Shown here: positions 1 through 49,081 of the stretch, in pieces
How positions within the stretch are numbered: the stretch's first letter is position 1
Layout of the letters: the number at the start of each line of letters is the position of its first letter
Virus record (IMG/VR): IMGVR_UViG_3300033997_000029
Location: 1 to 49,081 of that record
Length of the DNA: 49,081 nt
Source: a virus
Direction: 5' to 3' (one strand)
The notes under the pieces: model-generated
What the model was told of the DNA's origin: nothing
Databases searched by the model: none
The model's input: the letters and a program-made list of their open reading frames with translations, nothing else
Program-made: the position numbers and the translations under genes

Positions 1-732
1 AAGAGCATGGGCTGCATCCAGCGGCACCAGCGCACCCTCCGCTACGGAATCGATTGGCTGCGGACCTCGATGACAGAACACTGGAATACGCGCGCCCTCT
101 CCGCCCAGCCCTCCCCGGGTGGTCAGCGGGATGACTCGCCTATGGCAAAGATGGCAGCCGCTCTCCGTGGGAAAGCCGAAGCTGAGCGGGCTGCGTTCGA
201 TCAACGCGTGCAGTCCGGCGAGTGGGGGCCGATGCCGGACAACCCGGACGTACTAGAACTGCCACCTCTTCCCGAAGAGGTTGACTCGGTTAGCTGCATG
301 ATTCGCGGTGAAAAAGGGTTCGCTGAGCCCTGCGATTACTACTTCACCTCCAAGCAGATGCGTGACTACGCGCGCACCGCCCTCGCCGCCCGCCAGCCGG
401 TGGGGGAGCCGGTGGCTGAGGCCATTGAGCAACTGTCTGACGATGTTGAAAGCTGCGTTTCCGATGCGTGCGCGTACTTGGCTTCCGACAGCGGCTGGGA
501 TGATTACGGCATCTACCGGGACGACGCTAAGGAGCGCTACCGCGCATTGCCGGATCGGATTCGCGCACTTGCCAATCCGCCCGCGCAGGCCGTGGACCTG
601 GGGCCGTTCCGTCCCTTCGTTGAAGCCCAGCGAAACGAATACATCTCGCATGGACTCACGTCTGAAAATGCAAGTGTTGCGGAATGCGACGAACTACTGG
701 CCATGATCGACAGCCAGGCGGTTGGCAAATGA
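1..732 (+). CDS. Ead/Ea22-like accessory protein, 5'-truncated by window edge
   Basis: The frame is open from the first base, so the true start lies outside the window; an ATG at 7 is available but has no ribosome binding site in view. The visible 243 residues include the SAQPSPGGQ linker and a C-terminus (ELLAMIDSQAVGK) that closely matches the end of the minus-strand protein at 22357-22893 (ELLALIDSHAVGN). Both therefore belong to one low-complexity phage accessory family of unknown function (Ead/Ea22-like). The N-terminal part of such a protein starts at 49012 at the other end of the window. Joining the two ends as given does not keep one frame. Confidence 0.7.
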   Translation, partial: KSMGCIQRHQRTLRYGIDWLRTSMTEHWNTRALSAQPSPGGQRDDSPMAKMAAALRGKAEAERAAFDQRVQSGEWGPMPDNPDVLELPPLPEEVDSVSCMIRGEKGFAEPCDYYFTSKQMRDYARTALAARQPVGEPVAEAIEQLSDDVESCVSDACAYLASDSGWDDYGIYRDDAKERYRALPDRIRALANPPAQAVDLGPFRPFVEAQRNEYISHGLTSENASVAECDELLAMIDSQAVGK

Positions 733-761
733 GCATCAAGTAATTAGCAACAAATAGACAT

Positions 762-785
762 GGGCCAATCGGCCCCTTTCTTTCG
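762..785 (+). terminator. Weak terminator-like hairpin before portal
   Basis: A stem GGGCC/GGCCC with loop AATC (762-775) is followed by a pyrimidine stretch CTTTCTTTC. It sits between the accessory gene and the portal, where it could separate the early cassette from the structural operon. The stem is short and the T tract is interrupted, so termination would be partial. Confidence 0.4.
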
Positions 786-814
786 TATTGCATTTTCTAA
801 TCCGATGGTATACT
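786..814 (+). promoter_or_regulatory. Candidate promoter of the structural operon
   Basis: A good -10 hexamer TATACT lies at 809-814, 28 bases upstream of the portal start and just after a weak hairpin terminator. The -35 is poor: TATTGC with 17-base spacing or TTGCAT with 15-base spacing. It does not match the GTTCYA/TTGATA promoter family found elsewhere in this genome, which suits a distinct late class. An activator may be needed. Confidence 0.35.
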
Positions 815-842
815 CGCGCCAATTGATAATCGCGGGCAGGCC

Positions 843-2168
843 ATGGCCGATAGTAAAATGTTGGTAACAGACAACCTAGTTAACCTAGTTTCTGGCCTAG
901 GAACTACTCGCGCTAAGTCGGCCAACTCTACTTTCGTGGATCGTGCGTATTCCGACCATGAGCTAATGGCTACTTACCGGCAGAATTGGGTTGCCGGTCG
1001 GATTATCGACGTTCCGGCATTCGACTGCACCCGCGCATGGCGAAACTGGCAGGCCAAGGGCCGTCAGATTGAGCGTATTGAGAAGCTAGAGCGTGACTTG
1101 GGCCTGCAAGGGAAGATTCGCCAGGCAAAGAAGCTAGGCGACCTGCTGGGCGGTGCTGCTGTCTATATCGGGACCAATGCGGCGGATGTTAGTAAGCCGC
1201 TGAACGTGCAGACTGAGAAGGTTAAGTACCTGACGGTATTCACTAAGTCGCAGCTATCTGGTGGCGAGCGGGATAACGACATTGCCTCTGAATACTTCGG
1301 CCAACCTAAGTTCTACCGGCTGAGTACGGCTGATGTGCAGATCGAGATTCACCCGTCGCGCCTGATCCGGTTCATGGGCAAGCCAATCCCCGACACCGAT
1401 GCGGCTGGCAGCATCAATAACGGCTGGGGCGATTCCGTACTGGTATCGTGCATGGCGCCGCTGCTGCGCAATGAGTCCACGGCGGCTAATGCTGGCGAGC
1501 TGGTGTTTGAGTCCAAGGTTGACGTTATCGGCGTACCTGACCTGATGGAAAGGCTGCGCGAGAATGACTATGCGCAGTCCGTCTTGGAGATGATTAGCCT
1601 TCAGGTTCAGGCCAAGGGCATCACCAAGACGCTGCTAATGGATGCGGCGCAGACCTATCACAGCCACAATGCCACCTTCGCTGGCGTACCTGAGCTTATC
1701 CGCGAGTTCCAGCAGGAGTGTTCCGGCGCATCTGGAATCCCGCGATCCATCCTGTTCGGTAACGCCGAGGGCGGTCTAAATAATAAGGGCGAGGCCGAAA
1801 GCCGAGTTTGGAGCGAACGAGTTAGCTCTATTCAGTCGCAGGAGTTCAGCCCTGCAATGGCTAAGTTCGATGAGCTATTGCTGTGGAATGCCCTAGGCCG
1901 TCGCCCATCCGATGTTTACTACATCTGGAACAATATCTGGAAGCCGACCAAGAAGGAGGAGGCAGATATTGGAAAGGTGATTGCTGATACAATCAAGACC
2001 ATTAAGGACTCCGATGTTATCAATTCAGATGCTCTTAGTAAGGCGGCAGTGAATATGCTAACTGAGAATGGGGTTATGCCAGGTCTTGAGGCTGCCGTAG
2101 AAGAGGCCATGCGCAGCGAGGATAATCCGACTAGCGACCCCACTAGTAATTCTGCTAACAATGAGTAA
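843..2168 (+). CDS. Portal protein (DUF1073-type)
   Basis: A protein of 441 residues with the opening typical of DUF1073 phage portals: a short leader, then a SDHELMATYRQNWVAGRIID region and the DxxRxWR motif around residues 57-62. Portals form the dodecameric ring at one capsid vertex, through which DNA is packaged and the tail attaches. It is the first gene of the rightward head block and is followed by protease and capsid genes in the usual order. Some databases attach the name Acb1 (anti-CBASS) to this family; the context here supports the portal role. Confidence 0.85.
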   Translation: MADSKMLVTDNLVNLVSGLGTTRAKSANSTFVDRAYSDHELMATYRQNWVAGRIIDVPAFDCTRAWRNWQAKGRQIERIEKLERDLGLQGKIRQAKKLGDLLGGAAVYIGTNAADVSKPLNVQTEKVKYLTVFTKSQLSGGERDNDIASEYFGQPKFYRLSTADVQIEIHPSRLIRFMGKPIPDTDAAGSINNGWGDSVLVSCMAPLLRNESTAANAGELVFESKVDVIGVPDLMERLRENDYAQSVLEMISLQVQAKGITKTLLMDAAQTYHSHNATFAGVPELIREFQQECSGASGIPRSILFGNAEGGLNNKGEAESRVWSERVSSIQSQEFSPAMAKFDELLLWNALGRRPSDVYYIWNNIWKPTKKEEADIGKVIADTIKTIKDSDVINSDALSKAAVNMLTENGVMPGLEAAVEEAMRSEDNPTSDPTSNSANNE

Positions 2169-2198
2169 AATGCGCCTAGTGGCATTGAGGTGATACCC

Positions 2199-3362
2199 AT
2201 GATCCGAGTAGCCGATAGTTATACCGTAGACGCAAGCGGCCTTTCCCTCACTAGGGACGGTTACCTTGTGGGCGAGGCTAGAATCGCGCGGGCTGGGAAC
2301 GTCCAGCAGTATTATGGTTCGGAGCTTGGATTGACTGGCGATGACGCCAGTAAGGTTTTCGGCGTCTATCGTGACCCTGATATTGTCTTCAATAAAGACA
2401 GTATGCGTTCACTTGCAGGCCGTCCTATCACTAGGAATCATCCGTCTGAGCAGGTAACTGCAAAGAACTGGAAGGACCTTGCCAAGGGCACTGTAGGCGG
2501 AGTTATCAGCCGCGATGGCGAGCATGTTGTCGCATCCATGGCAATCATGGATGCAAGCGCGGTTGACGAGCTTAGGTCTAATCCTGGCGCTCGCGCCCTG
2601 TCTGCTGGATACACTGTAGACATTGAAAGGGAAGATGGCATCGCTCCCGATGGCACCCCGTATCAATATAAGCAATCTGGCGAGCTTAGGTTTAACCACG
2701 TTGCATACCTGCCCGGTAACAATCCGCGCGCAGGAAACACCCGTATCGGGGATCAGGGCAATCCCGATATTATCTCTCCTGCCCAACCAAATGAAGGAGG
2801 CCACATGGCCGATTCCAATCTGCGAAAGGTCATTGTTGATGGCCTGAGCGTTGAAACTACCGATCAGGGCGCACAGGCTATTGAGAAGCTGACCAAGCAG
2901 GTTGGCGATGCTCAGGCCGCTAATGTGGCTCTGGCTGACTCCCACAAGGCTGCGATTGCTGCGAAGGATGCGGAGATTGCTAAGAAGGACGCCGAGATTG
3001 ACGCGCTGAAGGGCAAGGTGATGGACGCCGCCGCCTTGGACGCTGCTGTCACCGCTCGCGCCGACCTGATCGCCAAGGCCAAGACTGTTGCCGATCAGGA
3101 TTACACCGGCAAGTCTGAGACTGAAATCCGCAGGATGGCCGTTGCTAAGAAGTTCGGCGATGCGGCTGTTGCTGATAAGTCGGCTGAGTACATCGAGGCT
3201 CGATTTGATATTGCCGTGGGCGACTCGGCTAATGTTGATCCGGTGCGCTCTGCATTTAAGGGCAATCAGAATAATGTGGTGAATCTAAGTGATGCCGCCG
3301 CAATCGAAGAGAAGGCCCGTCAGGCTTATCTGACCCGTCACGACCGTAAGAAGGAGGCATAA
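2199..3362 (+). CDS. Prohead protease (DUF2213) fused to scaffold domain
   Basis: About 387 residues. The first 200 match DUF2213-type prohead proteases, including a GRPITRNHP segment near residue 75 with a conserved His and a GARALSAGY segment near residue 135 carrying the likely nucleophile Ser. The C-terminal half is Ala/Lys/Asp-rich and predicted coiled coil (AAKDAEIAKKDAEIDALKGK region), typical of scaffold. I chose ATG 2199 over an upstream GTG at 2190 because GAGGTGA lies about 5 bases before it. It should cleave scaffold and capsid during head maturation, as in lambda gpC. Confidence 0.8.
   Translation: MIRVADSYTVDASGLSLTRDGYLVGEARIARAGNVQQYYGSELGLTGDDASKVFGVYRDPDIVFNKDSMRSLAGRPITRNHPSEQVTAKNWKDLAKGTVGGVISRDGEHVVASMAIMDASAVDELRSNPGARALSAGYTVDIEREDGIAPDGTPYQYKQSGELRFNHVAYLPGNNPRAGNTRIGDQGNPDIISPAQPNEGGHMADSNLRKVIVDGLSVETTDQGAQAIEKLTKQVGDAQAANVALADSHKAAIAAKDAEIAKKDAEIDALKGKVMDAAALDAAVTARADLIAKAKTVADQDYTGKSETEIRRMAVAKKFGDAAVADKSAEYIEARFDIAVGDSANVDPVRSAFKGNQNNVVNLSDAAAIEEKARQAYLTRHDRKKEA
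2805..3362 (+). CDS. Nested in-frame scaffold protein (internal start)
   Basis: Inside the protease gene, a near-perfect Shine-Dalgarno AAGGAGG lies 4 bases before an in-frame ATG at 2805. Translation from there gives about 185 residues made only of the coiled-coil scaffold half. Lambda uses the same arrangement, where Nu3 starts inside C. The site falls exactly at the protease/scaffold boundary, which supports a functional start. That the product is made is inferred. Confidence 0.55.
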   Translation: MADSNLRKVIVDGLSVETTDQGAQAIEKLTKQVGDAQAANVALADSHKAAIAAKDAEIAKKDAEIDALKGKVMDAAALDAAVTARADLIAKAKTVADQDYTGKSETEIRRMAVAKKFGDAAVADKSAEYIEARFDIAVGDSANVDPVRSAFKGNQNNVVNLSDAAAIEEKARQAYLTRHDRKKEA

Positions 3363-3364
3363 TC

Positions 3365-3838
3365 ATGCCGATGATCCAGCCTGAAATCTATGCAAAGCCT
3401 GCTGCTGGTATTGTTGGCCGTCGCGCCAACATGGAAGAGTGGAACACCGTAACTCGCCTGACCACTGCCGCTGGCATTGGTTTTGGTGAGCCGGTCCAGC
3501 GTGGTGCTAGTGCCGACCTGATCGCGCCGTTTACTACTGGCAAGTTCCTTGGCATCACTGAGGCAGATATGACTGCCGTCGATGGTGCTCCGGGTGCTGC
3601 TGCTGTATTCCCGGCAGGCTATAACACTCCGGTCTGCGATATGGGCGTCATTTGGGGAAAGGCCGCTGGCACCTGCACCGCTGGTGGCCTGGTCTATTGG
3701 AGCGCCAGCAGCAAGGGTTACACCGATACCGCCGCTAGCAATACTCTGGTCCCGAACGCTGAGTTTGATAGCTCCGCTGCGGCCAACGGTATTGTTAAGG
3801 TCCGCCTGCGCCGCGTCCCGGCTGCGCCCGCTGCATAA
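3365..3838 (+). CDS. Capsid cement/decoration protein
   Basis: 157 residues, rich in Ala, Gly and Thr, with no charged core and a beta-type composition (for example PVQRGASADLIAPFTTGKFLGITEADMTAVDG). Size and position between the prohead protease and the major capsid protein match the structural cement proteins that stabilise expanded heads in DUF2213/DUF2184 phages. A GGAGG site precedes the ATG. Confidence 0.6.
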   Translation: MPMIQPEIYAKPAAGIVGRRANMEEWNTVTRLTTAAGIGFGEPVQRGASADLIAPFTTGKFLGITEADMTAVDGAPGAAAVFPAGYNTPVCDMGVIWGKAAGTCTAGGLVYWSASSKGYTDTAASNTLVPNAEFDSSAAANGIVKVRLRRVPAAPAA

Positions 3839-3848
3839 GGAATAATAA

Positions 3849-4841
3849 ATGAATATCAATGACGCAGATTTTGTTCTTGGTTTTGCGCGCCAGCAGTCGC
3901 ACATTCTGAATGCTCGGGTCTATGAGATTGAGTATCAGGAAATGGACTACGGCGTCCTGATCCCGGTTAACCGTAACATCCCCGAATGGGCATCCGGTAT
4001 GGATACCCTGGTGATGGATAAGGTTGGTGAAGCCAAGTTCCAGTCCACCTATGCCAAGGACGTTCCGCTGGCAGACGTGAATCTGAATATGGTTTCCAGC
4101 ACTTTTGCCGAGTATGCTGTGGGCTATCAGTGGAACATCGGTGAAGTTGGCAAGGCTGCCTTCTCTAATTTCCCGCTGAGTGCTCGACGCGCTGAGGCTG
4201 CTCGCTTTGCTGCTGAGGTGTTCGTGTGGGAAACCGCGCTGATCGGCTCTAACCTGAAGGGCTGGACCGGCCTGATTAACAACGCCAATGTGACTCCGGT
4301 TGCGGCTGCTGCTAACGGTACTGCCTCGCCGAATACCGCGTGGGTGCTGAATGACGGCACCGGCAATAAGACGCCGGAAGAGATCGTTGCCGACATTAAC
4401 AATGCCCTGATCGGCCCGGTGAACATCGGTACTGGCATCCAGACCTCAATCCTGGCGGATACCATCCTGCTTCCGGCTCTGGCGCTGAAGTACATCGAAG
4501 AGACTCCGTATGGCGTCACCTCGCCGAACGAGACTATCGCTTCGTATGTGCAGACCCGTAACGCCTATACCCGTCGCACTGGTCGTCCGCTGGTGATCCG
4601 TGAGCTTCCGGCTCTGGCGCGTGCTGCTACTGTTGGCGTTGCTGGCGGTGGCCGCATGGTTGCCTACCGCAACACTGCGGACGTGCTGGAACTGCCGATG
4701 CCGATGGACTACCGGTTCTTCCCGCTGTATCAGGACGGTCCGTTCAACTTCACCGTTCCGGGCATGGGTCGTATCGGTCAGATCGACGTGAAGAAGCCGG
4801 GTATTCGTTACCTGGATGGCATCACTCCGGTTCCGGCGTAA
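3849..4841 (+). CDS. Major capsid protein (DUF2184-type)
   Basis: 330 residues with the DUF2184 layout: an N-terminal helix (FVLGFARQQSHILNARVYEIEYQEMDYG), a central alpha domain with the ARRAEAARFAAEVFVWETAL helix, and a C-terminus ending in an MGRIGQIDVKKPGIRYLDGI strand. It is expected to adopt the HK97 fold and build the icosahedral shell. Codon use is visibly GC-biased and uniform, as expected of a highly expressed gene. It lies directly after the cement gene. Confidence 0.85.
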   Translation: MNINDADFVLGFARQQSHILNARVYEIEYQEMDYGVLIPVNRNIPEWASGMDTLVMDKVGEAKFQSTYAKDVPLADVNLNMVSSTFAEYAVGYQWNIGEVGKAAFSNFPLSARRAEAARFAAEVFVWETALIGSNLKGWTGLINNANVTPVAAAANGTASPNTAWVLNDGTGNKTPEEIVADINNALIGPVNIGTGIQTSILADTILLPALALKYIEETPYGVTSPNETIASYVQTRNAYTRRTGRPLVIRELPALARAATVGVAGGGRMVAYRNTADVLELPMPMDYRFFPLYQDGPFNFTVPGMGRIGQIDVKKPGIRYLDGITPVPA

Positions 4842-4848
4842 TCCAAAA

Positions 4849-4876
4849 GCCGGGGCGTCTTTCGGGGCGCTCCGGC
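4849..4876 (+). other. Intercistronic hairpin after major capsid gene
   Basis: A 9-bp stem GCCGGGGCG/CGCTCCGGC (one G-T pair) with a 10-base loop begins 7 bases after the capsid stop codon. There is no T tract, so it is more likely an mRNA-stabilising or attenuating hairpin than a full terminator, setting capsid expression above downstream genes. Confidence 0.5.
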
Positions 4877-4888
4877 ATAGGGGCATGA

Positions 4889-5242
4889 ATGTATACGATT
4901 AAGAACCTGACTAACTCTCCCCATCGAATTAAGACCGCTGATGGCGGATCGAAGATTCTTGGTGCGCGTGCTACTGATGAGTTTGACATTCATCCTGGCA
5001 TGGTAGGCCCGTATAGCCGACTTGGCTACTTTGTGATCACTGAGTCTAATGGTGATAGCAAGGAACTGCCTAAGCGTGAAGTAGTTAAGAATGTTCAGTT
5101 CACTGAGAAGGTTGATATCCCGAGTGAAGATGAGCAGAAAGAAGAGTTGATCGCGCAGCTTGCCGAGCTTGGCGTTAAGGCCGACAAGCGTTCGTCGGTT
5201 GAGAAGCTGCAAGAGAAGTTGGAAGAAGCACTCGCTAGTTAA
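4889..5242 (+). CDS. Head-associated hypothetical protein
   Basis: 117 residues with an N-terminal beta-rich part (MYTIKNLTNSPHRIKTADGG) and a C-terminal charged helix (EKLQEKLEEAL) resembling a HeH/LEM-type tail of phage head-joining proteins. It lies between the capsid and connector genes. An ATG 4 bases upstream is in another frame. Function not known; a head-tail joining role is inferred from position. Confidence 0.6.
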   Translation: MYTIKNLTNSPHRIKTADGGSKILGARATDEFDIHPGMVGPYSRLGYFVITESNGDSKELPKREVVKNVQFTEKVDIPSEDEQKEELIAQLAELGVKADKRSSVEKLQEKLEEALAS

Positions 5243-5283
5243 GAGTCCTCGGGCCAAGGATGGCTCCCCTATTAGAGATTCCC

Positions 5284-5799
5284 ATGGCACTGACCTACTA
5301 CGGCACCATTCAAGGCGCTGACGACTATAACGAGGCCATGGGCAATACTGCTTGGGCCGCTCTATCCACTGAGGCGAAGACTGCGGCCCTAGTGCGCGGC
5401 ACGCTGTATGTGGACAGCTACGCTAAGAAGTGGATTGGCGAAGATTACAAGTGCTGGTGGACGTTCCTGGGACAGAAGGCCGGTGGTCCCGCTCAGTACA
5501 TGCAATGGCCCCGCACTGGCATTGATGGCATCGATAGCGCCACTGTGCCTCTTTCTGTCGAATACGCGACCTATGAAGCTGCTGCTATCGAGGGCGCTAA
5601 CCCGAACAGTCTGCGCCCCATTGTGAACACCTCGACTGCCGTCAAGCGCGAGAAGGTTGACGTTCTAGAGGTCGAATACGCAATTAGTAGTTCTACTAAC
5701 CCGTATGATCTGCTGCCGACTGTGCCGATCATCGATAGCCTGCTGGCTGGTCTGCTGGTCCGTCGCTGCACTGGCTCAATGGCAATCTATACCGTATGA
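5284..5799 (+). CDS. Head-tail connector, DnaT-like/gp6-like
   Basis: About 171 residues beginning MALTYYGTIQGADDYNEAMG and followed by helices rich in Ala, with a conserved WPRTGIDG motif near residue 75. These features are characteristic of the phage adaptor family often annotated DnaT-like ssDNA-binding protein, which functions as a head-completion adaptor under the portal. I use ATG 5284; an ATG at 5260 with AAGG upstream would add eight residues. Overlaps the next gene by ATGA. Confidence 0.65.
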   Translation: MALTYYGTIQGADDYNEAMGNTAWAALSTEAKTAALVRGTLYVDSYAKKWIGEDYKCWWTFLGQKAGGPAQYMQWPRTGIDGIDSATVPLSVEYATYEAAAIEGANPNSLRPIVNTSTAVKREKVDVLEVEYAISSSTNPYDLLPTVPIIDSLLAGLLVRRCTGSMAIYTV

Positions 5800-6746
5800 C
5801 CCCCGAGCAGCACGCCGCCAAGATTAGAGAGCTAGAAGCGCCCATGGCTGCAGCCTATCTGGCGGAGGTTCGTGCTGTCGAGTCTGCGGCAACTGTGGCT
5901 GAGGTTGAGCGGCTGATTGCTGAGGATGATCGGGATGGCTTGGCCGTCCTGCTGAGTCTCGGTAGCCTCACCCTATTTACTGAACTGTTCCGTACAGCAT
6001 TTATCCAAGGCGCTCAGAATGAGCTAGCCGGGCGCTGGCGGTTCGATAGCAACACATGGGCTGTCATCAACCTGCTTATGGGCGAATACCGCTCGATCAG
6101 CGACACGTCTGCCATGGACCTGCGCAAGACGATTGACGTAGTTCTGGCTAACGGCAATACCGCTCGCAACAAGGCGCTAGACCTACTCGGCGTCAAAGGC
6201 ACTACAGCGCGACGCACAGGCGGCATGATTGGCCTGCCGGTACAGATGAGCGAATGGGTAGAATCGGCCCGTCAGCAGCTTCTCAGCGGCGACCGTGCGG
6301 CTATGCGTGCTTACCTGACTCGTAAGCTGCGCGATACCGCCTATGACCGATTCGTGGTGCCTGGGACTAAGCTGACCATCGAGCAGGCCAACACCATTTC
6401 CCGCGCCTACTCTTCTAGATTGCTGCAATCCTACGCAAAGCAGTTAGCGCAGACGTATGCGCAGGCGGCGTATGAGGCTGGTCGTCGCCATGGACTACAG
6501 CAGCAAATTGACAATGGGGTTTTGAGTCCCGATCAGATCGGAAAGGATTGGCAGACTGACAAAGATGAAAAGGTCCGCCATAGCCATCGTTATTTGCAAG
6601 GGCAGAAGCAGCCATTTGACCAGCCATTTGTAAGCGGCCTAGGCGGGTTGATGATGTATCCTGGCGACGCCTCCCTAGGGGCTAGCGACGAAGACCGATA
6701 CGGGTGCCGATGCCGCGCCCGATACTCCGTAAGAATGAGGTTCTAA
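5796..6746 (+). CDS. Minor head protein (SPP1 gp7 / Mu F-like)
   Basis: 316 residues, helical throughout, ending with the hallmark DRYGCRCRARY motif (CxC) of the phage head morphogenesis family (SPP1 gp7, Mu gpF). An upstream DEKVRHSHRYLQGQ segment also fits, as that family has a conserved D..VR..H region. A few copies associate with the portal inside the head. Start overlaps the preceding stop by ATGA and its stop overlaps the next start (TAATG). Confidence 0.8.
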   Translation: MTPEQHAAKIRELEAPMAAAYLAEVRAVESAATVAEVERLIAEDDRDGLAVLLSLGSLTLFTELFRTAFIQGAQNELAGRWRFDSNTWAVINLLMGEYRSISDTSAMDLRKTIDVVLANGNTARNKALDLLGVKGTTARRTGGMIGLPVQMSEWVESARQQLLSGDRAAMRAYLTRKLRDTAYDRFVVPGTKLTIEQANTISRAYSSRLLQSYAKQLAQTYAQAAYEAGRRHGLQQQIDNGVLSPDQIGKDWQTDKDEKVRHSHRYLQGQKQPFDQPFVSGLGGLMMYPGDASLGASDEDRYGCRCRARYSVRMRF

Positions 6747-7051
6747 TGAAGATCAGCGTATTCAAAGGCGATGAAGGATATGAAAACTATCTAGCCCATC
6801 GGCCTATTGTCGTCTATGTCAATGGCGAGATGCTAAACAATGTAGTCCGCTTGGACACGGCTGAAGGCTGGGCTGAGTTCAATGTGAAGGACGCTGACGG
6901 CCTATTCCTAATCGAGAATGGGGAGATTGTCACTGACATTGCTGAGGGGCTGGTTGAGATTCAGGGTGATGGCATTGAGCTAGAGGCGGTTGTGATTGAG
7001 CCTGAGCCGCTGCCTGAGCCGCCAGAAGAAGAGGCAGAAGAAGATGCCTGA
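6746..7051 (+). CDS. Hypothetical head-tail region protein
   Basis: 101 residues, acidic, with a C-terminal run of Pro and Glu (EPLPEPPEEEAEEDA). The fold looks beta-rich (KISVFKGDEGYENYLAHRPIVVYVNGEML). ATG 6746 overlaps the preceding TAA by one base. Position between minor head protein and tail-completion genes suggests a neck function, but I recognise no family. Confidence 0.6.
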   Translation: MKISVFKGDEGYENYLAHRPIVVYVNGEMLNNVVRLDTAEGWAEFNVKDADGLFLIENGEIVTDIAEGLVEIQGDGIELEAVVIEPEPLPEPPEEEAEEDA

Positions 7052-7436
7052 CATTCACGACAGGGGCCGCGCCCTAGCTATCCGTATGCTTGCACCTAGA
7101 CCGCAAGGAAGTGGGCTTGGCCTAGTGCTTCGGAAAAAGGCAGTTGGTGAGTACAACCCCGAGACTGGAGGGCAGGACGTAGTTTGGACTGAGTATGAAG
7201 GCGCTGGACTTCGCACTACATTTGACCTCAAGGACATTGATAACACCTACATACTTGAGGGCGACGTAGAAATCCTAATGTCTCCGGCAATGCTAGACGG
7301 GGTTACGGATATGCCGCAGCCGAGTACGAATGACATAATCGTATTTGACGGCGGCTCTTACAATGTCATTGGCGTTAGACCGGGTGACTATGCTGGTCTG
7401 AATTGCTTCTATAAGGCGCATTGCCGTGGCATCTAA
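7044..7436 (+). CDS. Head closure / tail-completion protein
   Basis: 130 residues, compact beta-rich protein with a YNPETGGQ motif and a YNVIGVRPGDYAGLNCFYKAHCRG ending, resembling small head-closure proteins that plug the connector after packaging. It overlaps genes on both sides by 8-11 bases, so translation is probably coupled across the connector block. Confidence 0.6.
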   Translation: MPDIHDRGRALAIRMLAPRPQGSGLGLVLRKKAVGEYNPETGGQDVVWTEYEGAGLRTTFDLKDIDNTYILEGDVEILMSPAMLDGVTDMPQPSTNDIIVFDGGSYNVIGVRPGDYAGLNCFYKAHCRGI

Positions 7437-7875
7437 CGTTCATCACATGACGCGGAAGTATGGTGGCCTGCAAGGTACGTTTGCAGAGCAGCTAGAAGGC
7501 TTTGCTGATTACGCAAAGGAAATGGCCGATCAGATTTTCAAGTCGGTTGTTATCCAAGTGGGCGCATCGGTAATCAACCTAAGCCCAGTGGACACGGGTA
7601 GATTCTTGGCAAATTGGCAGTTCAGCATTGATGGTGTCAGTAGCGCATCTCTTGATGAAACCGATCAAATGGGCGATGCCACCCTTGCGCGTTTTGTCAA
7701 AGAGGTAGGCGCACTCACCTACGGGCAGGCTGCATATATTTACAACAATCTTGTATACGCGATCCCGCTTGAGTATGGTCATTCAACTCAAAGTCCGCGA
7801 GGAATGGTAAGAATTACGCAAGCTAGGTTTCAGGAAATTGTGCAGCAGGCTATTAGGGAGGTTAGTGACCAATGA
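7426..7875 (+). CDS. Neck/tail-completion protein (HK97 gp10-like)
   Basis: 149 residues with the signature of the gp10-like neck family: a helix ending in SPVDTGRFLANW near residue 55, then AYIYNNLVYAIPLEYGHST near residue 107 and a C-terminal amphipathic helix. I use GTG 7426, which has AAGG upstream; ATG 7447 has no ribosome binding site. It should join the head connector to the tail terminator encoded next. Confidence 0.75.
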   Translation: MASNVHHMTRKYGGLQGTFAEQLEGFADYAKEMADQIFKSVVIQVGASVINLSPVDTGRFLANWQFSIDGVSSASLDETDQMGDATLARFVKEVGALTYGQAAYIYNNLVYAIPLEYGHSTQSPRGMVRITQARFQEIVQQAIREVSDQ

Positions 7876-8288
7876 GCCATGCTCTCGCCCGCTCCGCCAT
7901 TGAGCGCAAGCTATTCGATTGGGCCAAGGCTAAGTCTCCGGTCCTGCCTTCATTCTTCAGTACGCAGAAAGGCGATGTTGCAAAGCCAATCTTCATTCGC
8001 GGCAACCTGCTTCCAGCCTCGGCCCGGACTGAATGCCTTCAAGGCGATGAGATTACCTACCTTGGCTTGTATCAGGTAACTATCTCATGCCAGCCCGACC
8101 AACCAATCGGAAATGCAGAATCACTAGTTTCACAGATTCAAGAGTTGTTCCCGGTTTACTCAGATATTGGCATTGAAAGTTTCAACGGAATGATTACAGA
8201 TGCCGTTGACCAAGGGCCAACTATTTACGAAGATTCACGCTACAATGTCCCCGTTACAATCCCGTACCGTGGCGTAGTTGCTACCTAA
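7872..8288 (+). CDS. Tail terminator protein (DUF4128-like)
   Basis: 138 residues, with start overlapping the previous stop (ATGA). The LYQVTISCQPDQPIGNAESLVSQIQELFP stretch is typical of the tail-terminator family (lambda gpU fold), which caps the tail tube and binds the head. It directly precedes the tail tube gene, as expected. Confidence 0.7.
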   Translation: MSHALARSAIERKLFDWAKAKSPVLPSFFSTQKGDVAKPIFIRGNLLPASARTECLQGDEITYLGLYQVTISCQPDQPIGNAESLVSQIQELFPVYSDIGIESFNGMITDAVDQGPTIYEDSRYNVPVTIPYRGVVAT

Positions 8289-8299
8289 GAGGTTTATAT

Positions 8300-8953
8300 A
8301 TGGCTAAGAGAATGGAACTTCCCAACGGTGCGAAAGTTCATACCGCACTTTCCATGGGCGCTCCGGTAACCATTACCGCGATCACTAACGCTAACCCCGC
8401 TGTTGTAACAGCAGACTCGCACGGCCTAACTGCCGGTGATTATGTAATCATCAACTCCCCGTGGTGTGAGCTTGATGGCCGCGCATTCCGCGTCGGCGTA
8501 ACTGATGTTGATACATTCACGCTAATTGGCGCTGACACTTCGGATACGACCGACTTCTCTCCAGGCGGCGGTGCTGGCTCCTTCCAAGAGGTTGTCTCTT
8601 GGACTGAAGTGCCTTGTGTTACTGACACGTCTCTTACTGGCGGCGAGGCTCAGTGGGCTGAAGTTGGTTGCCTTCAGGAGCAGAAAACCACTCGGCTGTT
8701 TAATGGTTTCTCTCCTATTGATTGGCAAATGTCTGTTGTTGATCTTGATGGAAACCCGGCGATTGAGCGTTTTGAGGAAGTAACCAAGTCTCAAGAGCCG
8801 ACTGTCACCCGCATTACGTTGAAGTCTGGCAAGGTCAAGCTGTATCCGGGCATCCACATTATCAGTCCGGATTCCACTATGACTCGCGGTGAGGTGATGG
8901 TACGCACCCTGAATATCGCCGTCACCGACATTACCAAGTATCCGGCCCCGTAA
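8300..8953 (+). CDS. Major tail tube protein
   Basis: 217 residues, beta-rich, with an insertion around residues 20-95 that looks like a small beta domain (AITNANPAVVTADSHGLTAGDYVIINS) as seen in several siphovirus tail tube proteins. It should polymerise into hexameric rings forming the tail. It follows the tail terminator and precedes the tail assembly chaperones, the canonical position of gpV. Confidence 0.8.
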   Translation: MAKRMELPNGAKVHTALSMGAPVTITAITNANPAVVTADSHGLTAGDYVIINSPWCELDGRAFRVGVTDVDTFTLIGADTSDTTDFSPGGGAGSFQEVVSWTEVPCVTDTSLTGGEAQWAEVGCLQEQKTTRLFNGFSPIDWQMSVVDLDGNPAIERFEEVTKSQEPTVTRITLKSGKVKLYPGIHIISPDSTMTRGEVMVRTLNIAVTDITKYPAP

Positions 8954-8963
8954 GGAGTAATTT

Positions 8964-9347
8964 GTGGCAAAGAAGTTCTCGATCAAGCGTGATCCGACCT
9001 TTACCACGACTGTGAACCTGCCCGCACCTGGGCAGGCTCCGGTTCCGGTGAGTTTCACGTTTAAGTGGATGGATCGTGAGTCGCTGGCTAAGTTCCATGA
9101 TGCCCGCATGAAGTTTGCTCAGTCTTTCATGGAGAAGGCTAAGGAAACGGAATCTGGCACTGAGCTTGCCAAGTTCGCCATTGAGTTTGAGGTTCCTCAG
9201 TTGAAGTCGATCATTGTCGGCTGGGACATTGAGGAGGAATTCAATGATGAGAATCTGCGAGCGCTGGTGGAGTCCGGCTCTGAGCTTCCGGCTGCAATCG
9301 TAAGCGGCTATCTCGCAGCCTATGACAAGGCCCGCGAGGGAAACTGA
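8964..9347 (+). CDS. Tail assembly chaperone (gpG-like)
   Basis: 127 residues from a GTG start. Contains FKWMDRESLAKFHDA and the helical KSIIVGWDIEEEFNDENLRALVESG segment seen in phage tail assembly chaperones. Its last codons GAG GGA AAC form the slippery heptamer GGGAAAC immediately before the TGA, so some ribosomes shift to -1 and continue into the downstream T region. It coats the tape measure protein during tail assembly. Confidence 0.8.
   Translation: MAKKFSIKRDPTFTTTVNLPAPGQAPVPVSFTFKWMDRESLAKFHDARMKFAQSFMEKAKETESGTELAKFAIEFEVPQLKSIIVGWDIEEEFNDENLRALVESGSELPAAIVSGYLAAYDKAREGN
9338..9344 (+). other. -1 programmed ribosomal frameshift site GGGAAAC
   Basis: The heptamer is phased G GGA AAC in the G frame and lies directly before TGA 9345-9347. 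Lambda uses GGGAAAG at the same place for its G-T fusion. In the -1 frame the sequence stays open from here to 9673. Confidence 0.8.
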
Positions 9348-9673
9348 GGCAGGTTGCCTATGAGCTTAGCGCCCCGGAAGCCGATATGTCGGCAATGGCG
9401 GCGCTAGGCTTTGACCCTGAAGACTTCGATGAGTCAGATAACACCATCGAGGTTTGGGAATGTAACGCAGATGCCTTCTATGTCTTTGAGTCGATGGCGA
9501 CACAGTGGCGAGTAGGCATGGCAGGGGCAACCGGGCTGGACTACGCTGCAATGCCCGTGGTCATGGATATGGTAGGGGTAGGTAAGAAGCGCAGGCCGGA
9601 AGTATTCGCATCGGTCCGCATTATGGAAAGTGTCGCCCTAGAAACCATGGCGGAGCATAGAAACGATGGCTAA
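9341..9673 (+). CDS. T domain of G-T tail chaperone (made by -1 frameshift, DUF1799-like)
   Basis: In the -1 frame the G protein continues as KLRQVAYELSAPEADMSAMA and ends after about 110 residues. The region contains MAALGFDPEDFDESDN and WECNADAFYVFESMATQWRVG, which match the DUF1799 family found as T domains in related phages. An internal ATG at 9386 could be called as a separate gene, but no ribosome binding site precedes it and the slippery site argues for a fusion product spanning 8964-9673. It overlaps the tape measure start by 8 bases. Confidence 0.75.
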   Translation, partial: KLRQVAYELSAPEADMSAMAALGFDPEDFDESDNTIEVWECNADAFYVFESMATQWRVGMAGATGLDYAAMPVVMDMVGVGKKRRPEVFASVRIMESVALETMAEHRNDG

Positions 9674-12221
9674 TTTTGCACAACTCGGCATCCAGATTGA
9701 TTCCAAGCAAGCCGAGGATGCGGCCCGCGATCTAGACGACCTTGCCGCAGCGGGTGCGCGTGCAGAGAAGGCCACTGATAAGCTTTCCAAGACCACTACT
9801 GATTGGGCGGCAGAGCAGCAGAAGGCCAATGCTCGCGCCCGTGAAATGGAGCAGGCGGATGCTCGCAGAGCTGCTAGTGCGCAGAAGGCCAATAGCAGCA
9901 TCAAAGATCAGCAGCAGGAGCTTGCCAAGCTAATTGGGCAGATTGACCCTGCTGTTGCAGCACTTGGGCGGCTTGATGAGCAAGAAAGGAAGCTAGCTCA
10001 ATTCAGGCGGCAAGGCCTGGTAGATACTGATACCTTCCAAAAGTACAACGCCCAACTTCAGCAGCAGAGAGGGCTTCTAAGTAGTGTGGGCGGGGCTGCT
10101 GAGCGAGCCGGAATGTCTCAGCGGCAGTATGCGAACAATCTTCGCATCACCAGCATGCAGCTAACCGACATTACAACAGGTCTGCTCACTGGGCAGCCGT
10201 TGTATATGGTCGCATTGCAGCAGGGCGGCCAGCTAAGGGACATTTGGGGCGGGCTAGGTAACGCAGCCAGAGCGCTTGCCACATCCATCGGCAGCATGAT
10301 TAACCCATTCACTCTGGCAGCGGCAGCAGTTGGAGCTATTGGCGTAGCCTTCTATCAGGCTAGCTCTCGCACCGAGGCGATCAATGAAGCGCTAATTACG
10401 ACGGGCCGCAATGCTCAATACAGCGCAGATCAGATCAAGGCACTAGGTAGTGCGGTCGATGAGTCCTTTGGCATTACTTCCGGAAATGCTACGGCTGCAA
10501 TCACCGCGCTGGCTACTACAACTCGCCTTAGTGGAGATGCACTTACGGGTGCCGCCGAGGCTGCTACCCGATGGGCGTCTGTAACTGGTCAGTCTGCCGA
10601 CACAGTCGTTGATAAGTTCCGCCAGATTTCACGCGATCCACTGGACGCGCTTACTAAGCTAAATGAGGCTGAGAATTTCCTAACTCAGACTCAGTATGAG
10701 CGAGTAAAGGCGCTTCAGGATGAAGGGCGCTGGCAAGAGGCGGCTACTGAAGCTGCTAGGATTTATGCGGATACGGTTAATGGTCGAGCTAGGGAAATTG
10801 AGCAGAGTCTTGGCCTAATTTCTACTGCATGGCTCAATATCAAACGTGCAAGCAGTGAGGCATGGGATAGCGTTGTAACTGGAGTAGATAGCGCTCTTGG
10901 ACCGCTACAGCGTTACGCAGATAGGCTTGCTCAGATTGGCGGTCTACAGCGTGACCTTGCCTCTTATGCTGGTGCGCTAGTCAGCCTTCCTCTTGGAATC
11001 GTTTCTAGGTTTGGTGGTAACGCTGGGCGCGGTAGGCCAGAGGTAATCATGCCTGGCGTTGATGGAGAAACGCGTACGCCAGAGGCTATTAGAAATGAGG
11101 CTGATGTAAAGCGGACTCAGGCTGCTGCTGAAGCATGGAAGTCAATTGTTGCATCTACTGACAAGAACCTACAGCAGCAAATTCAAATCCAGAGGATTAG
11201 AGAAGCGGGTGTATCTGCTGGTAAGAGTGAGGCTGAAATTCAGGCTCAGATCGACGCATATACTGCCAGAATCGCTAAGTCATCTACTGCTGCGGTCACT
11301 TCTACTCGCGCCCGTAAGGTTGAGCTTACCGATGAGCAGAAGGCTGCTCAGGCCCTAGCTAGGAGCTATGAATCGATTACGGCTCAGCTTGAGAGGCAGA
11401 TTGCACTTAGCGGCGATAACTCTCAGCTTGGCAGAGTCAATTACGACATTTCCTCTGGAAGCCTTAAGGGTCTAGGGCAGGCTGAGCAAGAGAGATTGCG
11501 TAACCTTGCTGGTGTTGCAGACATTGAGTCTGACTATGCAGCGCTATATAGTGGAATGGATGCATTGCAGGTGAAGGGACGTGAGACCACTTCCGTTCTT
11601 AGCGAGTATGGGGTTCAGGCCGCAAGAAATATGCAGACAGCCTTCGCTGATTTCCTGTTTGACCCGTTCTCCGATGGACTAGACGGGATGCTGAAAGGGT
11701 TCCTTAAGACTTTGCAGAGGATGGCTGCTGAGGCTGCGGCTTCTCAGATTTTCCAGTTGATCGGTAGCGCTGCATCTAGTTACACGGGCCAAGGCGCAGG
11801 ATGGGTTAATGCAATTGGTTCGATCCTGTCTAACGGGAAGTCTGAAGGTGGTTATACGGGGCCTGGCGGTAAGTATGAGCCTGCTGGCATCGTCCATCGC
11901 GGCGAGGTCGTGTGGTCACAGGCTGACGTCAAGGCGGTCGGCGGGCCTAAGCGCGCCAATGCAATGCGCCCTACGGCTGGTTATGCCAATGGCGGTATTG
12001 TTGGTGGCTCATCCGCGCCGATGGCAAACAATGGAACCCCTAACTTTGAAATCAACATCAACATGGAAGGCGGAACTGTTAGCTCTCAAACTCAATCTGG
12101 AAACGCTGGTCAAGATGCCATGCAGCTAGTTAACATGGTTAAGGCAACTTGCAGTCAATGGTGGGTTGAGCAAAATAGGACTGGCGGCGCTGTATATAAA
12201 ACTCTACGGGGAGTTGGCTAA
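9666..12221 (+). CDS. Tail tape measure protein (lambda gpH-like)
   Basis: 851 residues. The N-terminal 150 are coiled coil, rich in Ala, Glu, Gln and Arg. Around 165-205 comes the diagnostic TGLLTGQPLYMVALQQGGQLRDIWGG motif of lambda-type tape measures, followed by a hydrophobic stretch near 215-235. The C-terminus has a glycine-rich GGYTGPGGKYEPAGIVHRGEVVW motif also typical of the family. The protein sets tail length and is probably ejected during DNA entry. It follows the G/GT chaperones and precedes gpM. Confidence 0.9.
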   Translation: MANFAQLGIQIDSKQAEDAARDLDDLAAAGARAEKATDKLSKTTTDWAAEQQKANARAREMEQADARRAASAQKANSSIKDQQQELAKLIGQIDPAVAALGRLDEQERKLAQFRRQGLVDTDTFQKYNAQLQQQRGLLSSVGGAAERAGMSQRQYANNLRITSMQLTDITTGLLTGQPLYMVALQQGGQLRDIWGGLGNAARALATSIGSMINPFTLAAAAVGAIGVAFYQASSRTEAINEALITTGRNAQYSADQIKALGSAVDESFGITSGNATAAITALATTTRLSGDALTGAAEAATRWASVTGQSADTVVDKFRQISRDPLDALTKLNEAENFLTQTQYERVKALQDEGRWQEAATEAARIYADTVNGRAREIEQSLGLISTAWLNIKRASSEAWDSVVTGVDSALGPLQRYADRLAQIGGLQRDLASYAGALVSLPLGIVSRFGGNAGRGRPEVIMPGVDGETRTPEAIRNEADVKRTQAAAEAWKSIVASTDKNLQQQIQIQRIREAGVSAGKSEAEIQAQIDAYTARIAKSSTAAVTSTRARKVELTDEQKAAQALARSYESITAQLERQIALSGDNSQLGRVNYDISSGSLKGLGQAEQERLRNLAGVADIESDYAALYSGMDALQVKGRETTSVLSEYGVQAARNMQTAFADFLFDPFSDGLDGMLKGFLKTLQRMAAEAAASQIFQLIGSAASSYTGQGAGWVNAIGSILSNGKSEGGYTGPGGKYEPAGIVHRGEVVWSQADVKAVGGPKRANAMRPTAGYANGGIVGGSSAPMANNGTPNFEININMEGGTVSSQTQSGNAGQDAMQLVNMVKATCSQWWVEQNRTGGAVYKTLRGVG

Positions 12222-12553
12222 TGGCCGATAGATTCACATGGTGCGCTACTAAGCAATCTACCGGCCAGGTAACTAGCTCCATCAAGCGCGCTCAGTTTGG
12301 AGACGGTTACGCACAGTCTGCTGCTGATGGCATCAATCCGCTAAAGCGCATTTGGAATGTTGAGTTTGTCGGAACTAAGCAGCGCGCCCAAGAGATTGTG
12401 AACTTTCTAGATTCTCACGTTGGTAAGAGTTTCATTTGGGAAGTTCCATTCTTCGGTGACGCATATTTCTACTGCGATACCTACAACCCATCTCCGAATG
12501 GGAATAGGCTATGGACTGTAACCGCTACATTTGAACAAACATATCAGCCTTAA
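12221..12553 (+). CDS. Minor tail protein M
   Basis: 110 residues matching the lambda gpM family: RAQFGDGYAQSAADGINPLKRIWNVEF near the start and SFIWEVPFFGDAYFYCD near the end. It is part of the tail tip and starts one base into the tape measure stop codon (TAATG). Order tape measure-M-L-K-I-J is conserved in lambdoid tails. Confidence 0.85.
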   Translation: MADRFTWCATKQSTGQVTSSIKRAQFGDGYAQSAADGINPLKRIWNVEFVGTKQRAQEIVNFLDSHVGKSFIWEVPFFGDAYFYCDTYNPSPNGNRLWTVTATFEQTYQP

Positions 12554-12559
12554 GGAATA

Positions 12560-13384
12560 ATGATGGCACGGCAAGAAATTGATCTAACTACTCCACAGCC
12601 CAACGGTAAAATGGGAGAGCCGACTAAATCGGCTTGGGAGAAAGTGAATGATATGACTCAGGAATTGTATGCTGGACTTGACAAGTCAATGCAATTCTCA
12701 GGTAAAAATATCCTTCATAATTGCGGAATTCCTGTTAATCAGAGGGGATTTCAAGGGGGGGCTCTTGCGCTTGGTGCATTTGGATATGACAGGTGGAAAG
12801 GAGGAAATGGCGGATGCACAATTTCAATTAATAGTTCCGGGGTGTGGAGCTTGAATGGAGCAATTCAACAGGTAATTGATGATGTTCAGGATGTTTGGAG
12901 TAGGCCTATTACATTTAGTGCGCAATCTCCTTCAGGTCCAATTTCTGTTTATATGGGGGGTGCCACTGGTGTGATCCCCGCTGGGAGTGGCAGACAAAGT
13001 GTTACTCTTCAGGCTAATGGCAGCGGGAATATGCTTGTTGACATAAGCACTCCAATTACAACAACATTCTCAATGCTTCAAATGGAAAGGGGCACAAGCG
13101 CAACTTCATTTGACTTTAGGCCGATTTCATTGGAGAGAGCTATTTGTGAGAGGTATGCAATTTCAGGCAGCATACTTGTTAGAGGCAATGGAGTTGGAGC
13201 AGGTCAATGGCTTGTTAGGCACTCGATGAGGGCTATTCCAACAATCACTGTAAGTTCTGTAAATTATTTGTTTAGTTGCAGCAACCTTGTTACAAATGGC
13301 GCAGCCACATATGCTGAGTTTATTGTAAATACAACAAACTCATGGGCTTTTGCGTGCAACTACATTCTAAGCGCAGACATTTAA
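12560..13384 (+). CDS. Fibre-like/receptor-binding protein inserted between M and L
   Basis: 274 residues, clearly lower in GC than its neighbours. The N-terminus (EIDLTTPQPNGKMGEPTKSAWEKVNDM) resembles anchoring segments of phage fibres. The middle is a Ser/Gly-rich beta domain. A LQMERGTSATSFDFRPISLE segment near residues 178-197 is widely found in phage tail fibre and carbohydrate-binding modules, ahead of a C-terminal beta domain. Lambda has no gene here, so this looks like an acquired module. Receptor or glycan binding is inferred, not shown. Confidence 0.6.
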   Translation: MMARQEIDLTTPQPNGKMGEPTKSAWEKVNDMTQELYAGLDKSMQFSGKNILHNCGIPVNQRGFQGGALALGAFGYDRWKGGNGGCTISINSSGVWSLNGAIQQVIDDVQDVWSRPITFSAQSPSGPISVYMGGATGVIPAGSGRQSVTLQANGSGNMLVDISTPITTTFSMLQMERGTSATSFDFRPISLERAICERYAISGSILVRGNGVGAGQWLVRHSMRAIPTITVSSVNYLFSCSNLVTNGAATYAEFIVNTTNSWAFACNYILSADI

Positions 13385-13396
13385 TGAGATTTAATA

Positions 13397-14095
13397 ATGT
13401 CGATTAATTCTGACATTCAATCCCTAGAGCCTGGAAACAAAATTGTTCTATTTGAGCTTGATGCAACAAGTCTCAATGCTGACCAATTGTATTTCCATGC
13501 ACATCTGCAAAGTGGCCCCATCTTCTGGCAAGGCCAGCAATATGATCCTTGGCCTATTGAGTGTGAGGGATTTGCGCGCAGCACTAGCGCCCCTCCTCAG
13601 CCTAAGATGCGTGTAGGCAATGTGGATGGAACTATCACGGCTCTGTGCCTAGCATTTGATGACCTAGTTGGCGCTCGCTTGATTCGGCGTCAGACACTTG
13701 TGCAGTACCTAGATTCTGCAAACTTCCCGCAGCCTAATCCTACCGCTGACCCTAACGAACATTTCCCGGATGAGATTTGGTACATCGAGCGAAAGTCAGC
13801 CGAGAATGATGCTGTAGTTGAGTTTGAGCTTACTACTGCTGCTGATTTGAATGGGCAGCAGTTGCCGGGCCGTCAGATCATCGCCAACGCTTGCACTTGG
13901 ATTTTACGTGGCGGGTATCGTGGTCCTTACTGCGGGTACAATGGGCCACCAGTTGCCGACATTAACGACAATCCCACCAGTGACCCTAGCCTAGACGTTT
14001 GTGGGGGTAGAGTCAGAAGTTGTAAGCTTAGATGGGGTAGCAATGAGCCAATTCCATATGGTAGCTTTCCGGCTGCGTCCCTCATAAGAAGTTAA
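13397..14095 (+). CDS. Minor tail protein L (iron-sulfur tail tip protein)
   Basis: 232 residues, the same length as lambda gpL. Matches the family across its length (QSLEPGNKIVLFELDAT, FHAHLQSGPIFWQG). Cysteines in NACTWILRGGYRGPYCGYNG and LDVCGG correspond to the Fe-S cluster ligands known in lambda gpL. It forms part of the tail tip with M, K, I and J. Confidence 0.85.
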   Translation: MSINSDIQSLEPGNKIVLFELDATSLNADQLYFHAHLQSGPIFWQGQQYDPWPIECEGFARSTSAPPQPKMRVGNVDGTITALCLAFDDLVGARLIRRQTLVQYLDSANFPQPNPTADPNEHFPDEIWYIERKSAENDAVVEFELTTAADLNGQQLPGRQIIANACTWILRGGYRGPYCGYNGPPVADINDNPTSDPSLDVCGGRVRSCKLRWGSNEPIPYGSFPAASLIRS

Positions 14096-14096
14096 G

Positions 14097-14702
14097 ATGA
14101 AGCATATCGTAGCTATTGGTCAGCGGTTTGGTCGTCTCAAGGTTCTCTATATTGATGAAAAACCGCGAAAGACTACAACTAAGTACTATATTTGTCGTTG
14201 TGACTGCGGTAAGGAAAAGTCGGTCTCAAAGCCAATGCTCTACACGGGCGGAACACAATCGTGTGGCTGCCTGAGAAGTGAGCTTCTCTCCAAGAAGAAC
14301 ATGAGTCACGGCCTATCCGGTACTCCTACGTATATCTCTTGGCAATCAATGTTGAGCCGGTGCAAAAATAGTGCTTTTCATAAATACGAGCGCTATGGCA
14401 AACGTGGTATCAGAGTTTGCGAGCGTTGGAATAAGTTTGAGAACTTCCTCGCTGACATGGGTAATCGCCCAGAGGGTACTACTTTAGATCGGATTGATGT
14501 TAATGGTGACTATGAGCCATCAAATTGCCGATGGGCTACCAATCAAGAGCAGGCTAGAAATAAGACTACAACTTATTGGATTTCTGCTTTTGATAAAACG
14601 CTATGTTTGATGGAGTGGTCTGAGCTTACCGGGATCAATCGTAATACAATTGTAGAAAGATTGAAGTCTGGAATGGAACCTGAAGAGGCTCTCAAACCGT
14701 GA
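14097..14702 (+). CDS. Homing endonuclease-like protein between L and K
   Basis: 201 residues. An N-terminal zinc-ribbon-like part (CRCDCG then CGC, residues 37-60) precedes a central region ending GTTLDRIDVNGDYEPSNCRWAT, a signature of a large family of freestanding phage HNH/AP2-type endonucleases. A C-terminal helix-turn-helix (LTGINRNTIVERLKSG) could bind DNA. It splits the otherwise contiguous L-K pair and its stop overlaps the K start (GTGA), so it probably inserted without breaking expression. Nuclease activity is inferred. Confidence 0.65.
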   Translation: MKHIVAIGQRFGRLKVLYIDEKPRKTTTKYYICRCDCGKEKSVSKPMLYTGGTQSCGCLRSELLSKKNMSHGLSGTPTYISWQSMLSRCKNSAFHKYERYGKRGIRVCERWNKFENFLADMGNRPEGTTLDRIDVNGDYEPSNCRWATNQEQARNKTTTYWISAFDKTLCLMEWSELTGINRNTIVERLKSGMEPEEALKP

Positions 14703-15466
14703 AACTAGAAACGCTAAAAGCTGCTCAGGATCACGCTGCAAGATGCTACCCGCATGAGTCTTGCGGACTTCTTGTCACTAAAGCCGGGCAGGAGATTTAC
14801 GTGGCGTGTGAAAACTCTCATGGCAACCCATCTGAGCATTTTAGGATTAGTGGAGAGCAGTTCGCCGCTGCTGAGGATATTGGCGAGGTAGTCGCAGTGA
14901 TCCATAGTCACCCCAATGGATCAAGTGAGCCTTCTCACGCTGACCGTGTTCAGTGTGAGCTTTCGGAGCTTCCTTGGCATATCCTGAGCATTGGAATGGT
15001 TGATGGAAAGCCCGACTTTGGCATCCAAGGATATTGCGAGCCATGCGGGTTTGAGGCCCCGCTTGAGGGTCGGCAGTTCGCACATGGAATTCTGGACTGC
15101 TTCACTCTGTTTAAGGATTTCTTGTGGCGTGAATGCGGGATTCGCGTTTCCGAATACGAGCGGGAGGATGACTGGTGGGAGAAAGGCAAAGAGCTTTACA
15201 GCATGGATCGGCTTAATGCTGAAGGATTCTTCCAGATCACCGACGAAATTAGGCGCGGTGACATTATTTTGATGAATGTTCGATCAAAAGTACCTAACCA
15301 TGCTGGCGTATACCTTGGCGACGGTCAAATGCTTCATCACCTGCATGGCCGACTCTCTCGCCGAGAGAACTACGGCGGCTATTGGGCTGAGCGTACATGT
15401 TATATTGTTAGGCATCGAGAGCTTTCCAAAGTGGGCGTAGATGAAGGCGTCAAAATTTCCCTGTAA
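14699..15466 (+). CDS. Tail tip peptidase K (JAMM + NlpC/P60)
   Basis: 255 residues with both lambda gpK domains. The JAMM metallopeptidase motif is HSHP at 69-72 followed by SHAD at 79-82, with the HESCGLL glutamate near residue 20. The NlpC/P60 domain has Cys134 (ILDCFTLF) and His201 (PNHAGVYLGDG). Starts at GTG overlapping the previous stop. The protein probably processes tail components and opens peptidoglycan during entry. Confidence 0.85.
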   Translation: MKLETLKAAQDHAARCYPHESCGLLVTKAGQEIYVACENSHGNPSEHFRISGEQFAAAEDIGEVVAVIHSHPNGSSEPSHADRVQCELSELPWHILSIGMVDGKPDFGIQGYCEPCGFEAPLEGRQFAHGILDCFTLFKDFLWRECGIRVSEYEREDDWWEKGKELYSMDRLNAEGFFQITDEIRRGDIILMNVRSKVPNHAGVYLGDGQMLHHLHGRLSRRENYGGYWAERTCYIVRHRELSKVGVDEGVKISL

Positions 15467-15983
15467 AATTAAAACTATTGATTATTTCAATAGATTTATG
15501 TCTTATTCATGCACTAGCGGCGAACTAACGTGGACTAAAAGGCCGCCCAGATCAAGAGTAAAAGTTGGAAGCAGGGCAGGATGCGTTGCCTCAGACTCGT
15601 ATAGAGTCATTTCAATTAGTGGAACAATTCTTTACGAACACAGATTTATTTGGTTAATTAACTATGGAGAATGGCCTGATTGCCAAATTGACCATATAAA
15701 TGGAGACAAGTCAGATAACAGGATTTCCAACCTAAGACTTGCTAGCGTTTCTGAAAATGCTGAGAACAGATGCAGCTACCGTAATAGCAAGTCAGGGCTA
15801 ATGGGTGCATCAAAAGTTAAAGGATATGATCTTTGGGCATCAAAGATTGTAAAGAATGGGAATAAGATTCATCTTGGTTATTTTAAGTCTCCAGAGAGTG
15901 CGCATGCAGCTTATGTAAAAGCAAAAAGGTGTATACATAAGTTTAATCATGTCATCCGCCACAAGGATATGCCCAATGGATAA
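15441..15983 (+). CDS. HNH homing endonuclease with AP2 domain, between K and I
   Basis: 180 residues. HNH core: YEHRFIWLINYGEWP then CQIDHINGDKSDNRISNLRLAS (residues about 55-98). The AP2-like DNA-binding domain is GLMGASKVKGYDLWASKIVKNG through HLGYFKSPESAHAAY. Base composition is much more AT-rich than flanking tail genes, a sign of transfer. It overlaps the end of K by 26 bases and the start of I by 8 bases. It is closely related in plan to the gene at 39950-40504. Confidence 0.8.
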   Translation: MKASKFPCKIKTIDYFNRFMSYSCTSGELTWTKRPPRSRVKVGSRAGCVASDSYRVISISGTILYEHRFIWLINYGEWPDCQIDHINGDKSDNRISNLRLASVSENAENRCSYRNSKSGLMGASKVKGYDLWASKIVKNGNKIHLGYFKSPESAHAAYVKAKRCIHKFNHVIRHKDMPNG

Positions 15984-16593
15984 GCCGCTAAAGAAAGTGG
16001 TTCTATATGGACCCATGCGCAAGCGATTCGGGAGAGAGTTTGAGTTAGCTGTCTCTTCGCCGAAAGAGGCAATCCATGCCCTTTGCGTACAGGTCGAAGG
16101 ATTCAAAAAGTACCTATTTGATTCAAAAGCCAATGGCCTAACATTCGCTATTTTCATTGGCAAGAGGAATGTAGGCGAGGATGGCCTAGCCGATCCTGCG
16201 GGCAATGATGAGATTCGCATTGCGCCCATCATTCAAGGCAGTAAGCGCCAAGGCGCATTGCAGACCATTGTGGGCGCTGTCCTAATCGTTGTGGCTGCTG
16301 TCTACACGGGTGGCGTCGGCGCTGCCTTTGCTGCGGGTGGTTATGCGGGCGCGGCGGCATCTCTCGGTCTCTCCATGGTTATTGGCGGCGTCGTGCAGAT
16401 GCTTTCACCTCAGCCCAAGGGACTAGGCGCGAAGGATGATCCTGGGAATCTTCCTAGCTACTCAATGGATGGTGCCGTTAATACTCAGGCCCAAGGGAAC
16501 CCCGTGCCACTTTGTTATGGCGGGCCTTTGATTATTGGCGGTGCTATCATTAGTGGCGGTATCTGGGCAGAAGATATTGCCACTAACGCTTAA
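15976..16593 (+). CDS. Tail assembly protein I
   Basis: About 205 residues from ATG 15976, chosen over ATG 15949 because the family begins close to KVVLYGPMRKRFGREFEL and the 8-base overlap with the HNH stop is typical of this genome. The second half is Gly/Ala-rich and hydrophobic (VGAVLIVVAAVYTGGVGAAFAAGG), then an NPVPLCYGGPLIIGGAIISGG ending as in lambda gpI. It assists assembly of the J tip. Confidence 0.8.
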   Translation: MDKPLKKVVLYGPMRKRFGREFELAVSSPKEAIHALCVQVEGFKKYLFDSKANGLTFAIFIGKRNVGEDGLADPAGNDEIRIAPIIQGSKRQGALQTIVGAVLIVVAAVYTGGVGAAFAAGGYAGAAASLGLSMVIGGVVQMLSPQPKGLGAKDDPGNLPSYSMDGAVNTQAQGNPVPLCYGGPLIIGGAIISGGIWAEDIATNA

Positions 16594-16612
16594 CTACAAA
16601 TCGGCGGAACTC

Positions 16613-19600
16613 TTGGAAAATAGAAACCTATCTATCGTTGGCGCTGGCGGCAAGGGTTCGACTGCTGGCCGCACCCCCGTAGAGTCTCCCGATAGCCTAC
16701 GGTCTATTTCCTATGCTAAGACCATCCTCCTTCTCGGCGAGGGGGAGATGCGCGGCCTTGTAAATGGCTATAGGTCCGTATACCTGCAAGGCACTCCGCT
16801 ACAGAATTCAGACGGCACATTCAACTTCCAGAATGTCGCTGTTGAGACGCGCTCAGGCACTCAGGATCAGTCTTATATCCCTGGCTTCCCAAGCGTTGAA
16901 AATGAGGTAATTGTCGGGGTAGAACTCCGCGCTGATACCCCTATTGTCAGAACTGTATCTGGATCGGACCTTTCTGCTGTTCGTGTCCGCGTGGCGGTTG
17001 ATTCTTTGCAGAAAGTCGATACCAGCAATGGCGATACGGTTGGCTATAGTGTCTCCTACGCTATCGACGTTGCTACAGACGGCGGCGCATACACTACCGT
17101 ATTGAATAGCGCCTTCACTGGCAAGACGACGACTCAGTATGAGCGTAGCCATCGTATTGACCTGCCTGCTGGTAGTCAGTGGCAAATCCGTATTCGTCGC
17201 CTAACTCCTAATGCGAACTCTTCTACGGTTGCTGATACCACTCGCGTTCAGTCGATCACTGAGATTATCGATGCTAAGTTGCGCTATCCGAATAGTGCGC
17301 TCTTGGCTGTGTCAGTAGACGCCCAGCAGTTCCAGAGCCTGCCTACGATTGCCTGTAACGTCTATGGCCGAATTATCAAGGTTCCGGCAAACTACGATCC
17401 TGAGCTAAGGACGTATGCCACTACTGGCCCTGGCACTACTAACGGTGTCTGGAATGGCACGTTTAAGTCAGCGTGGACAAACAACCCGGCATGGGTGTTC
17501 TATGACATTGTTACCAATGACCGATTTGGACTAGGTAACAACATCCCTGCGGCATGGGTGGATGCGTGGAACCTGTATCAGATCGCACGGTATTGCGATG
17601 AGATGGTGTCGGATGGATTTGGCGGTCAGGAGCCACGGTTTACCTGCAATGTCTACATGCAGACCCGCGCAGATGCCTACAAGGTGCTGCAAGACTTGGC
17701 TGCGGTGTTCCGTGGCGTCAGCTACTACGCTGTAGGTCAGATGATTGCGTCTGCCGATATGCCTAAACAGGTATCGGTTGGCTATACGAATGCAGATGTT
17801 GTTGATGGCCGGTTTGAATACGAAAGCTCAGCGCGTAAGGTTCGCCATACGGTTGCGCTTGTTTCGTGGTCAGATCAGACAGACATGGGGCGCCAGAAGG
17901 TTGAACGCGTTGAATTTCGCCCCGGTCTGATTCGTTATGGCATCCAAGAGACTGAGGTTACTGCTATCGGCTGTACGTCTCGCGGGCAGGCTCAGCGCAT
18001 TGGCAACCACATTCTAGTTTCTGAGAATCTTGAGCGCGAAACGATTGCGTTTAAGGTTGGCCTAGAGGGCGTTCTTGTATCGCCTGGTGATGTGTTCAAC
18101 GTCTCCAATCGGAACCGTGCCGGTCGCCGCATGGGTGGCCGCATCAGCGCCTTCACTGCTGATAGCGTAACTGTAGATCAAATCCCTGATGACATTGTTG
18201 CAGGCGATACGATTAAGGTCATGCTTTCGACTGGAAAGATCGAAGCTAGGACTATTCAGTCTGTGTCAGGCCGCGTTGTCACTGTTACGGTGGATTGGTC
18301 AGCAACTCCCGCGAAGCAAGGTGTTTTCATTTTTGAAAAGACTGAGCTTGTGGCAGAGACATTCCGCTGCATGGGTGTTGCAGATAATGAGGACGGAACC
18401 TATACGATTTCCGGCCTTTCGTATCGCGCTGACAAGTTCGCCTACATCGATGATGGCACGCGTCTAGAGCAGCCGCCTATCAGTGTTATCCCGCCTAGCG
18501 TCCAGGCCCCACCTGCGAATGTTACGCTAAGCTCTTTCTACGTGATCGATCAGGCTATCGCTCGCACTGACGTTACTATTCAGTGGGAGGCTGCGCCTAA
18601 CGCCATCGAGTATGAGGTTGAGTGGCGTCGAGATGATATGGATTGGGTGCGCATGGGTAGGGTTAGCTCTACTAGCGTAGACATTCGCGGCGCCTATGCC
18701 GGTCAATACCTAGCTAGGGTCCGTGCAGTCAATGCGCTTGGGGCCAGGTCAATCCCAGCAACCAGTATGCTAACTCAGATTGTCGGAAAGACTGAGCCGC
18801 CGCCTGCCCTAACCTCCCTTACTACAACAAGCATTGTTTTTGCTATTGGCTTGCGCTGGGGCTTCCCGCAAGGTGCAACGGACACCGAGCGCACTGAGAT
18901 TTGGTATTCGCAGGGTCCAGATAGGGCTGGCGCGATCAAGCTTGGTGACTTTGCGTATCCGCAGGATCGTCATCAGATCAACGGGCTTGCTGCTGGCGCT
19001 AAATTCTACTTTTGGGGTAGATTGGTTGACCGGAGTGGCAATATTGGCCCATGGTATCCCGAAGGCATTGGTGTTGTTGGTGAGTCTAGCGTCGATCAAA
19101 CTGAATATGATCGATACTTCTCAGGAAGAATTACTGAGAGTGCGCTAGGCCAAGATTTGCTGTCTAAGATCGACAGTATCGACAACATCGTACCTTTGAT
19201 TTGGGATGCTAATGCAACCTATGAGGAAGGCCAGACGGTAATTTACGATGGACGAATCTATAGCTGGACGAATACAACGCCTGGCAACAATCAGCCTCCT
19301 AGCGCTGACTGGCAGGACGTTGGCGAGGCTATTGCGCAGGCTGGGGCTGTCGTTGGGCGAGTGGACCAGCTTGAGCTAGATGTTAGCCAGATCGACGGAG
19401 AATTGACTGCTCAAGGGCAGAAGGTCGATGGTCTTTTTGCATCAATCGATACTCAGTTCACCGGGGATACCGACGATTACACCGCTGACAATGATGTTTT
19501 CGCAGGTACTACGACTGTTCAGACCGTAGTAGCAACTCAGGATTACGCGCTAAGCAAGCGTGTTGAGACAGTGCAAGCAGAAGTCGGAGAGGTTTCCGCC

Positions 19601-20077
19601 ACGGTTCAAGAGACTTCGCAGGCTCTTGTTGACCTTGATGGACAAATTAGCGCATCCTGGACTTTGAAGCTACAGATTGCTGCTAATGGGCAGTATTACG
19701 CAGCGGGAATGGGAGTTGGCATACAGAATCAGCCTGACGGGAGTTTCCAGTCTCAGATTCTGATGCAGGCTGACCGATTTGCAGTGATCAACGTGGCTAA
19801 CGGAAATATCACTAGCCCATTTGTCATCCAAGGCGGACAGACATTCATTAGGCAGGCAATGATTGGTGATTCTTGGATCACTAATGCAATGATTGGCAAT
19901 ATCATACAATCAAATGCAACAGGCCAAGGCGGTCAGCCAAGATGGATTCTTGATAAGAATGGAACGCTTACCATGAATGGACCAAATAATGGTGGGTACC
20001 TTACTATCAATGATAGGGTCATTAGAGTCTATGACCCCGCTGGAACACTCAGAGTTCAATTGGGTATTTGGAGTTAA
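16613..20077 (+). CDS. Tail tip / host specificity protein J
   Basis: About 1154 residues if translation begins at TTG 16613, which has GGCGGA upstream and gives MENRNLSIVGAGGKGSTAGRTP, close to lambda J. An upstream TTG at 16535 would extend it by 26. N-terminal region matches J (SLRSISYAKTILLLGEGEMRGLVNG). Fibronectin III-like repeats occupy roughly 630-730. A chitin-binding-like module lies near 861-904 (WDANATYEEGQTVIYDGRIYSWT). The C-terminus carries coiled coil and a DUF1983-like tip. It recognises the host receptor and nucleates the tail. Confidence 0.85.
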   Translation: MENRNLSIVGAGGKGSTAGRTPVESPDSLRSISYAKTILLLGEGEMRGLVNGYRSVYLQGTPLQNSDGTFNFQNVAVETRSGTQDQSYIPGFPSVENEVIVGVELRADTPIVRTVSGSDLSAVRVRVAVDSLQKVDTSNGDTVGYSVSYAIDVATDGGAYTTVLNSAFTGKTTTQYERSHRIDLPAGSQWQIRIRRLTPNANSSTVADTTRVQSITEIIDAKLRYPNSALLAVSVDAQQFQSLPTIACNVYGRIIKVPANYDPELRTYATTGPGTTNGVWNGTFKSAWTNNPAWVFYDIVTNDRFGLGNNIPAAWVDAWNLYQIARYCDEMVSDGFGGQEPRFTCNVYMQTRADAYKVLQDLAAVFRGVSYYAVGQMIASADMPKQVSVGYTNADVVDGRFEYESSARKVRHTVALVSWSDQTDMGRQKVERVEFRPGLIRYGIQETEVTAIGCTSRGQAQRIGNHILVSENLERETIAFKVGLEGVLVSPGDVFNVSNRNRAGRRMGGRISAFTADSVTVDQIPDDIVAGDTIKVMLSTGKIEARTIQSVSGRVVTVTVDWSATPAKQGVFIFEKTELVAETFRCMGVADNEDGTYTISGLSYRADKFAYIDDGTRLEQPPISVIPPSVQAPPANVTLSSFYVIDQAIARTDVTIQWEAAPNAIEYEVEWRRDDMDWVRMGRVSSTSVDIRGAYAGQYLARVRAVNALGARSIPATSMLTQIVGKTEPPPALTSLTTTSIVFAIGLRWGFPQGATDTERTEIWYSQGPDRAGAIKLGDFAYPQDRHQINGLAAGAKFYFWGRLVDRSGNIGPWYPEGIGVVGESSVDQTEYDRYFSGRITESALGQDLLSKIDSIDNIVPLIWDANATYEEGQTVIYDGRIYSWTNTTPGNNQPPSADWQDVGEAIAQAGAVVGRVDQLELDVSQIDGELTAQGQKVDGLFASIDTQFTGDTDDYTADNDVFAGTTTVQTVVATQDYALSKRVETVQAEVGEVSATVQETSQALVDLDGQISASWTLKLQIAANGQYYAAGMGVGIQNQPDGSFQSQILMQADRFAVINVANGNITSPFVIQGGQTFIRQAMIGDSWITNAMIGNIIQSNATGQGGQPRWILDKNGTLTMNGPNNGGYLTINDRVIRVYDPAGTLRVQLGIWS

Positions 20078-20079
20078 CA

Positions 20080-20373
20080 ATGCCATCTGGTCTAAAGTGT
20101 TTTGATTCAAATGGCAACGTGACACTAGATACAACGACTTGGTCAGGGATAATTCTCGGATCATTCACTCTCCCCACAGGTCATGGGCCTGGGTCTTACT
20201 CAAATGATGCTCTATTAGAAGGAAGGCCATGGGTTGCTGTATATTCTGTTGATGGCAACATAGGCGCTACTGCTAATGGAAACCCAACGAATACATCAGC
20301 TAGCGTTTCAGGAAACACTGTAAGTTGGACCGCTGGAAATCCAGCCTGTTATATTTTGTTTGGAATTTACTAA
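20080..20373 (+). CDS. Small tail-tip accessory protein, copy 1
   Basis: About 97 residues starting MPSGLKCFDSNGNVTLDTTTW. This opening is shared by small proteins found after J in many siphophages and by the next gene (MPAGLKIWNNDGYLQITDEF). Beta-rich, Ser/Thr/Asn-rich, AT-richer than J. Probably a fibre or tip-binding subunit; function inferred from position. Confidence 0.6.
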   Translation: MPSGLKCFDSNGNVTLDTTTWSGIILGSFTLPTGHGPGSYSNDALLEGRPWVAVYSVDGNIGATANGNPTNTSASVSGNTVSWTAGNPACYILFGIY

Positions 20374-21062
20374 TGCCAGCAGGACTAAAAATATGGAACA
20401 ATGACGGTTATCTGCAGATAACCGATGAATTTCCTTCAATGATGTTTATAACAAAGGGATCTGTTAACTTGGAGGGTGGTGAATGGAATGGTGGAGCTAC
20501 AAATGTTTTTACTGGCTCTCATGGACAAATAACTGTTCCAAATACTTCAGGTTACCCGCCAATTATTGCAATTAGGTGCGATACAGACATTGTACTTTTT
20601 AGAACAAGGCTCATAGGCAGCAATTGGGTTTACGATATAGTTGGAGAGAGATCATACAGCCAAACAAATACGGTCTACTGGTATGCATTTGGACCCAATA
20701 GCAATCCTCCTTCTGGCGAGAATTATGGATTAGAGGTTAGAAATTCTTCTTCTGTCTTGATGTTTCACTCAGGTCTAAAGCCAATAATCAGCAAAGGCAT
20801 TGTAAGTTCTCCTGGAAACTACTCAATAGATAGCAGCTTAGTTGCAGTTTGTATGCTTCAAAACATGTGGCAATGGACTTCGCAGCAGCCAGCCGGAACA
20901 TGGATTCAAAATCTAAGTTCTTACTCGATTAAAGCTCAGGGTAATTCTGCAACAATTAAGATGCTTAATTTTGGAGAAATGCGCGCAGGTACAAACTTTG
21001 GATTTGGTGGAGGAACTAGCGGCCAATTGGTTGCCATGCTTGTTGACGTGAGTTCTCTTTAA
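20373..21062 (+). CDS. Small tail-tip accessory protein, copy 2 (longer paralog)
   Basis: About 229 residues from ATG 20373, overlapping the preceding TAA by one base. The first 20 residues align with the previous gene (MPxGLKxWxxxGxxxxTDxF), so the pair probably arose by duplication. The rest is beta-rich with Trp and Asn. Its 3' end overlaps the opposite-strand gene at 21016-21480 by 47 bases. Last gene of the rightward structural block; no strong terminator follows. Confidence 0.6.
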   Translation: MPAGLKIWNNDGYLQITDEFPSMMFITKGSVNLEGGEWNGGATNVFTGSHGQITVPNTSGYPPIIAIRCDTDIVLFRTRLIGSNWVYDIVGERSYSQTNTVYWYAFGPNSNPPSGENYGLEVRNSSSVLMFHSGLKPIISKGIVSSPGNYSIDSSLVAVCMLQNMWQWTSQQPAGTWIQNLSSYSIKAQGNSATIKMLNFGEMRAGTNFGFGGGTSGQLVAMLVDVSSL

Positions 21063-21480
21063 CAATGCGCTCCGTTCCTTTCCCGGCCTGATGTACTACA
21101 TAAACAGGGTTAAGAATTAGGTATCCAAAGAAATTATAGTCATGCTCAGAAAATCCTGATGTTGAATATCCTGGACCGCGAGGATGAGTATGCACAGTTT
21201 GTCCAGTATATCGCCGCCCAGATACCTTTATGTAATCACATGAGTAATCAGAAACAGTAGTATAAAAATCCAATGAATAATTATTTTCTTTCTCTTCTAT
21301 TTCTCCACAAATTTCTGTATTGAATTGCAACTTTGTCCTCGTAGCTGCTTTCTTTGCGACTCGAACGACAAAAGAATCCATTGTCTCCCCCTGCCTAGAT
21401 TCCTCAGTATAAAGGTACTTCGGCGCAGCAAATGAAGGGAAAGATAGCAGAACAAGAATTGCGGCAATGATCTTCTTCAT
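21016..21480 (-). CDS. Secreted JAMM/DUF4329-like putative metalloprotease (moron)
   Basis: 154 residues from ATG 21480, with AGAGG upstream. Residues 1-18 are a clear signal peptide (MKKIIAAILVLLSFPSFA, cleavage near AA-P). The mature part has HTHP at 97-100 and SEHD at 111-114, fitting the JAMM pattern HxHP...SxxD, with Glu60 as a possible upstream acidic residue. It has four cysteines. It is transcribed against the tail genes, has its own promoter-like site at 21508-21551, and sits outside both operons, the arrangement of a moron. Periplasmic action on host cell is inferred; substrate unknown. Confidence 0.65.
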   Translation of the reverse strand: MKKIIAAILVLLSFPSFAAPKYLYTEESRQGETMDSFVVRVAKKAATRTKLQFNTEICGEIEEKENNYSLDFYTTVSDYSCDYIKVSGRRYTGQTVHTHPRGPGYSTSGFSEHDYNFFGYLILNPVYVVHQAGKGTERIVKENSRQQAWQPIGR

Positions 21481-21507
21481 GATGTAGTCCTCTTGGTTGG
21501 TGAGTCC

Positions 21508-21551
21508 ATATTGCTGCATAGATCAAAATCAATCAATAGCAAAAATAGAAC
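21508..21551 (-). promoter_or_regulatory. Family promoter upstream of the secreted JAMM gene
   Basis: On the minus strand: GTTCTA (21546-21551), 9 bases, TTGATT (21531-21536), 17 bases, CAATAT (21508-21513), then 27 bases to the start codon at 21480. It keeps the exact spacings of the promoter family described in the findings. Confidence 0.6.
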
Positions 21552-21562
21552 AGTATGCATAC

Positions 21563-21586
21563 AAAAAGGGAGCCAATAGGCTCCCT
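21563..21586 (-). terminator. Intrinsic terminator of the leftward early operon
   Basis: Read on the minus strand: AGGGAGCC, loop TATT, GGCTCCCT, then TTTTT. An 8-bp GC-rich stem followed directly by a T run. It lies 7 bases beyond the stop codon of the gene at 21593-22360 and ends the leftward operon before the independent JAMM gene. Confidence 0.85.
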
Positions 21587-21592
21587 ATTCAT

Positions 21593-22360
21593 TTAAATCC
21601 ATCCTTGCCGCCTATTCATAGGCGCTTGGTAGCCGCCAAACCCACGCTTAGCGGCACCCATGATTTCCTCATGGCTCAGCCGCTCAAACCTATGCTCAGT
21701 CGGGCTACGGTCGATTTTCCCGCCAGCCTTTAGCCAATCCTCTACCGTTTGCTTTGGCCGGTCATCAACTGCTGCCTCGCGCTTAACCTTGATGGTCATG
21801 GCGTCCGGCTTCCTGGCATTGGCAATCTCTTGCTGCTGGATAGCCTTGATCCTTGCGCGCTTTTCATGGCGCACTCTTGATGCCCGCCTTGATCTCATAC
21901 TGCGATTGTTCCTAGCGTTTGCTTCTCGCTTCTCATCAGCAGTCATGGCCTGCATCTGGATCGCGTCACGGACGAAATGGTAATTGCGTTCATCATCCTG
22001 CCTAACGCAGCCATAGCGCTTCATATAGCTGAGGATTCGGCTGCATTGCTTGGGCGGGAAGCCCGTACCCTTGCTTACTTCTGCGTTCTTGGCTGGTCCT
22101 TTGGCCTTCAGCCAGTCGCGGACCTGCTGAGCTTTCGATACTGCCATAGTCTTTTCTACACCTCTTAGCTTCTGTTTCAATGGCCTAGCCACTCTATATC
22201 GATATGGCTTGGCATCTCCAATACGTTCTAGCAGGCCAACCTTGACCATCGTTTGAATGCATCCACGGATGAGTGCAAGGTTCCCGCCTATCTCTGAGTG
22301 AACATGCGCAGCCGTCTTTGGAGATGATAGACAGCTGCGGATGCGCTCGTTTAGGTTCAC
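21593..22360 (-). CDS. Double winged-helix DNA-binding protein
   Basis: 255 residues. Two winged-helix-like segments: residues about 1-58 (RIRSCLSSPKTAAHVHSEIGGNLALIRGCIQTMVKVGLLERIG) and about 76-130 (QVRDWLKAKGPAKNAEVSKGTGFPPKQCSRILSYMKRYGCVRQ). A very basic Arg/Lys helix follows (ANARNNRSMRSRRASRVRHEKRARIKA). It is the last gene of the leftward operon, before its terminator. It is likely a phage regulator or nucleoid-type protein; target unknown. Confidence 0.6.
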   Translation of the reverse strand: MNLNERIRSCLSSPKTAAHVHSEIGGNLALIRGCIQTMVKVGLLERIGDAKPYRYRVARPLKQKLRGVEKTMAVSKAQQVRDWLKAKGPAKNAEVSKGTGFPPKQCSRILSYMKRYGCVRQDDERNYHFVRDAIQMQAMTADEKREANARNNRSMRSRRASRVRHEKRARIKAIQQQEIANARKPDAMTIKVKREAAVDDRPKQTVEDWLKAGGKIDRSPTEHRFERLSHEEIMGAAKRGFGGYQAPMNRRQGWI

Positions 22361-22893
22361 TTATTGCCCACCGCATGGCTGTCGATCAGGGCCAGAAGTT
22401 CCTCACCCATGCGGCGCTGCCCCGAGTTGATCCCGTGTCCGGCGCTGTTGGCAACCCATCTTGCCAAACTACGGAATCGGCTTAGGTCCACGCTATGCGC
22501 GCGCGGCGAGGCGAGGTCAGCGCGAACGTAGGCGACCTCCGATTCCACGATGCTATCTGAGCACCATGTGATCTCTTCTCCGGCCGGGTGCGGGAAAGGT
22601 TCATCGCTGTAATCGCCGTCACCGATCTGAAGGAAAATCTTCTCAGGGGCGGTGCTGACCATCCTCGAAACAACCTGCGAAGTCGCATCCTGACCACCCG
22701 GGGAGGGCTGGGCGGAGAGGGCGGCTTGCCAACCAGCGGCGTAGGCGACCTCCATGTTCCAGTACGTGAAGCTTGACGGCTGACCATATGCCGAACGAAT
22801 CCATGCACCGGCATAGCCTTCCGGGGGAAGCGCCTGTTGCAGCCTCACCCTCCCACCGGGCTGCACGTCCGCCAGGGTCTTGTCGTTTCTCAT
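22357..22893 (-). CDS. Ead/Ea22-like accessory protein (cassette copy B, gene 3)
   Basis: 178 residues starting MRNDKTLADVQPGGRVRL, the same opening as the truncated gene at 49012 (MNTDKTLAVVQPGGRVRL), with WQAALSAQPSPGGQ in the middle and a C-terminus shared with the gene at the left edge. Third gene of a three-gene cassette duplicated elsewhere in this genome in the opposite orientation. Overlaps both neighbours by 4 bases. Function unknown. Confidence 0.7.
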   Translation of the reverse strand: MRNDKTLADVQPGGRVRLQQALPPEGYAGAWIRSAYGQPSSFTYWNMEVAYAAGWQAALSAQPSPGGQDATSQVVSRMVSTAPEKIFLQIGDGDYSDEPFPHPAGEEITWCSDSIVESEVAYVRADLASPRAHSVDLSRFRSLARWVANSAGHGINSGQRRMGEELLALIDSHAVGNK

Positions 22894-23171
22894 GCTGATT
22901 CTCCTTTGACGCGGGCGAGGGCGGACTTTGCGTTGCTAAGCGTTTCGGTCTGCGCAACCCGAAGCAGCGCTTCACAACCGGATGTGTGCTTAATTAGCTC
23001 GTCAACCGTATCGATCAGCTCGGTGACTGCGGCGCGGGCCTCTAGCATTGCATCTGCTTGGATGTGATCGCCGGTCAACTCGCTTGCGTAAGCCATCCCC
23101 TTCAATGTGGCGTGCGCTTGCTCCATCTCCGCCAGCACATCAATACCCAGGGTCTTGTTGTCGGTGGTCAT
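22890..23171 (-). CDS. Small helical accessory protein (cassette copy B, gene 2)
   Basis: 93 residues, helical, starting MTTDNKTLGIDVLAEM and ending SALARVKGESA. It is a paralog of the genes at 48773-49015 (MTTDNKTLAVDVLAVM, ending SLARVRGESA), 28334-28600 and 28602-28853, all sharing an Ala-rich ARAAVxELID helix and a final LARVRGE motif. Function unknown. Confidence 0.65.
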   Translation of the reverse strand: MTTDNKTLGIDVLAEMEQAHATLKGMAYASELTGDHIQADAMLEARAAVTELIDTVDELIKHTSGCEALLRVAQTETLSNAKSALARVKGESA

Positions 23172-23494
23172 GCGGATGCTCCCATTGCGGCGTCGATCTT
23201 TCTGAGCAGCTCCATGCGATCAGCCTGTCTTGATGGGGAGCCATAGTCGATTGCGTACTGCACGCATTCGGATGCGTCTGGCAAGATATCCCGCAGCCCA
23301 TGTACCTCAGCGCGCAGCGCATCAGCCTCGCGCTCCTTCTCGCAGGACAGCGCCACGGCATCGAGCGCGGCCTTGGCGGCGTTCTGTAGCTCAGCGCGCA
23401 GGCGGGCTACCTCTGCCTCGTGGTCAGAGTGGAGGACGTAGTCGCCATCATCCCACCATTCCATAAAATCAGTTGACCAACTATATCGCTTCAT
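23168..23494 (-). CDS. Coiled-coil accessory protein (cassette copy B, gene 1)
   Basis: 108 residues. Residues 18-60 (DYVLHSDHEAEVARLRAELQ onward) are nearly identical to residues 28-70 of the protein at 48354-48776; the DNA is also nearly identical over roughly 140 bases. Ends in AMGASA like its paralog. The ribosome binding site (GGAGGGTGTTGGGATG) is also shared. Predicted coiled coil; function unknown. Confidence 0.7.
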   Translation of the reverse strand: MKRYSWSTDFMEWWDDGDYVLHSDHEAEVARLRAELQNAAKAALDAVALSCEKEREADALRAEVHGLRDILPDASECVQYAIDYGSPSRQADRMELLRKIDAAMGASA

Positions 23495-23524
23495 CCCAAC
23501 ACCCTCCTAGTGATTGATGGCTAC

Positions 23525-23568
23525 ATCATACCCATTACTAGGAACGATGAAGCCATCATGTGTGGAAC
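23525..23568 (-). promoter_or_regulatory. Family promoter of accessory cassette copy B
   Basis: Minus strand: GTTCCA (23563-23568), 9 bases ending TGATG, GCTTCA (23548-23553, a poor -35), 17 bases, TATGAT (23525-23530, a good -10), 30 bases to the start codon. The paralogous cassette at 48354 has the equivalent site at the same distance. Confidence 0.55.
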
Positions 23569-23592
23569 AGATCGTTTACGGAAATGGAACGA

Positions 23593-23778
23593 TCACTTGG
23601 CTAGGACGATCTTGGCGATTCGGTATGGAGGACAGCTAGCCCTATCGTTCATCCATTCTTTAGCCGAACGGGAATCCTCTCGGCTTGATCGAACGCCTCC
23701 GCGAATATCTCCTTCATTGTCCAGCACCACCCACCCAACAACATCGCCAGTCTTAGGCTTCTTCTTAGGCTTGGTCAT
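23593..23778 (-). CDS. Small basic hypothetical protein
   Basis: 61 residues, strongly basic N-terminus (MTKPKKKPKTGDVVGWVVLD). Start overlaps the preceding stop by ATGA and has AGGAAG upstream. Function not known. Confidence 0.55.
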   Translation of the reverse strand: MTKPKKKPKTGDVVGWVVLDNEGDIRGGVRSSREDSRSAKEWMNDRASCPPYRIAKIVLAK

Positions 23779-24107
23779 TTCACTTCCTCATAGGTGAAAT
23801 TGCATTCTTCAATGTAGTAGTACGTCTTGTCATGGCGGTTGTACTCAAACTCAGCCGTGCCACGATAGAGCGTATCGCCTACGTAGAACTCCTTGCTGTA
23901 GGAGTCTGCGCCGCAGTTGTAAGCACCTTGGCAATCCTCAAAAGCCTGGCTGCGAAGATCATCCTCAATCGTATCAAGCGCAACTTGCAGATCATCAAAT
24001 CGGTTGTTTTCAGGCGCATCATTGAATGCCTGAAGTGCAGCCTCAGCGGTTGCAAGAGCGGCCTTGGCATTAGCTACAGAGAGTTCAAGTTCTTGCTTAG
24101 TGGTCAT
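23775..24107 (-). CDS. Hypothetical protein with N-terminal coiled coil
   Basis: 110 residues from ATG 24107, chosen because GAGAGG precedes it. The first 45 residues form an Ala/Glu-rich coiled coil (LELSVANAKAALATAEAALQ); the rest is acidic and aromatic with repeated Tyr (YNRHDKTYYYIEECNFTYEE). No family recognised. Confidence 0.6.
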   Translation of the reverse strand: MTTKQELELSVANAKAALATAEAALQAFNDAPENNRFDDLQVALDTIEDDLRSQAFEDCQGAYNCGADSYSKEFYVGDTLYRGTAEFEYNRHDKTYYYIEECNFTYEEVK

Positions 24108-24118
24108 TTCAATTCCTC

Positions 24119-24583
24119 TCAGGTTATTGGTTCGTTTTCTTTGTGCCACTGCGCATGGTGTGTAGTACATAGCCATCTAACATCAAGCGGCTTGTTGTAG
24201 TCGTCATGGTGACCATGCGTTCTAATTTCGCCGCATACCTCACATACGCCTCTAATTAAAATTCCATCTCTTATTGCATTTCCTACAGCCTGCCTAGCTT
24301 TGTATTTCTTATGGTGCTTTGCTCTATGCCGTTGAATGCAAGCCAACTTCTTTTCAGAAGAGTCATACTTCTTTTTAGCTTTTAAAACAGATTTCTTCCC
24401 ATTTTCTGTTTTTTGGTATGCAATCATTGCTGCAACTCGATGCGGAAGATTTGCTCTAGCCTTGTCGTAGGCTTTTGCGCAATCTTTACATTTTGCAGAA
24501 AGACCATCAGGGCTAGCTGCTCTAAGATGGAATTCGCTGTGTATCTTTGTCTTTTTGCAGGTGTTGCAATGTTTTGTGTCCAT
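24119..24583 (-). CDS. HNH-type zinc-binding endonuclease-like protein
   Basis: 154 residues. N-terminal CxxC zinc knuckles (HCNTCKKTK then CKDCAKAYDKAR), a highly basic linker, then CEVCGEIRTHGHHDDYNKPLDVRWLCTTHHAQWH near the end. The two CxxC pairs and the HxHHDDY and LCxxHHxxWH motifs fit a Zn-HNH nuclease. It is AT-richer than its neighbours and separates ssb from the rest of the operon, consistent with a freestanding homing gene. Activity inferred. Confidence 0.65.
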   Translation of the reverse strand: MDTKHCNTCKKTKIHSEFHLRAASPDGLSAKCKDCAKAYDKARANLPHRVAAMIAYQKTENGKKSVLKAKKKYDSSEKKLACIQRHRAKHHKKYKARQAVGNAIRDGILIRGVCEVCGEIRTHGHHDDYNKPLDVRWLCTTHHAQWHKENEPIT

Positions 24584-24620
24584 TGCAGCACCATATCACA
24601 TATCAGAATCGAATGGAATA

Positions 24621-25070
24621 TCAGAATGGAATATCATCTGATTCAAAATCATCCATCGGCGGAGTCTGTTGCTGTGGCTGCTGTCGCTGTGGCGTACTAC
24701 CGCGCGATCCGACAGAGCCTCCGCTTTGGCCTTCCTGCTTTCCGCCAAGCATCTTCAACTCACTAGCAACAATGTCGGTTGTGTATTTCTCTACACCATC
24801 CTGACCAGTGAATTTATCGTACTTCAGCGAACCCTCGATGTAGACGCTTGATCCTTTCCGCAGATATTCGCCTGCAATTTCCGCAATCTTCCCGAAGAAT
24901 ACAACTCGATGCCACTGAACATCCTCCTTGCGATTGCCTTCCTTGTCCTTGTAGACATTGGTTGTTGCTACGCTGATCCGAGTGATGCACTTGCCAGCTT
25001 GGGTGTATTTACAATCAGGGTCATTTCCCAAATTTCCGATCAACTGAACTTTGTTCAATCCGCTTGCCAT
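24621..25070 (-). CDS. ssb: Single-stranded DNA-binding protein
   Basis: 149 residues with the bacterial SSB OB fold (NKVQLIGNLGNDPDCKYTQAGK, WHRVVFFGKIAEIAGEYLRKGSSVYIEGSL), then a Gln/Gly-rich linker and the acidic tip DDFESDDIPF that recruits partner proteins. Start ATG 25070 has AAAGGAAGTGAG upstream. Located next to YqaJ exonuclease and RecT, forming a phage single-strand annealing module. Confidence 0.92.
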   Translation of the reverse strand: MASGLNKVQLIGNLGNDPDCKYTQAGKCITRISVATTNVYKDKEGNRKEDVQWHRVVFFGKIAEIAGEYLRKGSSVYIEGSLKYDKFTGQDGVEKYTTDIVASELKMLGGKQEGQSGGSVGSRGSTPQRQQPQQQTPPMDDFESDDIPF

Positions 25071-25071
25071 C

Positions 25072-25719
25072 TCACTTCCTTTGGTTGATATAGTCGATGA
25101 ACTTTTCTTTTGCTGCCTGTAGCTTGATGACAAATGCGTCAATCTCAGCCGCCATCTTGGCTGTGTAGTCGTCGGGTGTTACTCGGATTCGGAACGGCTT
25201 GTAGCCTGGACAGTGGCTCACGAACTCCCAAAACGGCAAGCCGCTGACTGCCAGTGAGAAATGAACCTGCTGCTTATGCTCATCCGGTAGTTTGTTCTCG
25301 ATCATCCATAGTACATGCTTCTTGCCTTCCGGAGCCTTGTATTCTCCGCCTCCGATTGGCTGTGAGTCTCGCCCGAGCATTAGCCCATCCGGGGAGCAAG
25401 CTACTAGACCATCGTCTCGGAAGATCATTCCGACTTCCTTGATTTCACATCCGCTAACTAGGCTGTGCCAAGCTCTCGTTTTAGGCTCCAATTCATTGCC
25501 GCGCTCAGTGTGTCGATTACCGCCGAATGCCTGCTCATCGCTTGGCCGCTCATCACGTGGGCGAACAATCTCATCTATCAGCTCGGCCATGTAAGCGGCT
25601 TGGCTGGATGATGGCTTGCCCGCTGCGGTCAGGATTCGGTCTGCATTGGATGCCGTAGGAACGCCAGCCCGAGCCGCCCACCACTCAGGCGAGTATTGCT
25701 CGCACTCTAGAATCTTCAC
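25072..25719 (-). CDS. YqaJ-family viral recombinase/exonuclease
   Basis: 215 residues, GTG start overlapping the RecT stop (GTGA). Family landmarks: SPEWWAARAGVPTASNADRIL at the start, HTERGNELEP near residue 72, LVACSPDGL and GGEYKAPEGKKH carrying the nuclease Asp, Glu and Lys. It resects double-stranded ends to give 3' tails for RecT, equivalent to lambda Exo. Confidence 0.88.
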   Translation of the reverse strand: MKILECEQYSPEWWAARAGVPTASNADRILTAAGKPSSSQAAYMAELIDEIVRPRDERPSDEQAFGGNRHTERGNELEPKTRAWHSLVSGCEIKEVGMIFRDDGLVACSPDGLMLGRDSQPIGGGEYKAPEGKKHVLWMIENKLPDEHKQQVHFSLAVSGLPFWEFVSHCPGYKPFRIRVTPDDYTAKMAAEIDAFVIKLQAAKEKFIDYINQRK

Positions 25720-26618
25720 GCCTTCGAAGCCTCTTGGATTGTCTGAACAACCTCGGTGAATCGACTAGCCGGAATTGCCTCAACCGCCTCAACACCGATG
25801 ATCCCAAGAAGCTTAGACGCATCAATGCCGGATGCCTCAATGTGATCGCGGATCGTTGCCGCTTGATCCTGGCTGACAAGCTTGACGGCCTCGGCCTCAA
25901 GGTCATAGCCGCCTTCAGACTCGTTAGCCATCTCGATTGCCTGATTCAGCTTCTCGGCTCGCTCGGTATACGGCCAAGTCTTGCTAGCGCGCTTGATGAC
26001 CGCCTTCTTGGCCATCTGCTCAAACCACTCAACCCACGGCCCCGACTTCTTCTTGGCGTAGCTCATGGACTTACCGCGAATCTTTTCTAGCTCATCCGCG
26101 CCCATGACCTCCGTCAGAATGTCGCCGTCACTAGTCTTGGCGATGCAGTAGACGCCGATGATTTGGTCATCATCCTTGCGCTTGAACGGATTGCACTTGT
26201 GGATCGGCTCGCGGGCTGGGCCGTGGTACTCAAACGTATCGCTTTCGTAGACAATCTCAGCACGGCCCCACCGGATAGCGCCGGTGTCCGTGGCGATTTT
26301 GATAAGTCCCTTGTAGCTAATGTCAAGGACAATAGCGCCATCACGCGGGATCAGATACGCGTAGGCATTCGCCGGATTCAACGTCAGGCCGGTGGATGCC
26401 ACGTTAATCATCGCCAGGTGAACAGACTTTGGGTTCTTATTGGCCGTCTGCATGGCGAAGTCGGTTTTCATCAATGCCTGCATGGCAAAGATGCACTCAC
26501 GATCATAGTTGACCGTCTTTTCAGCTACCTCGCGGAACTTTTCCTCTGCCTTCTTGATAGCCGCCTGATACGGGGCCATGCGCTGCTCTTTCGGCTGCGC
26601 CTCAACTACTTCATTCAT
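25716..26618 (-). CDS. recT: RecT-family single-strand annealing protein
   Basis: About 300 residues from ATG 26618. An ATG at 26630 would add MERK, but its own sequence contains the GGAGAGG that serves the downstream start. RecT landmarks: ASTGLTLNPANAYAYLIPRDGAIVLDISYKGLIKIA, then WVEWFEQMAKKAVIKRASKTWP. Works with the downstream YqaJ exonuclease and SSB in homologous recombination and probably in forming concatemers. Confidence 0.9.
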   Translation of the reverse strand: MNEVVEAQPKEQRMAPYQAAIKKAEEKFREVAEKTVNYDRECIFAMQALMKTDFAMQTANKNPKSVHLAMINVASTGLTLNPANAYAYLIPRDGAIVLDISYKGLIKIATDTGAIRWGRAEIVYESDTFEYHGPAREPIHKCNPFKRKDDDQIIGVYCIAKTSDGDILTEVMGADELEKIRGKSMSYAKKKSGPWVEWFEQMAKKAVIKRASKTWPYTERAEKLNQAIEMANESEGGYDLEAEAVKLVSQDQAATIRDHIEASGIDASKLLGIIGVEAVEAIPASRFTEVVQTIQEASKA

Positions 26619-26674
26619 TTTCCTCTCCATATCTGCATCGTACAGCTATTTTACCGCGATGTAGTCTCAAATCT

Positions 26675-26704
26675 TAGGATTCAGCGTTTCGCTATTGAAT
26701 CCTA
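26675..26704 (-). repeat. Inverted repeat before recT
   Basis: Perfect 9-bp arms TAGGATTCA (26675-26683) and TGAATCCTA (26696-26704), with GCG/CGC able to extend the stem inside. It overlaps the last four codons and stop of the upstream gene and lies 57 bases before the recT start. No T run follows on the minus strand, so a processing or attenuation hairpin is more likely than a terminator. Confidence 0.5.
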
Positions 26705-27042
26705 TCGCTACGCCCATCGTACCGGACAACCTCGCCATGCTTACCAATTGAAACATTCGTGTCTCGGCGCTGGCGTAGCGCAATTTTAACAGCCGTCTCG
26801 GCATCCTCTCTATAAACGTCAAACTCTTTCTTAAGCGCCTTGTACTTTGCTTCCCATTCCCGTTCTATCTGATTGCATCGCTCTGATGCTGATGGCTGAT
26901 AGAAAGCCATACCCACATTCTCTGCATAGTTCTCTACAGCCTCGCCAATGTACTTAGCCTGGTCATGCGTAAGAGACAAGCCAATTTCGACAGCGGCGTC
27001 TGAAACGCACTCGGTGTAATAGTCAGCCTTTGAATAAGCCAT
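26692..27042 (-). CDS. Hypothetical coiled-coil protein
   Basis: 116 residues from ATG 27042, with GGAGGAAG upstream. N-terminal half is acidic and helical (SKADYYTECVSDAAVEIGLSL); residues about 62-95 are a charged coiled coil (CNQIEREWEAKYKALKKEFD). Overlaps the upstream stop (TGATG). Function unknown; co-transcribed with recT. Confidence 0.55.
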   Translation of the reverse strand: MAYSKADYYTECVSDAAVEIGLSLTHDQAKYIGEAVENYAENVGMAFYQPSASERCNQIEREWEAKYKALKKEFDVYREDAETAVKIALRQRRDTNVSIGKHGEVVRYDGRSDRIQ

Positions 27043-27191
27043 CACTTCCTCCACTCAAAGTAAGTCAGCGCACCGCACACAGCAGCGCCGAACGTGAAAA
27101 GTACGATCCCGCCGCTATCATCATGCCAGCAGTAGTAGATGCCTGCGAGGCATACAAGGAACGTTGCCAGGCTGGTCCATTTGTTTAGCAT
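27042..27191 (-). CDS. Small membrane protein
   Basis: 49 residues with two predicted transmembrane helices (SLATFLVCLAGIYYCW and IVLFTFGAAVCGALTYF). Start ATG 27191 overlaps the stop of the next upstream gene (TGATG) and follows GGAGTGG. Function unknown. Confidence 0.45.
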   Translation of the reverse strand: MLNKWTSLATFLVCLAGIYYCWHDDSGGIVLFTFGAAVCGALTYFEWRK

Positions 27192-27307
27192 CAGTATGCC
27201 ACTCCGATCCAAGCAATGATGAGCAAGCCGCCTGTGCATGCGGTAATGGCGGCTACGGTTGCGATGGTGCGAATGTCGCTGAAAACCAAGCACCAATCAA
27301 TCCTCAT
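27191..27307 (-). CDS. Very small membrane protein
   Basis: 38 residues (starts MRIDWCLVFSDIRTIATVAA), with one predicted membrane helix (ITACTGGLLIIAWIGVAY). GAGGA lies 9 bases before the ATG, which overlaps the end of the upstream gene out of frame, and the stop overlaps the next start (TGATG). The tight coupling on both sides supports translation. Confidence 0.4.
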   Translation of the reverse strand: MRIDWCLVFSDIRTIATVAAITACTGGLLIIAWIGVAY

Positions 27308-27701
27308 TTCCACAATTCCTCAACTGATTTGCTAGTCCAGCGGCATCCCAAAAAACGCTGGCTGCATCATCCTTTGTTTCGCATTCAAGATAGTGCCAGT
27401 CACCATCATGGTTGTAATCCCACCCGATTTGATGGGCAGTAACTTCGCCATCCTTGTTGATATGCGGCTTGTAAAAACTTGGATAGCTGTGAACATCAAA
27501 GCAAGGCTGATCCGAAGACCTTCCATCGCGCTTGAATAGGGCGAACGCCGGATGATTGTTCCATACGTAAGCATACACGCACCAAATGTTTTCAATCGTA
27601 CCATCCTGCTTAGGGCCATCGTGGCGGCTAACTTCTATGCAAAAATTGGACTCACGATGAGTCCAAACATCTTTCTTCTTCCATTTAATCTCGGGGATCA
27701 T
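27297..27701 (-). CDS. Hypothetical protein, Trp/His-rich
   Basis: 134 residues, rich in Trp, Tyr, His and Asp (NIWCVYAYVWNNHPAFALF, IGWDYNHDGDWHYLE). Soluble by appearance. GAAGG precedes the start. Overlaps the upstream gene by 17 bases and the downstream small membrane gene by 11. No family recognised. Confidence 0.55.
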   Translation of the reverse strand: MIPEIKWKKKDVWTHRESNFCIEVSRHDGPKQDGTIENIWCVYAYVWNNHPAFALFKRDGRSSDQPCFDVHSYPSFYKPHINKDGEVTAHQIGWDYNHDGDWHYLECETKDDAASVFWDAAGLANQLRNCGNED

Positions 27702-27966
27702 GGAACACCTTCATTGCGTCCTCAACCTGATCGCGGTAGCTATCTGACATTGCGATTAAATTCCGGAATGCGGCAACATGATGCTGCGGCAGCTCGATAG
27801 CACTAGCGATCCAGTCCAGAGCGCCCGTAGCTGCTGCCAACGTCTGCACCATCTCAGCCCGCTCAACCGAACCGATTTCGTCTGCCACGTCCTCTACAGC
27901 CTCAGTCCAAGCCTCGCTATTGGTATCCGGCGCTGAGGTCTTCCAGTTGTCGTATTTGGTAGCCAT
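27685..27966 (-). CDS. Hypothetical acidic helical protein, first gene of the leftward operon
   Basis: 93 residues from ATG 27966, with GAGAGG upstream. Ala- and Glu-rich helices (EAWTEAVEDVADEIGSVERAEMVQTLAAATGALDWIASAIEL). It is the promoter-proximal gene of the leftward recombination operon, opposite the divergent start at 28107. Function unknown. Confidence 0.55.
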   Translation of the reverse strand: MATKYDNWKTSAPDTNSEAWTEAVEDVADEIGSVERAEMVQTLAAATGALDWIASAIELPQHHVAAFRNLIAMSDSYRDQVEDAMKVFHDPRD

Positions 27967-28006
27967 GTTTCCTCTCCGTATGGGCGTCTGCCCTGTCAGT
28001 GAGGCT

Positions 28007-28050
28007 AGATTACGCCTCCCAAGCGTTCCAATAAATAGCAAAATCGTACA
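28007..28050 (-). promoter_or_regulatory. Candidate leftward early promoter (degenerate family member)
   Basis: Minus strand: TAATCT -10 (28007-28012) followed by AG as in other family members, 17 bases, TTTATT (28030-28035) and a poor GTTCYA-like block about 9 bases further. 40 bases upstream of the first leftward gene. It faces the rightward family site at 28057-28100, giving a divergent control region. Confidence 0.45.
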
Positions 28051-28056
28051 CACACT

Positions 28057-28100
28057 GTTCTACAAATGGTGTTGATCCGCCCGCCAATCCTAGGCAAAGT
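28057..28100 (+). promoter_or_regulatory. Rightward family site in divergent control region
   Basis: GTTCTA (28057-28062), 9 bases, TTGATC (28072-28077), 17 bases, CAAAGT (28095-28100). The upstream blocks are good but the -10 is weak, and it ends only 6 bases before the ATG at 28107. Transcripts from it would be nearly leaderless for that gene. Confidence 0.45.
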
Positions 28101-28106
28101 GGGGCC

Positions 28107-28331
28107 ATGGCAAAGCACCGAAAACCACCGGCAGCATGGCTGCACCTCCATAGTGGCGATATGATCCACACCACTATCCCCAAGCACAAAATTGACACAT
28201 ACCTAGAGGTGATGAGCGAGCAAGGTTACACGATAGAGCCTCAGCCGACAGTCAAGGGCTACATGCTGCACTGCGTCAAAAGTCCGCATGATGGGCCTAA
28301 ACCAACGAAACTTAAACTTGTTAAGGGATGA
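28107..28331 (+). CDS. Small basic hypothetical protein
   Basis: 74 residues, basic, with HLHSGDMIHTTIPKHKIDTYLEVM in the middle. First gene rightward of the divergent region. Its TGA overlaps an ATG at 28328. Function unknown. Confidence 0.5.
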   Translation: MAKHRKPPAAWLHLHSGDMIHTTIPKHKIDTYLEVMSEQGYTIEPQPTVKGYMLHCVKSPHDGPKPTKLKLVKG

Positions 28332-28333
28332 AT

Positions 28334-28600
28334 ATGAATAAGAATGTTGATGTGCTGGCGGAACTGGACGAGCTGATGTGCGAGTTTGCAACTGCGCCAT
28401 CCAGCTTGGTCGAAGCCCGCGCCGCAGTAGCCGAGCTTATCGATACGGCTGAAGAGGCTTTGCATACACTTGGGGACTACGCAGAAGCTCTGGATAGGGA
28501 ACGTGGTTACGGGTACTCAATTGAAAGGTTGGCGCATGATGGCGAAGAGCCAGAGTATGTTTCTCTCCGCGCCGCCCTCGCCCGCGTCAAAGGAGCCTGA
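28334..28600 (+). CDS. Small helical accessory protein (LARVKG family)
   Basis: 88 residues from ATG 28334; AAGGG lies 6 bases before it, whereas an in-frame ATG at 28328 abuts the same site. Shares NVDVLAELDELM, EARAAVAELIDTAEEAL and the ending ALARVKGA with the cassette gene-2 proteins at 22890 and 48773. Function unknown. Confidence 0.6.
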   Translation: MNKNVDVLAELDELMCEFATAPSSLVEARAAVAELIDTAEEALHTLGDYAEALDRERGYGYSIERLAHDGEEPEYVSLRAALARVKGA

Positions 28601-28601
28601 A

Positions 28602-28853
28602 ATGAGAAGCCCTGTTGATTGTGTTCGATTGATGCATGAGGTTGAGCGAGTTCTTCTTGACGATGGATTCGTAGCAACTCCGTGTGAGTTGGCAGATGCA
28701 CGCGAAGCAGTGGAAAATCTAATCGAAAAGGTGGATGAGCTTCTTTCTACTCACGGCGAGTACCGAGGCTACGGCGGTGCAGGAGAGGCGATTGAAGAGC
28801 GCATGCGCGCAGAATTGGTAACCGCTCTCGCACGTGTTAGAGGTGAAGAATGA
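28602..28853 (+). CDS. Small helical accessory protein (LARVRGE family)
   Basis: 83 residues from ATG 28602, with AAAGGAG upstream. Pattern DAREAVENLIEKVDELLSTHGEY and ending TALARVRGEE place it in the same family as the preceding gene, suggesting tandem duplication. Function unknown. Confidence 0.6.
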   Translation: MRSPVDCVRLMHEVERVLLDDGFVATPCELADAREAVENLIEKVDELLSTHGEYRGYGGAGEAIEERMRAELVTALARVRGEE

Positions 28854-29002
28854 GCCGCCTTTCCGACCGCATGCTGTGGCACTCAATCGACGCCACAACG
28901 CAAACCGCACAGTACCGCCGCTATCGCAAGTCCAAGCTGCCGACTGTGGCAATCTGGACCGCCGTAACCCTGCTGATTGTCGGCTGGGTCATTCTTAAGT
29001 AG
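28850..29002 (+). CDS. Small single-pass membrane protein
   Basis: 50 residues. Basic N-terminal half (YRRYRKSK) and one C-terminal membrane helix (LPTVAIWTAVTLLIVGWVIL). Start overlaps the preceding TGA (ATGA). Function unknown. Confidence 0.5.
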   Translation: MSRLSDRMLWHSIDATTQTAQYRRYRKSKLPTVAIWTAVTLLIVGWVILK

Positions 29003-29012
29003 GGGATTGCCA

Positions 29013-29165
29013 ATGTGGACTAAGGCATTCTTTTGGATGAATCTTGCAAGCGGGATTTACCAAAGTATTGTTATCTACGGGCAGCCTGAGCAAAAAATTG
29101 CAAACATCGTAATGGCTGCTATTGGATTTTTTGTTAGTGGACTTCTTCTAGGTCAGAAGGAATAA
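29013..29165 (+). CDS. Small two-helix membrane protein
   Basis: 50 residues from ATG 29013, with AGGGG upstream. Two hydrophobic helices (AFFWMNLASGIYQSIVIY and IANIVMAAIGFFVSGLLLG). Function unknown. Confidence 0.5.
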   Translation: MWTKAFFWMNLASGIYQSIVIYGQPEQKIANIVMAAIGFFVSGLLLGQKE

Positions 29166-29175
29166 GGAGAGAGAT

Positions 29176-29361
29176 ATGAAACCTAGTTGGGATGGCGCGC
29201 CAGATTGGGCAAATTGGCTTTCGCAGGATGGCGATGAAAAATGGCATTGGTACGAGAACCAGCCATCATGGGATTATCCAACAAAACAATGGGTTACAAA
29301 TGGTAGATATGAGGAGGCAAATGCTGTTGATGGCAATGGGACACTAGAGGAGCGCCCGTAA
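29176..29361 (+). CDS. Trp-rich small protein (APDWAxWL family), copy 1
   Basis: 61 residues, seven Trp, starting MKPSWDGAPDWANWLSQDGD. It is a paralog of the gene at 33556-33777 (MSKPNWSSAPDWASWL), sharing the W..APDWA.WL...W.WYEN pattern found in many small phage proteins. Function unknown. AGGAGAGAG precedes the start. Confidence 0.55.
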   Translation: MKPSWDGAPDWANWLSQDGDEKWHWYENQPSWDYPTKQWVTNGRYEEANAVDGNGTLEERP

Positions 29362-29561
29362 TGGACTTCGCAGACTCCGCAAGCGACCTGAGCGAATACC
29401 ACCTGGCCCTTTCGCTCCGCCAGCACGCTAACCGTAAGCCTGAGACTGAACTGCCGATCTGTTCCCACTGCGAGGAATATCCTGTCCATGTGACCGGCAT
29501 GGGTTCGCGGTTCAAGTATTGCCATCGCTGTACTGAGGAACTGACTGGGAGGAAGGTGTGA
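29361..29561 (+). CDS. DksA/TraR-like C4 zinc-finger protein
   Basis: 66 residues: a short N-terminal helix (DLSEYHLALSLRQHANRK) then CSHCEEYPV and CHRC about 20 residues later. This is the layout of phage TraR proteins, short DksA relatives that bind in the RNA polymerase secondary channel. It may redirect host transcription during infection. The zinc pattern is visible; the polymerase role is inferred from the family. Confidence 0.65.
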   Translation: MDFADSASDLSEYHLALSLRQHANRKPETELPICSHCEEYPVHVTGMGSRFKYCHRCTEELTGRKV

Positions 29562-29836
29562 TGATGGACAAATACGCATGGCAGGCCGCTAGCTACTACT
29601 CAGCAAAGCGAATCATCGCCCGTAAGTATCGCGCAAAGTCATTCTTGGCTGAGGAACTGTTGGTCGATGTGGTCAAGGACATTGGCGAAACGATGGACTT
29701 CCGCACATTCGGCGGAACGATCCGTTCGCTGTCTAACGATGGCTTCATTCAGCGGATCGGATATGCATCAGCAAAAACTAGCAATGGCAGCGCCAAGCCT
29801 GCATGGATCAAGGTTGCACATTGGGGTAACAAGTGA
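29561..29836 (+). CDS. Winged-helix-like hypothetical protein
   Basis: About 91 residues. GGGAGG lies upstream of GTG 29558 and ATGs 29561 and 29564; I use ATG 29561. The FGGTIRSLSNDGFIQRIGYASA region looks like a winged-helix recognition helix and wing. Function unknown; may bind DNA. Confidence 0.55.
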   Translation: MMDKYAWQAASYYSAKRIIARKYRAKSFLAEELLVDVVKDIGETMDFRTFGGTIRSLSNDGFIQRIGYASAKTSNGSAKPAWIKVAHWGNK

Positions 29837-29994
29837 ACACCTATATCTTCTACCGCGATGACATGTTCTACATGATCGAGCTTATGGACGATGCCGACGC
29901 CGCATCCAATGCCGAGTGCAATCCATGTACTCGGCGCGTTGAGGATATGCGCGGCAATCAGGTTTGGCCGGAAATGCCAAAGGTGGTGTATTGA
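29833..29994 (+). CDS. Small acidic hypothetical protein
   Basis: 53 residues from GTG 29833, which overlaps the previous stop (GTGA); its own stop overlaps the methyltransferase start (TGATG). Acidic middle (ELMDDADAASNAECNPCTRR). Translational coupling on both sides supports it. Function unknown. Confidence 0.5.
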   Translation: MNTYIFYRDDMFYMIELMDDADAASNAECNPCTRRVEDMRGNQVWPEMPKVVY

Positions 29995-30707
29995 TGCGAT
30001 ATACGCTTTACAAAGGCGATTGCCTAAAGGAGATGAAGAAGATTCCAGATGGATCGGTTGATATGATCATGTGCGATCTTCCATATGGAACTACGCAGAA
30101 TAAATGGGATTCAATCATTCAGTTTGAACCATTATTGGACCATTACACAAGGCTATGTCGTGGCGCAATTGTGCTTACTGCGGCACAACCATTTACATCA
30201 GCCCTTGTAATGAGTAAAGCGAACATTTTCCGGTACGTATGGTATTGGCGTAAAAACCGGGCAACAAATGTTCTCAACGCAAAAAGAATGCCACTTAGGG
30301 ACACAGAGGAAATCTGTGTGTTTGGAGGATCAACTTATAACCCACAAGGTCTTATCTACTCCCCAAGTAATTCTAGAAATTCAAAGAGAGATGGAGAAAA
30401 CTACGGGAGCGGGACTGATAAAAGTTATGTGCAAGAATGGACTAATTACCCAAAGCAGACTCTTGAGTTCGACGTTGTACAGAGTGGCGAACATCCAACT
30501 CAAAAGCCAGTAGCATTAATGGAATATCTTATTCGCACGTACACCAATGAGGGCGAGATTGTTATGGACAACTGCATGGGTTCCGGCACGACTGGGGTTG
30601 CCTGCGCAAACACTGGCCGTAAGTTCATTGGCATTGAGCGCGATGATAGGTATTTCGAGATTGCAAAGAATCGTATCGAGCAAGCCTTCGATGGCCGACT
30701 GATCTAA
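29994..30707 (+). CDS. Orphan DNA methyltransferase (N4-C / N6-A, beta class)
   Basis: 237 residues. Catalytic motif IV DLPYG at 28-32 comes before the cofactor motif DNCMGSGTTGVAC at 192-204, the order of beta-class amino-methyltransferases. HPTQKPVALMEYLI matches motif X. No target recognition domain beyond the core and no restriction gene next to it, so it probably protects phage DNA from host enzymes. A terminator follows directly. Confidence 0.85.
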   Translation: MRYTLYKGDCLKEMKKIPDGSVDMIMCDLPYGTTQNKWDSIIQFEPLLDHYTRLCRGAIVLTAAQPFTSALVMSKANIFRYVWYWRKNRATNVLNAKRMPLRDTEEICVFGGSTYNPQGLIYSPSNSRNSKRDGENYGSGTDKSYVQEWTNYPKQTLEFDVVQSGEHPTQKPVALMEYLIRTYTNEGEIVMDNCMGSGTTGVACANTGRKFIGIERDDRYFEIAKNRIEQAFDGRLI

Positions 30708-30711
30708 CCCC

Positions 30712-30738
30712 AAGGCCGCTATTGACGCGGCCTTTTTT
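30712..30738 (+). terminator. Intrinsic terminator after methyltransferase
   Basis: Stem AAGGCCGC/GCGGCCTT with loop TATTGAC, then six T. It begins 4 bases after the methyltransferase stop codon and isolates the replication operon downstream. Confidence 0.9.
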
Positions 30739-30770
30739 ATTTGCTCTACTATGTCAGCCAGCGTTCTGCG

Positions 30771-30799
30771 TTGGCCCGGTTTAGCGGCCGGAATAAAAG
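30771..30799 (+). promoter_or_regulatory. Candidate promoter for replication operon
   Basis: TTGGCC (30771-30776), 17 bases, TAAAAG (30794-30799). A start about 7 bases later would place the 5' end of the transcript just before the structured leader at 30812. It lacks the GTTCYA-family spacing. Confidence 0.4.
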
Positions 30800-30811
30800 A
30801 GTTGGTAGCGA

Positions 30812-30917
30812 GTACCCTTTAGGTTCGGTGGGCTGTTGTGGACCCTTAACATAGGTCGCAATGACCCTACCATCTCGGGGATCGCTATCCATGCGGTCCA
30901 TCGAACCTAAAGGGTAT
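30812..30917 (+). ncRNA. Structured RNA leader, candidate cis-regulator
   Basis: Fifteen perfect pairs link 30813-30827 (starts TACCCTTTAGG) with 30902-30916, with G-T pairs extending both ends. The enclosed 70 bases contain hairpins GGTC-GCAAT-GACC (30854-30866) and GGAT-CGCT-ATCC. Two alternative partners, 30828-30834 and 30839-30844, compete for the same GGTCCA strand (30895-30900). The 3' arm of the closing stem contains AAAGGG, the likely ribosome binding site of the gene at 30922. That makes it a plausible translational switch. No match to a riboswitch class that I recognise. Confidence 0.6.
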
Positions 30918-30921
30918 TTTC

Positions 30922-31170
30922 ATGCCTGTAGAAAAGAAGACGCGAGAGGTTTACTACAGCCCTCGCCGTGGTCGCCACTTCATGACGAAGATCGGGGCCG
31001 CTCGCGCTGAGGCTAATGCGCGCATGTACAAAGCTTTCCCGTCTGAGGAGGCTGAGTATGAAGACGATTACGGCCGTTGCACATATCCTGGCTGGAACTT
31101 CACGGAAGAGCCGCGTCTAGTGGCTGTTCGTGATCGTCTAGTTGCTCGCTACATGAAGGCTCTTGGCTGA
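30922..31170 (+). CDS. Hypothetical protein at head of replication operon
   Basis: 82 residues, basic then acidic (YYSPRRGRHFMTKIGAARAEANARMYKAF, then EEAEYEDDYGRC). Preceded by the structured leader whose closing stem includes the ribosome binding site. Stop overlaps the next start (TGATG). No family recognised. Confidence 0.6.
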   Translation: MPVEKKTREVYYSPRRGRHFMTKIGAARAEANARMYKAFPSEEAEYEDDYGRCTYPGWNFTEEPRLVAVRDRLVARYMKALG

Positions 31171-32051
31171 TGCACTACTACCAGCACCATATTGGCGACT
31201 TCATCAAAGACACCGCCAACCTAAACGATCATCAGATTGCTACCTACATGCGTATGCTGTGGGGATACTACACCGATGAATCTCCATTTGAAGATGACTG
31301 CGAAAGCATTGCGTTCGCATACCGTTCGGATGAAAAAACTGTACGTCTGCTTTTGAAGCATTACTTCACTCTCGGCGATGACGGTTGGCGTCATACGCGT
31401 TGCGACAAGGAGATTGCAGAATACAAGGGCAAGGCTGAAAAGGCCCGTGCATCTGCTAACGCACGGTGGAAGAATGCGAACGCATTGCCAACGCAAAACG
31501 AACGCAATGCGGATGCTAGTGATTCCGATGCTAACCAAGAACCAATAACCAATAACCAAGAGAAGAAGCAAAAGACTATTCGTGCACCTTCGGCGCACGC
31601 ATTGCTTCCAGACGTGCCGCCTGAGTTGGTGGATGACTTCGTGAAGCTACGCAAGGCCAAGCGAGCCAGCGTAACGCAGACCGCTGTTGACGGTATCAGG
31701 CGAGAGGCCAACAAAGCTGGCTACACGATGGAGCAGGCTATCAGAACGTGCTGCGAGCGTGGATGGCAGGGATTCAAAGCCGAATGGGTAACAGGGAACA
31801 ATCGAAATAACAACGGATCACAACATGCACAGCCTAAACTCACTCCTGCCGAACGCACTGCCGTCAGCATCGCCCTCAACAACGGCGGAGAAATCCCCGA
31901 TGGCTACGAAAACAATGGAAACGTTGTGGCTGAGGTTGAGCGAAATCTACGGCCACAAGTGGACCTCGGCCTACGGAACGGACGCAACGTCCTCGGCGGG
32001 TCAGACGTGGGCGAAGGGATTAGGTGGGTTAACCGCAGCCCAGGTGGGTAA
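31170..32051 (+). CDS. Replication initiation protein (DUF1376/YdaU-like, O analogue)
   Basis: 293 residues. Residues 1-85 form the DUF1376 domain (MHYYQHHIGDFIKDTANLNDHQIATYMRMLWGYY), typical of phage replisome organisers. A low-complexity Asn/Gln segment follows (about 97-135), encoded by tandem DNA repeats. Then comes a helical domain (VPPELVDDFVKLRKAKRASVTQTAV). The last 50 residues overlap the next gene out of frame. Expected to bind the origin and recruit the P-like partner encoded next. Confidence 0.75.
   Translation: MHYYQHHIGDFIKDTANLNDHQIATYMRMLWGYYTDESPFEDDCESIAFAYRSDEKTVRLLLKHYFTLGDDGWRHTRCDKEIAEYKGKAEKARASANARWKNANALPTQNERNADASDSDANQEPITNNQEKKQKTIRAPSAHALLPDVPPELVDDFVKLRKAKRASVTQTAVDGIRREANKAGYTMEQAIRTCCERGWQGFKAEWVTGNNRNNNGSQHAQPKLTPAERTAVSIALNNGGEIPDGYENNGNVVAEVERNLRPQVDLGLRNGRNVLGGSDVGEGIRWVNRSPGG
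31458..31560 (+). other. Candidate replication origin: tandem iterons inside the replication gene
   Basis: Four AACGCA cores start at 31458, 31479, 31490 and 31501; the last three are tandem 11-mers (one helical turn each). At 31533-31560 follow four perfect tandem 7-mers AACCAAG/AACCAAT. Iterons plus an adjacent easily melted purine-rich repeat inside the initiator gene match the lambda O arrangement. Function is inferred. Confidence 0.6.
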
Positions 32052-32439
32052 CGGGCTGAAAGCGTGTTTGGCTAGCTCCGATCCTTGGCCGCCTACGCTC
32101 CCTGAGTTCCGCTCCCGCTGTCTCGGCATTCCCTCGCTGCAAGAGGTAAAGCTAGAGATTCACAGCGGCCAGCGTAGCCCGTTTACGATCATGGTTTGGC
32201 AGCAGATCGATGGCTACCTGTTTAAGCAGTCATCGGCGGACAAGTCGGATCGGATGCTGCGGGACGCTTATGAGCTGGCTAGGGAGATGGTGATGCGAGG
32301 CCAGCCGTTGCCCGAGGTTCCAGAAGCAGCCATTGCCCATGCTGAGCCTGAGTTTAAGCCAGCAAGCAAGGAATCGGCCGAGGCAGCGCTTGCTGAGCTT
32401 GGATCATTGTTCCGTGTTCGTGACCAAAGTGTTCCATAA
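31900..32439 (+). CDS. Replication protein P-like helicase loader
   Basis: 179 residues from ATG 31900 (GGAG upstream); ATG 31915 is an alternative. METLWLRLSEIYGHKWTSAYG and WAKGLGGLTAAQVGNGLKACLASSDPWPPTLPEFRSRCLG match the lambda P-like N-terminal family that loads the host DnaB helicase. It overlaps the preceding gene by 152 bases in another frame, much longer than the usual O-P overlap. No helicase or polymerase gene is present in the window, so the phage depends on the host replisome. Confidence 0.7.
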   Translation: MATKTMETLWLRLSEIYGHKWTSAYGTDATSSAGQTWAKGLGGLTAAQVGNGLKACLASSDPWPPTLPEFRSRCLGIPSLQEVKLEIHSGQRSPFTIMVWQQIDGYLFKQSSADKSDRMLRDAYELAREMVMRGQPLPEVPEAAIAHAEPEFKPASKESAEAALAELGSLFRVRDQSVP

Positions 32440-32474
32440 GTGATATTGATCGGATCAAGATACAAGCGTAATTT
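32431..32474 (+). promoter_or_regulatory. Family promoter downstream of P-like gene
   Basis: GTTCCA (32431-32436), 9 bases ending TGATA, TTGATC (32446-32451), 17 bases, TAATTT (32469-32474). The -35 block is part of the palindrome TTGATCGGATCAA. It lies across the stop codon of the P-like gene, with 77 bases to the next start. Confidence 0.65.
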
Positions 32475-32551
32475 GAACTCAACGGCGCACCCAAGCCAGT
32501 AGATCAGGCAAAGGTGCAGAAGATGATTGATGAATTGGGAGAGGCTTTTAA

Positions 32552-32755
32552 GTGGCAATGAGCAAAGCTGAGACGATCCGACTCCTTCACAGTGAGGGAT
32601 GCAGCGTAAGTGAGATTGCGTTGGCGGTCGGATACAAGGAAAAGGTCATCAAGGTCCGTCTAGCTAGGCCGAGGCCGCTGGCAAAAGATCGACTCCTATG
32701 GGCATTCAACGGCTGGCGAGGCTGGCCGATCAGCGATAAGGTGGTGTCATTGTGA
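32552..32755 (+). CDS. Small helix-turn-helix protein
   Basis: 67 residues from GTG 32552, with GGGAGAGG 7 bases upstream; an ATG follows at 32558. Helix-turn-helix in SKAETIRLLHSEGCSVSEIALAVGYKEKVIKVRLAR, of the type in sigma-like and resolvase-like regulators. Possibly a regulator of the nin-like region. Its stop overlaps the next GTG start. Confidence 0.55.
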   Translation: MAMSKAETIRLLHSEGCSVSEIALAVGYKEKVIKVRLARPRPLAKDRLLWAFNGWRGWPISDKVVSL

Positions 32756-32937
32756 ACACAGACACGAAAGCAGTAGCCCGCGAGCTAGTAGCCTGGTTTA
32801 CCAGCGGAAATAGCGTGCCGGTGGATGTTCGGCAGACGGCTAAGGTGAGCGGAGAGCGGATCGTGGCGGATGCAGCGCGTCTCCATCGTTACATCCATGA
32901 AGATGATCGTTCTACTGACGATGTTGATAGGATTTGA
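32752..32937 (+). CDS. Small hypothetical protein
   Basis: 61 residues from GTG 32752. Helical start (KAVARELVAWFTSGNSVPVDVRQTAK) and an acidic end. Its last codons carry the -35 region of the next family promoter. Function unknown. Confidence 0.5.
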   Translation: MNTDTKAVARELVAWFTSGNSVPVDVRQTAKVSGERIVADAARLHRYIHEDDRSTDDVDRI

Positions 32938-32952
32938 GTAAATCCGTAATCT
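32909..32952 (+). promoter_or_regulatory. Family promoter, near-consensus
   Basis: GTTCTA (32909-32914), 9 bases ending CGATG, TTGATA (32924-32929), 17 bases, TAATCT (32947-32952), then AG. The spacer contains the dyad GGATTT-GAGT-AAATCC. 30 bases before the start at 32983. Confidence 0.7.
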
Positions 32953-32982
32953 AGACCTACACCAACGAACTGAGACGCAGCC

Positions 32983-33207
32983 ATGAACACCAGCCACCTT
33001 GACGCTATTCTTTCCCGCCTGAGCAATGAGCGCGTACGGCTGAGCCAGTCTACTAACCCCAAGGAAATTGAGATGCGCAAGGTGTGGGTTGCGGGCGTCG
33101 AGCAGGAATTGGCAGACGAATACAAATTCCTCGACATCAAGCCGCAGGCAATGGCTGATGTTCTTTCTGAAATTTCCGATGATGAACTGCTTTTGGAGCT
33201 GATGTAA
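32983..33207 (+). CDS. Small hypothetical protein
   Basis: 74 residues, helical and acidic (LSNERVRLSQSTNPKEIEMRKVWVAGVEQELADEYKFL), ending DELLLELM. First gene after a near-consensus family promoter. Function unknown. Confidence 0.55.
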   Translation: MNTSHLDAILSRLSNERVRLSQSTNPKEIEMRKVWVAGVEQELADEYKFLDIKPQAMADVLSEISDDELLLELM

Positions 33208-33563
33208 TGGATATTAAGACTGAAGCCCGACATTTTCTTGCTCGCGCTTATGCGGAGTATGGCGACGATGATTCAGCAGATAAGATTTTGAACGGCCCAT
33301 ATGAGAAGTCGATGTACTTTCCACTAGCGGCAATTGAGGCCGCTATCAAATCAGAAAGATCAAAGCGCGATGTAGACTCTTGCGTTAAAGACTTTGTTGA
33401 TAAGAATCAATGGATTGCGCATCTATGTGAAGAGGAAAAGAAGGGTCACGGAAAGTTTAACATTGTTACTGTTGTGGCAAAGGATTTAGCTCCTAAGCTT
33501 GCGATCCTTGAGAAAGGATTTCAAAAACACATGCGCAAGCCTGGAGTTAAAAGAGATGAGTAA
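33207..33563 (+). CDS. Hypothetical protein
   Basis: 118 residues, mixed charge. Start overlaps the previous TAA (TAATG). Helical segments AARHFLARAYAEYGDDDSADKIL-like and EKGFQKHMRKPGVKRDE at the end. No family recognised. Confidence 0.55.
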   Translation: MDIKTEARHFLARAYAEYGDDDSADKILNGPYEKSMYFPLAAIEAAIKSERSKRDVDSCVKDFVDKNQWIAHLCEEEKKGHGKFNIVTVVAKDLAPKLAILEKGFQKHMRKPGVKRDE

Positions 33564-33777
33564 GCCGAATTGGTCTAGCGCCCCTGATTGGGCAAGCTGG
33601 CTTGTTCACTGCCTAGTTAATTGCGATTGGAAGTGGTGGGAAAACGAGCCGATCTTTTGCGAGGATTGTGGTGATTGGCATGAGCAATTCGGTCAGGACG
33701 GGCGGAGTGAAGAGGCTGCGCCAAGTTCTAAGAAAGATCATTTTTGGGGAATAGAGGCTAGACCATTGCCTTTCTAA
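33556..33777 (+). CDS. Trp-rich small protein (APDWAxWL family), copy 2
   Basis: 73 residues from ATG 33556, with AAGAG just upstream. Paralog of the gene at 29176: NWSSAPDWASWLVHCLVNCD and WKWWENEP. This copy also has a CEDC motif that could bind zinc. Function unknown. Confidence 0.55.
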   Translation: MSKPNWSSAPDWASWLVHCLVNCDWKWWENEPIFCEDCGDWHEQFGQDGRSEEAAPSSKKDHFWGIEARPLPF

Positions 33778-33786
33778 GGAAGATTT

Positions 33787-33984
33787 ATGAAAAAGGCTTA
33801 CTACAAAGCATTAAGCATCAGCTACACACATCTTGCGCTTTCTCATTCTTTTAACGTTAAGGCTTTGGAGATGGTTGGAGATTCTGATAACGCTCAGTTC
33901 TATGATCGGCTGGCCATTGAAGCAGAGGCTCGTTCAGAAATGTACCTGAAAAAATCAGAGGAACTACCTGACTTGCAGGATTGA
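33787..33984 (+). CDS. Small helical hypothetical protein
   Basis: 65 residues, helical, with AALSISYTHLALSHSFN-like and AQFYDRLAIEAEARSEMYLKK stretches. AAGGAAG precedes the start. Followed directly by a family promoter. Function unknown. Confidence 0.5.
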   Translation: MKKAYYKALSISYTHLALSHSFNVKALEMVGDSDNAQFYDRLAIEAEARSEMYLKKSEELPDLQD

Positions 33985-33986
33985 GC

Positions 33987-34030
33987 GTTCTACCGGTGAT
34001 GTTGATCGACTGATAGGATAGAGGCAATCT
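33987..34030 (+). promoter_or_regulatory. Family promoter before nin-like block
   Basis: GTTCTA (33987-33992), 9 bases ending TGATG, TTGATC (34002-34007), 17 bases, CAATCT (34025-34030), then AG. 35 bases before the start at 34066. It begins 3 bases after the preceding stop codon. Confidence 0.65.
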
Positions 34031-34065
34031 AGCCACATCGGGCAACGGCCTAACGGAGAGATGAG

Positions 34066-34248
34066 ATGAATAGCCGCGAAGTTGTTATGCAATATTCTCA
34101 GATTCTTGCTGAGTTTCATGAGGCTTGTAGAAAGGCGGCTATCAAGCATGACCGCGCGATGAGGATTCATAATGTTGTCGGAATTGTTTTGCGAGTAGCG
34201 TTCATCTTCTCGGTTGCGATGGCTGTTATTCCCAAGATTTTTTGCTAA
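34066..34248 (+). CDS. Small membrane protein
   Basis: 60 residues; helical N-terminal half, then one membrane helix (IVLRVAFIFSVAMAVIP). GGAGAG precedes the ATG. First gene after a family promoter. Function unknown. Confidence 0.5.
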   Translation: MNSREVVMQYSQILAEFHEACRKAAIKHDRAMRIHNVVGIVLRVAFIFSVAMAVIPKIFC

Positions 34249-34261
34249 TTGGAGAGGTGAG

Positions 34262-34465
34262 ATGAGTCGTTCTAACCGCCACGTAGACAGGTACACCGAC
34301 ATTCGCCGCGAGACTCAGGCTGACGTTGAGCGGGCGCAGATGTGGCAGCGTGTGCTGGATCGCAAGGCGCGTAGTCAGCGGATCAAGGAGCGCATCGTGA
34401 CCTGGGCTGTGATCGGGTGCCTTGTCGTTGTGGCTGTTCGATTGTTCTATGTGGGGACGGCATGA
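34262..34465 (+). CDS. Small membrane protein
   Basis: 67 residues from ATG 34262, with GGAGAGG upstream. Very basic N-terminal half and one C-terminal membrane helix (VTWAVIGCLVVVAVRLFYVG). Overlaps the NinB start by 4 bases. Function unknown. Confidence 0.5.
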   Translation: MSRSNRHVDRYTDIRRETQADVERAQMWQRVLDRKARSQRIKERIVTWAVIGCLVVVAVRLFYVGTA

Positions 34466-34839
34466 ACTGGAAAGTTGAAGGCCAGGCCAAGATGACGGAT
34501 GAGCAGCGTAAAATGCTCAACTGCGTCTGTGGCGACCTATCTTCGCAACTGGCTTGGCATGGCAATAGGCTGTCCAAAGATGATTGGCGGCATATGCTTA
34601 GCGGAACTGTTCTTGGATGGCGGATGCTTCCAGGCATTGACACCGGAAACGGTTCGCCTGGGCTTATCTATCTTGGCGGAAGCAGCAAGGACTTAACCAA
34701 GTCTCAAGCTTCGGATGCCATCACTATGGCTATCCAGATTGGCGACCATCCGGATGAGCAGGGATTGCAGTCAAAGCCAGTGCGGTGGTGCCGAACGGCT
34801 CTTATCGGAATGGGGTTCAACCCAAACGATTTTGAATAG
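34462..34839 (+). CDS. ninB: NinB-family recombination protein
   Basis: 125 residues. LSKDDWRHMLSGTVLGWRMLPGIDTGNGSPGLIYLGGSSKDLTKSQASDAITMAIQIG is the core of the NinB (lambda Orf) family, a recombination mediator that binds single-strand DNA and SSB, replacing RecFOR. This anchors the region as nin-like, downstream of replication genes as in lambda. Confidence 0.88.
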   Translation: MNWKVEGQAKMTDEQRKMLNCVCGDLSSQLAWHGNRLSKDDWRHMLSGTVLGWRMLPGIDTGNGSPGLIYLGGSSKDLTKSQASDAITMAIQIGDHPDEQGLQSKPVRWCRTALIGMGFNPNDFE

Positions 34840-34846
34840 GTGAGAT

Positions 34847-35026
34847 ATGCGCTCAGAGGGACGCAATCTTGACATTTGGAACGACAGCCCGGAACGGATG
34901 CTAGAGCGCGCCATTGCTCAGTTAGAGGTGGCAAAGGTTGATCCTAGCTTCTACGGGGTTGTCAAAAATGATAGAATCGAGCATTACACAAGAGAGGTGG
35001 AGAAGTGGAGAGCGCTGTGTCAGTAG
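34847..35026 (+). CDS. Small hypothetical protein
   Basis: 59 residues. Starts MRSEGRNLDIWNDSPERMLE; helical and charged. GGTGAG precedes the ATG. Overlaps the next gene by 22 bases. Function unknown. Confidence 0.5.
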   Translation: MRSEGRNLDIWNDSPERMLERAIAQLEVAKVDPSFYGVVKNDRIEHYTREVEKWRALCQ

Positions 35027-35199
35027 ATTTCAAGATTCCCAAGATTGGCTCCAAATATTCCATCATCATGAATGAGGGAACGTCTCAGGCGCTTATGGGG
35101 ATGCTGTACCGAAACCCGTATGAGGATGAGATTGAACGCCAGGCTTTTGACTATGGGTTCCAGAGTGGCAGCTATCACAAAGAGAAGGTGATGGGATGA
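35005..35199 (+). CDS. Small hypothetical protein
   Basis: 64 residues from GTG 35005, with GAGAGG upstream. FKIPKIGSKYSIIMNEGTSQALMGMLYRNPYEDEIE, then an AFDYGFQSGSYHKEK ending. Overlaps the next start by ATGGGATGA. Function unknown. Confidence 0.5.
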   Translation: MESAVSVDFKIPKIGSKYSIIMNEGTSQALMGMLYRNPYEDEIERQAFDYGFQSGSYHKEKVMG

Positions 35200-35336
35200 T
35201 TCGTGAAATACTTATCCTGCTGTATGTGGTTATCGCGTTCGTAGTCGTTTCTTGGCTGACCGATGCTCCATCTTGGGCTGCGATGATTGCTGCCCTGATC
35301 GCAGGTATGTGGGCTGATTTGCGAATTCAGCGATGA
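35196..35336 (+). CDS. Very small membrane protein
   Basis: 46 residues, almost entirely hydrophobic with two helices (EILILLYVVIAFVVVSWL and AAMIAALIAGMWA). Start and stop overlap both neighbours by 4 bases. Function unknown. Confidence 0.5.
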   Translation: MIREILILLYVVIAFVVVSWLTDAPSWAAMIAALIAGMWADLRIQR

Positions 35337-35701
35337 AGCGAGGTCGATCCACTAGCGCGCCAACAAAGAACGAGGCTGCACGGATCGTAGCGAGCAAGGA
35401 AGGCCCATGTATGGCCTGCGAGGTTAGGCGCGAGAGCGGTCTATCTAGCTGCGATGAAGAGGGATGCGATTACCAGCACATGAAGTCTGGAAACATCCGG
35501 ATGGGACACATGTACGGTTACGCTCTTTGTGCATGGCACCATCGGCGCGTCCCTCTGGAAGGCATGACGCCAAAGGAAATGGTTGCGGAGTATGGGCCAA
35601 GCCTGCTGGATGGCGGTAAGGCGTTCGCTAGAGAATATGGCAGTGAACAGGAATTGTGGGAACGACAGAATCAACTACTAGGAGATGGATATGGGCGATG
35701 A
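35333..35701 (+). CDS. Ref-like RecA-dependent nuclease (HNH superfamily)
   Basis: 122 residues. CMACEVRRESGLSSCDEEGC, then QHM and RMGHMYGYALCAWHHRRVPLEG, then YGPSLLDGGKAFAREYGSEQELW. Cysteine spacing and the HHR near the end match the phage P1 Ref / RecA-dependent nuclease family that cuts DNA at RecA-bound D-loops. Its position after NinB supports a recombination role. Confidence 0.75.
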   Translation: MKRGRSTSAPTKNEAARIVASKEGPCMACEVRRESGLSSCDEEGCDYQHMKSGNIRMGHMYGYALCAWHHRRVPLEGMTPKEMVAEYGPSLLDGGKAFAREYGSEQELWERQNQLLGDGYGR

Positions 35702-35858
35702 GAAGATTGGATATGTTGTTGGGGTCCGGTTGGATAGCGGCCATTTGAACGTAGAGTTCAATGCGCGCCCCGGCTTGACGGATGATGAAGCTTTCGACTT
35801 GGCAATCACCACTATTGAGCATGAGCTTAATTACGCCAAGCTGGACTATGTAGAGTGA
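35691..35858 (+). CDS. Small acidic hypothetical protein
   Basis: 55 residues, acidic, with beta then helix layout (IGYVVGVRLDSGHLNVEFNA, then TDDEAFDLAITTIEHEL). GGAG precedes the ATG. Function unknown. Confidence 0.5.
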   Translation: MGDEKIGYVVGVRLDSGHLNVEFNARPGLTDDEAFDLAITTIEHELNYAKLDYVE

Positions 35859-36019
35859 CCCCTAAAGAGCAAGCCTACCAAGCTGGAACCTGGGCTAGGG
35901 AGTCAGGCCGAGGAATCGACAGCAGGCCAACTTACGGGCCGACAGAAGAATGCGCCGAGCTTCGCAAAGAGTGGGAGCGCGGGTGGAAGGATGAGGATGC
36001 TAGGAGGAAGCGGAAGTGA
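35855..36019 (+). CDS. Ribosome modulation factor (RMF)-like small protein
   Basis: 54 residues from GTG 35855. The pattern QAYQAGTWARESGR ... EECAELRKEWERGWKDEDAR resembles RMF-fold proteins common in phages (A..G..A...G, then R..W..GW.D). A ribosome or other host target is inferred from the fold only. Overlaps both neighbours by 4 bases. Confidence 0.5.
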   Translation: MTPKEQAYQAGTWARESGRGIDSRPTYGPTEECAELRKEWERGWKDEDARRKRK

Positions 36020-36216
36020 TCGAGTGGATTAAGATTGAAGATGGATGCAAACTGCCAAAACCTCACACTTCAATCCTTATTGCGCATGGGAATTTATGGG
36101 AGGAGGGCTATTTTGACGGTCGGCAATTTGGGGTATATTGCCCTGATGACGGTGACATTTGCCACGCCGACAAGGCAACCCACTGGGCGGAAGTGAATAC
36201 ACCTGATGGCAACTAA
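36016..36216 (+). CDS. DUF551-like small protein, copy 1
   Basis: 66 residues from GTG 36016. IEWIKIEDGCKLPKPHTSILIAHG, then GYFDGRQFGV and ATHWAEV, the DUF551 pattern seen in many phages (W.....P..LV...GY.D....THW). A second member is at 36982-37221. Function unknown. Confidence 0.55.
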   Translation: MIEWIKIEDGCKLPKPHTSILIAHGNLWEEGYFDGRQFGVYCPDDGDICHADKATHWAEVNTPDGN

Positions 36217-36532
36217 GTCACCTACGACCCGCAGCCTAGAGCTACTCCGATCACGCGGATACACCGTGGCAGTGGTTGAGCGGTCATCAAACTTCCGTGG
36301 AGTGTTCCGCCGCCATGACTTGTGGAACATCGGCGACCTTCTGGCAATCCGTCGAGATGAAATCATGCTAGTCCAGGTTACTAGCGCTCCGAATGTCTCA
36401 GCCAGAATCAAAAAGATCGCAGAAAGTGAGCATATCGGTGCAATTCGTGAGTCGGGTATGCTAGTTTATGTCCACGGATGGGGGCGCAAGGCCAATGGCC
36501 GCTACGAGTGCAGAGAGGTGGATTTGTCGTGA
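36206..36532 (+). CDS. PDDEXK-like nuclease-fold protein
   Basis: 108 residues. GYTVAVVERSSNFRGVFRRHDLWNIGDLLAIRRDEIMLVQVTS, then HGWGRKANGRYECREVDL. The D...D.L....I.LVQVTS layout resembles a small PD-(D/E)xK core in which Gln replaces the usual Glu/Asp. Possibly a resolvase-like protein in the recombination block; activity uncertain. Confidence 0.5.
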   Translation: MATKSPTTRSLELLRSRGYTVAVVERSSNFRGVFRRHDLWNIGDLLAIRRDEIMLVQVTSAPNVSARIKKIAESEHIGAIRESGMLVYVHGWGRKANGRYECREVDLS

Positions 36533-36801
36533 ATAACGTAGATGAAACGCTGCGGCAGAGAGGATCACGCTATGGCAGCTATTCGCATGTTTCGGCGCTG
36601 ACTGTGGAGCTTTTTGGTGCGCTGAGTGAAAAAATGGAGGGCCGACAGGAGTTTGAGCCTTACCATATCGAAGCCCTGCATATGATCTGCAACAAAATGG
36701 CACGGGCAGTGTGCGGTGATCCGATGTATGCCGATAACTGGCATGACATTGGTGGCTATGCCAAGTTGGTCGAGAATGAAATCGAAGCAGCAAAGGTTTA
36801 G
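36529..36801 (+). CDS. DUF6378-like phage protein
   Basis: 90 residues from GTG 36529. TLRQRGSRYGSYSHVSALTVEL and EALHMICNKMARAVCGDPMYADNWHDIGGYAKLVE match a widespread phage family with a conserved all-alpha core resembling MazG-like nucleotide-binding proteins. Catalysis unproven. Confidence 0.65.
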   Translation: MNNVDETLRQRGSRYGSYSHVSALTVELFGALSEKMEGRQEFEPYHIEALHMICNKMARAVCGDPMYADNWHDIGGYAKLVENEIEAAKV

Positions 36802-36985
36802 CCAATACACAGACGATCAACTAAGGATCGTCATGGTTCTGGACCGAGAGCTAGCAAACGAGATTTTCAGCCTACACCGCCAAGGGTACGACATGAGCGA
36901 GGTGCTACATGAGGCCCGCTGGTTCAAGGAAGAAGCTGAGATGATGAAGAAAGAACTTCAACGACGAAAGAGGGGCAAGAGATGA
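36776..36985 (+). CDS. Small helical hypothetical protein
   Basis: 69 residues from ATG 36776 (weak ribosome binding site, overlaps upstream gene by 26 bases; a later start is possible). Helical and charged (RQGYDMSEVLHEARWFKEEAEMMKKELQRRKRGKR). Function unknown. Confidence 0.45.
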   Translation: MKSKQQRFSQYTDDQLRIVMVLDRELANEIFSLHRQGYDMSEVLHEARWFKEEAEMMKKELQRRKRGKR

Positions 36986-37221
36986 GTTGGGAGCCGATTG
37001 AGACAGCGCCTAAGAATGAAAGCGTCTTAGTTTTTGCTAGTAATCAGCAGTTTGTTGCATGGCTTCAGGATGACGCTACTGATCCGTACTTTGAACATGG
37101 GGATAGCGAGTCTATGTTTAATGGACTGTGGTGTGTGACTGATAACAAGCTTGGTCCGTTTGCCCTTCGCGGCTCCCGGCCAACGCACTGGATGCCGCTT
37201 CCGGCACCGCCTACTATCTAA
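36982..37221 (+). CDS. DUF551-like small protein, copy 2
   Basis: 79 residues with the classic ends of the family: MSWEPIETAPKNESVLVF at the start and RPTHWMPLPAPP at the end. Paralogous in type to 36016-36216. Function unknown; start overlaps previous stop by 4 bases. Confidence 0.6.
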   Translation: MSWEPIETAPKNESVLVFASNQQFVAWLQDDATDPYFEHGDSESMFNGLWCVTDNKLGPFALRGSRPTHWMPLPAPPTI

Positions 37222-37230
37222 GAGGGAAAT

Positions 37231-37680
37231 ATGACCCACACCAACGCAACCACGCTTCGCAACGCGCTTGCCGCAGCTATCAAGAACCACGTAACCACAA
37301 ATGGCCTGAAGGCTAAGGATGCCGCAGAGGCCGCAGGCGTGCAGTACAGCCGCATCAGCCAAATCCTGCGAGGCGACGTAGCCAAGATTAGCTCCGATGC
37401 CCTAGTAAACGTGCTGGGCGGATTCGGCTACCGGCTGACTGGCATCACCGGCTCGGGCAATGGCACTAAGATTGTGCTGAGTCTCGATAAGGCTGAGTGC
37501 AAGGTTCTGCCAGAGATTGAATCACCCGATTTCCCGAGGAATGAAGTTGAAGAAGGAAAGCCGTTCCCCATCGAGGTAGGCCATGTGGTTGATGGCGAGG
37601 CTGTCCCCGATTCGGTCGTTATGTCGGATGAGCTTGAGTCCGACCCCGACGCAGGCCGAGTGGTGAGCGACGATGAGTAA
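37231..37680 (+). CDS. XRE-family helix-turn-helix regulator
   Basis: 149 residues. Residues 10-72 carry an XRE-type helix-turn-helix (AIKNHVTTNGLKAKDAAEAAGVQYSRISQILRGDVAKISSDALVNVLGGFGYRL), as in HigA-like antitoxins and phage repressors. The C-terminal half is acidic and disordered. No toxin gene adjoins it. Could regulate the early promoter family; evidence is limited to the fold. Confidence 0.7.
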   Translation: MTHTNATTLRNALAAAIKNHVTTNGLKAKDAAEAAGVQYSRISQILRGDVAKISSDALVNVLGGFGYRLTGITGSGNGTKIVLSLDKAECKVLPEIESPDFPRNEVEEGKPFPIEVGHVVDGEAVPDSVVMSDELESDPDAGRVVSDDE

Positions 37681-38080
37681 TGAAGTGATTGGCGAGGCTG
37701 CCAAGGATATTGCCAACGCTGGCATGGTCTGTCTGCAATCACTCTGCCACCGGCTGGCTCGCCAGTCCGGTTGGTGGGATGAGTACGATGCTATGGATGA
37801 AGTTGGCCGTAAGCACTTCATTGCGGGAAAGATTGCGCTAGTGCATTCGGAGGTTTCCGAGGCGCTAGAAGGATTCCGAAAGGGTCTGAATGACGATCAT
37901 CTTCCGGATCGGCCTATGATTGAGGTCGAGTTCGCGGATACGATCATCCGGATTCTTGACCTAGCTGGCGCGCTGAAACTCAATGTTGGCCATGCTATGC
38001 TGGCTAAATTGGAATACAACAAGTCAAGGAAAGATCACACTCTTGAGGCAAGACAGGCTAAAAATGGAAAAAGCCTATAA
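37673..38080 (+). CDS. MazG-like nucleotide pyrophosphohydrolase
   Basis: 135 residues. KIALVHSEVSEALEGFRKGLNDDHLPDRPMIEVEFADTIIRILDLAG carries the ExxE...ExxD metal-binding pattern of MazG-type enzymes. It may hydrolyse NTPs or (p)ppGpp to keep the host metabolically active. The C-terminus runs into an Endo VII-type gene that overlaps by 17 bases. Confidence 0.8.
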   Translation: MSNEVIGEAAKDIANAGMVCLQSLCHRLARQSGWWDEYDAMDEVGRKHFIAGKIALVHSEVSEALEGFRKGLNDDHLPDRPMIEVEFADTIIRILDLAGALKLNVGHAMLAKLEYNKSRKDHTLEARQAKNGKSL

Positions 38081-38606
38081 ACGTCCAAGGGTGAGGCGAG
38101 CTAGGATAAATCTTGATTGTTGCCAAGATTGCCTTGAGAAGCTGGGGGACCATAACTGGTCTCCCAGTATGCGAGGCGAAAAAGGCAATAGACCAAGATA
38201 TATATGTAAGACATGCTGGACGAATAGACAGAAAAAGTATGAGTCTGGAAAATGCAGGATTGAGCTAAATGCTCAAAAGAATGCATTGAGAAAGGAAAGA
38301 GAGAGTAAGTGGACAGACGAGAGAAGGAATGCTGAGAAAAGGCGTAGATACAATTCTTGGCTAAAAAGAAAGTACGGAATATCAATAGATGACTATGAGT
38401 CCATGCTTTCGACTCAAGGCGGTAGTTGTAAAATATGTAAAACTACAGAGCCAAGGGGTAAGGGAACGTTCCATGTAGATCACTGCCATGGAAGCGGAAA
38501 AGTTAGGGCTTTGCTTTGTACTGAGTGCAATATGATGCTTGGCCTTGCCAAAGATAATCGTGATACATTGTTAGCCGCAATAGATTATCTTGATGAGCAC
38601 TCTTAA
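38064..38606 (+). CDS. Recombination endonuclease VII-like (freestanding homing type)
   Basis: 180 residues from ATG 38064. N-terminal CCQDC...CKTC zinc pair, a basic linker, then YGISIDDYESMLSTQGGSCKIC followed by VDHCHGSGKVRALLCTECNMMLGLAKD, the T4 Endo VII zinc-His-Me finger core. AT-richer than MazG. The region from 38607 to 39949 beyond it has no protein gene. Confidence 0.8.
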   Translation: MEKAYKRPRVRRARINLDCCQDCLEKLGDHNWSPSMRGEKGNRPRYICKTCWTNRQKKYESGKCRIELNAQKNALRKERESKWTDERRNAEKRRRYNSWLKRKYGISIDDYESMLSTQGGSCKICKTTEPRGKGTFHVDHCHGSGKVRALLCTECNMMLGLAKDNRDTLLAAIDYLDEHS

Positions 38607-38640
38607 CCAATAATGATCGTTCCACATATGCACCGCTGAG

Positions 38641-38972
38641 TCCTATGCAGCCTATTGCATAGGATTCCAGCAAGAGTAAGATTGGATTCAACAGATGTAG
38701 GCGAGCGCAGCGCCCCGGTAGTCCGGATACCTGCGAAGTCGAGCAGCCGCAGGTCTTGGCTTGACGAAACAACAGCGGCACCTAGAGCGTCGTGTAGCCT
38801 TCGGGCGTCTCCGCAGAGTGATCTAGGCGAGTAGCGACGTAATCGAGGCTGAGGGATGGGGTTGGAGATTTTGGAACCCTAACGCCATCTAGACGGTACA
38901 TGCCGCTAACGTGTATCGTAAAGTGACCCGCCAGTGGCTCTAGATGGCTTAGGGCTGCTGGCGGGGGAGATA
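38641..38972 (+). ncRNA. Large structured non-coding RNA region (ornate RNA candidate)
   Basis: No credible reading frame on either strand. Strong local pairing: 9-bp hairpin 38641-38664; CCGG-TAGT-CCGG 38715-38726; ACCTGCG/CGCAGGT 38729-38754; CCTAGA/TCTAGG 38781-38827 enclosing GCC-TTCG-GGC; and a 16-bp stem with one bulge, 38877-38893 with 38939-38954. CCCGCCAG inside that stem's loop (38927-38934) matches CTGGCGGG outside it (38958-38965), a pseudoknot signature. Large phage RNAs located beside tRNA genes (GOLLD and ROOL classes) are known, so this could be a relative or a new class. Boundaries are approximate. Confidence 0.55.
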
Positions 38973-38973
38973 T

Positions 38974-39090
38974 GGAATCATTGACGGAGTGGTTTAACGT
39001 GATCCCGTTGCAGGGATAGCGGGTAGCTTGCTCTAGCGAAGAGTTAGGGAATAACAAGTCCGCCGCAGGTTCGAATCCTGTATGATTCCG
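38974..39090 (+). ncRNA. tRNA-like RNA with 8-bp acceptor and 5-bp T stem
   Basis: GGAATCAT (38974-38981) pairs with ATGATTCC (39082-39089), and GCAGG-TTCGAAT-CCTGT forms a perfect T arm directly stacked on it. That gives a 13-bp arm as in bacterial tRNA-Sec. A D-like arm ACG-GAGTGGTTTAA-CGT follows. The next hairpin, ATCCC-GTTGCA-GGGAT, has a 6-base loop instead of 7. A 45-base multi-hairpin insert closed by GCGG/CCGC replaces the variable loop. No TCA anticodon is present. It is an aberrant tRNA or a tRNA-like domain of the larger RNA. Confidence 0.5.
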
Positions 39091-39106
39091 CTAGTGAGTT
39101 ATCGCA

Positions 39107-39207
39107 TGATGATTGGAGTATGGCGAAAGCCTAATGGTTAACTAGGGTCATGCCTAGGAAGTGGTTCAAATCCACTAGCTCAGGGATCGACGGATTCACA
39201 ATCATCA
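39107..39207 (+). ncRNA. Second tRNA-like structured RNA
   Basis: Outer stem TGATGATTG/CAATCATCA (39107-39115 with 39199-39207). Inside: GGC-GAAA-GCC (39122-39131), CTAGG-GTCATG-CCTAG (39142-39157) with another 6-base loop, and AGTGG-TTCAAAT-CCACT (39160-39176), a T-arm look-alike. The 22 bases between that arm and the outer stem rule out a normal tRNA. Function unknown. Confidence 0.4.
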
Positions 39208-39226
39208 GCCGATAGTTCATTTGAAG

Positions 39227-39365
39227 TGTTGTTTGTAGTGGAGAATGCGCAGGTAGTGACTGCGAATCACTGGGGTATATCACGGCGGTGCGCACCGCCC
39301 CCTGAGCAGGCCGAAAGGTCAACGTGATAAGCCGGGATCACCTCCGGCCTCCACTACAAACAGCA
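39227..39365 (+). ncRNA. Structured RNA displaying a 16S anti-Shine-Dalgarno-like loop
   Basis: Closing stem of at least 14 perfect pairs (39230-39243 with 39349-39362). Inner hairpins: CGCAG-GTAGTGA-CTGCG (39248-39264); stem TATCACG/CGTGATA (39278-39284, 39323-39329) enclosing GGCGGT-GCGC-ACCGCC and GGCC-GAAA-GGTC; then GCCGG-GATCACCT-CCGGC (39331-39348). That last loop contains GGATCACCTCC, identical to the 3' end of bacterial 16S rRNA before its final bases. Ends 4 bases before tRNA-Ser, so it may be released by tRNA processing. Confidence 0.5.
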
Positions 39366-39369
39366 TTTA

Positions 39370-39455
39370 GGGTCTACGCGCACAGGGTGCAAACTGGCCT
39401 TGAAAGCCAGGCTATCCAGAGATGGATAACTGTTCGATTCAGTGTAGGCCCGCCA
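39370..39455 (+). tRNA. tRNA-Ser(TGA)
   Basis: Acceptor GGGTCTA/TAGGCCC, anticodon arm CTGGC-CTTGAAA-GCCAG with anticodon TGA, long class II variable arm (GCTATCCAGAGATGGATAA), T loop TTCGATT, G73 and encoded CCA. The D arm is odd: GCAC-AGG-GTGC has a 3-base loop. Confidence 0.8.
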
Positions 39456-39461
39456 AGTTTC

Positions 39462-39533
39462 GACGGAGTAGTGTAATTGGCAGCATAGCGAACTCCAAAT
39501 TCGCCGGTGTTGGTTCGAGTCCAACCTTCGTTG
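39462..39533 (+). tRNA. tRNA-Trp(CCA)
   Basis: Acceptor GACGGAG/CTTCGTT with G73, D loop containing AATTGG, anticodon arm GCGAA-CTCCAAA-TTCGC (anticodon CCA), T arm GTTGG-TTCGAGT-CCAAC. CCA is not encoded. Confidence 0.85.
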
Positions 39534-39542
39534 ATAGTTTGA

Positions 39543-39616
39543 TGCGACATAGCTCAATGGTAGAGCAACCCGCTTTGACCGGGTTTACCTAGGTTCGATT
39601 CCTAGTGTCGCTGCCA
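39543..39616 (+). tRNA. tRNA-Gln(TTG)
   Basis: Acceptor TGCGACA/TGTCGCT with an open 1-72 pair, as is tolerated in Gln tRNAs; D arm GCTC/GAGC; anticodon arm ACCCG-CTTTGAC-CGGGT (anticodon TTG); T arm CTAGG-TTCGATT-CCTAG; G73 and encoded CCA. Confidence 0.88.
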
Positions 39617-39620
39617 CATT

Positions 39621-39694
39621 GCGAGCTTGGCCGAATGGTTAGGCACTAGGCTTCCAACCTAGCTACAGGGTTTCGATTACCCTAGCTCGCTCCA
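39621..39694 (+). tRNA. tRNA-Gly(TCC)
   Basis: Acceptor GCGAGCT/AGCTCGC; D arm GCC-GAATGGTTA-GGC; anticodon arm CTAGG-CTTCCAA-CCTAG (anticodon TCC); T arm AGGGT-TTCGATT-ACCCT; T73 and encoded CCA. Confidence 0.9.
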
Positions 39695-39698
39695 CATT

Positions 39699-39771
39699 GC
39701 CGGAATAGCACAATTGGTAGTGCGCTGGATTTGTAATTCAGAGGTTGTAGGTTCGAGACCTACTTTCGGCA
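39699..39771 (+). tRNA. tRNA-Thr(TGT)
   Basis: Acceptor GCCGGAA/TTTCGGC; D arm GCAC-AATTGGTA-GTGC; anticodon arm CTGGA-TTTGTAA-TTCAG (anticodon TGT); T arm GTAGG-TTCGAGA-CCTAC; A73. CCA is not encoded. Confidence 0.9.
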
Positions 39772-39777
39772 CAAAAT

Positions 39778-39852
39778 GCGAATGTGATGGGAATTGGTAT
39801 ACCTGCTTGGATTAGACCCAAGCGCTTCCCGGTTCGAGTCCGGGCATTCGTA
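39778..39852 (+). tRNA. tRNA-Leu(TAG), short variable loop
   Basis: Acceptor GCGAATG/CATTCGT; D loop with AATTGG; anticodon arm CTTGG-ATTAGAC-CCAAG (anticodon TAG, reads CUA); T arm CCCGG-TTCGAGT-CCGGG; A73, no CCA. The variable loop is only about 5 bases, unlike the long arm expected of leucine tRNAs, and the D stem is weak. Confidence 0.8.
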
Positions 39853-39858
39853 CAAAAT

Positions 39859-39934
39859 GGCGCTGTATCGGTCTTGGTTTCTACCCAAGTAGCCGTAGAG
39901 GATTACGGGGGTTCGAATCCCTCCAGCACCTCCA
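39859..39934 (+). tRNA. D-arm-less tRNA-like gene, possible tRNA-Arg(TCT)
   Basis: Acceptor GGCGCTG/CAGCACC (one mismatch), anticodon arm CTTGG-TTTCTAC-CCAAG with the same stem as the preceding tRNA-Leu (anticodon TCT), a 5-bp variable hairpin CCGTA-GAGGAT-TACGG, T arm GGGGG-TTCGAAT-CCCTC, T73 and encoded CCA. Only seven bases separate acceptor and anticodon stem, so no D arm can form in this folding. An alternative folding uses GGT...ACC as a D arm, leaving a 6-base anticodon-like loop. Confidence 0.6.
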
Positions 39935-39949
39935 ATACGTTGGTATAAA

Positions 39950-40504
39950 ATGGAAAGCGTTGAAGAAGAAATTAAGAGACTTCTTTCATATGATCCGGAG
40001 ACTGGAATCATCTCATGGATAGTTCCAAGAAATGGCGTTAGGCTTAGTAAGATTGCTGGGCATGAGCGCAACAAACTTGCCGCAAACGCTAACGGATATA
40101 TAAGAATAATGGTAAATTGGAAGTCATACTATGCGCATAGACTTGCATGGCTTATTTATTATTGGGATTGGCCAGAGGGTCAGATAGACCATATTGACGG
40201 CGACCGAAGGAATAATAAGATTTCAAATCTTAGGGATGTAAGTCCAGCACAGAACGCTCAAAACAATAGGAAGGCGAATAGCAATAGGGAGCTTACATCG
40301 AGTCATCTTGGAGTTTCTTTTCATAAGAAAACTGGAAAATGGTTAGCTGCGATAAAAGCAAATGGAAAGCTTTTCCCGCTTGGATACTTTGATGATGAGC
40401 AATTGGCGGCCAATGCATATATGGAAGCCAAGAAAGTTCATCACACACTTAGTCCCGATGGTATGCCCCTTGCAATAGACTATCGGACTGGATACTATGA
40501 TTGA
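39950..40504 (+). CDS. HNH homing endonuclease with AP2 domain, beside tRNA array
   Basis: 184 residues. HNH core: YYAHRLAWLIYYWDWPEGQIDHIDGDRRNNKISNLRDVS (residues about 62-100). AP2-like domain: SSHLGVSFHKKTGKWLAAIKANGKLFPLGYFDDEQLAANAYMEAKK (about 121-166). AT-rich. Closely similar in plan to 15441-15983. Position right after the tRNA array suggests it helped mobilise that region. Confidence 0.82.
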   Translation: MESVEEEIKRLLSYDPETGIISWIVPRNGVRLSKIAGHERNKLAANANGYIRIMVNWKSYYAHRLAWLIYYWDWPEGQIDHIDGDRRNNKISNLRDVSPAQNAQNNRKANSNRELTSSHLGVSFHKKTGKWLAAIKANGKLFPLGYFDDEQLAANAYMEAKKVHHTLSPDGMPLAIDYRTGYYD

Positions 40505-40582
40505 GCTGGCTGTTCACACGCCGCCCGGTGCCCCTCTCCACCGGTAGCGCTGCAAGGTGCCCTCTCCCATCTTGTTGCGTCG

Positions 40583-40619
40583 GACCCGAAGACCTCATCC
40601 CCCTTCGGGTCTTTTTTTT
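40583..40619 (+). terminator. Strong intrinsic terminator
   Basis: Stem GACCCGAAG/CTTCGGGTC (40583-40591, 40603-40611) with eight T after it. It ends the tRNA/HNH transcript. A second hairpin, CCGGTG/CACCGG, lies about 50 bases upstream. Confidence 0.92.
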
Positions 40620-40654
40620 GCTCGACGCCCATCGTTCCATCCATGAACTCGATT

Positions 40655-40698
40655 GTCCTATCCGTAATGTTGATAGGATTAGTGCACATGGCTAATCT
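40655..40698 (+). promoter_or_regulatory. Family promoter before lysis region, near-consensus
   Basis: GTCCTA (40655-40660), 9 bases ending TAATG, TTGATA (40670-40675), 17 bases, TAATCT (40693-40698), then AG. It sits just beyond a strong terminator and 40 bases before the start at 40739, so it restarts transcription toward the lysis genes. Confidence 0.72.
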
Positions 40699-40738
40699 AG
40701 CTCCACACACAAAGGCCACGGGCCAATAGGGAGATGAG

Positions 40739-40990
40739 ATGAAAAACGAATATGGCATTTCCGCTGAGGCGGTAAAGGAGTTGGCTGGCATCGCCTCGAC
40801 TGGCGCTGAAATTTGGGGATACGCAAATGCTGTGAATCTTCGTGAGGTTCAAAAGAAAGCGCCTCATTTGATTTATATTGGTCCGGCTCAGCAAGAAGTG
40901 CCGGGCCACATGCGTCAGCCTTACTTCGGCGCTATTGCAACTGACGCTGGCCGAGATTGGCTTGCTAACATGGGCAATGCCAATGACTGA
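40739..40990 (+). CDS. Hypothetical protein
   Basis: 83 residues. EYGISAEAVKELAGIASTGAEIWGYANAVNLREVQKK is helical; the end contains MRQPYFGAIATDAGRDWLANMG. GGGAG precedes the ATG. First gene after a family promoter. Function unknown. Confidence 0.55.
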   Translation: MKNEYGISAEAVKELAGIASTGAEIWGYANAVNLREVQKKAPHLIYIGPAQQEVPGHMRQPYFGAIATDAGRDWLANMGNAND

Positions 40991-41129
40991 CCAAGAACGC
41001 GCAATGCAGCGGGCTAAAAATCCAGGAAAGTCCTCTTGGCGAGCATGGCACGGAACGTCTGAGCAGGTTAAGCGGGATAGAGAGAAGGCAGAGCGAGTCG
41101 CGCCATTGCACTCGCGGGTTATTAGATAA
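40983..41129 (+). CDS. Small basic hypothetical protein
   Basis: 48 residues from ATG 40983 (ATG 40977 also possible; weak ribosome binding sites). Strongly basic (KNPGKSSWRAWHGTSEQVKRDREKAERVA). Overlaps the preceding stop by 8 bases. Function unknown. Confidence 0.45.
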   Translation: MTDQERAMQRAKNPGKSSWRAWHGTSEQVKRDREKAERVAPLHSRVIR

Positions 41130-41140
41130 GGAGAGATGGG

Positions 41141-41575
41141 ATGAGCGAGATTACTGTAAATATTGACGATTACTTGTCAGAGGATGCCAAGGCTAGAATC
41201 TGTCGAGAAAAGTTTGCTGAAATCGCTGGTCGAAAGTGCCAAGAAGATTTTGAGCGAATCATCAAGAATTCCGCCTATGAGATTGTGAGGGATGAGGTAG
41301 ATAAGCTGTTTGATGGAAATATGGAGGTATTTCTTAAACAACAGATTGAGAAAGTAGTTGCTGGACTCTCTGCCTTCACTGTGTTTAACTGTCCTGACGC
41401 TTGGGATAAGGCCGCCAGCAAGGGATGGCACATCCTGCAAGATGCGGTGCAGGAGGCAGCTCCTCTTATCCACCAGCGTGTAGCAAAGTTGGTTACTGAT
41501 ATGGAGGATGGAGATTTGGCGTATCGGATTCAGGATTTGCTTGTTGGCGCCATTATGGAAAAGCTGAAAAGTTGA
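41141..41575 (+). CDS. Hypothetical helical protein
   Basis: 144 residues, helical and charged (SEDAKARICREKFAEIAGRKCQEDFERIIKNS, EIVRDEVDKLFDGNMEVFLKQQIEKVVAGL). GGAGAG precedes the ATG. No family recognised. The next feature is a hairpin abutting the endolysin gene. Confidence 0.55.
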   Translation: MSEITVNIDDYLSEDAKARICREKFAEIAGRKCQEDFERIIKNSAYEIVRDEVDKLFDGNMEVFLKQQIEKVVAGLSAFTVFNCPDAWDKAASKGWHILQDAVQEAAPLIHQRVAKLVTDMEDGDLAYRIQDLLVGAIMEKLKS

Positions 41576-41583
41576 TTTGCACC

Positions 41584-41625
41584 TCAGGGCGGATTGGCTT
41601 ACCATCGCGTAAACCACCGCCCTGA
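41584..41625 (+). promoter_or_regulatory. Hairpin immediately upstream of endolysin
   Basis: TCAGGGCGG (41584-41592) pairs perfectly with CCGCCCTGA (41617-41625) across a 24-base loop. The endolysin ATG follows 6 bases later, with only TTCTTT between. The T-rich stretch gives partial terminator character. No Shine-Dalgarno precedes the ATG, so the hairpin may limit endolysin translation. Confidence 0.5.
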
Positions 41626-41631
41626 TTCTTT

Positions 41632-42309
41632 ATGATTACCGCACAGTCGATTGTCCGAATTGCTCCAGCCGCCGCACCGTATGCGGAGGAACTGGTTAAG
41701 CAGATGAAGGCCGCCGGGATCATGGACAATGTGAAGCGGGCCTCAATGTTCCTTGGGCAGGTCCATACCGAAAGCGGCGGATTCCGGACCGTAGTAGAAA
41801 GTTTGAACTACTCGGCGGATGCGATCCTAAAGACGTTTGGCCGTCACCGGATCAGTGAGGCGGATGCTAAGAAGTTTGGCCGGATTGACGCCGAGGCTCG
41901 CAAGCGCACCGGCTGGAAGCTGGAAGATCAGCCAGCCCATCAGAATGCTCTAGCTAATATCCTATATGGTGGAGAGTGGGGCCGTAAGAATCTCGGGAAC
42001 ACGCAGCCTGGCGATGGCTGGCGTTTCCGTGGGCGAGGAATTAAACAGCTTACAGGCCGTGATAACTACCGACGATTCAGCCGCGCATGGCTGGGTGATG
42101 AGAGCCTGCTAGAGAATCCGGATCGGGTGGCTAATCCCGATGGGGCGGTTGCCTCGGCGATTTGGTTCTGGCGTGCTAACGGGCTGAATGAGATTGCGGA
42201 TCGGGGATCGGTGGATGCTGTCACTAAGGTGGTAAATGGCGGCACGCTGGGTCTCAGCGATCGGAAGACGTGGACTCAGAAATACGCCGCCGCTTGGGTG
42301 ATCCGATGA
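41632..42309 (+). CDS. Endolysin (glycoside hydrolase family 19, chitinase-like)
   Basis: 225 residues. FLGQVHTESGGFRTVVESLNYSA with catalytic Glu47 and RKNLGNTQPGDGWRFRGRGIKQLTGRDNYRRF are diagnostic of GH19 phage lysozymes that cut peptidoglycan glycan strands. No signal peptide, so it needs a holin for release. Weak translation initiation: no Shine-Dalgarno before ATG 41632. Confidence 0.88.
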   Translation: MITAQSIVRIAPAAAPYAEELVKQMKAAGIMDNVKRASMFLGQVHTESGGFRTVVESLNYSADAILKTFGRHRISEADAKKFGRIDAEARKRTGWKLEDQPAHQNALANILYGGEWGRKNLGNTQPGDGWRFRGRGIKQLTGRDNYRRFSRAWLGDESLLENPDRVANPDGAVASAIWFWRANGLNEIADRGSVDAVTKVVNGGTLGLSDRKTWTQKYAAAWVIR

Positions 42310-42375
42310 CCTGCACGCGAGGTTCAGCCAACCTTGGTAGCCTTGAACTGCGATCAGCAGTAAGAGGTAATCCCC

Positions 42376-42645
42376 ATGAACACATGGTGGCAGGATAATA
42401 TGGAAGCCTATATTGGTCCGATCCTATCCTTGATGGGTATAGGAATTAGCGGTCTAATCGCTTGGGTTTGGGCGCTATGGAAGGCCCACACAGACTTTAA
42501 GCTGAAGGTTTCAGAGGACTACATGAAGGCTTCATCGATCAATGAGCTAAAGGGAGAAATCCACGCTCTGCGCGATGTTGTCTATAGGATTGCTGTTAAA
42601 ATGGAAGTGCCAGTATTCTCGGAACCATATAGGCGAGACAGATAA
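42376..42645 (+). CDS. Putative holin component / membrane protein
   Basis: 89 residues with one N-terminal membrane helix (GPILSLMGIGISGLIAWVWALW) and a charged helical tail. Located directly after the endolysin and followed by two more membrane proteins, which suggests a role in lysis. AGAGG precedes the ATG. Holin function unproven. Confidence 0.5.
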   Translation: MNTWWQDNMEAYIGPILSLMGIGISGLIAWVWALWKAHTDFKLKVSEDYMKASSINELKGEIHALRDVVYRIAVKMEVPVFSEPYRRDR

Positions 42646-43025
42646 TGATTGATTCTCAGGGGGATCAGAAGGAACTGATTGAGGCTTTGCATCGTTTCAC
42701 GGATAAGGCCGATAAGGTTCTTAACATGAATACGGGCAATAGCAGTAGTACGATCAACATGGGGTCAGGCGAGCGTGGCATTTGGATTTGCGTATGCCTG
42801 TGCTGCATGATGCTTGTAAGTATGGTGATGGGGGCTGTATGGATGAGCCGCGAGTTCAATAGATACGATAATTACCTTTCTGAGCGGAAGGCTGAGTCGG
42901 ATCGTTCTCAAACTTACCTTTCTTCTATCTACGGACGCATGCCTCAGTGGATGCGAGAAGAGGTAGAGAAAGAAGCTTCCGCCAAACTGAAAGAAAAGGA
43001 AAAATCCAATGCCGACACCCGATGA
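42645..43025 (+). CDS. Membrane protein of lysis region
   Basis: 126 residues with one central membrane helix, Cys/Met-rich (IWICVCLCCMMLVSMVMGAVW), and a long charged C-terminus (EEVEKEASAKLKEKEKS). Start overlaps the previous stop by one base (TAATG). Function unknown. Confidence 0.5.
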   Translation: MIDSQGDQKELIEALHRFTDKADKVLNMNTGNSSSTINMGSGERGIWICVCLCCMMLVSMVMGAVWMSREFNRYDNYLSERKAESDRSQTYLSSIYGRMPQWMREEVEKEASAKLKEKEKSNADTR

Positions 43026-43329
43026 CCCGATTATCCTTGAGCCCGCCCGCATCGCCGGTTCCGATGACCCGATCATCTTGGAACCTGATAAGAAGCCGGA
43101 TGGCCCGCCGATCACTGTCCAGCCGATCAAGGTCAGTTGGTGGAAGCGCTGGTCTACCCATCTGGCAGGAATCAACTTCGCCGCAGTAGTTGCTTTTTAC
43201 GCGATGTTGCCTGATCGTATGCTTGACGCGATCCCGGCTGCTGTTCATGGCCTGATTGGCGTCTCCCTGCTGGCTACCGGCCTGATTCCGGCAGCGACCA
43301 GCGTCAAGCAAGTGAAGAAAGTAGACTAA
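43009..43329 (+). CDS. Holin-like protein with two membrane helices
   Basis: 106 residues. N-terminal repeat DDPIILEP at residues 5-12 and 19-26, a Pro-rich linker, then WWKRWSTHLAGINFAAVVAFYAM and two hydrophobic helices (AGINFAAVVAFYAMLP and VHGLIGVSLLATGLIPAA). This topology fits a class II-like holin or pinholin candidate. AAAGGA precedes the ATG. Confidence 0.55.
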   Translation: MPTPDDPIILEPARIAGSDDPIILEPDKKPDGPPITVQPIKVSWWKRWSTHLAGINFAAVVAFYAMLPDRMLDAIPAAVHGLIGVSLLATGLIPAATSVKQVKKVD

Positions 43330-43341
43330 GAGGATGTGACT

Positions 43342-43479
43342 ATGCAGGACAAGAACGGTTGGATTAGCGATACCGCTAGCTTCATCGGTAACGGCGTTGA
43401 AGGTTGCTCGCAGACTATTGGCTACTGGATCGAGACTGTTGGTGGACTGATTAGCAACACGGCGGTTGGCGAAGGCTAA
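43342..43479 (+). CDS. Very small hypothetical protein in lysis cassette
   Basis: 45 residues, starting MQDKNGWISDTASFIGNGVE and ending GGLISNTAVGEG; amphipathic, Gly/Ser/Thr-rich. Stop overlaps the Rz start (TAATG). AAGAGGA lies upstream. Function unknown; may be a small lysis regulator. Confidence 0.5.
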   Translation: MQDKNGWISDTASFIGNGVEGCSQTIGYWIETVGGLISNTAVGEG

Positions 43480-44030
43480 TGAACGCCATCATCCTGGCCC
43501 TAGGGGGCGTGCGTGCGACTGTCTTTGCGGCATTGGCTACTGCATTCCTCCTAGCGGCTGGGGTGCAGACGTGGCGTCTTGGGAATGCTCAGGACGCCTA
43601 CGCTTCGTATCGGGATAGAGTGATTGCAGCCACGGCCAAGGCGACTCAGGCGGCGGCTACAGCCCGTGAGAAGGCGCAAGATGCGGTAATCGAGTACCAA
43701 TCCAAGTCGGCTGAGGCCGAGCAAAATTATCAGGCCGGACGGGAGTCGGCTATCCATGCGCAGCAAACTATTGTTGATGATCTTCGCAATGACCGTATCA
43801 GGCTGCGCGGCGAATGGGCAGCTTGTATGTCCCGGCGAGTACCAGGAGGTAGCGCCCCTGGCCCCACTTCCAGCGGATCGGATGAGCAAGCCTCAGTACC
43901 AGCAGAGGCTTTCGGAAGAGTTCTTCGCATCGGAGCAGACGCAGACAACCAAGTCCAGTGGCTCCAATCCGAATTGACGGCTACGCGAGAGCTTTACAGT
44001 AAGTGCATGATTCCTAGGGAAGTGAAATGA
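43479..44030 (+). CDS. i-spanin (Rz-like)
   Basis: 183 residues. N-terminal membrane anchor (ATVFAALATAFLLAAGVQTW), then a long periplasmic coiled coil (ATAKATQAAATAREKAQDAVIEYQ, SAEAEQNYQAGRE). A lipoprotein gene is embedded inside in another frame, the hallmark of Rz/Rz1 spanins, which fuse inner and outer membranes in the last step of lysis. Confidence 0.8.
   Translation: MNAIILALGGVRATVFAALATAFLLAAGVQTWRLGNAQDAYASYRDRVIAATAKATQAAATAREKAQDAVIEYQSKSAEAEQNYQAGRESAIHAQQTIVDDLRNDRIRLRGEWAACMSRRVPGGSAPGPTSSGSDEQASVPAEAFGRVLRIGADADNQVQWLQSELTATRELYSKCMIPREVK
43756..43977 (+). CDS. o-spanin (Rz1-like lipoprotein), nested in Rz
   Basis: 73 residues in the +1 frame within Rz. Signal sequence MRSKLLLMIFAMTVSGC with lipobox VSGC (Cys17), then a Pro-containing periplasmic stretch (VAPLAPLPADRM). 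Fully embedded, as in many phages. Confidence 0.8.
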   Translation: MRSKLLLMIFAMTVSGCAANGQLVCPGEYQEVAPLAPLPADRMSKPQYQQRLSEEFFASEQTQTTKSSGSNPN

Positions 44031-44185
44031 TCCCAATTATTTGTCGTGGACCTAGAGAGCGCGCGGCGTACCGAAAGAAGCTAAAGGATGGCGGCTATTG
44101 GGCCAATCTTTGCCGTGAGAAAAATGGCAAGCCTGTGTATCGGTGGCGCTATGTTGTGCCTCGTGGGAAGAAGGCTAGCCAATGA
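44027..44185 (+). CDS. Small basic hypothetical protein
   Basis: 52 residues, strongly basic (RGPRERAAYRKKLKDGGYW, ENGKPVYRWRY-like). Start overlaps the Rz stop (ATGA) and stop overlaps the next start (ATGA). Could bind nucleic acid. Function unknown. Confidence 0.5.
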   Translation: MIPIICRGPRERAAYRKKLKDGGYWANLCREKNGKPVYRWRYVVPRGKKASQ

Positions 44186-44376
44186 AAAATGCGATGATGG
44201 CTGCTATTGCGGCCTTTCTATCTATCCCGCTATGGGTGATGGGCCATGCAATCAGCAAGGTCATGAACAATGGTGTTCTGTATTGGTTGTATCCTGCCTA
44301 CAACCGGCTAATGATTTGGTCTGGCGACATTGAAGAATGGGCTGGCGTTTTAATCATGTGGAAGAGTGCTGACTGA
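44182..44376 (+). CDS. Small membrane protein
   Basis: 64 residues with an N-terminal hydrophobic segment (MMAAIAAFLSIPLWVMGHAI) and aromatic C-terminal half. Stop immediately precedes the next ATG. Function unknown; could be a lysis accessory. Confidence 0.5.
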   Translation: MKNAMMAAIAAFLSIPLWVMGHAISKVMNNGVLYWLYPAYNRLMIWSGDIEEWAGVLIMWKSAD

Positions 44377-44574
44377 ATGCGCCACGTAACAATGGCAACG
44401 CTGTACCCGTGGTTGGAACTGTCATGCCCCGTATGTGATGAGGACACGGACTATCCTGTCCATGAAGTAGATTACGAACAAATCTGGAACAGTCAGTTCC
44501 AGCAGCCCATCTGTCACTGCGGCCACAAATACAGCATGATTGAGGTGCGCCAGAGGGGCGTTATCTACGGATGA
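44377..44574 (+). CDS. Zinc-ribbon small protein
   Basis: 65 residues. CPVCDEDTDYPVHEVDYEQIW ... CHCGHKY gives two CxxC/CxC pairs spaced as a zinc ribbon. Function unknown. Confidence 0.5.
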   Translation: MRHVTMATLYPWLELSCPVCDEDTDYPVHEVDYEQIWNSQFQQPICHCGHKYSMIEVRQRGVIYG

Positions 44575-44579
44575 GTTAA

Positions 44580-44954
44580 ATGGAATTGGTACTGATTCGC
44601 GGCCTTCCGGGTAGTGGCAAGTCCACTCTGGCTAAGTCGATGCAAATGCACCACCACATTGAGGCTGATATGTACTTCGTCCAGCCCTATGTCGGATATG
44701 TGTTTGATCCGTCGAAGCTTCGCGCTGCGCATGGCTGGTGCCAGTCTGGGGCCCGCAGGATGCTTGAAGCTGGACGCCATGTGGTGGTTTCTAACACTTT
44801 CACGCAGAAGTGGGAAATGCAGCCTTACTTTGATATGGCAGCTAGCCTGAACATTCCCGTCCGCGTGATCGAGGCTACGGGCAATTTCAAGAATGTGCAT
44901 GGCGTGCCGTATGAGGCTATTGAGCGCATGCGTGCTCGATGGGAAGAAATCTAA
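44580..44954 (+). CDS. P-loop kinase (AAA_33 / polynucleotide kinase-like)
   Basis: 124 residues starting MELVLIRGLPGSGKST, with Walker A at 8-16. An ADMYF segment near residue 29 and VVSNTFTQKWEMQPYF near 70 resemble the AAA_33 / T4 PNK kinase fold, in which Asp binds the acceptor hydroxyl. It lacks a phosphatase domain. Substrate unknown; RNA or nucleotide phosphorylation is inferred. Confidence 0.7.
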   Translation: MELVLIRGLPGSGKSTLAKSMQMHHHIEADMYFVQPYVGYVFDPSKLRAAHGWCQSGARRMLEAGRHVVVSNTFTQKWEMQPYFDMAASLNIPVRVIEATGNFKNVHGVPYEAIERMRARWEEI

Positions 44955-44973
44955 CAACTGAGAGGAATAAGGG

Positions 44974-45258
44974 ATGAACAAGGACAACGCACGGGACTAC
45001 CTGCCGCTGGTGCAGGCTTTGGCAGAAGGAAAAGTGATTCAGATGCTTGAAGGCCATGGCTATTGGGTTGATATGGTCGAGATTTCGTCAGAAATCCCGG
45101 CAAGACTTTACCGCATCAAGCCTGAGCCGCGAGAGATTTGGGTTAACCATCATGAAGAAGTTGGCCTTGGATACAACTTCTACGCGAGTAAAGAAGCCGC
45201 TGCCGATGGTATCCGTCCTGGTTGGAAGCCTGTTTGCTTCCGCGAGGTGATCGAATGA
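44974..45258 (+). CDS. Hypothetical protein
   Basis: 94 residues. LVQALAEGKVIQMLEGHGYWVDMVEISSEIPARLYRIKPEPREIWVN is a pattern common in accessory phage proteins; the second half has YNFYASKEAAADG. GAGAGGAA precedes the ATG. Function unknown. Confidence 0.55.
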   Translation: MNKDNARDYLPLVQALAEGKVIQMLEGHGYWVDMVEISSEIPARLYRIKPEPREIWVNHHEEVGLGYNFYASKEAAADGIRPGWKPVCFREVIE

Positions 45259-45671
45259 ACCTAGAACAGATCGACACCAGCACTACGGCGGGTAAGGGTC
45301 TAATTGATGCTGCTAGGGCTGCGCTTCCATTTATTGCCTACGCATTTGATCAAGGAATCGACGGTGCAGAGGAAGCAGGTCGCGCTATCGAGGAGGCACT
45401 TCGTGACGATCAGCTCCAAGGTTACGTGTTGGTGCCGGTGGAGCCGACTGAAGAGATGCTGGACGCAGGACGTGCTGCGGTAATGGCGGAGCACTGCGCA
45501 GGTCCTAAATGGACGCCGCGCCAGCACTTTGAGGCCTCAGGTCGCTCAACGGCAGGAATCCCCGAGGACGTTCTGGACGAGCGCGGTCCGCTGACCAAGG
45601 AAAGCACTGCCGCAATGGTGTTTGGGGCCATGCTCGCCGCTCGCCCAGAGGTGTCCAATGTCAATGACTGA
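45255..45671 (+). CDS. Ead-like accessory protein
   Basis: 138 residues from ATG 45255 (ATGA overlap with previous gene). YVLVPVEPTEEMLDAGRAAVM is a motif frequent in Ead-type phage accessory proteins, followed by SGRSTAGIPEDVLDE and AMVFGAMLAARPE. Function unknown. Confidence 0.55.
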   Translation: MNLEQIDTSTTAGKGLIDAARAALPFIAYAFDQGIDGAEEAGRAIEEALRDDQLQGYVLVPVEPTEEMLDAGRAAVMAEHCAGPKWTPRQHFEASGRSTAGIPEDVLDERGPLTKESTAAMVFGAMLAARPEVSNVND

Positions 45672-45873
45672 AGTGGTAGAGGAGTCGCTGAAGGCAGATG
45701 CCAGGTTCCGGCATTTGACGGTGATGCCGCTTGAGCGAGAGGAAGAGTGCGAATGCTGCGGCGGTCTTGGATATATCGATGAGACCCTTGGCGGGTACGC
45801 ATTCTCAAATCCCAAGGCACAATGCCCGAATTGTGACGGTAATGGATACTGGATTAGGAGGGCTTACGTATGA
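45658..45873 (+). CDS. DnaJ-type zinc-finger small protein
   Basis: 71 residues. CECCGGLGYID and CPNCDGNGYW are two CxxCxGxG motifs, half of a DnaJ zinc finger. Overlaps the preceding gene by 14 bases. May bind RNA or an unfolded partner; function unknown. Confidence 0.55.
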   Translation: MSMTEVVEESLKADARFRHLTVMPLEREEECECCGGLGYIDETLGGYAFSNPKAQCPNCDGNGYWIRRAYV

Positions 45874-46043
45874 CCGCAGGCGACAAGATCAAGCTTAGGG
45901 CTGAGTTGGCTTCATTGGCTGAGAAAGATGAATACTTATCAAACAACCAAGAAATTGTCCATGAAATGATGGGGATTATAGGTTCCATGGATGATGAAAC
46001 CGCAGACGCCCTAATGAAAAAACTCGGACTGGATGGGGAGTGA
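45870..46043 (+). CDS. Small acidic helical protein
   Basis: 57 residues (MTAGDKIKLRAELASLAEKD at the start), acidic and helical. AGGAGG precedes the ATG, which overlaps the previous stop. Function unknown. Confidence 0.5.
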   Translation: MTAGDKIKLRAELASLAEKDEYLSNNQEIVHEMMGIIGSMDDETADALMKKLGLDGE

Positions 46044-46046
46044 GGC

Positions 46047-46280
46047 GTGAATGAGTGGGACCGCCAAGTATTTATTGCAGAAACTGGGATTGATCCAGTC
46101 GATGAAGGTGATAAACAAATTATCCAGTTAACTAAAATTACTTGTTACTGTGTGAAATTTGGAAATGACCTTGTGATGTTCCACGGCGAGCATGACTCTG
46201 ATGGAAATATTTACTCTGAACACAATGGGCAGGTCTACCGTTTGACTGTAAAGACAAAGGATAGGAAGGTAGATGAATAA
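46047..46280 (+). CDS. Small hypothetical protein
   Basis: 77 residues from GTG 46047. Beta-rich second half (CYCVKFGNDLVMFHGEHDSDGN). No family recognised. Overlaps next gene by 8 bases. Confidence 0.5.
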   Translation: MNEWDRQVFIAETGIDPVDEGDKQIIQLTKITCYCVKFGNDLVMFHGEHDSDGNIYSEHNGQVYRLTVKTKDRKVDE

Positions 46281-46506
46281 GGTAGGCAAGCCATTCAAGA
46301 TGGAGCCTTTGACTAGGAAGGCTAGGAACGCTAAGCAGCGGACGGCAATGGCTGTAGGGGTGGATATTGACCGACTGATGTGGGAGCGAGTTGGGGCTAT
46401 TGACGGTGATAGTTCAAGATTCATGGTTGTAGCATCGTGTGACAGTCGCTGGGATACAATTCGCTGGGTTCAGACTCAGAATGACCCTGATTGGAAGATC
46501 GTGTAG
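46273..46506 (+). CDS. Small basic hypothetical protein
   Basis: 77 residues; basic start (LTRKARNAKQRTAMAVGVD), then a Trp-rich end (DSRWDTIRWVQTQNDPDWKIV). AGGAAGG precedes the ATG. Last gene before terminase. Function unknown. Confidence 0.5.
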   Translation: MNKVGKPFKMEPLTRKARNAKQRTAMAVGVDIDRLMWERVGAIDGDSSRFMVVASCDSRWDTIRWVQTQNDPDWKIV

Positions 46507-46508
46507 TA

Positions 46509-46522
46509 TTCGATATATCGAA
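46509..46522. promoter_or_regulatory. Perfect 14-bp palindrome upstream of small terminase
   Basis: TTCGATATATCGAA is a perfect dyad in the 35-base gap between the preceding stop and the small terminase ATG. It could be an operator, or part of the packaging (pac/cos) site recognised by the small terminase. Confidence 0.5.
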
Positions 46523-46541
46523 AAAGTAGACGGAAACAGAG

Positions 46542-46835
46542 ATGGCAGGTCCTAACAAACCTAAAACGGGCGGCAGGAAGCCTGGGGTGCCCAACAAGGC
46601 CACTACAGCGTTTAGAGAGACGGTTACACGTCTGCTAGAGGACAACGCTGAGAACGTCGCACGTTGGCTTGAGCATGTGGCGGCAGATGACCCTGACAAG
46701 GCATTGCAGCGGCTTGCCCAGTTGGCCGAGTTCGCTGCGCCTAAGCTAAGCCGATCTGAGGTTAAGGCAGAGGTCGAGAACAAGGGTGGTCCTATCATCA
46801 ATTTGACCCTGACAAAGCCAGATGGCGGGACTTAA
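46542..46835 (+). CDS. Putative small terminase subunit
   Basis: 97 residues. Basic start PNKPKTGGRKPGVPNKATTAFRETVTRLL, a pattern seen in small phage proteins directly before TerL, then a helical region (ENVARWLEHVAADDPDKALQRLAQLAEFAAPKLSR) and a short C-terminal strand (PIINLTLTKP). Overlaps terL by 14 bases. Would recognise the packaging site. Shorter than classic TerS, so confidence is moderate. Confidence 0.65.
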   Translation: MAGPNKPKTGGRKPGVPNKATTAFRETVTRLLEDNAENVARWLEHVAADDPDKALQRLAQLAEFAAPKLSRSEVKAEVENKGGPIINLTLTKPDGGT

Positions 46836-48258
46836 CCTTAGTCTTCACGCTAAGCAGACCATTGCGTATGAGTCTGAGGCGACTGAAATCCTATACGGCG
46901 GCGCGGCGGGTGGCGGTAAGAGCCACCTTTTCCGCGTGGCCTCGATCATGTGGTGCGCGACGGTTCCGGGTTTGCAGGTCTACTTGTTCCGGCGTCTGTT
47001 CGATGACCTGTATAAGAATCACATGGAAGGCCCGACTAGCTTCCCTGCCCTACTCGGTGAGTGGATCGATGCGGGGCATGTGAAGATCAACTACTCAAAG
47101 AACTTCATTGAGTTCTGGAATGGGGCGAAGATTCACCTTTGCCACCTTCAGCATGAGAAGGATGTAATCAAGTATCAGGGTGCCGAAATCCATGTGCTGC
47201 TGATGGATGAGTTGACTCACTTCAGCGCATCTATGTACCGGTATCTTCGCGGTCGTCTGCGTCTAGGTGGACTCGTAGTTCCGCCTGCCATGAAGGGGCT
47301 ATTCCCGAGAATACTATGCGGCTCTAATCCTGGTGGCCCCGGCCACAACTGGGTCAAGGCTGGATTTGTAGATAATGCCCCGCCGCTGGCAATCGTCCAG
47401 ATGGATAAGAAGGAGGGTGGCCTGAAGCGGCAGTACATCCCCGCCCGTCTGGATGACAACCCGACTCTGACTGAGAATGACCCCGACTATGCCGATCGCC
47501 TAGAGGGATTGGGCAATGCCGCGCTAATTAAGGCAATGCTGTCCGGTGACTGGAACATCGTGGCTGGCGGTGCGCTGGATGATGTTTGGTCTGAACGGGT
47601 CATCGTTCCTGCATTCAACGTTCCGCATAGCTGGACTGTGGATCGCTCCTTTGACTGGGGCAGCACTCACCCGTTCTCTGTGTGCTGGTGGGCTGAGGCT
47701 GACGGTACGGAGGCAACGCTCCCCAACGGCGACAAATTCTGTCCGCCCCGTGGGTCTATCATCCTGTGCGGGGAATGGTATGGGGCCAAGGCTCCTAATG
47801 AGGGCTTGAAGATGGCCCCGCGTGAGGTTGCCCAAGGCATAAAGGACCGTGAAGCGGCCATGCGACAATCGGGCCATATCTCGCGCAATGTCATGCCAGG
47901 ACCAGCCGACAACCAAATCAGTGCAGTGTCCCAACCTGGGACGCCTACTATCGCCGATGAGATGGCATCCGTTGGCATCCGCTGGGGCAAGTCTGATAAG
48001 GCGCCTGGAACCCGCAAGATCGGCCTAGAGTTGCTGCGATCCCGCGTGAAGGAGGCCGGCAAGGAGTACCCCGAGCGTCCTGCAATCTACTTCATGGATC
48101 ATTGCCGCTCAGCGATTGCCCAGCTTCCAGTGCTGCCTCGTGACCCCAAGAATCCGGATGACGTAGACACCTCAGCAGAGGACCATGCCTATGACGCCAT
48201 CCGCTATCGTGTGCTGGCTGGGAAGAAGTTCGACCCCATCGCAGCGGTCCGTGGCTAG
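46822..48258 (+). CDS. terL: Terminase large subunit
   Basis: 478 residues. ATPase: Walker A GGAAGGGKS at 26-34, Walker B VLLMDE at 125-130, coupling motif CGSNPGGPGHNW. Nuclease: DRSFDWGS (Asp274, Asp278) and EDHAYDAIRY (Asp454, Asp458). It cuts concatemers and pumps DNA into the prohead. A cassette of accessory genes separates it from the portal, which resumes at 843 if the genome is circular. Confidence 0.92.
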   Translation: MAGLNLSLHAKQTIAYESEATEILYGGAAGGGKSHLFRVASIMWCATVPGLQVYLFRRLFDDLYKNHMEGPTSFPALLGEWIDAGHVKINYSKNFIEFWNGAKIHLCHLQHEKDVIKYQGAEIHVLLMDELTHFSASMYRYLRGRLRLGGLVVPPAMKGLFPRILCGSNPGGPGHNWVKAGFVDNAPPLAIVQMDKKEGGLKRQYIPARLDDNPTLTENDPDYADRLEGLGNAALIKAMLSGDWNIVAGGALDDVWSERVIVPAFNVPHSWTVDRSFDWGSTHPFSVCWWAEADGTEATLPNGDKFCPPRGSIILCGEWYGAKAPNEGLKMAPREVAQGIKDREAAMRQSGHISRNVMPGPADNQISAVSQPGTPTIADEMASVGIRWGKSDKAPGTRKIGLELLRSRVKEAGKEYPERPAIYFMDHCRSAIAQLPVLPRDPKNPDDVDTSAEDHAYDAIRYRVLAGKKFDPIAAVRG

Positions 48259-48280
48259 TGTTCTATCTATGACCTGTACT

Positions 48281-48324
48281 GTTCCATTCCTGATATTTAT
48301 CAAATCAAACAACGATGGTAGATT
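48281..48324 (+). promoter_or_regulatory. Family promoter of accessory cassette copy A
   Basis: GTTCCA (48281-48286), 9 bases ending TGATA, TTTATC (48296-48301), 17 bases, TAGATT (48319-48324), 29 bases to the start at 48354. Matches the site before the paralogous cassette at 23494 in layout and distance. Confidence 0.6.
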
Positions 48325-48353
48325 GGGCCATCGATAACTAGGAGGGTGTTGGG

Positions 48354-48776
48354 ATGAGTGGGATTAAGCGATTCAACCACGGGGTTTGTGAGTACCCCGG
48401 TGGAATCTTCAGTGAAATGAATCAGGAAGCTGATGGCGACTACGTCCTCCACTCTGACCACGAGGCAGAGGTAGCCCGCCTGCGTGCTGAGCTACAAAAC
48501 GCCGCCAGGGCCGCGCTCGATGCTGTAGCACTGTCCTGCGCAAAGGAGCGCGAGGCTGATGCGCTGCGCGCGGAGTTGGAGTGGCTGCGCTCTTGGTTGC
48601 CGCCGATGAAGGTACTGGTCAGCGCTGTGGAGGAAGAGTTCTGCAGCGAATTGACAGAGGCATCTGAGCCGGATCACTCCAAGGTTAGCTATCCGGAAGA
48701 AGATTGCCCGATCACCTTCGGCATGATCCGCGAAGCCCGAAAGGCTGTTGACTACGCAATGGGAGCATCCGCATGA
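48354..48776 (+). CDS. Coiled-coil accessory protein (cassette copy A, gene 1)
   Basis: 140 residues. DGDYVLHSDHEAEVARLRAELQ onward is nearly identical to residues 16-60 of the protein at 23168-23494; the C-terminus also ends YAMGASA. It carries about 30 more residues between. GGAGGGTGTTGGGATG start region shared with the paralog. Function unknown. Confidence 0.7.
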   Translation: MSGIKRFNHGVCEYPGGIFSEMNQEADGDYVLHSDHEAEVARLRAELQNAARAALDAVALSCAKEREADALRAELEWLRSWLPPMKVLVSAVEEEFCSELTEASEPDHSKVSYPEEDCPITFGMIREARKAVDYAMGASA

Positions 48777-49015
48777 CCACCGACAACAAGACCCTGGCTG
48801 TCGATGTGCTGGCGGTGATGGACGAGCTAATTGACTTCGAGGAGAGGCATGCGGAGTACGAGCCACGGCAGAACTATGAAGCGCGAGAAGCCCGCGCCGC
48901 ACTCGCCGAGCTGATCGAGGCTTTTGATATTGCCGCGTACGGCGAGTACCTACCGGAATCGGTAGAGCAGCAAATCCGAACTTCCCTCGCCCGCGTAAGA
49001 GGAGAATCAGCATGA
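48773..49015 (+). CDS. Small helical accessory protein (cassette copy A, gene 2)
   Basis: 80 residues: MTTDNKTLAVDVLAVMDEL, an EAREARAALAELIEAFD helix and the ending SLARVRGESA, matching the gene at 22890-23171. Overlaps both neighbours by 4 bases. Function unknown. Confidence 0.65.
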   Translation: MTTDNKTLAVDVLAVMDELIDFEERHAEYEPRQNYEAREARAALAELIEAFDIAAYGEYLPESVEQQIRTSLARVRGESA

Positions 49016-49081
49016 ACACTGACAAGACCCTGGCGGTCGTGCAGCCCGGTGGGAGGGTGAGGCTGGGGGATACGCTGCTGC
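49012..49081 (+). CDS. Ead/Ea22-like accessory protein, 3'-truncated by window edge
   Basis: Twenty-three codons visible (MNTDKTLAVVQPGGRVRLGD), matching the start of the gene at 22357-22893. The expected C-terminal part is the family member at 1-732. The two halves are out of frame if the ends are joined directly. Confidence 0.6.
   Translation, partial: MNTDKTLAVVQPGGRVRLGDTLL

Follow-up and report, generated by a model that had tools for sequence, protein, structure and literature searches.

Putative sigma-70-type promoters joined to tandem operator copies precede most non-structural gene blocks in a group of Stenotrophomonas and Xanthomonas phages

Most non-structural gene blocks of a lytic phage of the Stenotrophomonas/Xanthomonas group ('Cubvirus' and relatives), as well as its tRNA cluster, are preceded by the same type of promoter-like element, and this also holds for its relatives. 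We analyzed the 49,081-nucleotide stretch of IMG/VR record IMGVR_UViG_3300033997_000029, hereafter the window. Based on sequence comparison, we propose with moderate confidence that host RNA polymerase uses these elements as sigma-70-type promoters, that every one has one or two operator copies built in, and that they form a portable module under a regulator that most likely activates. That the sites are real promoters is very probable.

The GTTCYA/TTGATM/TAATCT motif of the window is real by statistical measures. Searching the window for GTTCYA-N9-TTGATM-N17-TAATCT with up to three mismatches returned six matches, compared to a mean of 0.07 in 100 shuffles. A position matrix was trained on 21 sites of other genomes, leaving out the window and the near-identical genome G002. 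At a score of at least 5 it recovered only 28057, 32431, 32909, 33987, 40655, 48281 and 21508 in the window. Six of these seven sites scored 36-62 and 48281 scored 15.6, while 200 Markov shuffles of the window gave scores of 10.2 at most. Between 1 and 21 kb, where the structural genes lie, no operator reached a score of 14. These results bear out in part the list of eight sites given in an earlier sequence-only reading; two of the listed sites are weak. At 23525 two GTTCCA blocks are found, but GCTTCA replaces TTGATM. Both hexamers of 48281 deviate, and the matrix still detected it. At 40655 the block reads GTCCTA instead of GTTCYA. The site that had been called degenerate, at 28007, keeps TAATCT and TTTATT in relatives, but reads TGTACG in place of GTTCYA on its own strand. 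A tenth member in the tRNA region (38619-38682) had been missed. As described before, the sites are intergenic or at gene ends and have a start codon ahead. Their reported absence from the structural operon applies to its interior; site 48281, however, separates the terminase large subunit gene from the genes leading to the portal. All elements are listed in Table 1.

Table 1. Putative promoter elements and candidate regulators of the window
Feature	Position	Strand	Details
Promoter	21501..21551	-	operator GTTCTATTTTTGC 21539-21551; -35 TTGATT 21531-21536; 17 bp; -10 CAATAT 21508-21513; predicted start A 21501
Divergent family member or related element	23518..23590	-	GTTCCATTT... copy 22 bp upstream; GTTCCACACATGA 23556-23568; TATGAT 23525-23530
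Leftward promoter, recombination operon	28000..28050	-	TTTATT 28030-28035; -10 TAATCT 28007-28012; predicted start A 28000; own strand lacks GTTCYA
Rightward early promoter	28057..28107	+	operator 28057-28069; -35 TTGATC 28072-28077; -10 CAAAGT 28095-28100; predicted start A 28107
Promoter	32409..32481	+	distal GTTCCG 32409; operator 32431-32443; -35 TTGATC 32446-32451; -10 TAATTT 32469-32474; predicted start A 32481
Promoter	32888..32959	+	distal operator GTTACATCCATGA 32888-32900; proximal 32909-32921; -35 TTGATA 32924-32929; -10 TAATCT 32947-32952; predicted start A 32959
Promoter	33987..34037	+	operator 33987-33999; -35 TTGATC 34002-34007; -10 CAATCT 34025-34030; predicted start A 34037
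tRNA/non-coding region promoter	38619..38689	+	distal GTTCCACATATGC 38619-38631; proximal GTCCTATGCA 38640; -35 TTGCAT 38655-38660; 16 bp; -10 TAAGAT 38677-38682
Promoter before lysis region	40634..40705	+	distal GTTCCATCCATGA 40634-40646; proximal 40655-40667; -35 TTGATA 40670-40675; -10 TAATCT 40693-40698; predicted start A 40705
Promoter, terminase large subunit gene / small genes leading to portal	48260..48331	+	distal GTTCTATCTATGA 48260-48272; proximal 48281-48293; weak -35 TTTATC 48296-48301; -10 TAGATT 48319-48324
Candidate regulator, 255 aa	21593..22360	-	two predicted tandem winged-helix domains
Candidate regulator, 92 aa, small, basic	29558..29836	+	winged-helix-like by inspection only
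Candidate regulator, XRE-type (HTH_37)	37231..37680	+	low-confidence, acidic C-terminal tail

The core of the family has the layout of a sigma-70-type promoter, with TTGATM (also TTGCAT) placed 16 or 17 bp from a TAATCT-like or weak YAATCT -10, and is likely read as such. Spacers of 16 bp occur at Silvergun 6644 and 14318, G001 3820, G006 4118, G002 17327 and window 38640; the exact 17-base spacing proposed earlier is true of the listed sites, but is not a rule of the family. In sites chosen partly on the -10, A-11 and T-7 are present in 28/28, with T or C at -12. Since the seed set was picked partly on both hexamers, the invariance of -35 and -10 in it is partly built in. In a scan of viral contigs that was blind to the -10, all 11 loci found in this phage group have TAnnnT at a spacing of 16 or 17 bp, as against none of the three chance matches outside the group. 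Seven bases past the -10 an A is found in 27 of 28 sites, and this position is kept with the 16-bp spacer. We infer that transcription starts at this A. Both the TAnnnT position and the conserved A in relatives support the promoter reading made before. The -10 elements match TATAAT at about three of six positions. Consensus sigma-70 promoters elsewhere are rarer than in shuffles (8, 5 and 5 found vs 12.8, 12.7 and 17.5 expected). At the rightward early promoter the predicted start is the A of the ATG, which would yield a leaderless mRNA; the annotated start of CUB19 gp41 (base 31051) is the exact equivalent of window position 28107.

The GTTCYA block is part of a longer site, AnYGTTCYAYnnRTGR followed by GA, with the same consensus in all phage groups compared. 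The fixed upstream block had been taken for an activator site or operator. Comparison supports an operator, but one that is longer, tandem and overlapping the -35, not a lone hexamer. The proximal copy spans about -51 to -31 and has the GA in common with TTGA of the -35. Of 28 non-redundant promoters, 17 have another copy starting 21 or 22 bp before the first (n=10 at -21 and n=7 at -22, with 0.18 expected per offset), two helical turns away on the same DNA face; the window promoters 21508, 28057 and 33987 have no distal copy. At -21, the distal copies conform more closely to the core. Counted by eye, 32 of 33 strong operator cores belong to such promoters and keep a fixed distance from the -10. 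Operators lie upstream of -10 and start in nearly all cases. The TT of TTGA was found, again by eye, in 22/22 proximal vs 1/22 distal copies of a set selected solely by a distal core with a GTTC-like block following at 21 bp, and in 28/28 vs 0/17 copies in a second count. GA is present in 27 of 28 proximal copies and in all ten distal copies at -21. Since TT is nearly confined to the proximal copy and GA is found in both, operator and -35 overlap, yet appear to be under separate constraint. A single-dyad reading (GTYCYATC...GATAGGAT) is clear at 40655 and at 38640, where the proximal operator lies inside a 12-bp inverted repeat, but it is not general, and hence we prefer direct repeats. An additional inverted GGAAC copy is located within the spacer at SOVA965 32223, Silvergun 8504 and G006 9560. 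It is likely that a sequence-specific regulator acts at the repeats.

A motif search in related phages, suggested as a check in the sequence-only reading, found GTTCYA conserved. The motif is present in 14 relatives, namely the Stenotrophomonas phages CUB19, S72 and SOVA965, the Xanthomonas phage Kintu, Silvergun and nine IMG/VR records. One strict pattern detects the tRNA-region promoter in 13 of 15 genomes, missing SOVA965 (its copy reads GTTTCAC) and the short fragment G009. SOVA965 shares 1 of 21 structural and 11 of 16 early genes and carries the motif, whereas phiPSA1, a relative by structural genes only, does not. Thus, the promoter family travels with the non-structural half. We rejected a host operator in the combined operator/-35/-10 arrangement, since this pattern had two matches in 84,980 bacterial and archaeal genomes, in unrelated organisms and at about chance level. 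Among 102 similar cassette pairs from different genomes, which are not independent of each other, 64 have unrelated DNA on one or both flanks. The 23525 cassette is 88-95% identical in G008, G006, SOVA965 and G001; its TATGAT sits within an inverted repeat with 18-bp arms (23515-23558) and no -35 is recognisable. The 21508 promoter has a terminator hairpin (21567-21586) just upstream and recurs in G003, G004, G007 and S72. By these comparisons, the putative promoter cassettes persist from genome to genome next to differing genes, as mobile regulatory cassettes do. In the papers found by a literature search on 'Cubvirus' and relatives, no promoter motif, operator or regulator was described.

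How might such an element work? Host RNA polymerase with a sigma-70-type factor would read the promoters, each of them fused to one or two in-line operator copies. A dedicated DNA-binding protein, probably phage-encoded, would sit side by side on the repeats and contact polymerase from a position adjoining the -35. Units with a -10, and sometimes a -35, too weak alone would thereby be switched on. The whole cassette, made up of operator and promoter and in some cases also of leader and ribosome site, is swapped between phages as a portable control module, which would bring incoming genes as well as the tRNA and lysis regions under the same control. With this arrangement ahead of most non-structural blocks and of the tRNA cluster, their joint control by a single factor is possible. 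If there is a regulator, activation is its somewhat likelier mode.

Which protein might read the operator? The proteins encoded at 37231, 21593 and 29558 each occur in exactly the 10 phage records of the group, so that presence and absence cannot separate them. The first recognition helix of the 21593 protein (LIRGCIQTMV) is broadly conserved across the group; the 29558 protein has no family match. The structure model of the 37231 protein resembles small XRE proteins including C.Esp1396I. This protein seemed the obvious reader, but its recognition helix varies by phage group (QYSR, QLSR, ANSR) against a constant operator consensus; it remains a candidate. Of the regulators named earlier, 37231 and 21593 are among these candidates. 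The 32552 protein is unlikely, because it has no match in SOVA965, G001 and G004, all of which carry the motif. We also rejected the 29361 protein as site reader: its TraR/DksA-like match is weak, and such proteins act on RNA polymerase and do not read a DNA box.

Repression is the main rival to activation, and we regard it as possible, though the less likely of the two. A phage protein on tandem copies over the -35 would silence non-structural units later in infection or in the dormant state of a relative. The overlap of the proximal operator with the -35, where a repressor could also act, the inverted spacer copies of some relatives and the operator at the divergent early region all suit this reading, and the Adephagia authors proposed repression for similar promoters with extended start-associated sequences (ESAS; PMC11373665). 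However, operators almost never cover the -10 or start, the -10 elements are weak, and members with a poor -35 (TTTATC, GCTTCA) retain their operators, which fits activation better. Moreover, the CUB19 paper reports zero lysogeny-associated proteins. With the operator present even at the divergent region that looks earliest (28.0 kb), an activator made by the phage would depend on some basal expression at the outset.

A C-protein-type concentration switch, with a distal high-affinity copy that activates and a proximal copy over the -35 that represses as protein builds up, is improbable. In its favor are the pair of tandem sites whose proximal member covers the -35, the tighter distal cores at -21 and the resemblance of the 37231 model to C.Esp1396I, a protein with an OL/OR logic described in PMC4041747. 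Several promoters have the proximal copy alone, however, the operators of C proteins consist of palindromic OL+OR pairs confined to 35 bp and not of direct repeats as here, and the variable helix of 37231 does not follow the constant operator. Still less probable are plain sigma-70 promoters copied round the genome with GTTCYA as an inherited flank without binding protein. Promoter parts alone would explain expression, and cassettes are swapped between phages. Yet the -25 to +62 stretches within one genome have a median identity of 44% (maximum 68%), while GTTCYA, A at -3, TG and GA are fixed, and the distal copy is conserved at positions without a role in the promoter. We give almost no credence to replication or recombination sites lying near promoters by chance: the 21-22-bp direct repeats and the two predicted winged-helix domains of the 21593 protein bring iteron-binding initiators to mind, but 32 of 33 strong cores, as counted by eye, keep their distance to the -10, and the cores are spread over many units instead of clustering at one origin.

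It is conceivable, albeit doubtful, that a single phage-encoded regulator, possibly the 21593 protein, recognizes the 21-bp direct repeats of some ten promoters and thereby governs almost the entire non-structural transcription, including the tRNA region and the leaderless early gene, with cassettes doubling as recombination points for gene uptake under this control. The motif provides a regulon that can be tested, together with predicted starts and a handful of candidate regulators. The cassettes, which can be shuffled ahead of new genes, illustrate how accessory genes of lytic phages can bring along, or be placed under, a pre-existing control element. Phages of this group, most of whose genome has no assigned function, are under consideration as therapy for Stenotrophomonas maltophilia infections, and dependable maps of their transcription units aid annotation.

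Among known systems, class II activator promoters such as AraC I1-I2 likewise have a pair of direct-repeat sites at a distance of 21 bp, with the nearer site over the -35, but none of the candidates tested here was recognized as an AraC-type protein. T4-type PeSLs, a subject of Arbiol et al. in 2010, are reportedly mobile regulatory cassettes in which conserved promoter cassettes stand beside changing genes. The cassette pairs and the 23525 cassette show the same combination of conserved promoter and non-homologous neighbors, and the 21508 promoter directly follows a terminator hairpin. T4 belongs to a different phage group, and we know of no tandem operator at T4 early promoters. C-protein operators (PMC4041747) also have two tandem sites upstream of a promoter, but they are palindromic and serve one operon, whereas here direct repeats form a genome-wide set with the XRE-like 37231 protein as a candidate. 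The stoperators of cluster A mycobacteriophages (PMC9283540) likewise repeat a short asymmetric site many times in a single phage genome. They halt elongation at numerous positions within and between genes and are not tied to promoters, unlike 32 of the 33 strong cores described here.

The closest known system are the ESAS promoters of cluster K mycobacteriophages, several near-identical intergenic elements per genome with SigA/sigma-70-like hexamers 17-18 bp apart and a built-in repeat thought to bind a regulator (PMC3203893; PMC11373665). Sequence and host differ. In ESAS, a start-associated sequence of 13 bp follows an inverted repeat of 17 bp, whereas the elements described here have mainly 21-22-bp direct repeats upstream, with a partial dyad in some copies only. 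Furthermore, ESAS is absent from the divergent early region of its phage, where the operator is present here. In both systems, multiple intergenic promoter copies per genome share a built-in repeat, are conserved among relatives and are kept ahead of gene families across related phages, and a leaderless transcript is predicted in Adephagia too.

In the window, a virus record of 49,081 bases, seven of the promoters proposed by the sequence-only reading (28057, 32431, 32909, 33987, 40655, 48281 and 21508) were recovered by a position matrix whose 21 training sites all came from other genomes. Scores were 36-62 at six of them and 15.6 at 48281, compared with a top score of 10.2 across 200 shuffles, and a score of at least 5 was reached nowhere else in the window. 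Allowing three mismatches at most, a search for all three blocks together matched the window six times, versus 0.07 expected. The other two listed sites turned out weaker: 23525- has two GTTCCA blocks and GCTTCA in place of TTGATM, and 28007- keeps the conserved TAATCT while GTTCYA is absent from its strand. Moreover, the listing lacked a tenth member, which precedes a non-coding/tRNA region and is found in the window and 12 relatives by one strict pattern; the version of the Stenotrophomonas phage SOVA965 reads GTTTCAC. Rfam matched nothing in the conserved stretch behind this promoter, only six tRNAs downstream, and the blocks within the stretch are possibly degenerate or oversized tRNA-like RNAs.

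The further promoter and other features located in the window
Feature	Coordinates	Description
Further promoter	38619-38682	distal operator copy GTTCCACATATGC; proximal copy GTCCTATGCA 21 bp on; TTGCAT; 16 bp; TAAGAT
Stretch between further promoter and tRNAs	38690-39460	about 770 conserved bases, no convincing gene; blocks with tRNA-like endings GGTTCGAATCC and GGTTCAAATCC
-35-to-start region of 23525 element	23515-23558	inverted repeat with 18-bp arms
54-aa protein	35855-36019	weak ribosome modulation factor match (E 7e-4, below Pfam cut-off)
Leaders past predicted start (also in relatives)	40655-40730, 33987-34066	common wording such as ACACCAACG..ACTGAG or CCACGGGCCAATAGGAGA, extending beyond a ribosome site

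The anatomy of the family was derived from 28 non-redundant sites, counting the G of GTTCYA as position 0. Upstream, A at -3, GTYCYAY at 0-6 and R/T/G at 9-11 are conserved, followed by TTGAT at 15-19, GG near 21-22 and a YAATCT-like -10 at 38-43 with fixed A at 39 and T at 43; the invariance of the -35 and -10 is partly built in, since sites were gathered partly by these elements. Positions -3, 9-11 and 49-50 played no role in site collection. A pyrimidine is conserved at 49 and an A at 50 (27 of 28 sites), seven bases past the last -10 base, the usual starting distance for sigma-70 promoters. The proposed rigid 17-base spacing is not a rule of the family: in promoters of Silvergun (6644 and 14318) and of the IMG/VR relatives G001 (3820), G006 (4118) and G002 (17327) the spacer measures 16 bp while the A keeps its distance from the -10, a flexibility that sigma-70 is expected to tolerate.

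Ten sites have a second GTTCYA-like block exactly 21 bp upstream and seven have one exactly 22 bp upstream, against a mean count of 0.18 at any other offset. Distal copies at 21 bp read CAtyGTTCYATCCATGAnnnnGAYY. Searching all genomes with GTTCYATCCATGA gave 33 close matches, which by eye comprised 22 with a proximal copy at +21, 10 that are themselves proximal and one intragenic. In the 22 distal/proximal pairs GA is common to both copies, whereas all proximal copies and a single distal copy carry the TT of TTGA. The simplest reading is that one protein would recognize GTTCYAYnnRTGR...GA in both copies, the proximal one being additionally shaped into a -35.

The non-structural half of the window is 81-89% identical in DNA to the Stenotrophomonas phages CUB19, S72/SBP and SOVA965, Xanthomonas phage Kintu and the Acinetobacter-named Silvergun. 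Motif sites occur in every relative examined, at orthologous and non-orthologous positions, and a reversed control pattern had no match across nine IMG/VR records. When viral contigs were scanned with GTYCYAYNNNNRRTRTTGATMGGAT, a pattern that leaves out the -10, 14 loci were returned, 11 of them from this phage group. All 11 carry TAnnnT, at the 17-bp (n=9) or the 16-bp position (n=2); the remaining three have no TAnnnT there and resemble chance matches. Two out-of-group loci found by the -35/-10 part alone were devoid of GTTCYA, and the combined pattern matched only twice, in unrelated organisms, among 84,980 cellular genomes. The structural relative phiPSA1 shares 9/21 structural and 0/16 early genes and has no motif site; SOVA965 shares 1/21 and 11/16, respectively, and has sites. 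Consequently, the promoter family goes with the non-structural half of the genome. Two IMG/VR records (3300024308_000056 and 3300024308_000066) match parts of the window at 98-100% identity and are probably the same phage in another assembly or sample. The Silvergun record (OZ038342.1) gives no host and shows about 84% DNA identity to these Stenotrophomonas phages in matched parts, so its host name merits a check.

Among 102 cross-genome site pairs with cassettes at least 75% identical, which are not independent of each other, flanks were related on both sides in 38, on one side only in 49 and on neither in 15. In SOVA965, G001, G006 and G008 the 23525 cassette precedes different coding starts, with 88-95% identity over about 95-127 bp. 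Cassettes of the same genome are far less similar (median identity 44%), so they represent old copies under selection rather than recent duplicates. Since pairing in its inverted repeat is apparently kept in CUB19/Kintu despite base changes (CATC/GATG to CACT/AGTG), the 23525 element may be a hairpin or palindromic site and not a simple promoter.

In 10/10 aligned genomes, transcription from the 28057 promoter is predicted to start at the A of the gene 28107 ATG, and gp41 of CUB19 is annotated as beginning at exactly the equivalent base. The first 18 residues of the protein are conserved and position 19 is not Met in three relatives. We predict a leaderless early mRNA from 28107.

Three candidate regulators, encoded at 21593, 37231 and 29558, have an identical distribution (10 phage records). 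The model of the 21593 product (255 aa) has two winged-helix domains and, after them, a long helix (mean pLDDT 68.5, pTM 0.31). The first recognition helix of this protein is well conserved. The 37231 product, an XRE/HTH_37 protein, is present throughout with three different recognition helices; the operator consensus is identical in three phage groups with differing HTH_37 protein. The small conserved 29558 protein appears winged-helix-like by inspection only.

The elements are promoter-like, conserved across genomes, and share a tandem site that is largely restricted to promoters. Host polymerase with sigma-70 would use them and begin transcription at the predicted start bases, and a protein occupying the tandem sites would activate. 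Activation is favoured because the -10 elements are weak, operators are retained in members with a poor -35, the operator copies lie upstream on one face of the helix, and consensus sigma-70 promoters elsewhere in the genome are fewer than in shuffled sequence. Repression by the regulator is a serious rival: the operator overlaps the -35, some relatives have additional inverted copies inside the spacer, and the operator is present at the divergent early region. Activation remains our preferred reading. Of all family members, the 48281 promoter, past the terminase large subunit gene, lies closest upstream of the portal and structural genes; the structural operon may therefore be served by read-through from 48281 and 40655.

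Portable promoter cassettes were reportedly described in T4-type phages by Arbiol et al. in 2010, a study cited in PMC4177764. Among described cases, the ESAS set of mycobacteriophage Adephagia comes closest; it comprises seven intergenic elements of 46-47 bp whose SigA-like hexamers lie 17-18 bp apart, with a built-in inverted repeat and an unknown regulator (PMC11373665; PMC3203893). The promoter set of the window resembles both in its way of working, but its sequence, its host group and its 21-22-bp direct-repeat operator set it apart from them.

Follow-up and report, generated by a model that had tools for sequence, protein, structure and literature searches.

The DNA between positions 38690 and 39372 is a real and so far unannotated structured RNA region of this phage, composite and modular in its organization. 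One of its modules belongs to a scaffold family that is new to Rfam 15, and its core relates to the known family Proteo-phage-1. The window is the whole stretch of DNA that was analysed (49,081 nt, IMG/VR record IMGVR_UViG_3300033997_000029). An earlier note had read positions 38607-39365 as possibly one giant non-coding RNA upstream of the tRNA genes. The region 38690-39372 folds at -278.1 kcal/mol, compared with -238.8 ± 7.9 for dinucleotide shuffles (z = -4.97; 0/40 shuffles as low). Considered by part against dinucleotide shuffles, z is -1.9 for 38690-38972, -3.1 for 38974-39096, -4.63 for 39098-39216 and -4.57 for 39226-39376; twelve 283-nt control segments from the same phage range from -2.4 to +1.4. 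The perfect stems listed in the earlier note are found in both the sequence and the fold where it had placed them, and it was also right about the lack of a protein gene: the antisense ORFs of 38607-39365 gave no PHROG match, and a protein-coding reading was therefore rejected. Its borders have to be shifted at both ends. The structured part extends past 39365 to about 39450 and there takes in another unrecognised tRNA-like element. From 38690 onward the proposed span stands as structured RNA, but its opening 80 bases (38607-38689) make better sense as a DNA promoter element than as RNA, and the first 9-bp stem is a dyad inside that element.

The region seems to stand at the head of a tRNA operon with the following parts.

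38614 to 38682, plus strand: phage promoter/operator element with a ATCGTTCCA box and the dyad TCCTATGCA/TGCATAGGA at 38641-38664 (9 bp)
38655 to 38660 and 38677 to 38682, plus strand: promoter boxes, -35-like TTGCAT and -10-like TAAGAT, separated by 16 bp, with a predicted start at about 38690
39461 to 39853, plus strand: tRNA array Trp, Gln, Gly, Thr, Leu (ARAGORN and RF00005)
39859 to 39931, plus strand: further weak tRNA (RF00005 32.7 bits; ARAGORN makes no call)
39950 to 40504, plus strand: HNH/AP2 homing-type endonuclease ORF after the array (PF13392, PF00847)
40583 to 40619, plus strand: putative intrinsic terminator GACCCGAAG..CTTCGGGTC-T8, recognised by sequence, its 11-nt loop lying beyond the loop limit of the terminator scan

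The box ATCGTTCYA occurs in the window at 32906, 38616 and 40631 on the plus strand and at 23593 on the minus strand, where 0.47 occurrences are expected. A common layout is shared by the three plus-strand copies and the relatives: the box, a second box or dyad, TTGATA/TTGCAT, a spacer of 16-17 bp and TAATCT/TAAGAT. The repeated element probably marks several transcription units under a phage regulator; it often comes with a 21-bp direct repeat ATCGTTCYA. The next promoter copy begins at 40631, after the terminator. Because the region lies between one promoter and one terminator, a single primary transcript is likely, and a transcription unit that comprises the RNA, the tRNAs and the HNH ORF is the most likely arrangement. 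A role of the core in late-gene antitermination is not supported in this phage, given the promoter copy after the terminator.

The first module of the predicted transcript is a pseudoknotted RNA block.

38697 to 38783, plus strand: Proteo-phage-1-like core (RF03044 sub-threshold match, our own model and covariation)
38706-38710/38731-38735, plus strand: core helix P1, enclosing an inner hairpin (38715-38718/38723-38726)
38736-38743/38755-38762, plus strand: core helix P2, its loop engaged in the pseudoknot 38746-38750/38775-38779
38784 to 38926, plus strand: variable middle domain of the core's RNA block (alignment of six phages)
38927 to 38965, plus strand: closing hairpin of the block, nearly invariant, CCCGCCAG..CTGGCGGG, about 17 pairs in the fold

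Six matches in the whole 49-kb window reach the Rfam gathering cut-off, all of them tRNA and none of any other family. A lax search over 38400-40000 gave a sub-threshold Proteo-phage-1 match at 38700-38783. With RF03044 the window scores 22.9 bits; at the homologous place SOVA965 reaches 34.7 bits and Silvergun 25.6, all three below the gathering cut-off of 42. Across 12 relatives, P1, the inner hairpin, P2 and the pseudoknot are paired in 93.6% of cells, against 77.3% after shuffling. Double changes affect 10 of the 22 pairs (6.7 in shuffles; 3/500 shuffles as high), and the covariation score is 0.400 (0.118 shuffled; slid controls ≤ 0.043). P1, the inner hairpin and P2 are each paired in 98-100% of cells, with double changes in every one of them. 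The pseudoknot proposed in the earlier note, GCCGC 38746-38750 with GCGGC 38775-38779, covaries as well, being GCCAG/CTGGC in S72; its partner is missing from the aligned columns in 3/12 relatives, where a possible partner lies further on. Our own model, built from Pseudomonas-type loci only, gave E-values, themselves rough, of 0.001 in two of the relatives' loci (L005 and L016) and 0.1 in the window. In model R1, RNAalifold took the pseudoknot helix and not P2, so this model is weaker than it could be. Since the helices covary, the model matches and the Rfam score stays below the cut-off, 38697-38965 appears to be a divergent relative of Proteo-phage-1 and not a formal member.

The pseudoknot-core pattern was found in 108 viral contigs and several Pseudomonas genomes, and eight loci tested from it score 65-82 bits with RF03044. 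Proteo-phage-1-type RNA occurs in more than 60 non-redundant phage and prophage loci, mostly of Pseudomonas. In Pseudomonas phages the RNA lies before a terminator, and between its last hairpin and the terminator there may be an optional cassette of tRNAs, tRNA-like pieces or the kissing-arm scaffold described below. A tRNA lies within 0.8-1 kb in 13 of 69 non-redundant loci (19%; background 5/142), and a tRNA, T arm or scaffold is near the RNA in 20 of the 69. The closing hairpin is similar to the 3' hairpin, GCCAGTG..CTCTGGCGGG, that Proteo-phage-1 loci have in Pseudomonas phages; its own exact pattern is present in 8 IMG/VR contigs, every one from the present phage group, and in none of the genome collection.

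Downstream of this block, 38974-39215 appears from its sequence to hold two degenerate tRNA-like cassettes, and a third tRNA-like element follows just before the array.

38974 to 39089, plus strand: candidate tRNA-like cassette 1, with an acceptor-like helix GGAATCAT/ATGATTCC (8 bp) and a T arm at 39065-39081 (fold z -3.1)
39099 to 39215, plus strand: candidate tRNA-like cassette 2, with a helix TTATCG..CGATAG and the stem GATGATTG/CAATCATC inside (fold z -4.63)
39371 to 39450, plus strand: tRNA-Ser(UGA)-like element with a 3-nt D loop and a T arm at 39429, by sequence

Cassette 2 also has a GAAA-capped D-like arm, a 6-nt anticodon-like loop and a T arm at 39160-39176. Neither ARAGORN nor RF00005 calls a tRNA among the cassettes and the element at 38974-39450, in which the T arms alone can be recognised. 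These three unaccepted elements (T arms at 39065, 39160 and 39429) have shortened D loops, 6-nt anticodon-like loops and long variable arms. When T-arm hairpins are defined as a stem of at least four pairs plus TTCRANN, nine are found on the plus strand at 39065-39923 and only one other on the plus strand of the 49 kb. In relatives the conserved cassette helices enclose different inserts, of which one (L009, L012) is a tRNA shape that lacks an anticodon loop. The element at 39371-39450 is conserved in several relatives and is 78.7% identical in ctpbd312, an otherwise unrelated phage.

Between the cassettes and this element lies the module that we call the kissing-arm scaffold (element D).

39224 to 39368, plus strand: kissing-arm scaffold, with closing helix 39224-39243/39349-39368 (20 bp counting G-U pairs)
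39248 to 39264 and 39331 to 39348, plus strand: scaffold arms HP1 (loop GTAGTGA) and HP2 (loop GATCACCT), the latter flush on the closing helix
39265 to 39330, plus strand: scaffold insert, 66 nt

The two strands of the closing helix change together in relatives, from TGTTTGTAGTGG/CCACTACAAACA to TGTTTGCAGTGG/CCACTGCAAACA. The loops of the two arms are complementary, in the window over 4 bp only (GTGA 39256-39259 with TCAC 39338-39341), and they vary elsewhere yet stay complementary (GCTGA:TCAGC, TGGTGA:TCACCA and GTGGT:ACCAC). Pairing between them is therefore probable and would lock the fold.

The most frequent arm sequence, AATGCGYAGGCTGATGCG, is present in at least 120 viral contigs. Of 120 non-redundant occurrences among the matches listed, 87 show a hairpin followed flush by a helix of 7 bp or more; exchanging the upstream arms among loci leaves 5.5%. 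In 78 of these 87 the hairpin loop contains TCAGC, which is complementary to the first loop, though the search did not demand it. Two descriptor scans gave 112 matches against 5 in shuffles (loop pairing of at least 5 bp: 93 against 0) and 121 against 2, respectively; relaxed matches without the AATGC start (L014, L020, the second L279 match and others) were taken as chance. Covariation over 50 members is 0.345 against 0.103 shuffled, a count that is partly built in because the search pattern fixed HP1 and its loop and the detector demanded pairing; the arm-swap test is for that reason the fairer and least biased one. The covariation of the loop pairing itself rests on few independent types; the pattern searches started from one loop type. 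Neither the window nor the loci scanned gave a match of the scaffold to any family in Rfam 15, and a literature search on the scaffold itself returned nothing relevant.

The contents of the scaffold are highly diverse. Inserts range from 26 to 162 nt, and 96 distinct ones fall into 75 clusters; a few inserts are common to scaffolds of different loop type (L004, L243). Altogether at least about 100 copies were found in phages of Pseudomonas, xanthomonads and Enterobacteriaceae, and the inserts they carry are of about 75 types unrelated to one another. In some copies the insert is a tRNA or part of one (L323 and L025; also L343, which failed the strict test). One insert (L231 3701-3779, minus strand) resembles a hammerhead ribozyme, CTGATGAG..GAAAC, with 28.2 bits for RF02275, below the cut-off.

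The scaffold is also found in well-known genomes. Phage P1 (L348, with a scaffold at 2501-2640) carries two copies. One immediately follows tRNA-Asn and tRNA-Thr; the other has diverged, and both of its arms show compensatory changes (GCACA/TGTGC and GTCGG/CCGAC). Of 5426 complete E. coli genomes, 840 (about 15%, or one in seven) contain the P1-type scaffold in prophages, with no annotated feature there among the matches listed. In Enterobacter phage CobraSix a scaffold-like element follows Q and tRNA-Arg and precedes the holin. Further helix-bounded cassettes, CAACAGGTAAGRG..CTTACCGTTGTG, lie beside the scaffolds of P1 (about 2420-2740 and 3120-3200 of L348), one of them with a tRNA T arm.

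Eight IMG/VR contigs contain the region, complete or in part, as do ten isolated phages of Stenotrophomonas, Xanthomonas and Acinetobacter; the Stenotrophomonas phages CUB19 and S72 are cultured relatives. A search for distant phages through the neighbouring 135-aa protein returned the same group and two weak loci only. In annotated relatives the region is followed by tRNAs and then by an endolysin gene. Compensatory changes preserve the stems in relatives. The earlier note had named the lack of such changes as grounds for refutation, and its reading as structured non-coding RNA beside tRNA genes is thus supported. Alignments of the relatives show a fixed frame with exchangeable contents. For instance, the module 39224-39368 is exactly missing from L015, an ORF (4703-5232) takes the place of the Proteo-phage-1-like core in L013, and another ORF is inserted between promoter and core (Kintu; L003 4098-4319). 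In Silvergun, the middle domain contains a 126-nt tRNA match (L006 4300-4425; RF00005 39.2 bits). The arrays of L005, L006, L011, L013 and L016 have recurring structured modules between tRNAs, such as CATGGTAAGTGTCGCGGGCAGCAACC..CACCATGA and CACCTGTNTA.GCAGGTCGCCAAT..GCCGGATGGATGTARCCGGCA, and those of L012 and L015 have tRNA-Gly-like elements with the T loops AGCGTTA or ATCGTTA replacing TTCRANN.

We suggest that a phage tRNA operon begins with this region as its non-coding head. Its transcript would run from the promoter at 38614-38682 through the pseudoknot RNA, the two cassettes, the scaffold and the tRNAs to the terminator. The scaffold would copy the tRNA plan: its closing helix resembles the acceptor and is followed by a short AAT linker and a D-like arm, a variable region takes the place of the anticodon arm, and the T-like arm stacks directly on the closing helix. 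The insert may then be a cargo swapped among phages. Folded like a tRNA and possibly released by processing, the scaffold would protect and present a small RNA acting in trans by base pairing, as the prophage sRNA STnc100 does; alternatively, the cargo may be a decoy directed at a host factor that recognises RNAs folded like tRNA. That this phage has one transcription unit in which a tRNA-shaped scaffold displays an exchangeable small RNA or decoy seems to us slightly on the probable side. For the broader proposal, namely a widespread tRNA-shaped phage scaffold family, closed by loop-loop contact, with a swappable insert, with STnc100-type sRNAs as one branch and serving as a general sRNA or decoy chassis, we hold the case evenly balanced.

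We favour the sRNA or decoy chassis over the reading that comes next, a role in processing or as a leader, which we consider unlikely. Here the core and cassettes would act in cis, either helping RNA polymerase to traverse a long untranslated tRNA operon or serving as sites that RNase P and other tRNA enzymes recognise when they cut the precursor; the inserts would be tolerated passengers. The tRNA-like 3' element of MALAT1 is a comparable case for recognition by tRNA enzymes. Consistent with such a role, the core begins where transcription of the operon is predicted to start, the core of Pseudomonas phages is followed by a tRNA, tRNA-like piece or scaffold and then by a terminator, and the CobraSix element between Q and holin occupies a late-leader position. 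However, tRNAs and terminators are absent from the vicinity of most scaffold copies, and several copies lie directly before a ribosome-binding site. Moreover, the downstream genes are served by their own promoter copy at 40631, and any antitermination role would therefore be limited to the operon.

A further reading takes the region for degenerate remains, that is, tRNA genes that decayed and palindromes left by recombination or homing endonucleases at a tRNA hot spot, with no RNA function. Two homing-type endonuclease ORFs do flank the array, and the tRNA-like elements make poor tRNAs. Decay would not, however, keep closing helices, arm stems and loop pairings intact through compensatory changes across phages, and this covariation renders the reading improbable. 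Weakest of all is the view that the whole 0.7 kb is one cage-assembling RNA of the GOLLD or ROOL kind, classes that the earlier note had named, with tRNAs in a linker: its size, its place beside tRNA genes, the tRNA within the block of Silvergun and the tRNAs sometimes carried by GOLLD linkers would suit it, but neither family matches over 38400-40000 even at E up to 5 and the modules are gained and lost independently among relatives and occur alone elsewhere, so that we regard it as very improbable.

One RNA layout with hypervariable contents thus recurs in phages of many Gammaproteobacteria, unannotated in phage P1 and, among the matches listed, in the complete E. coli genomes that carry it. 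It connects two unexplained families, Proteo-phage-1 and STnc100, with tRNA arrays and with the late region. Should the cargo prove to be a decoy or regulator, it would form a modular layer of phage counter-defence or control that protein-based annotation has missed. As P1 and laboratory E. coli carry the scaffold, its role is directly testable.

Among known systems, GOLLD and ROOL are likewise large phage RNAs near tRNA genes; GOLLD linkers hold tRNAs at times, and both RNAs form cages (PMC12286853). The present region differs in being modular rather than one conserved domain and in giving no match to their covariance models. Proteo-phage-1 (RF03044) shares with the core a P1 with an inner hairpin, a P2 whose loop pairs downstream in a pseudoknot, a GAAA-N-AAC-type motif ahead of the pseudoknot partner and the location in phages. 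In contrast, the core here falls below the Rfam cut-off, and the region adds an extra middle domain, a dedicated promoter and downstream tRNA-like cassettes; the 82-nt Rfam model excludes the tRNA and cassette neighbourhood. STnc100 (RF02076) shares the plan of the scaffold, judging by one printed consensus: a closing helix UGGUG/CACCA, an AAU linker, an arm, an insert and an arm flush on the helix. The scaffold has other arm stems and loops and different inserts, and the STnc100 covariance model finds nothing in the window even at E-values as high as 5; an element beside the scaffolds of P1 matches it at 33.9 bits, below the cut-off of 47. Unlike STnc100-type sRNAs, whose hallmarks are Hfq binding, base pairing and a terminator of their own, the scaffold of the window lies inside an operon with no terminator of its own directly after it. 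Copies of STnc100 are transcribed in EHEC, one of them being seen on a Northern blot (PMC5331693), and PasD and STnc100 are reported to have a common ancestor (PMC13192938); the Pas sRNA preprint was rejected as a source of the same element, the two being linked through STnc100 only. The scaffold resembles tRNA in its acceptor helix, its D-like arm, its variable region and a T-like arm flush on the acceptor, and its complementary loops recall the interacting D and T loops of tRNA. It differs from tRNA in having no anticodon arm, in an insert that reaches 162 nt and in loops that are complementary over 4-7 bp instead of making the canonical GG/TTC contacts.
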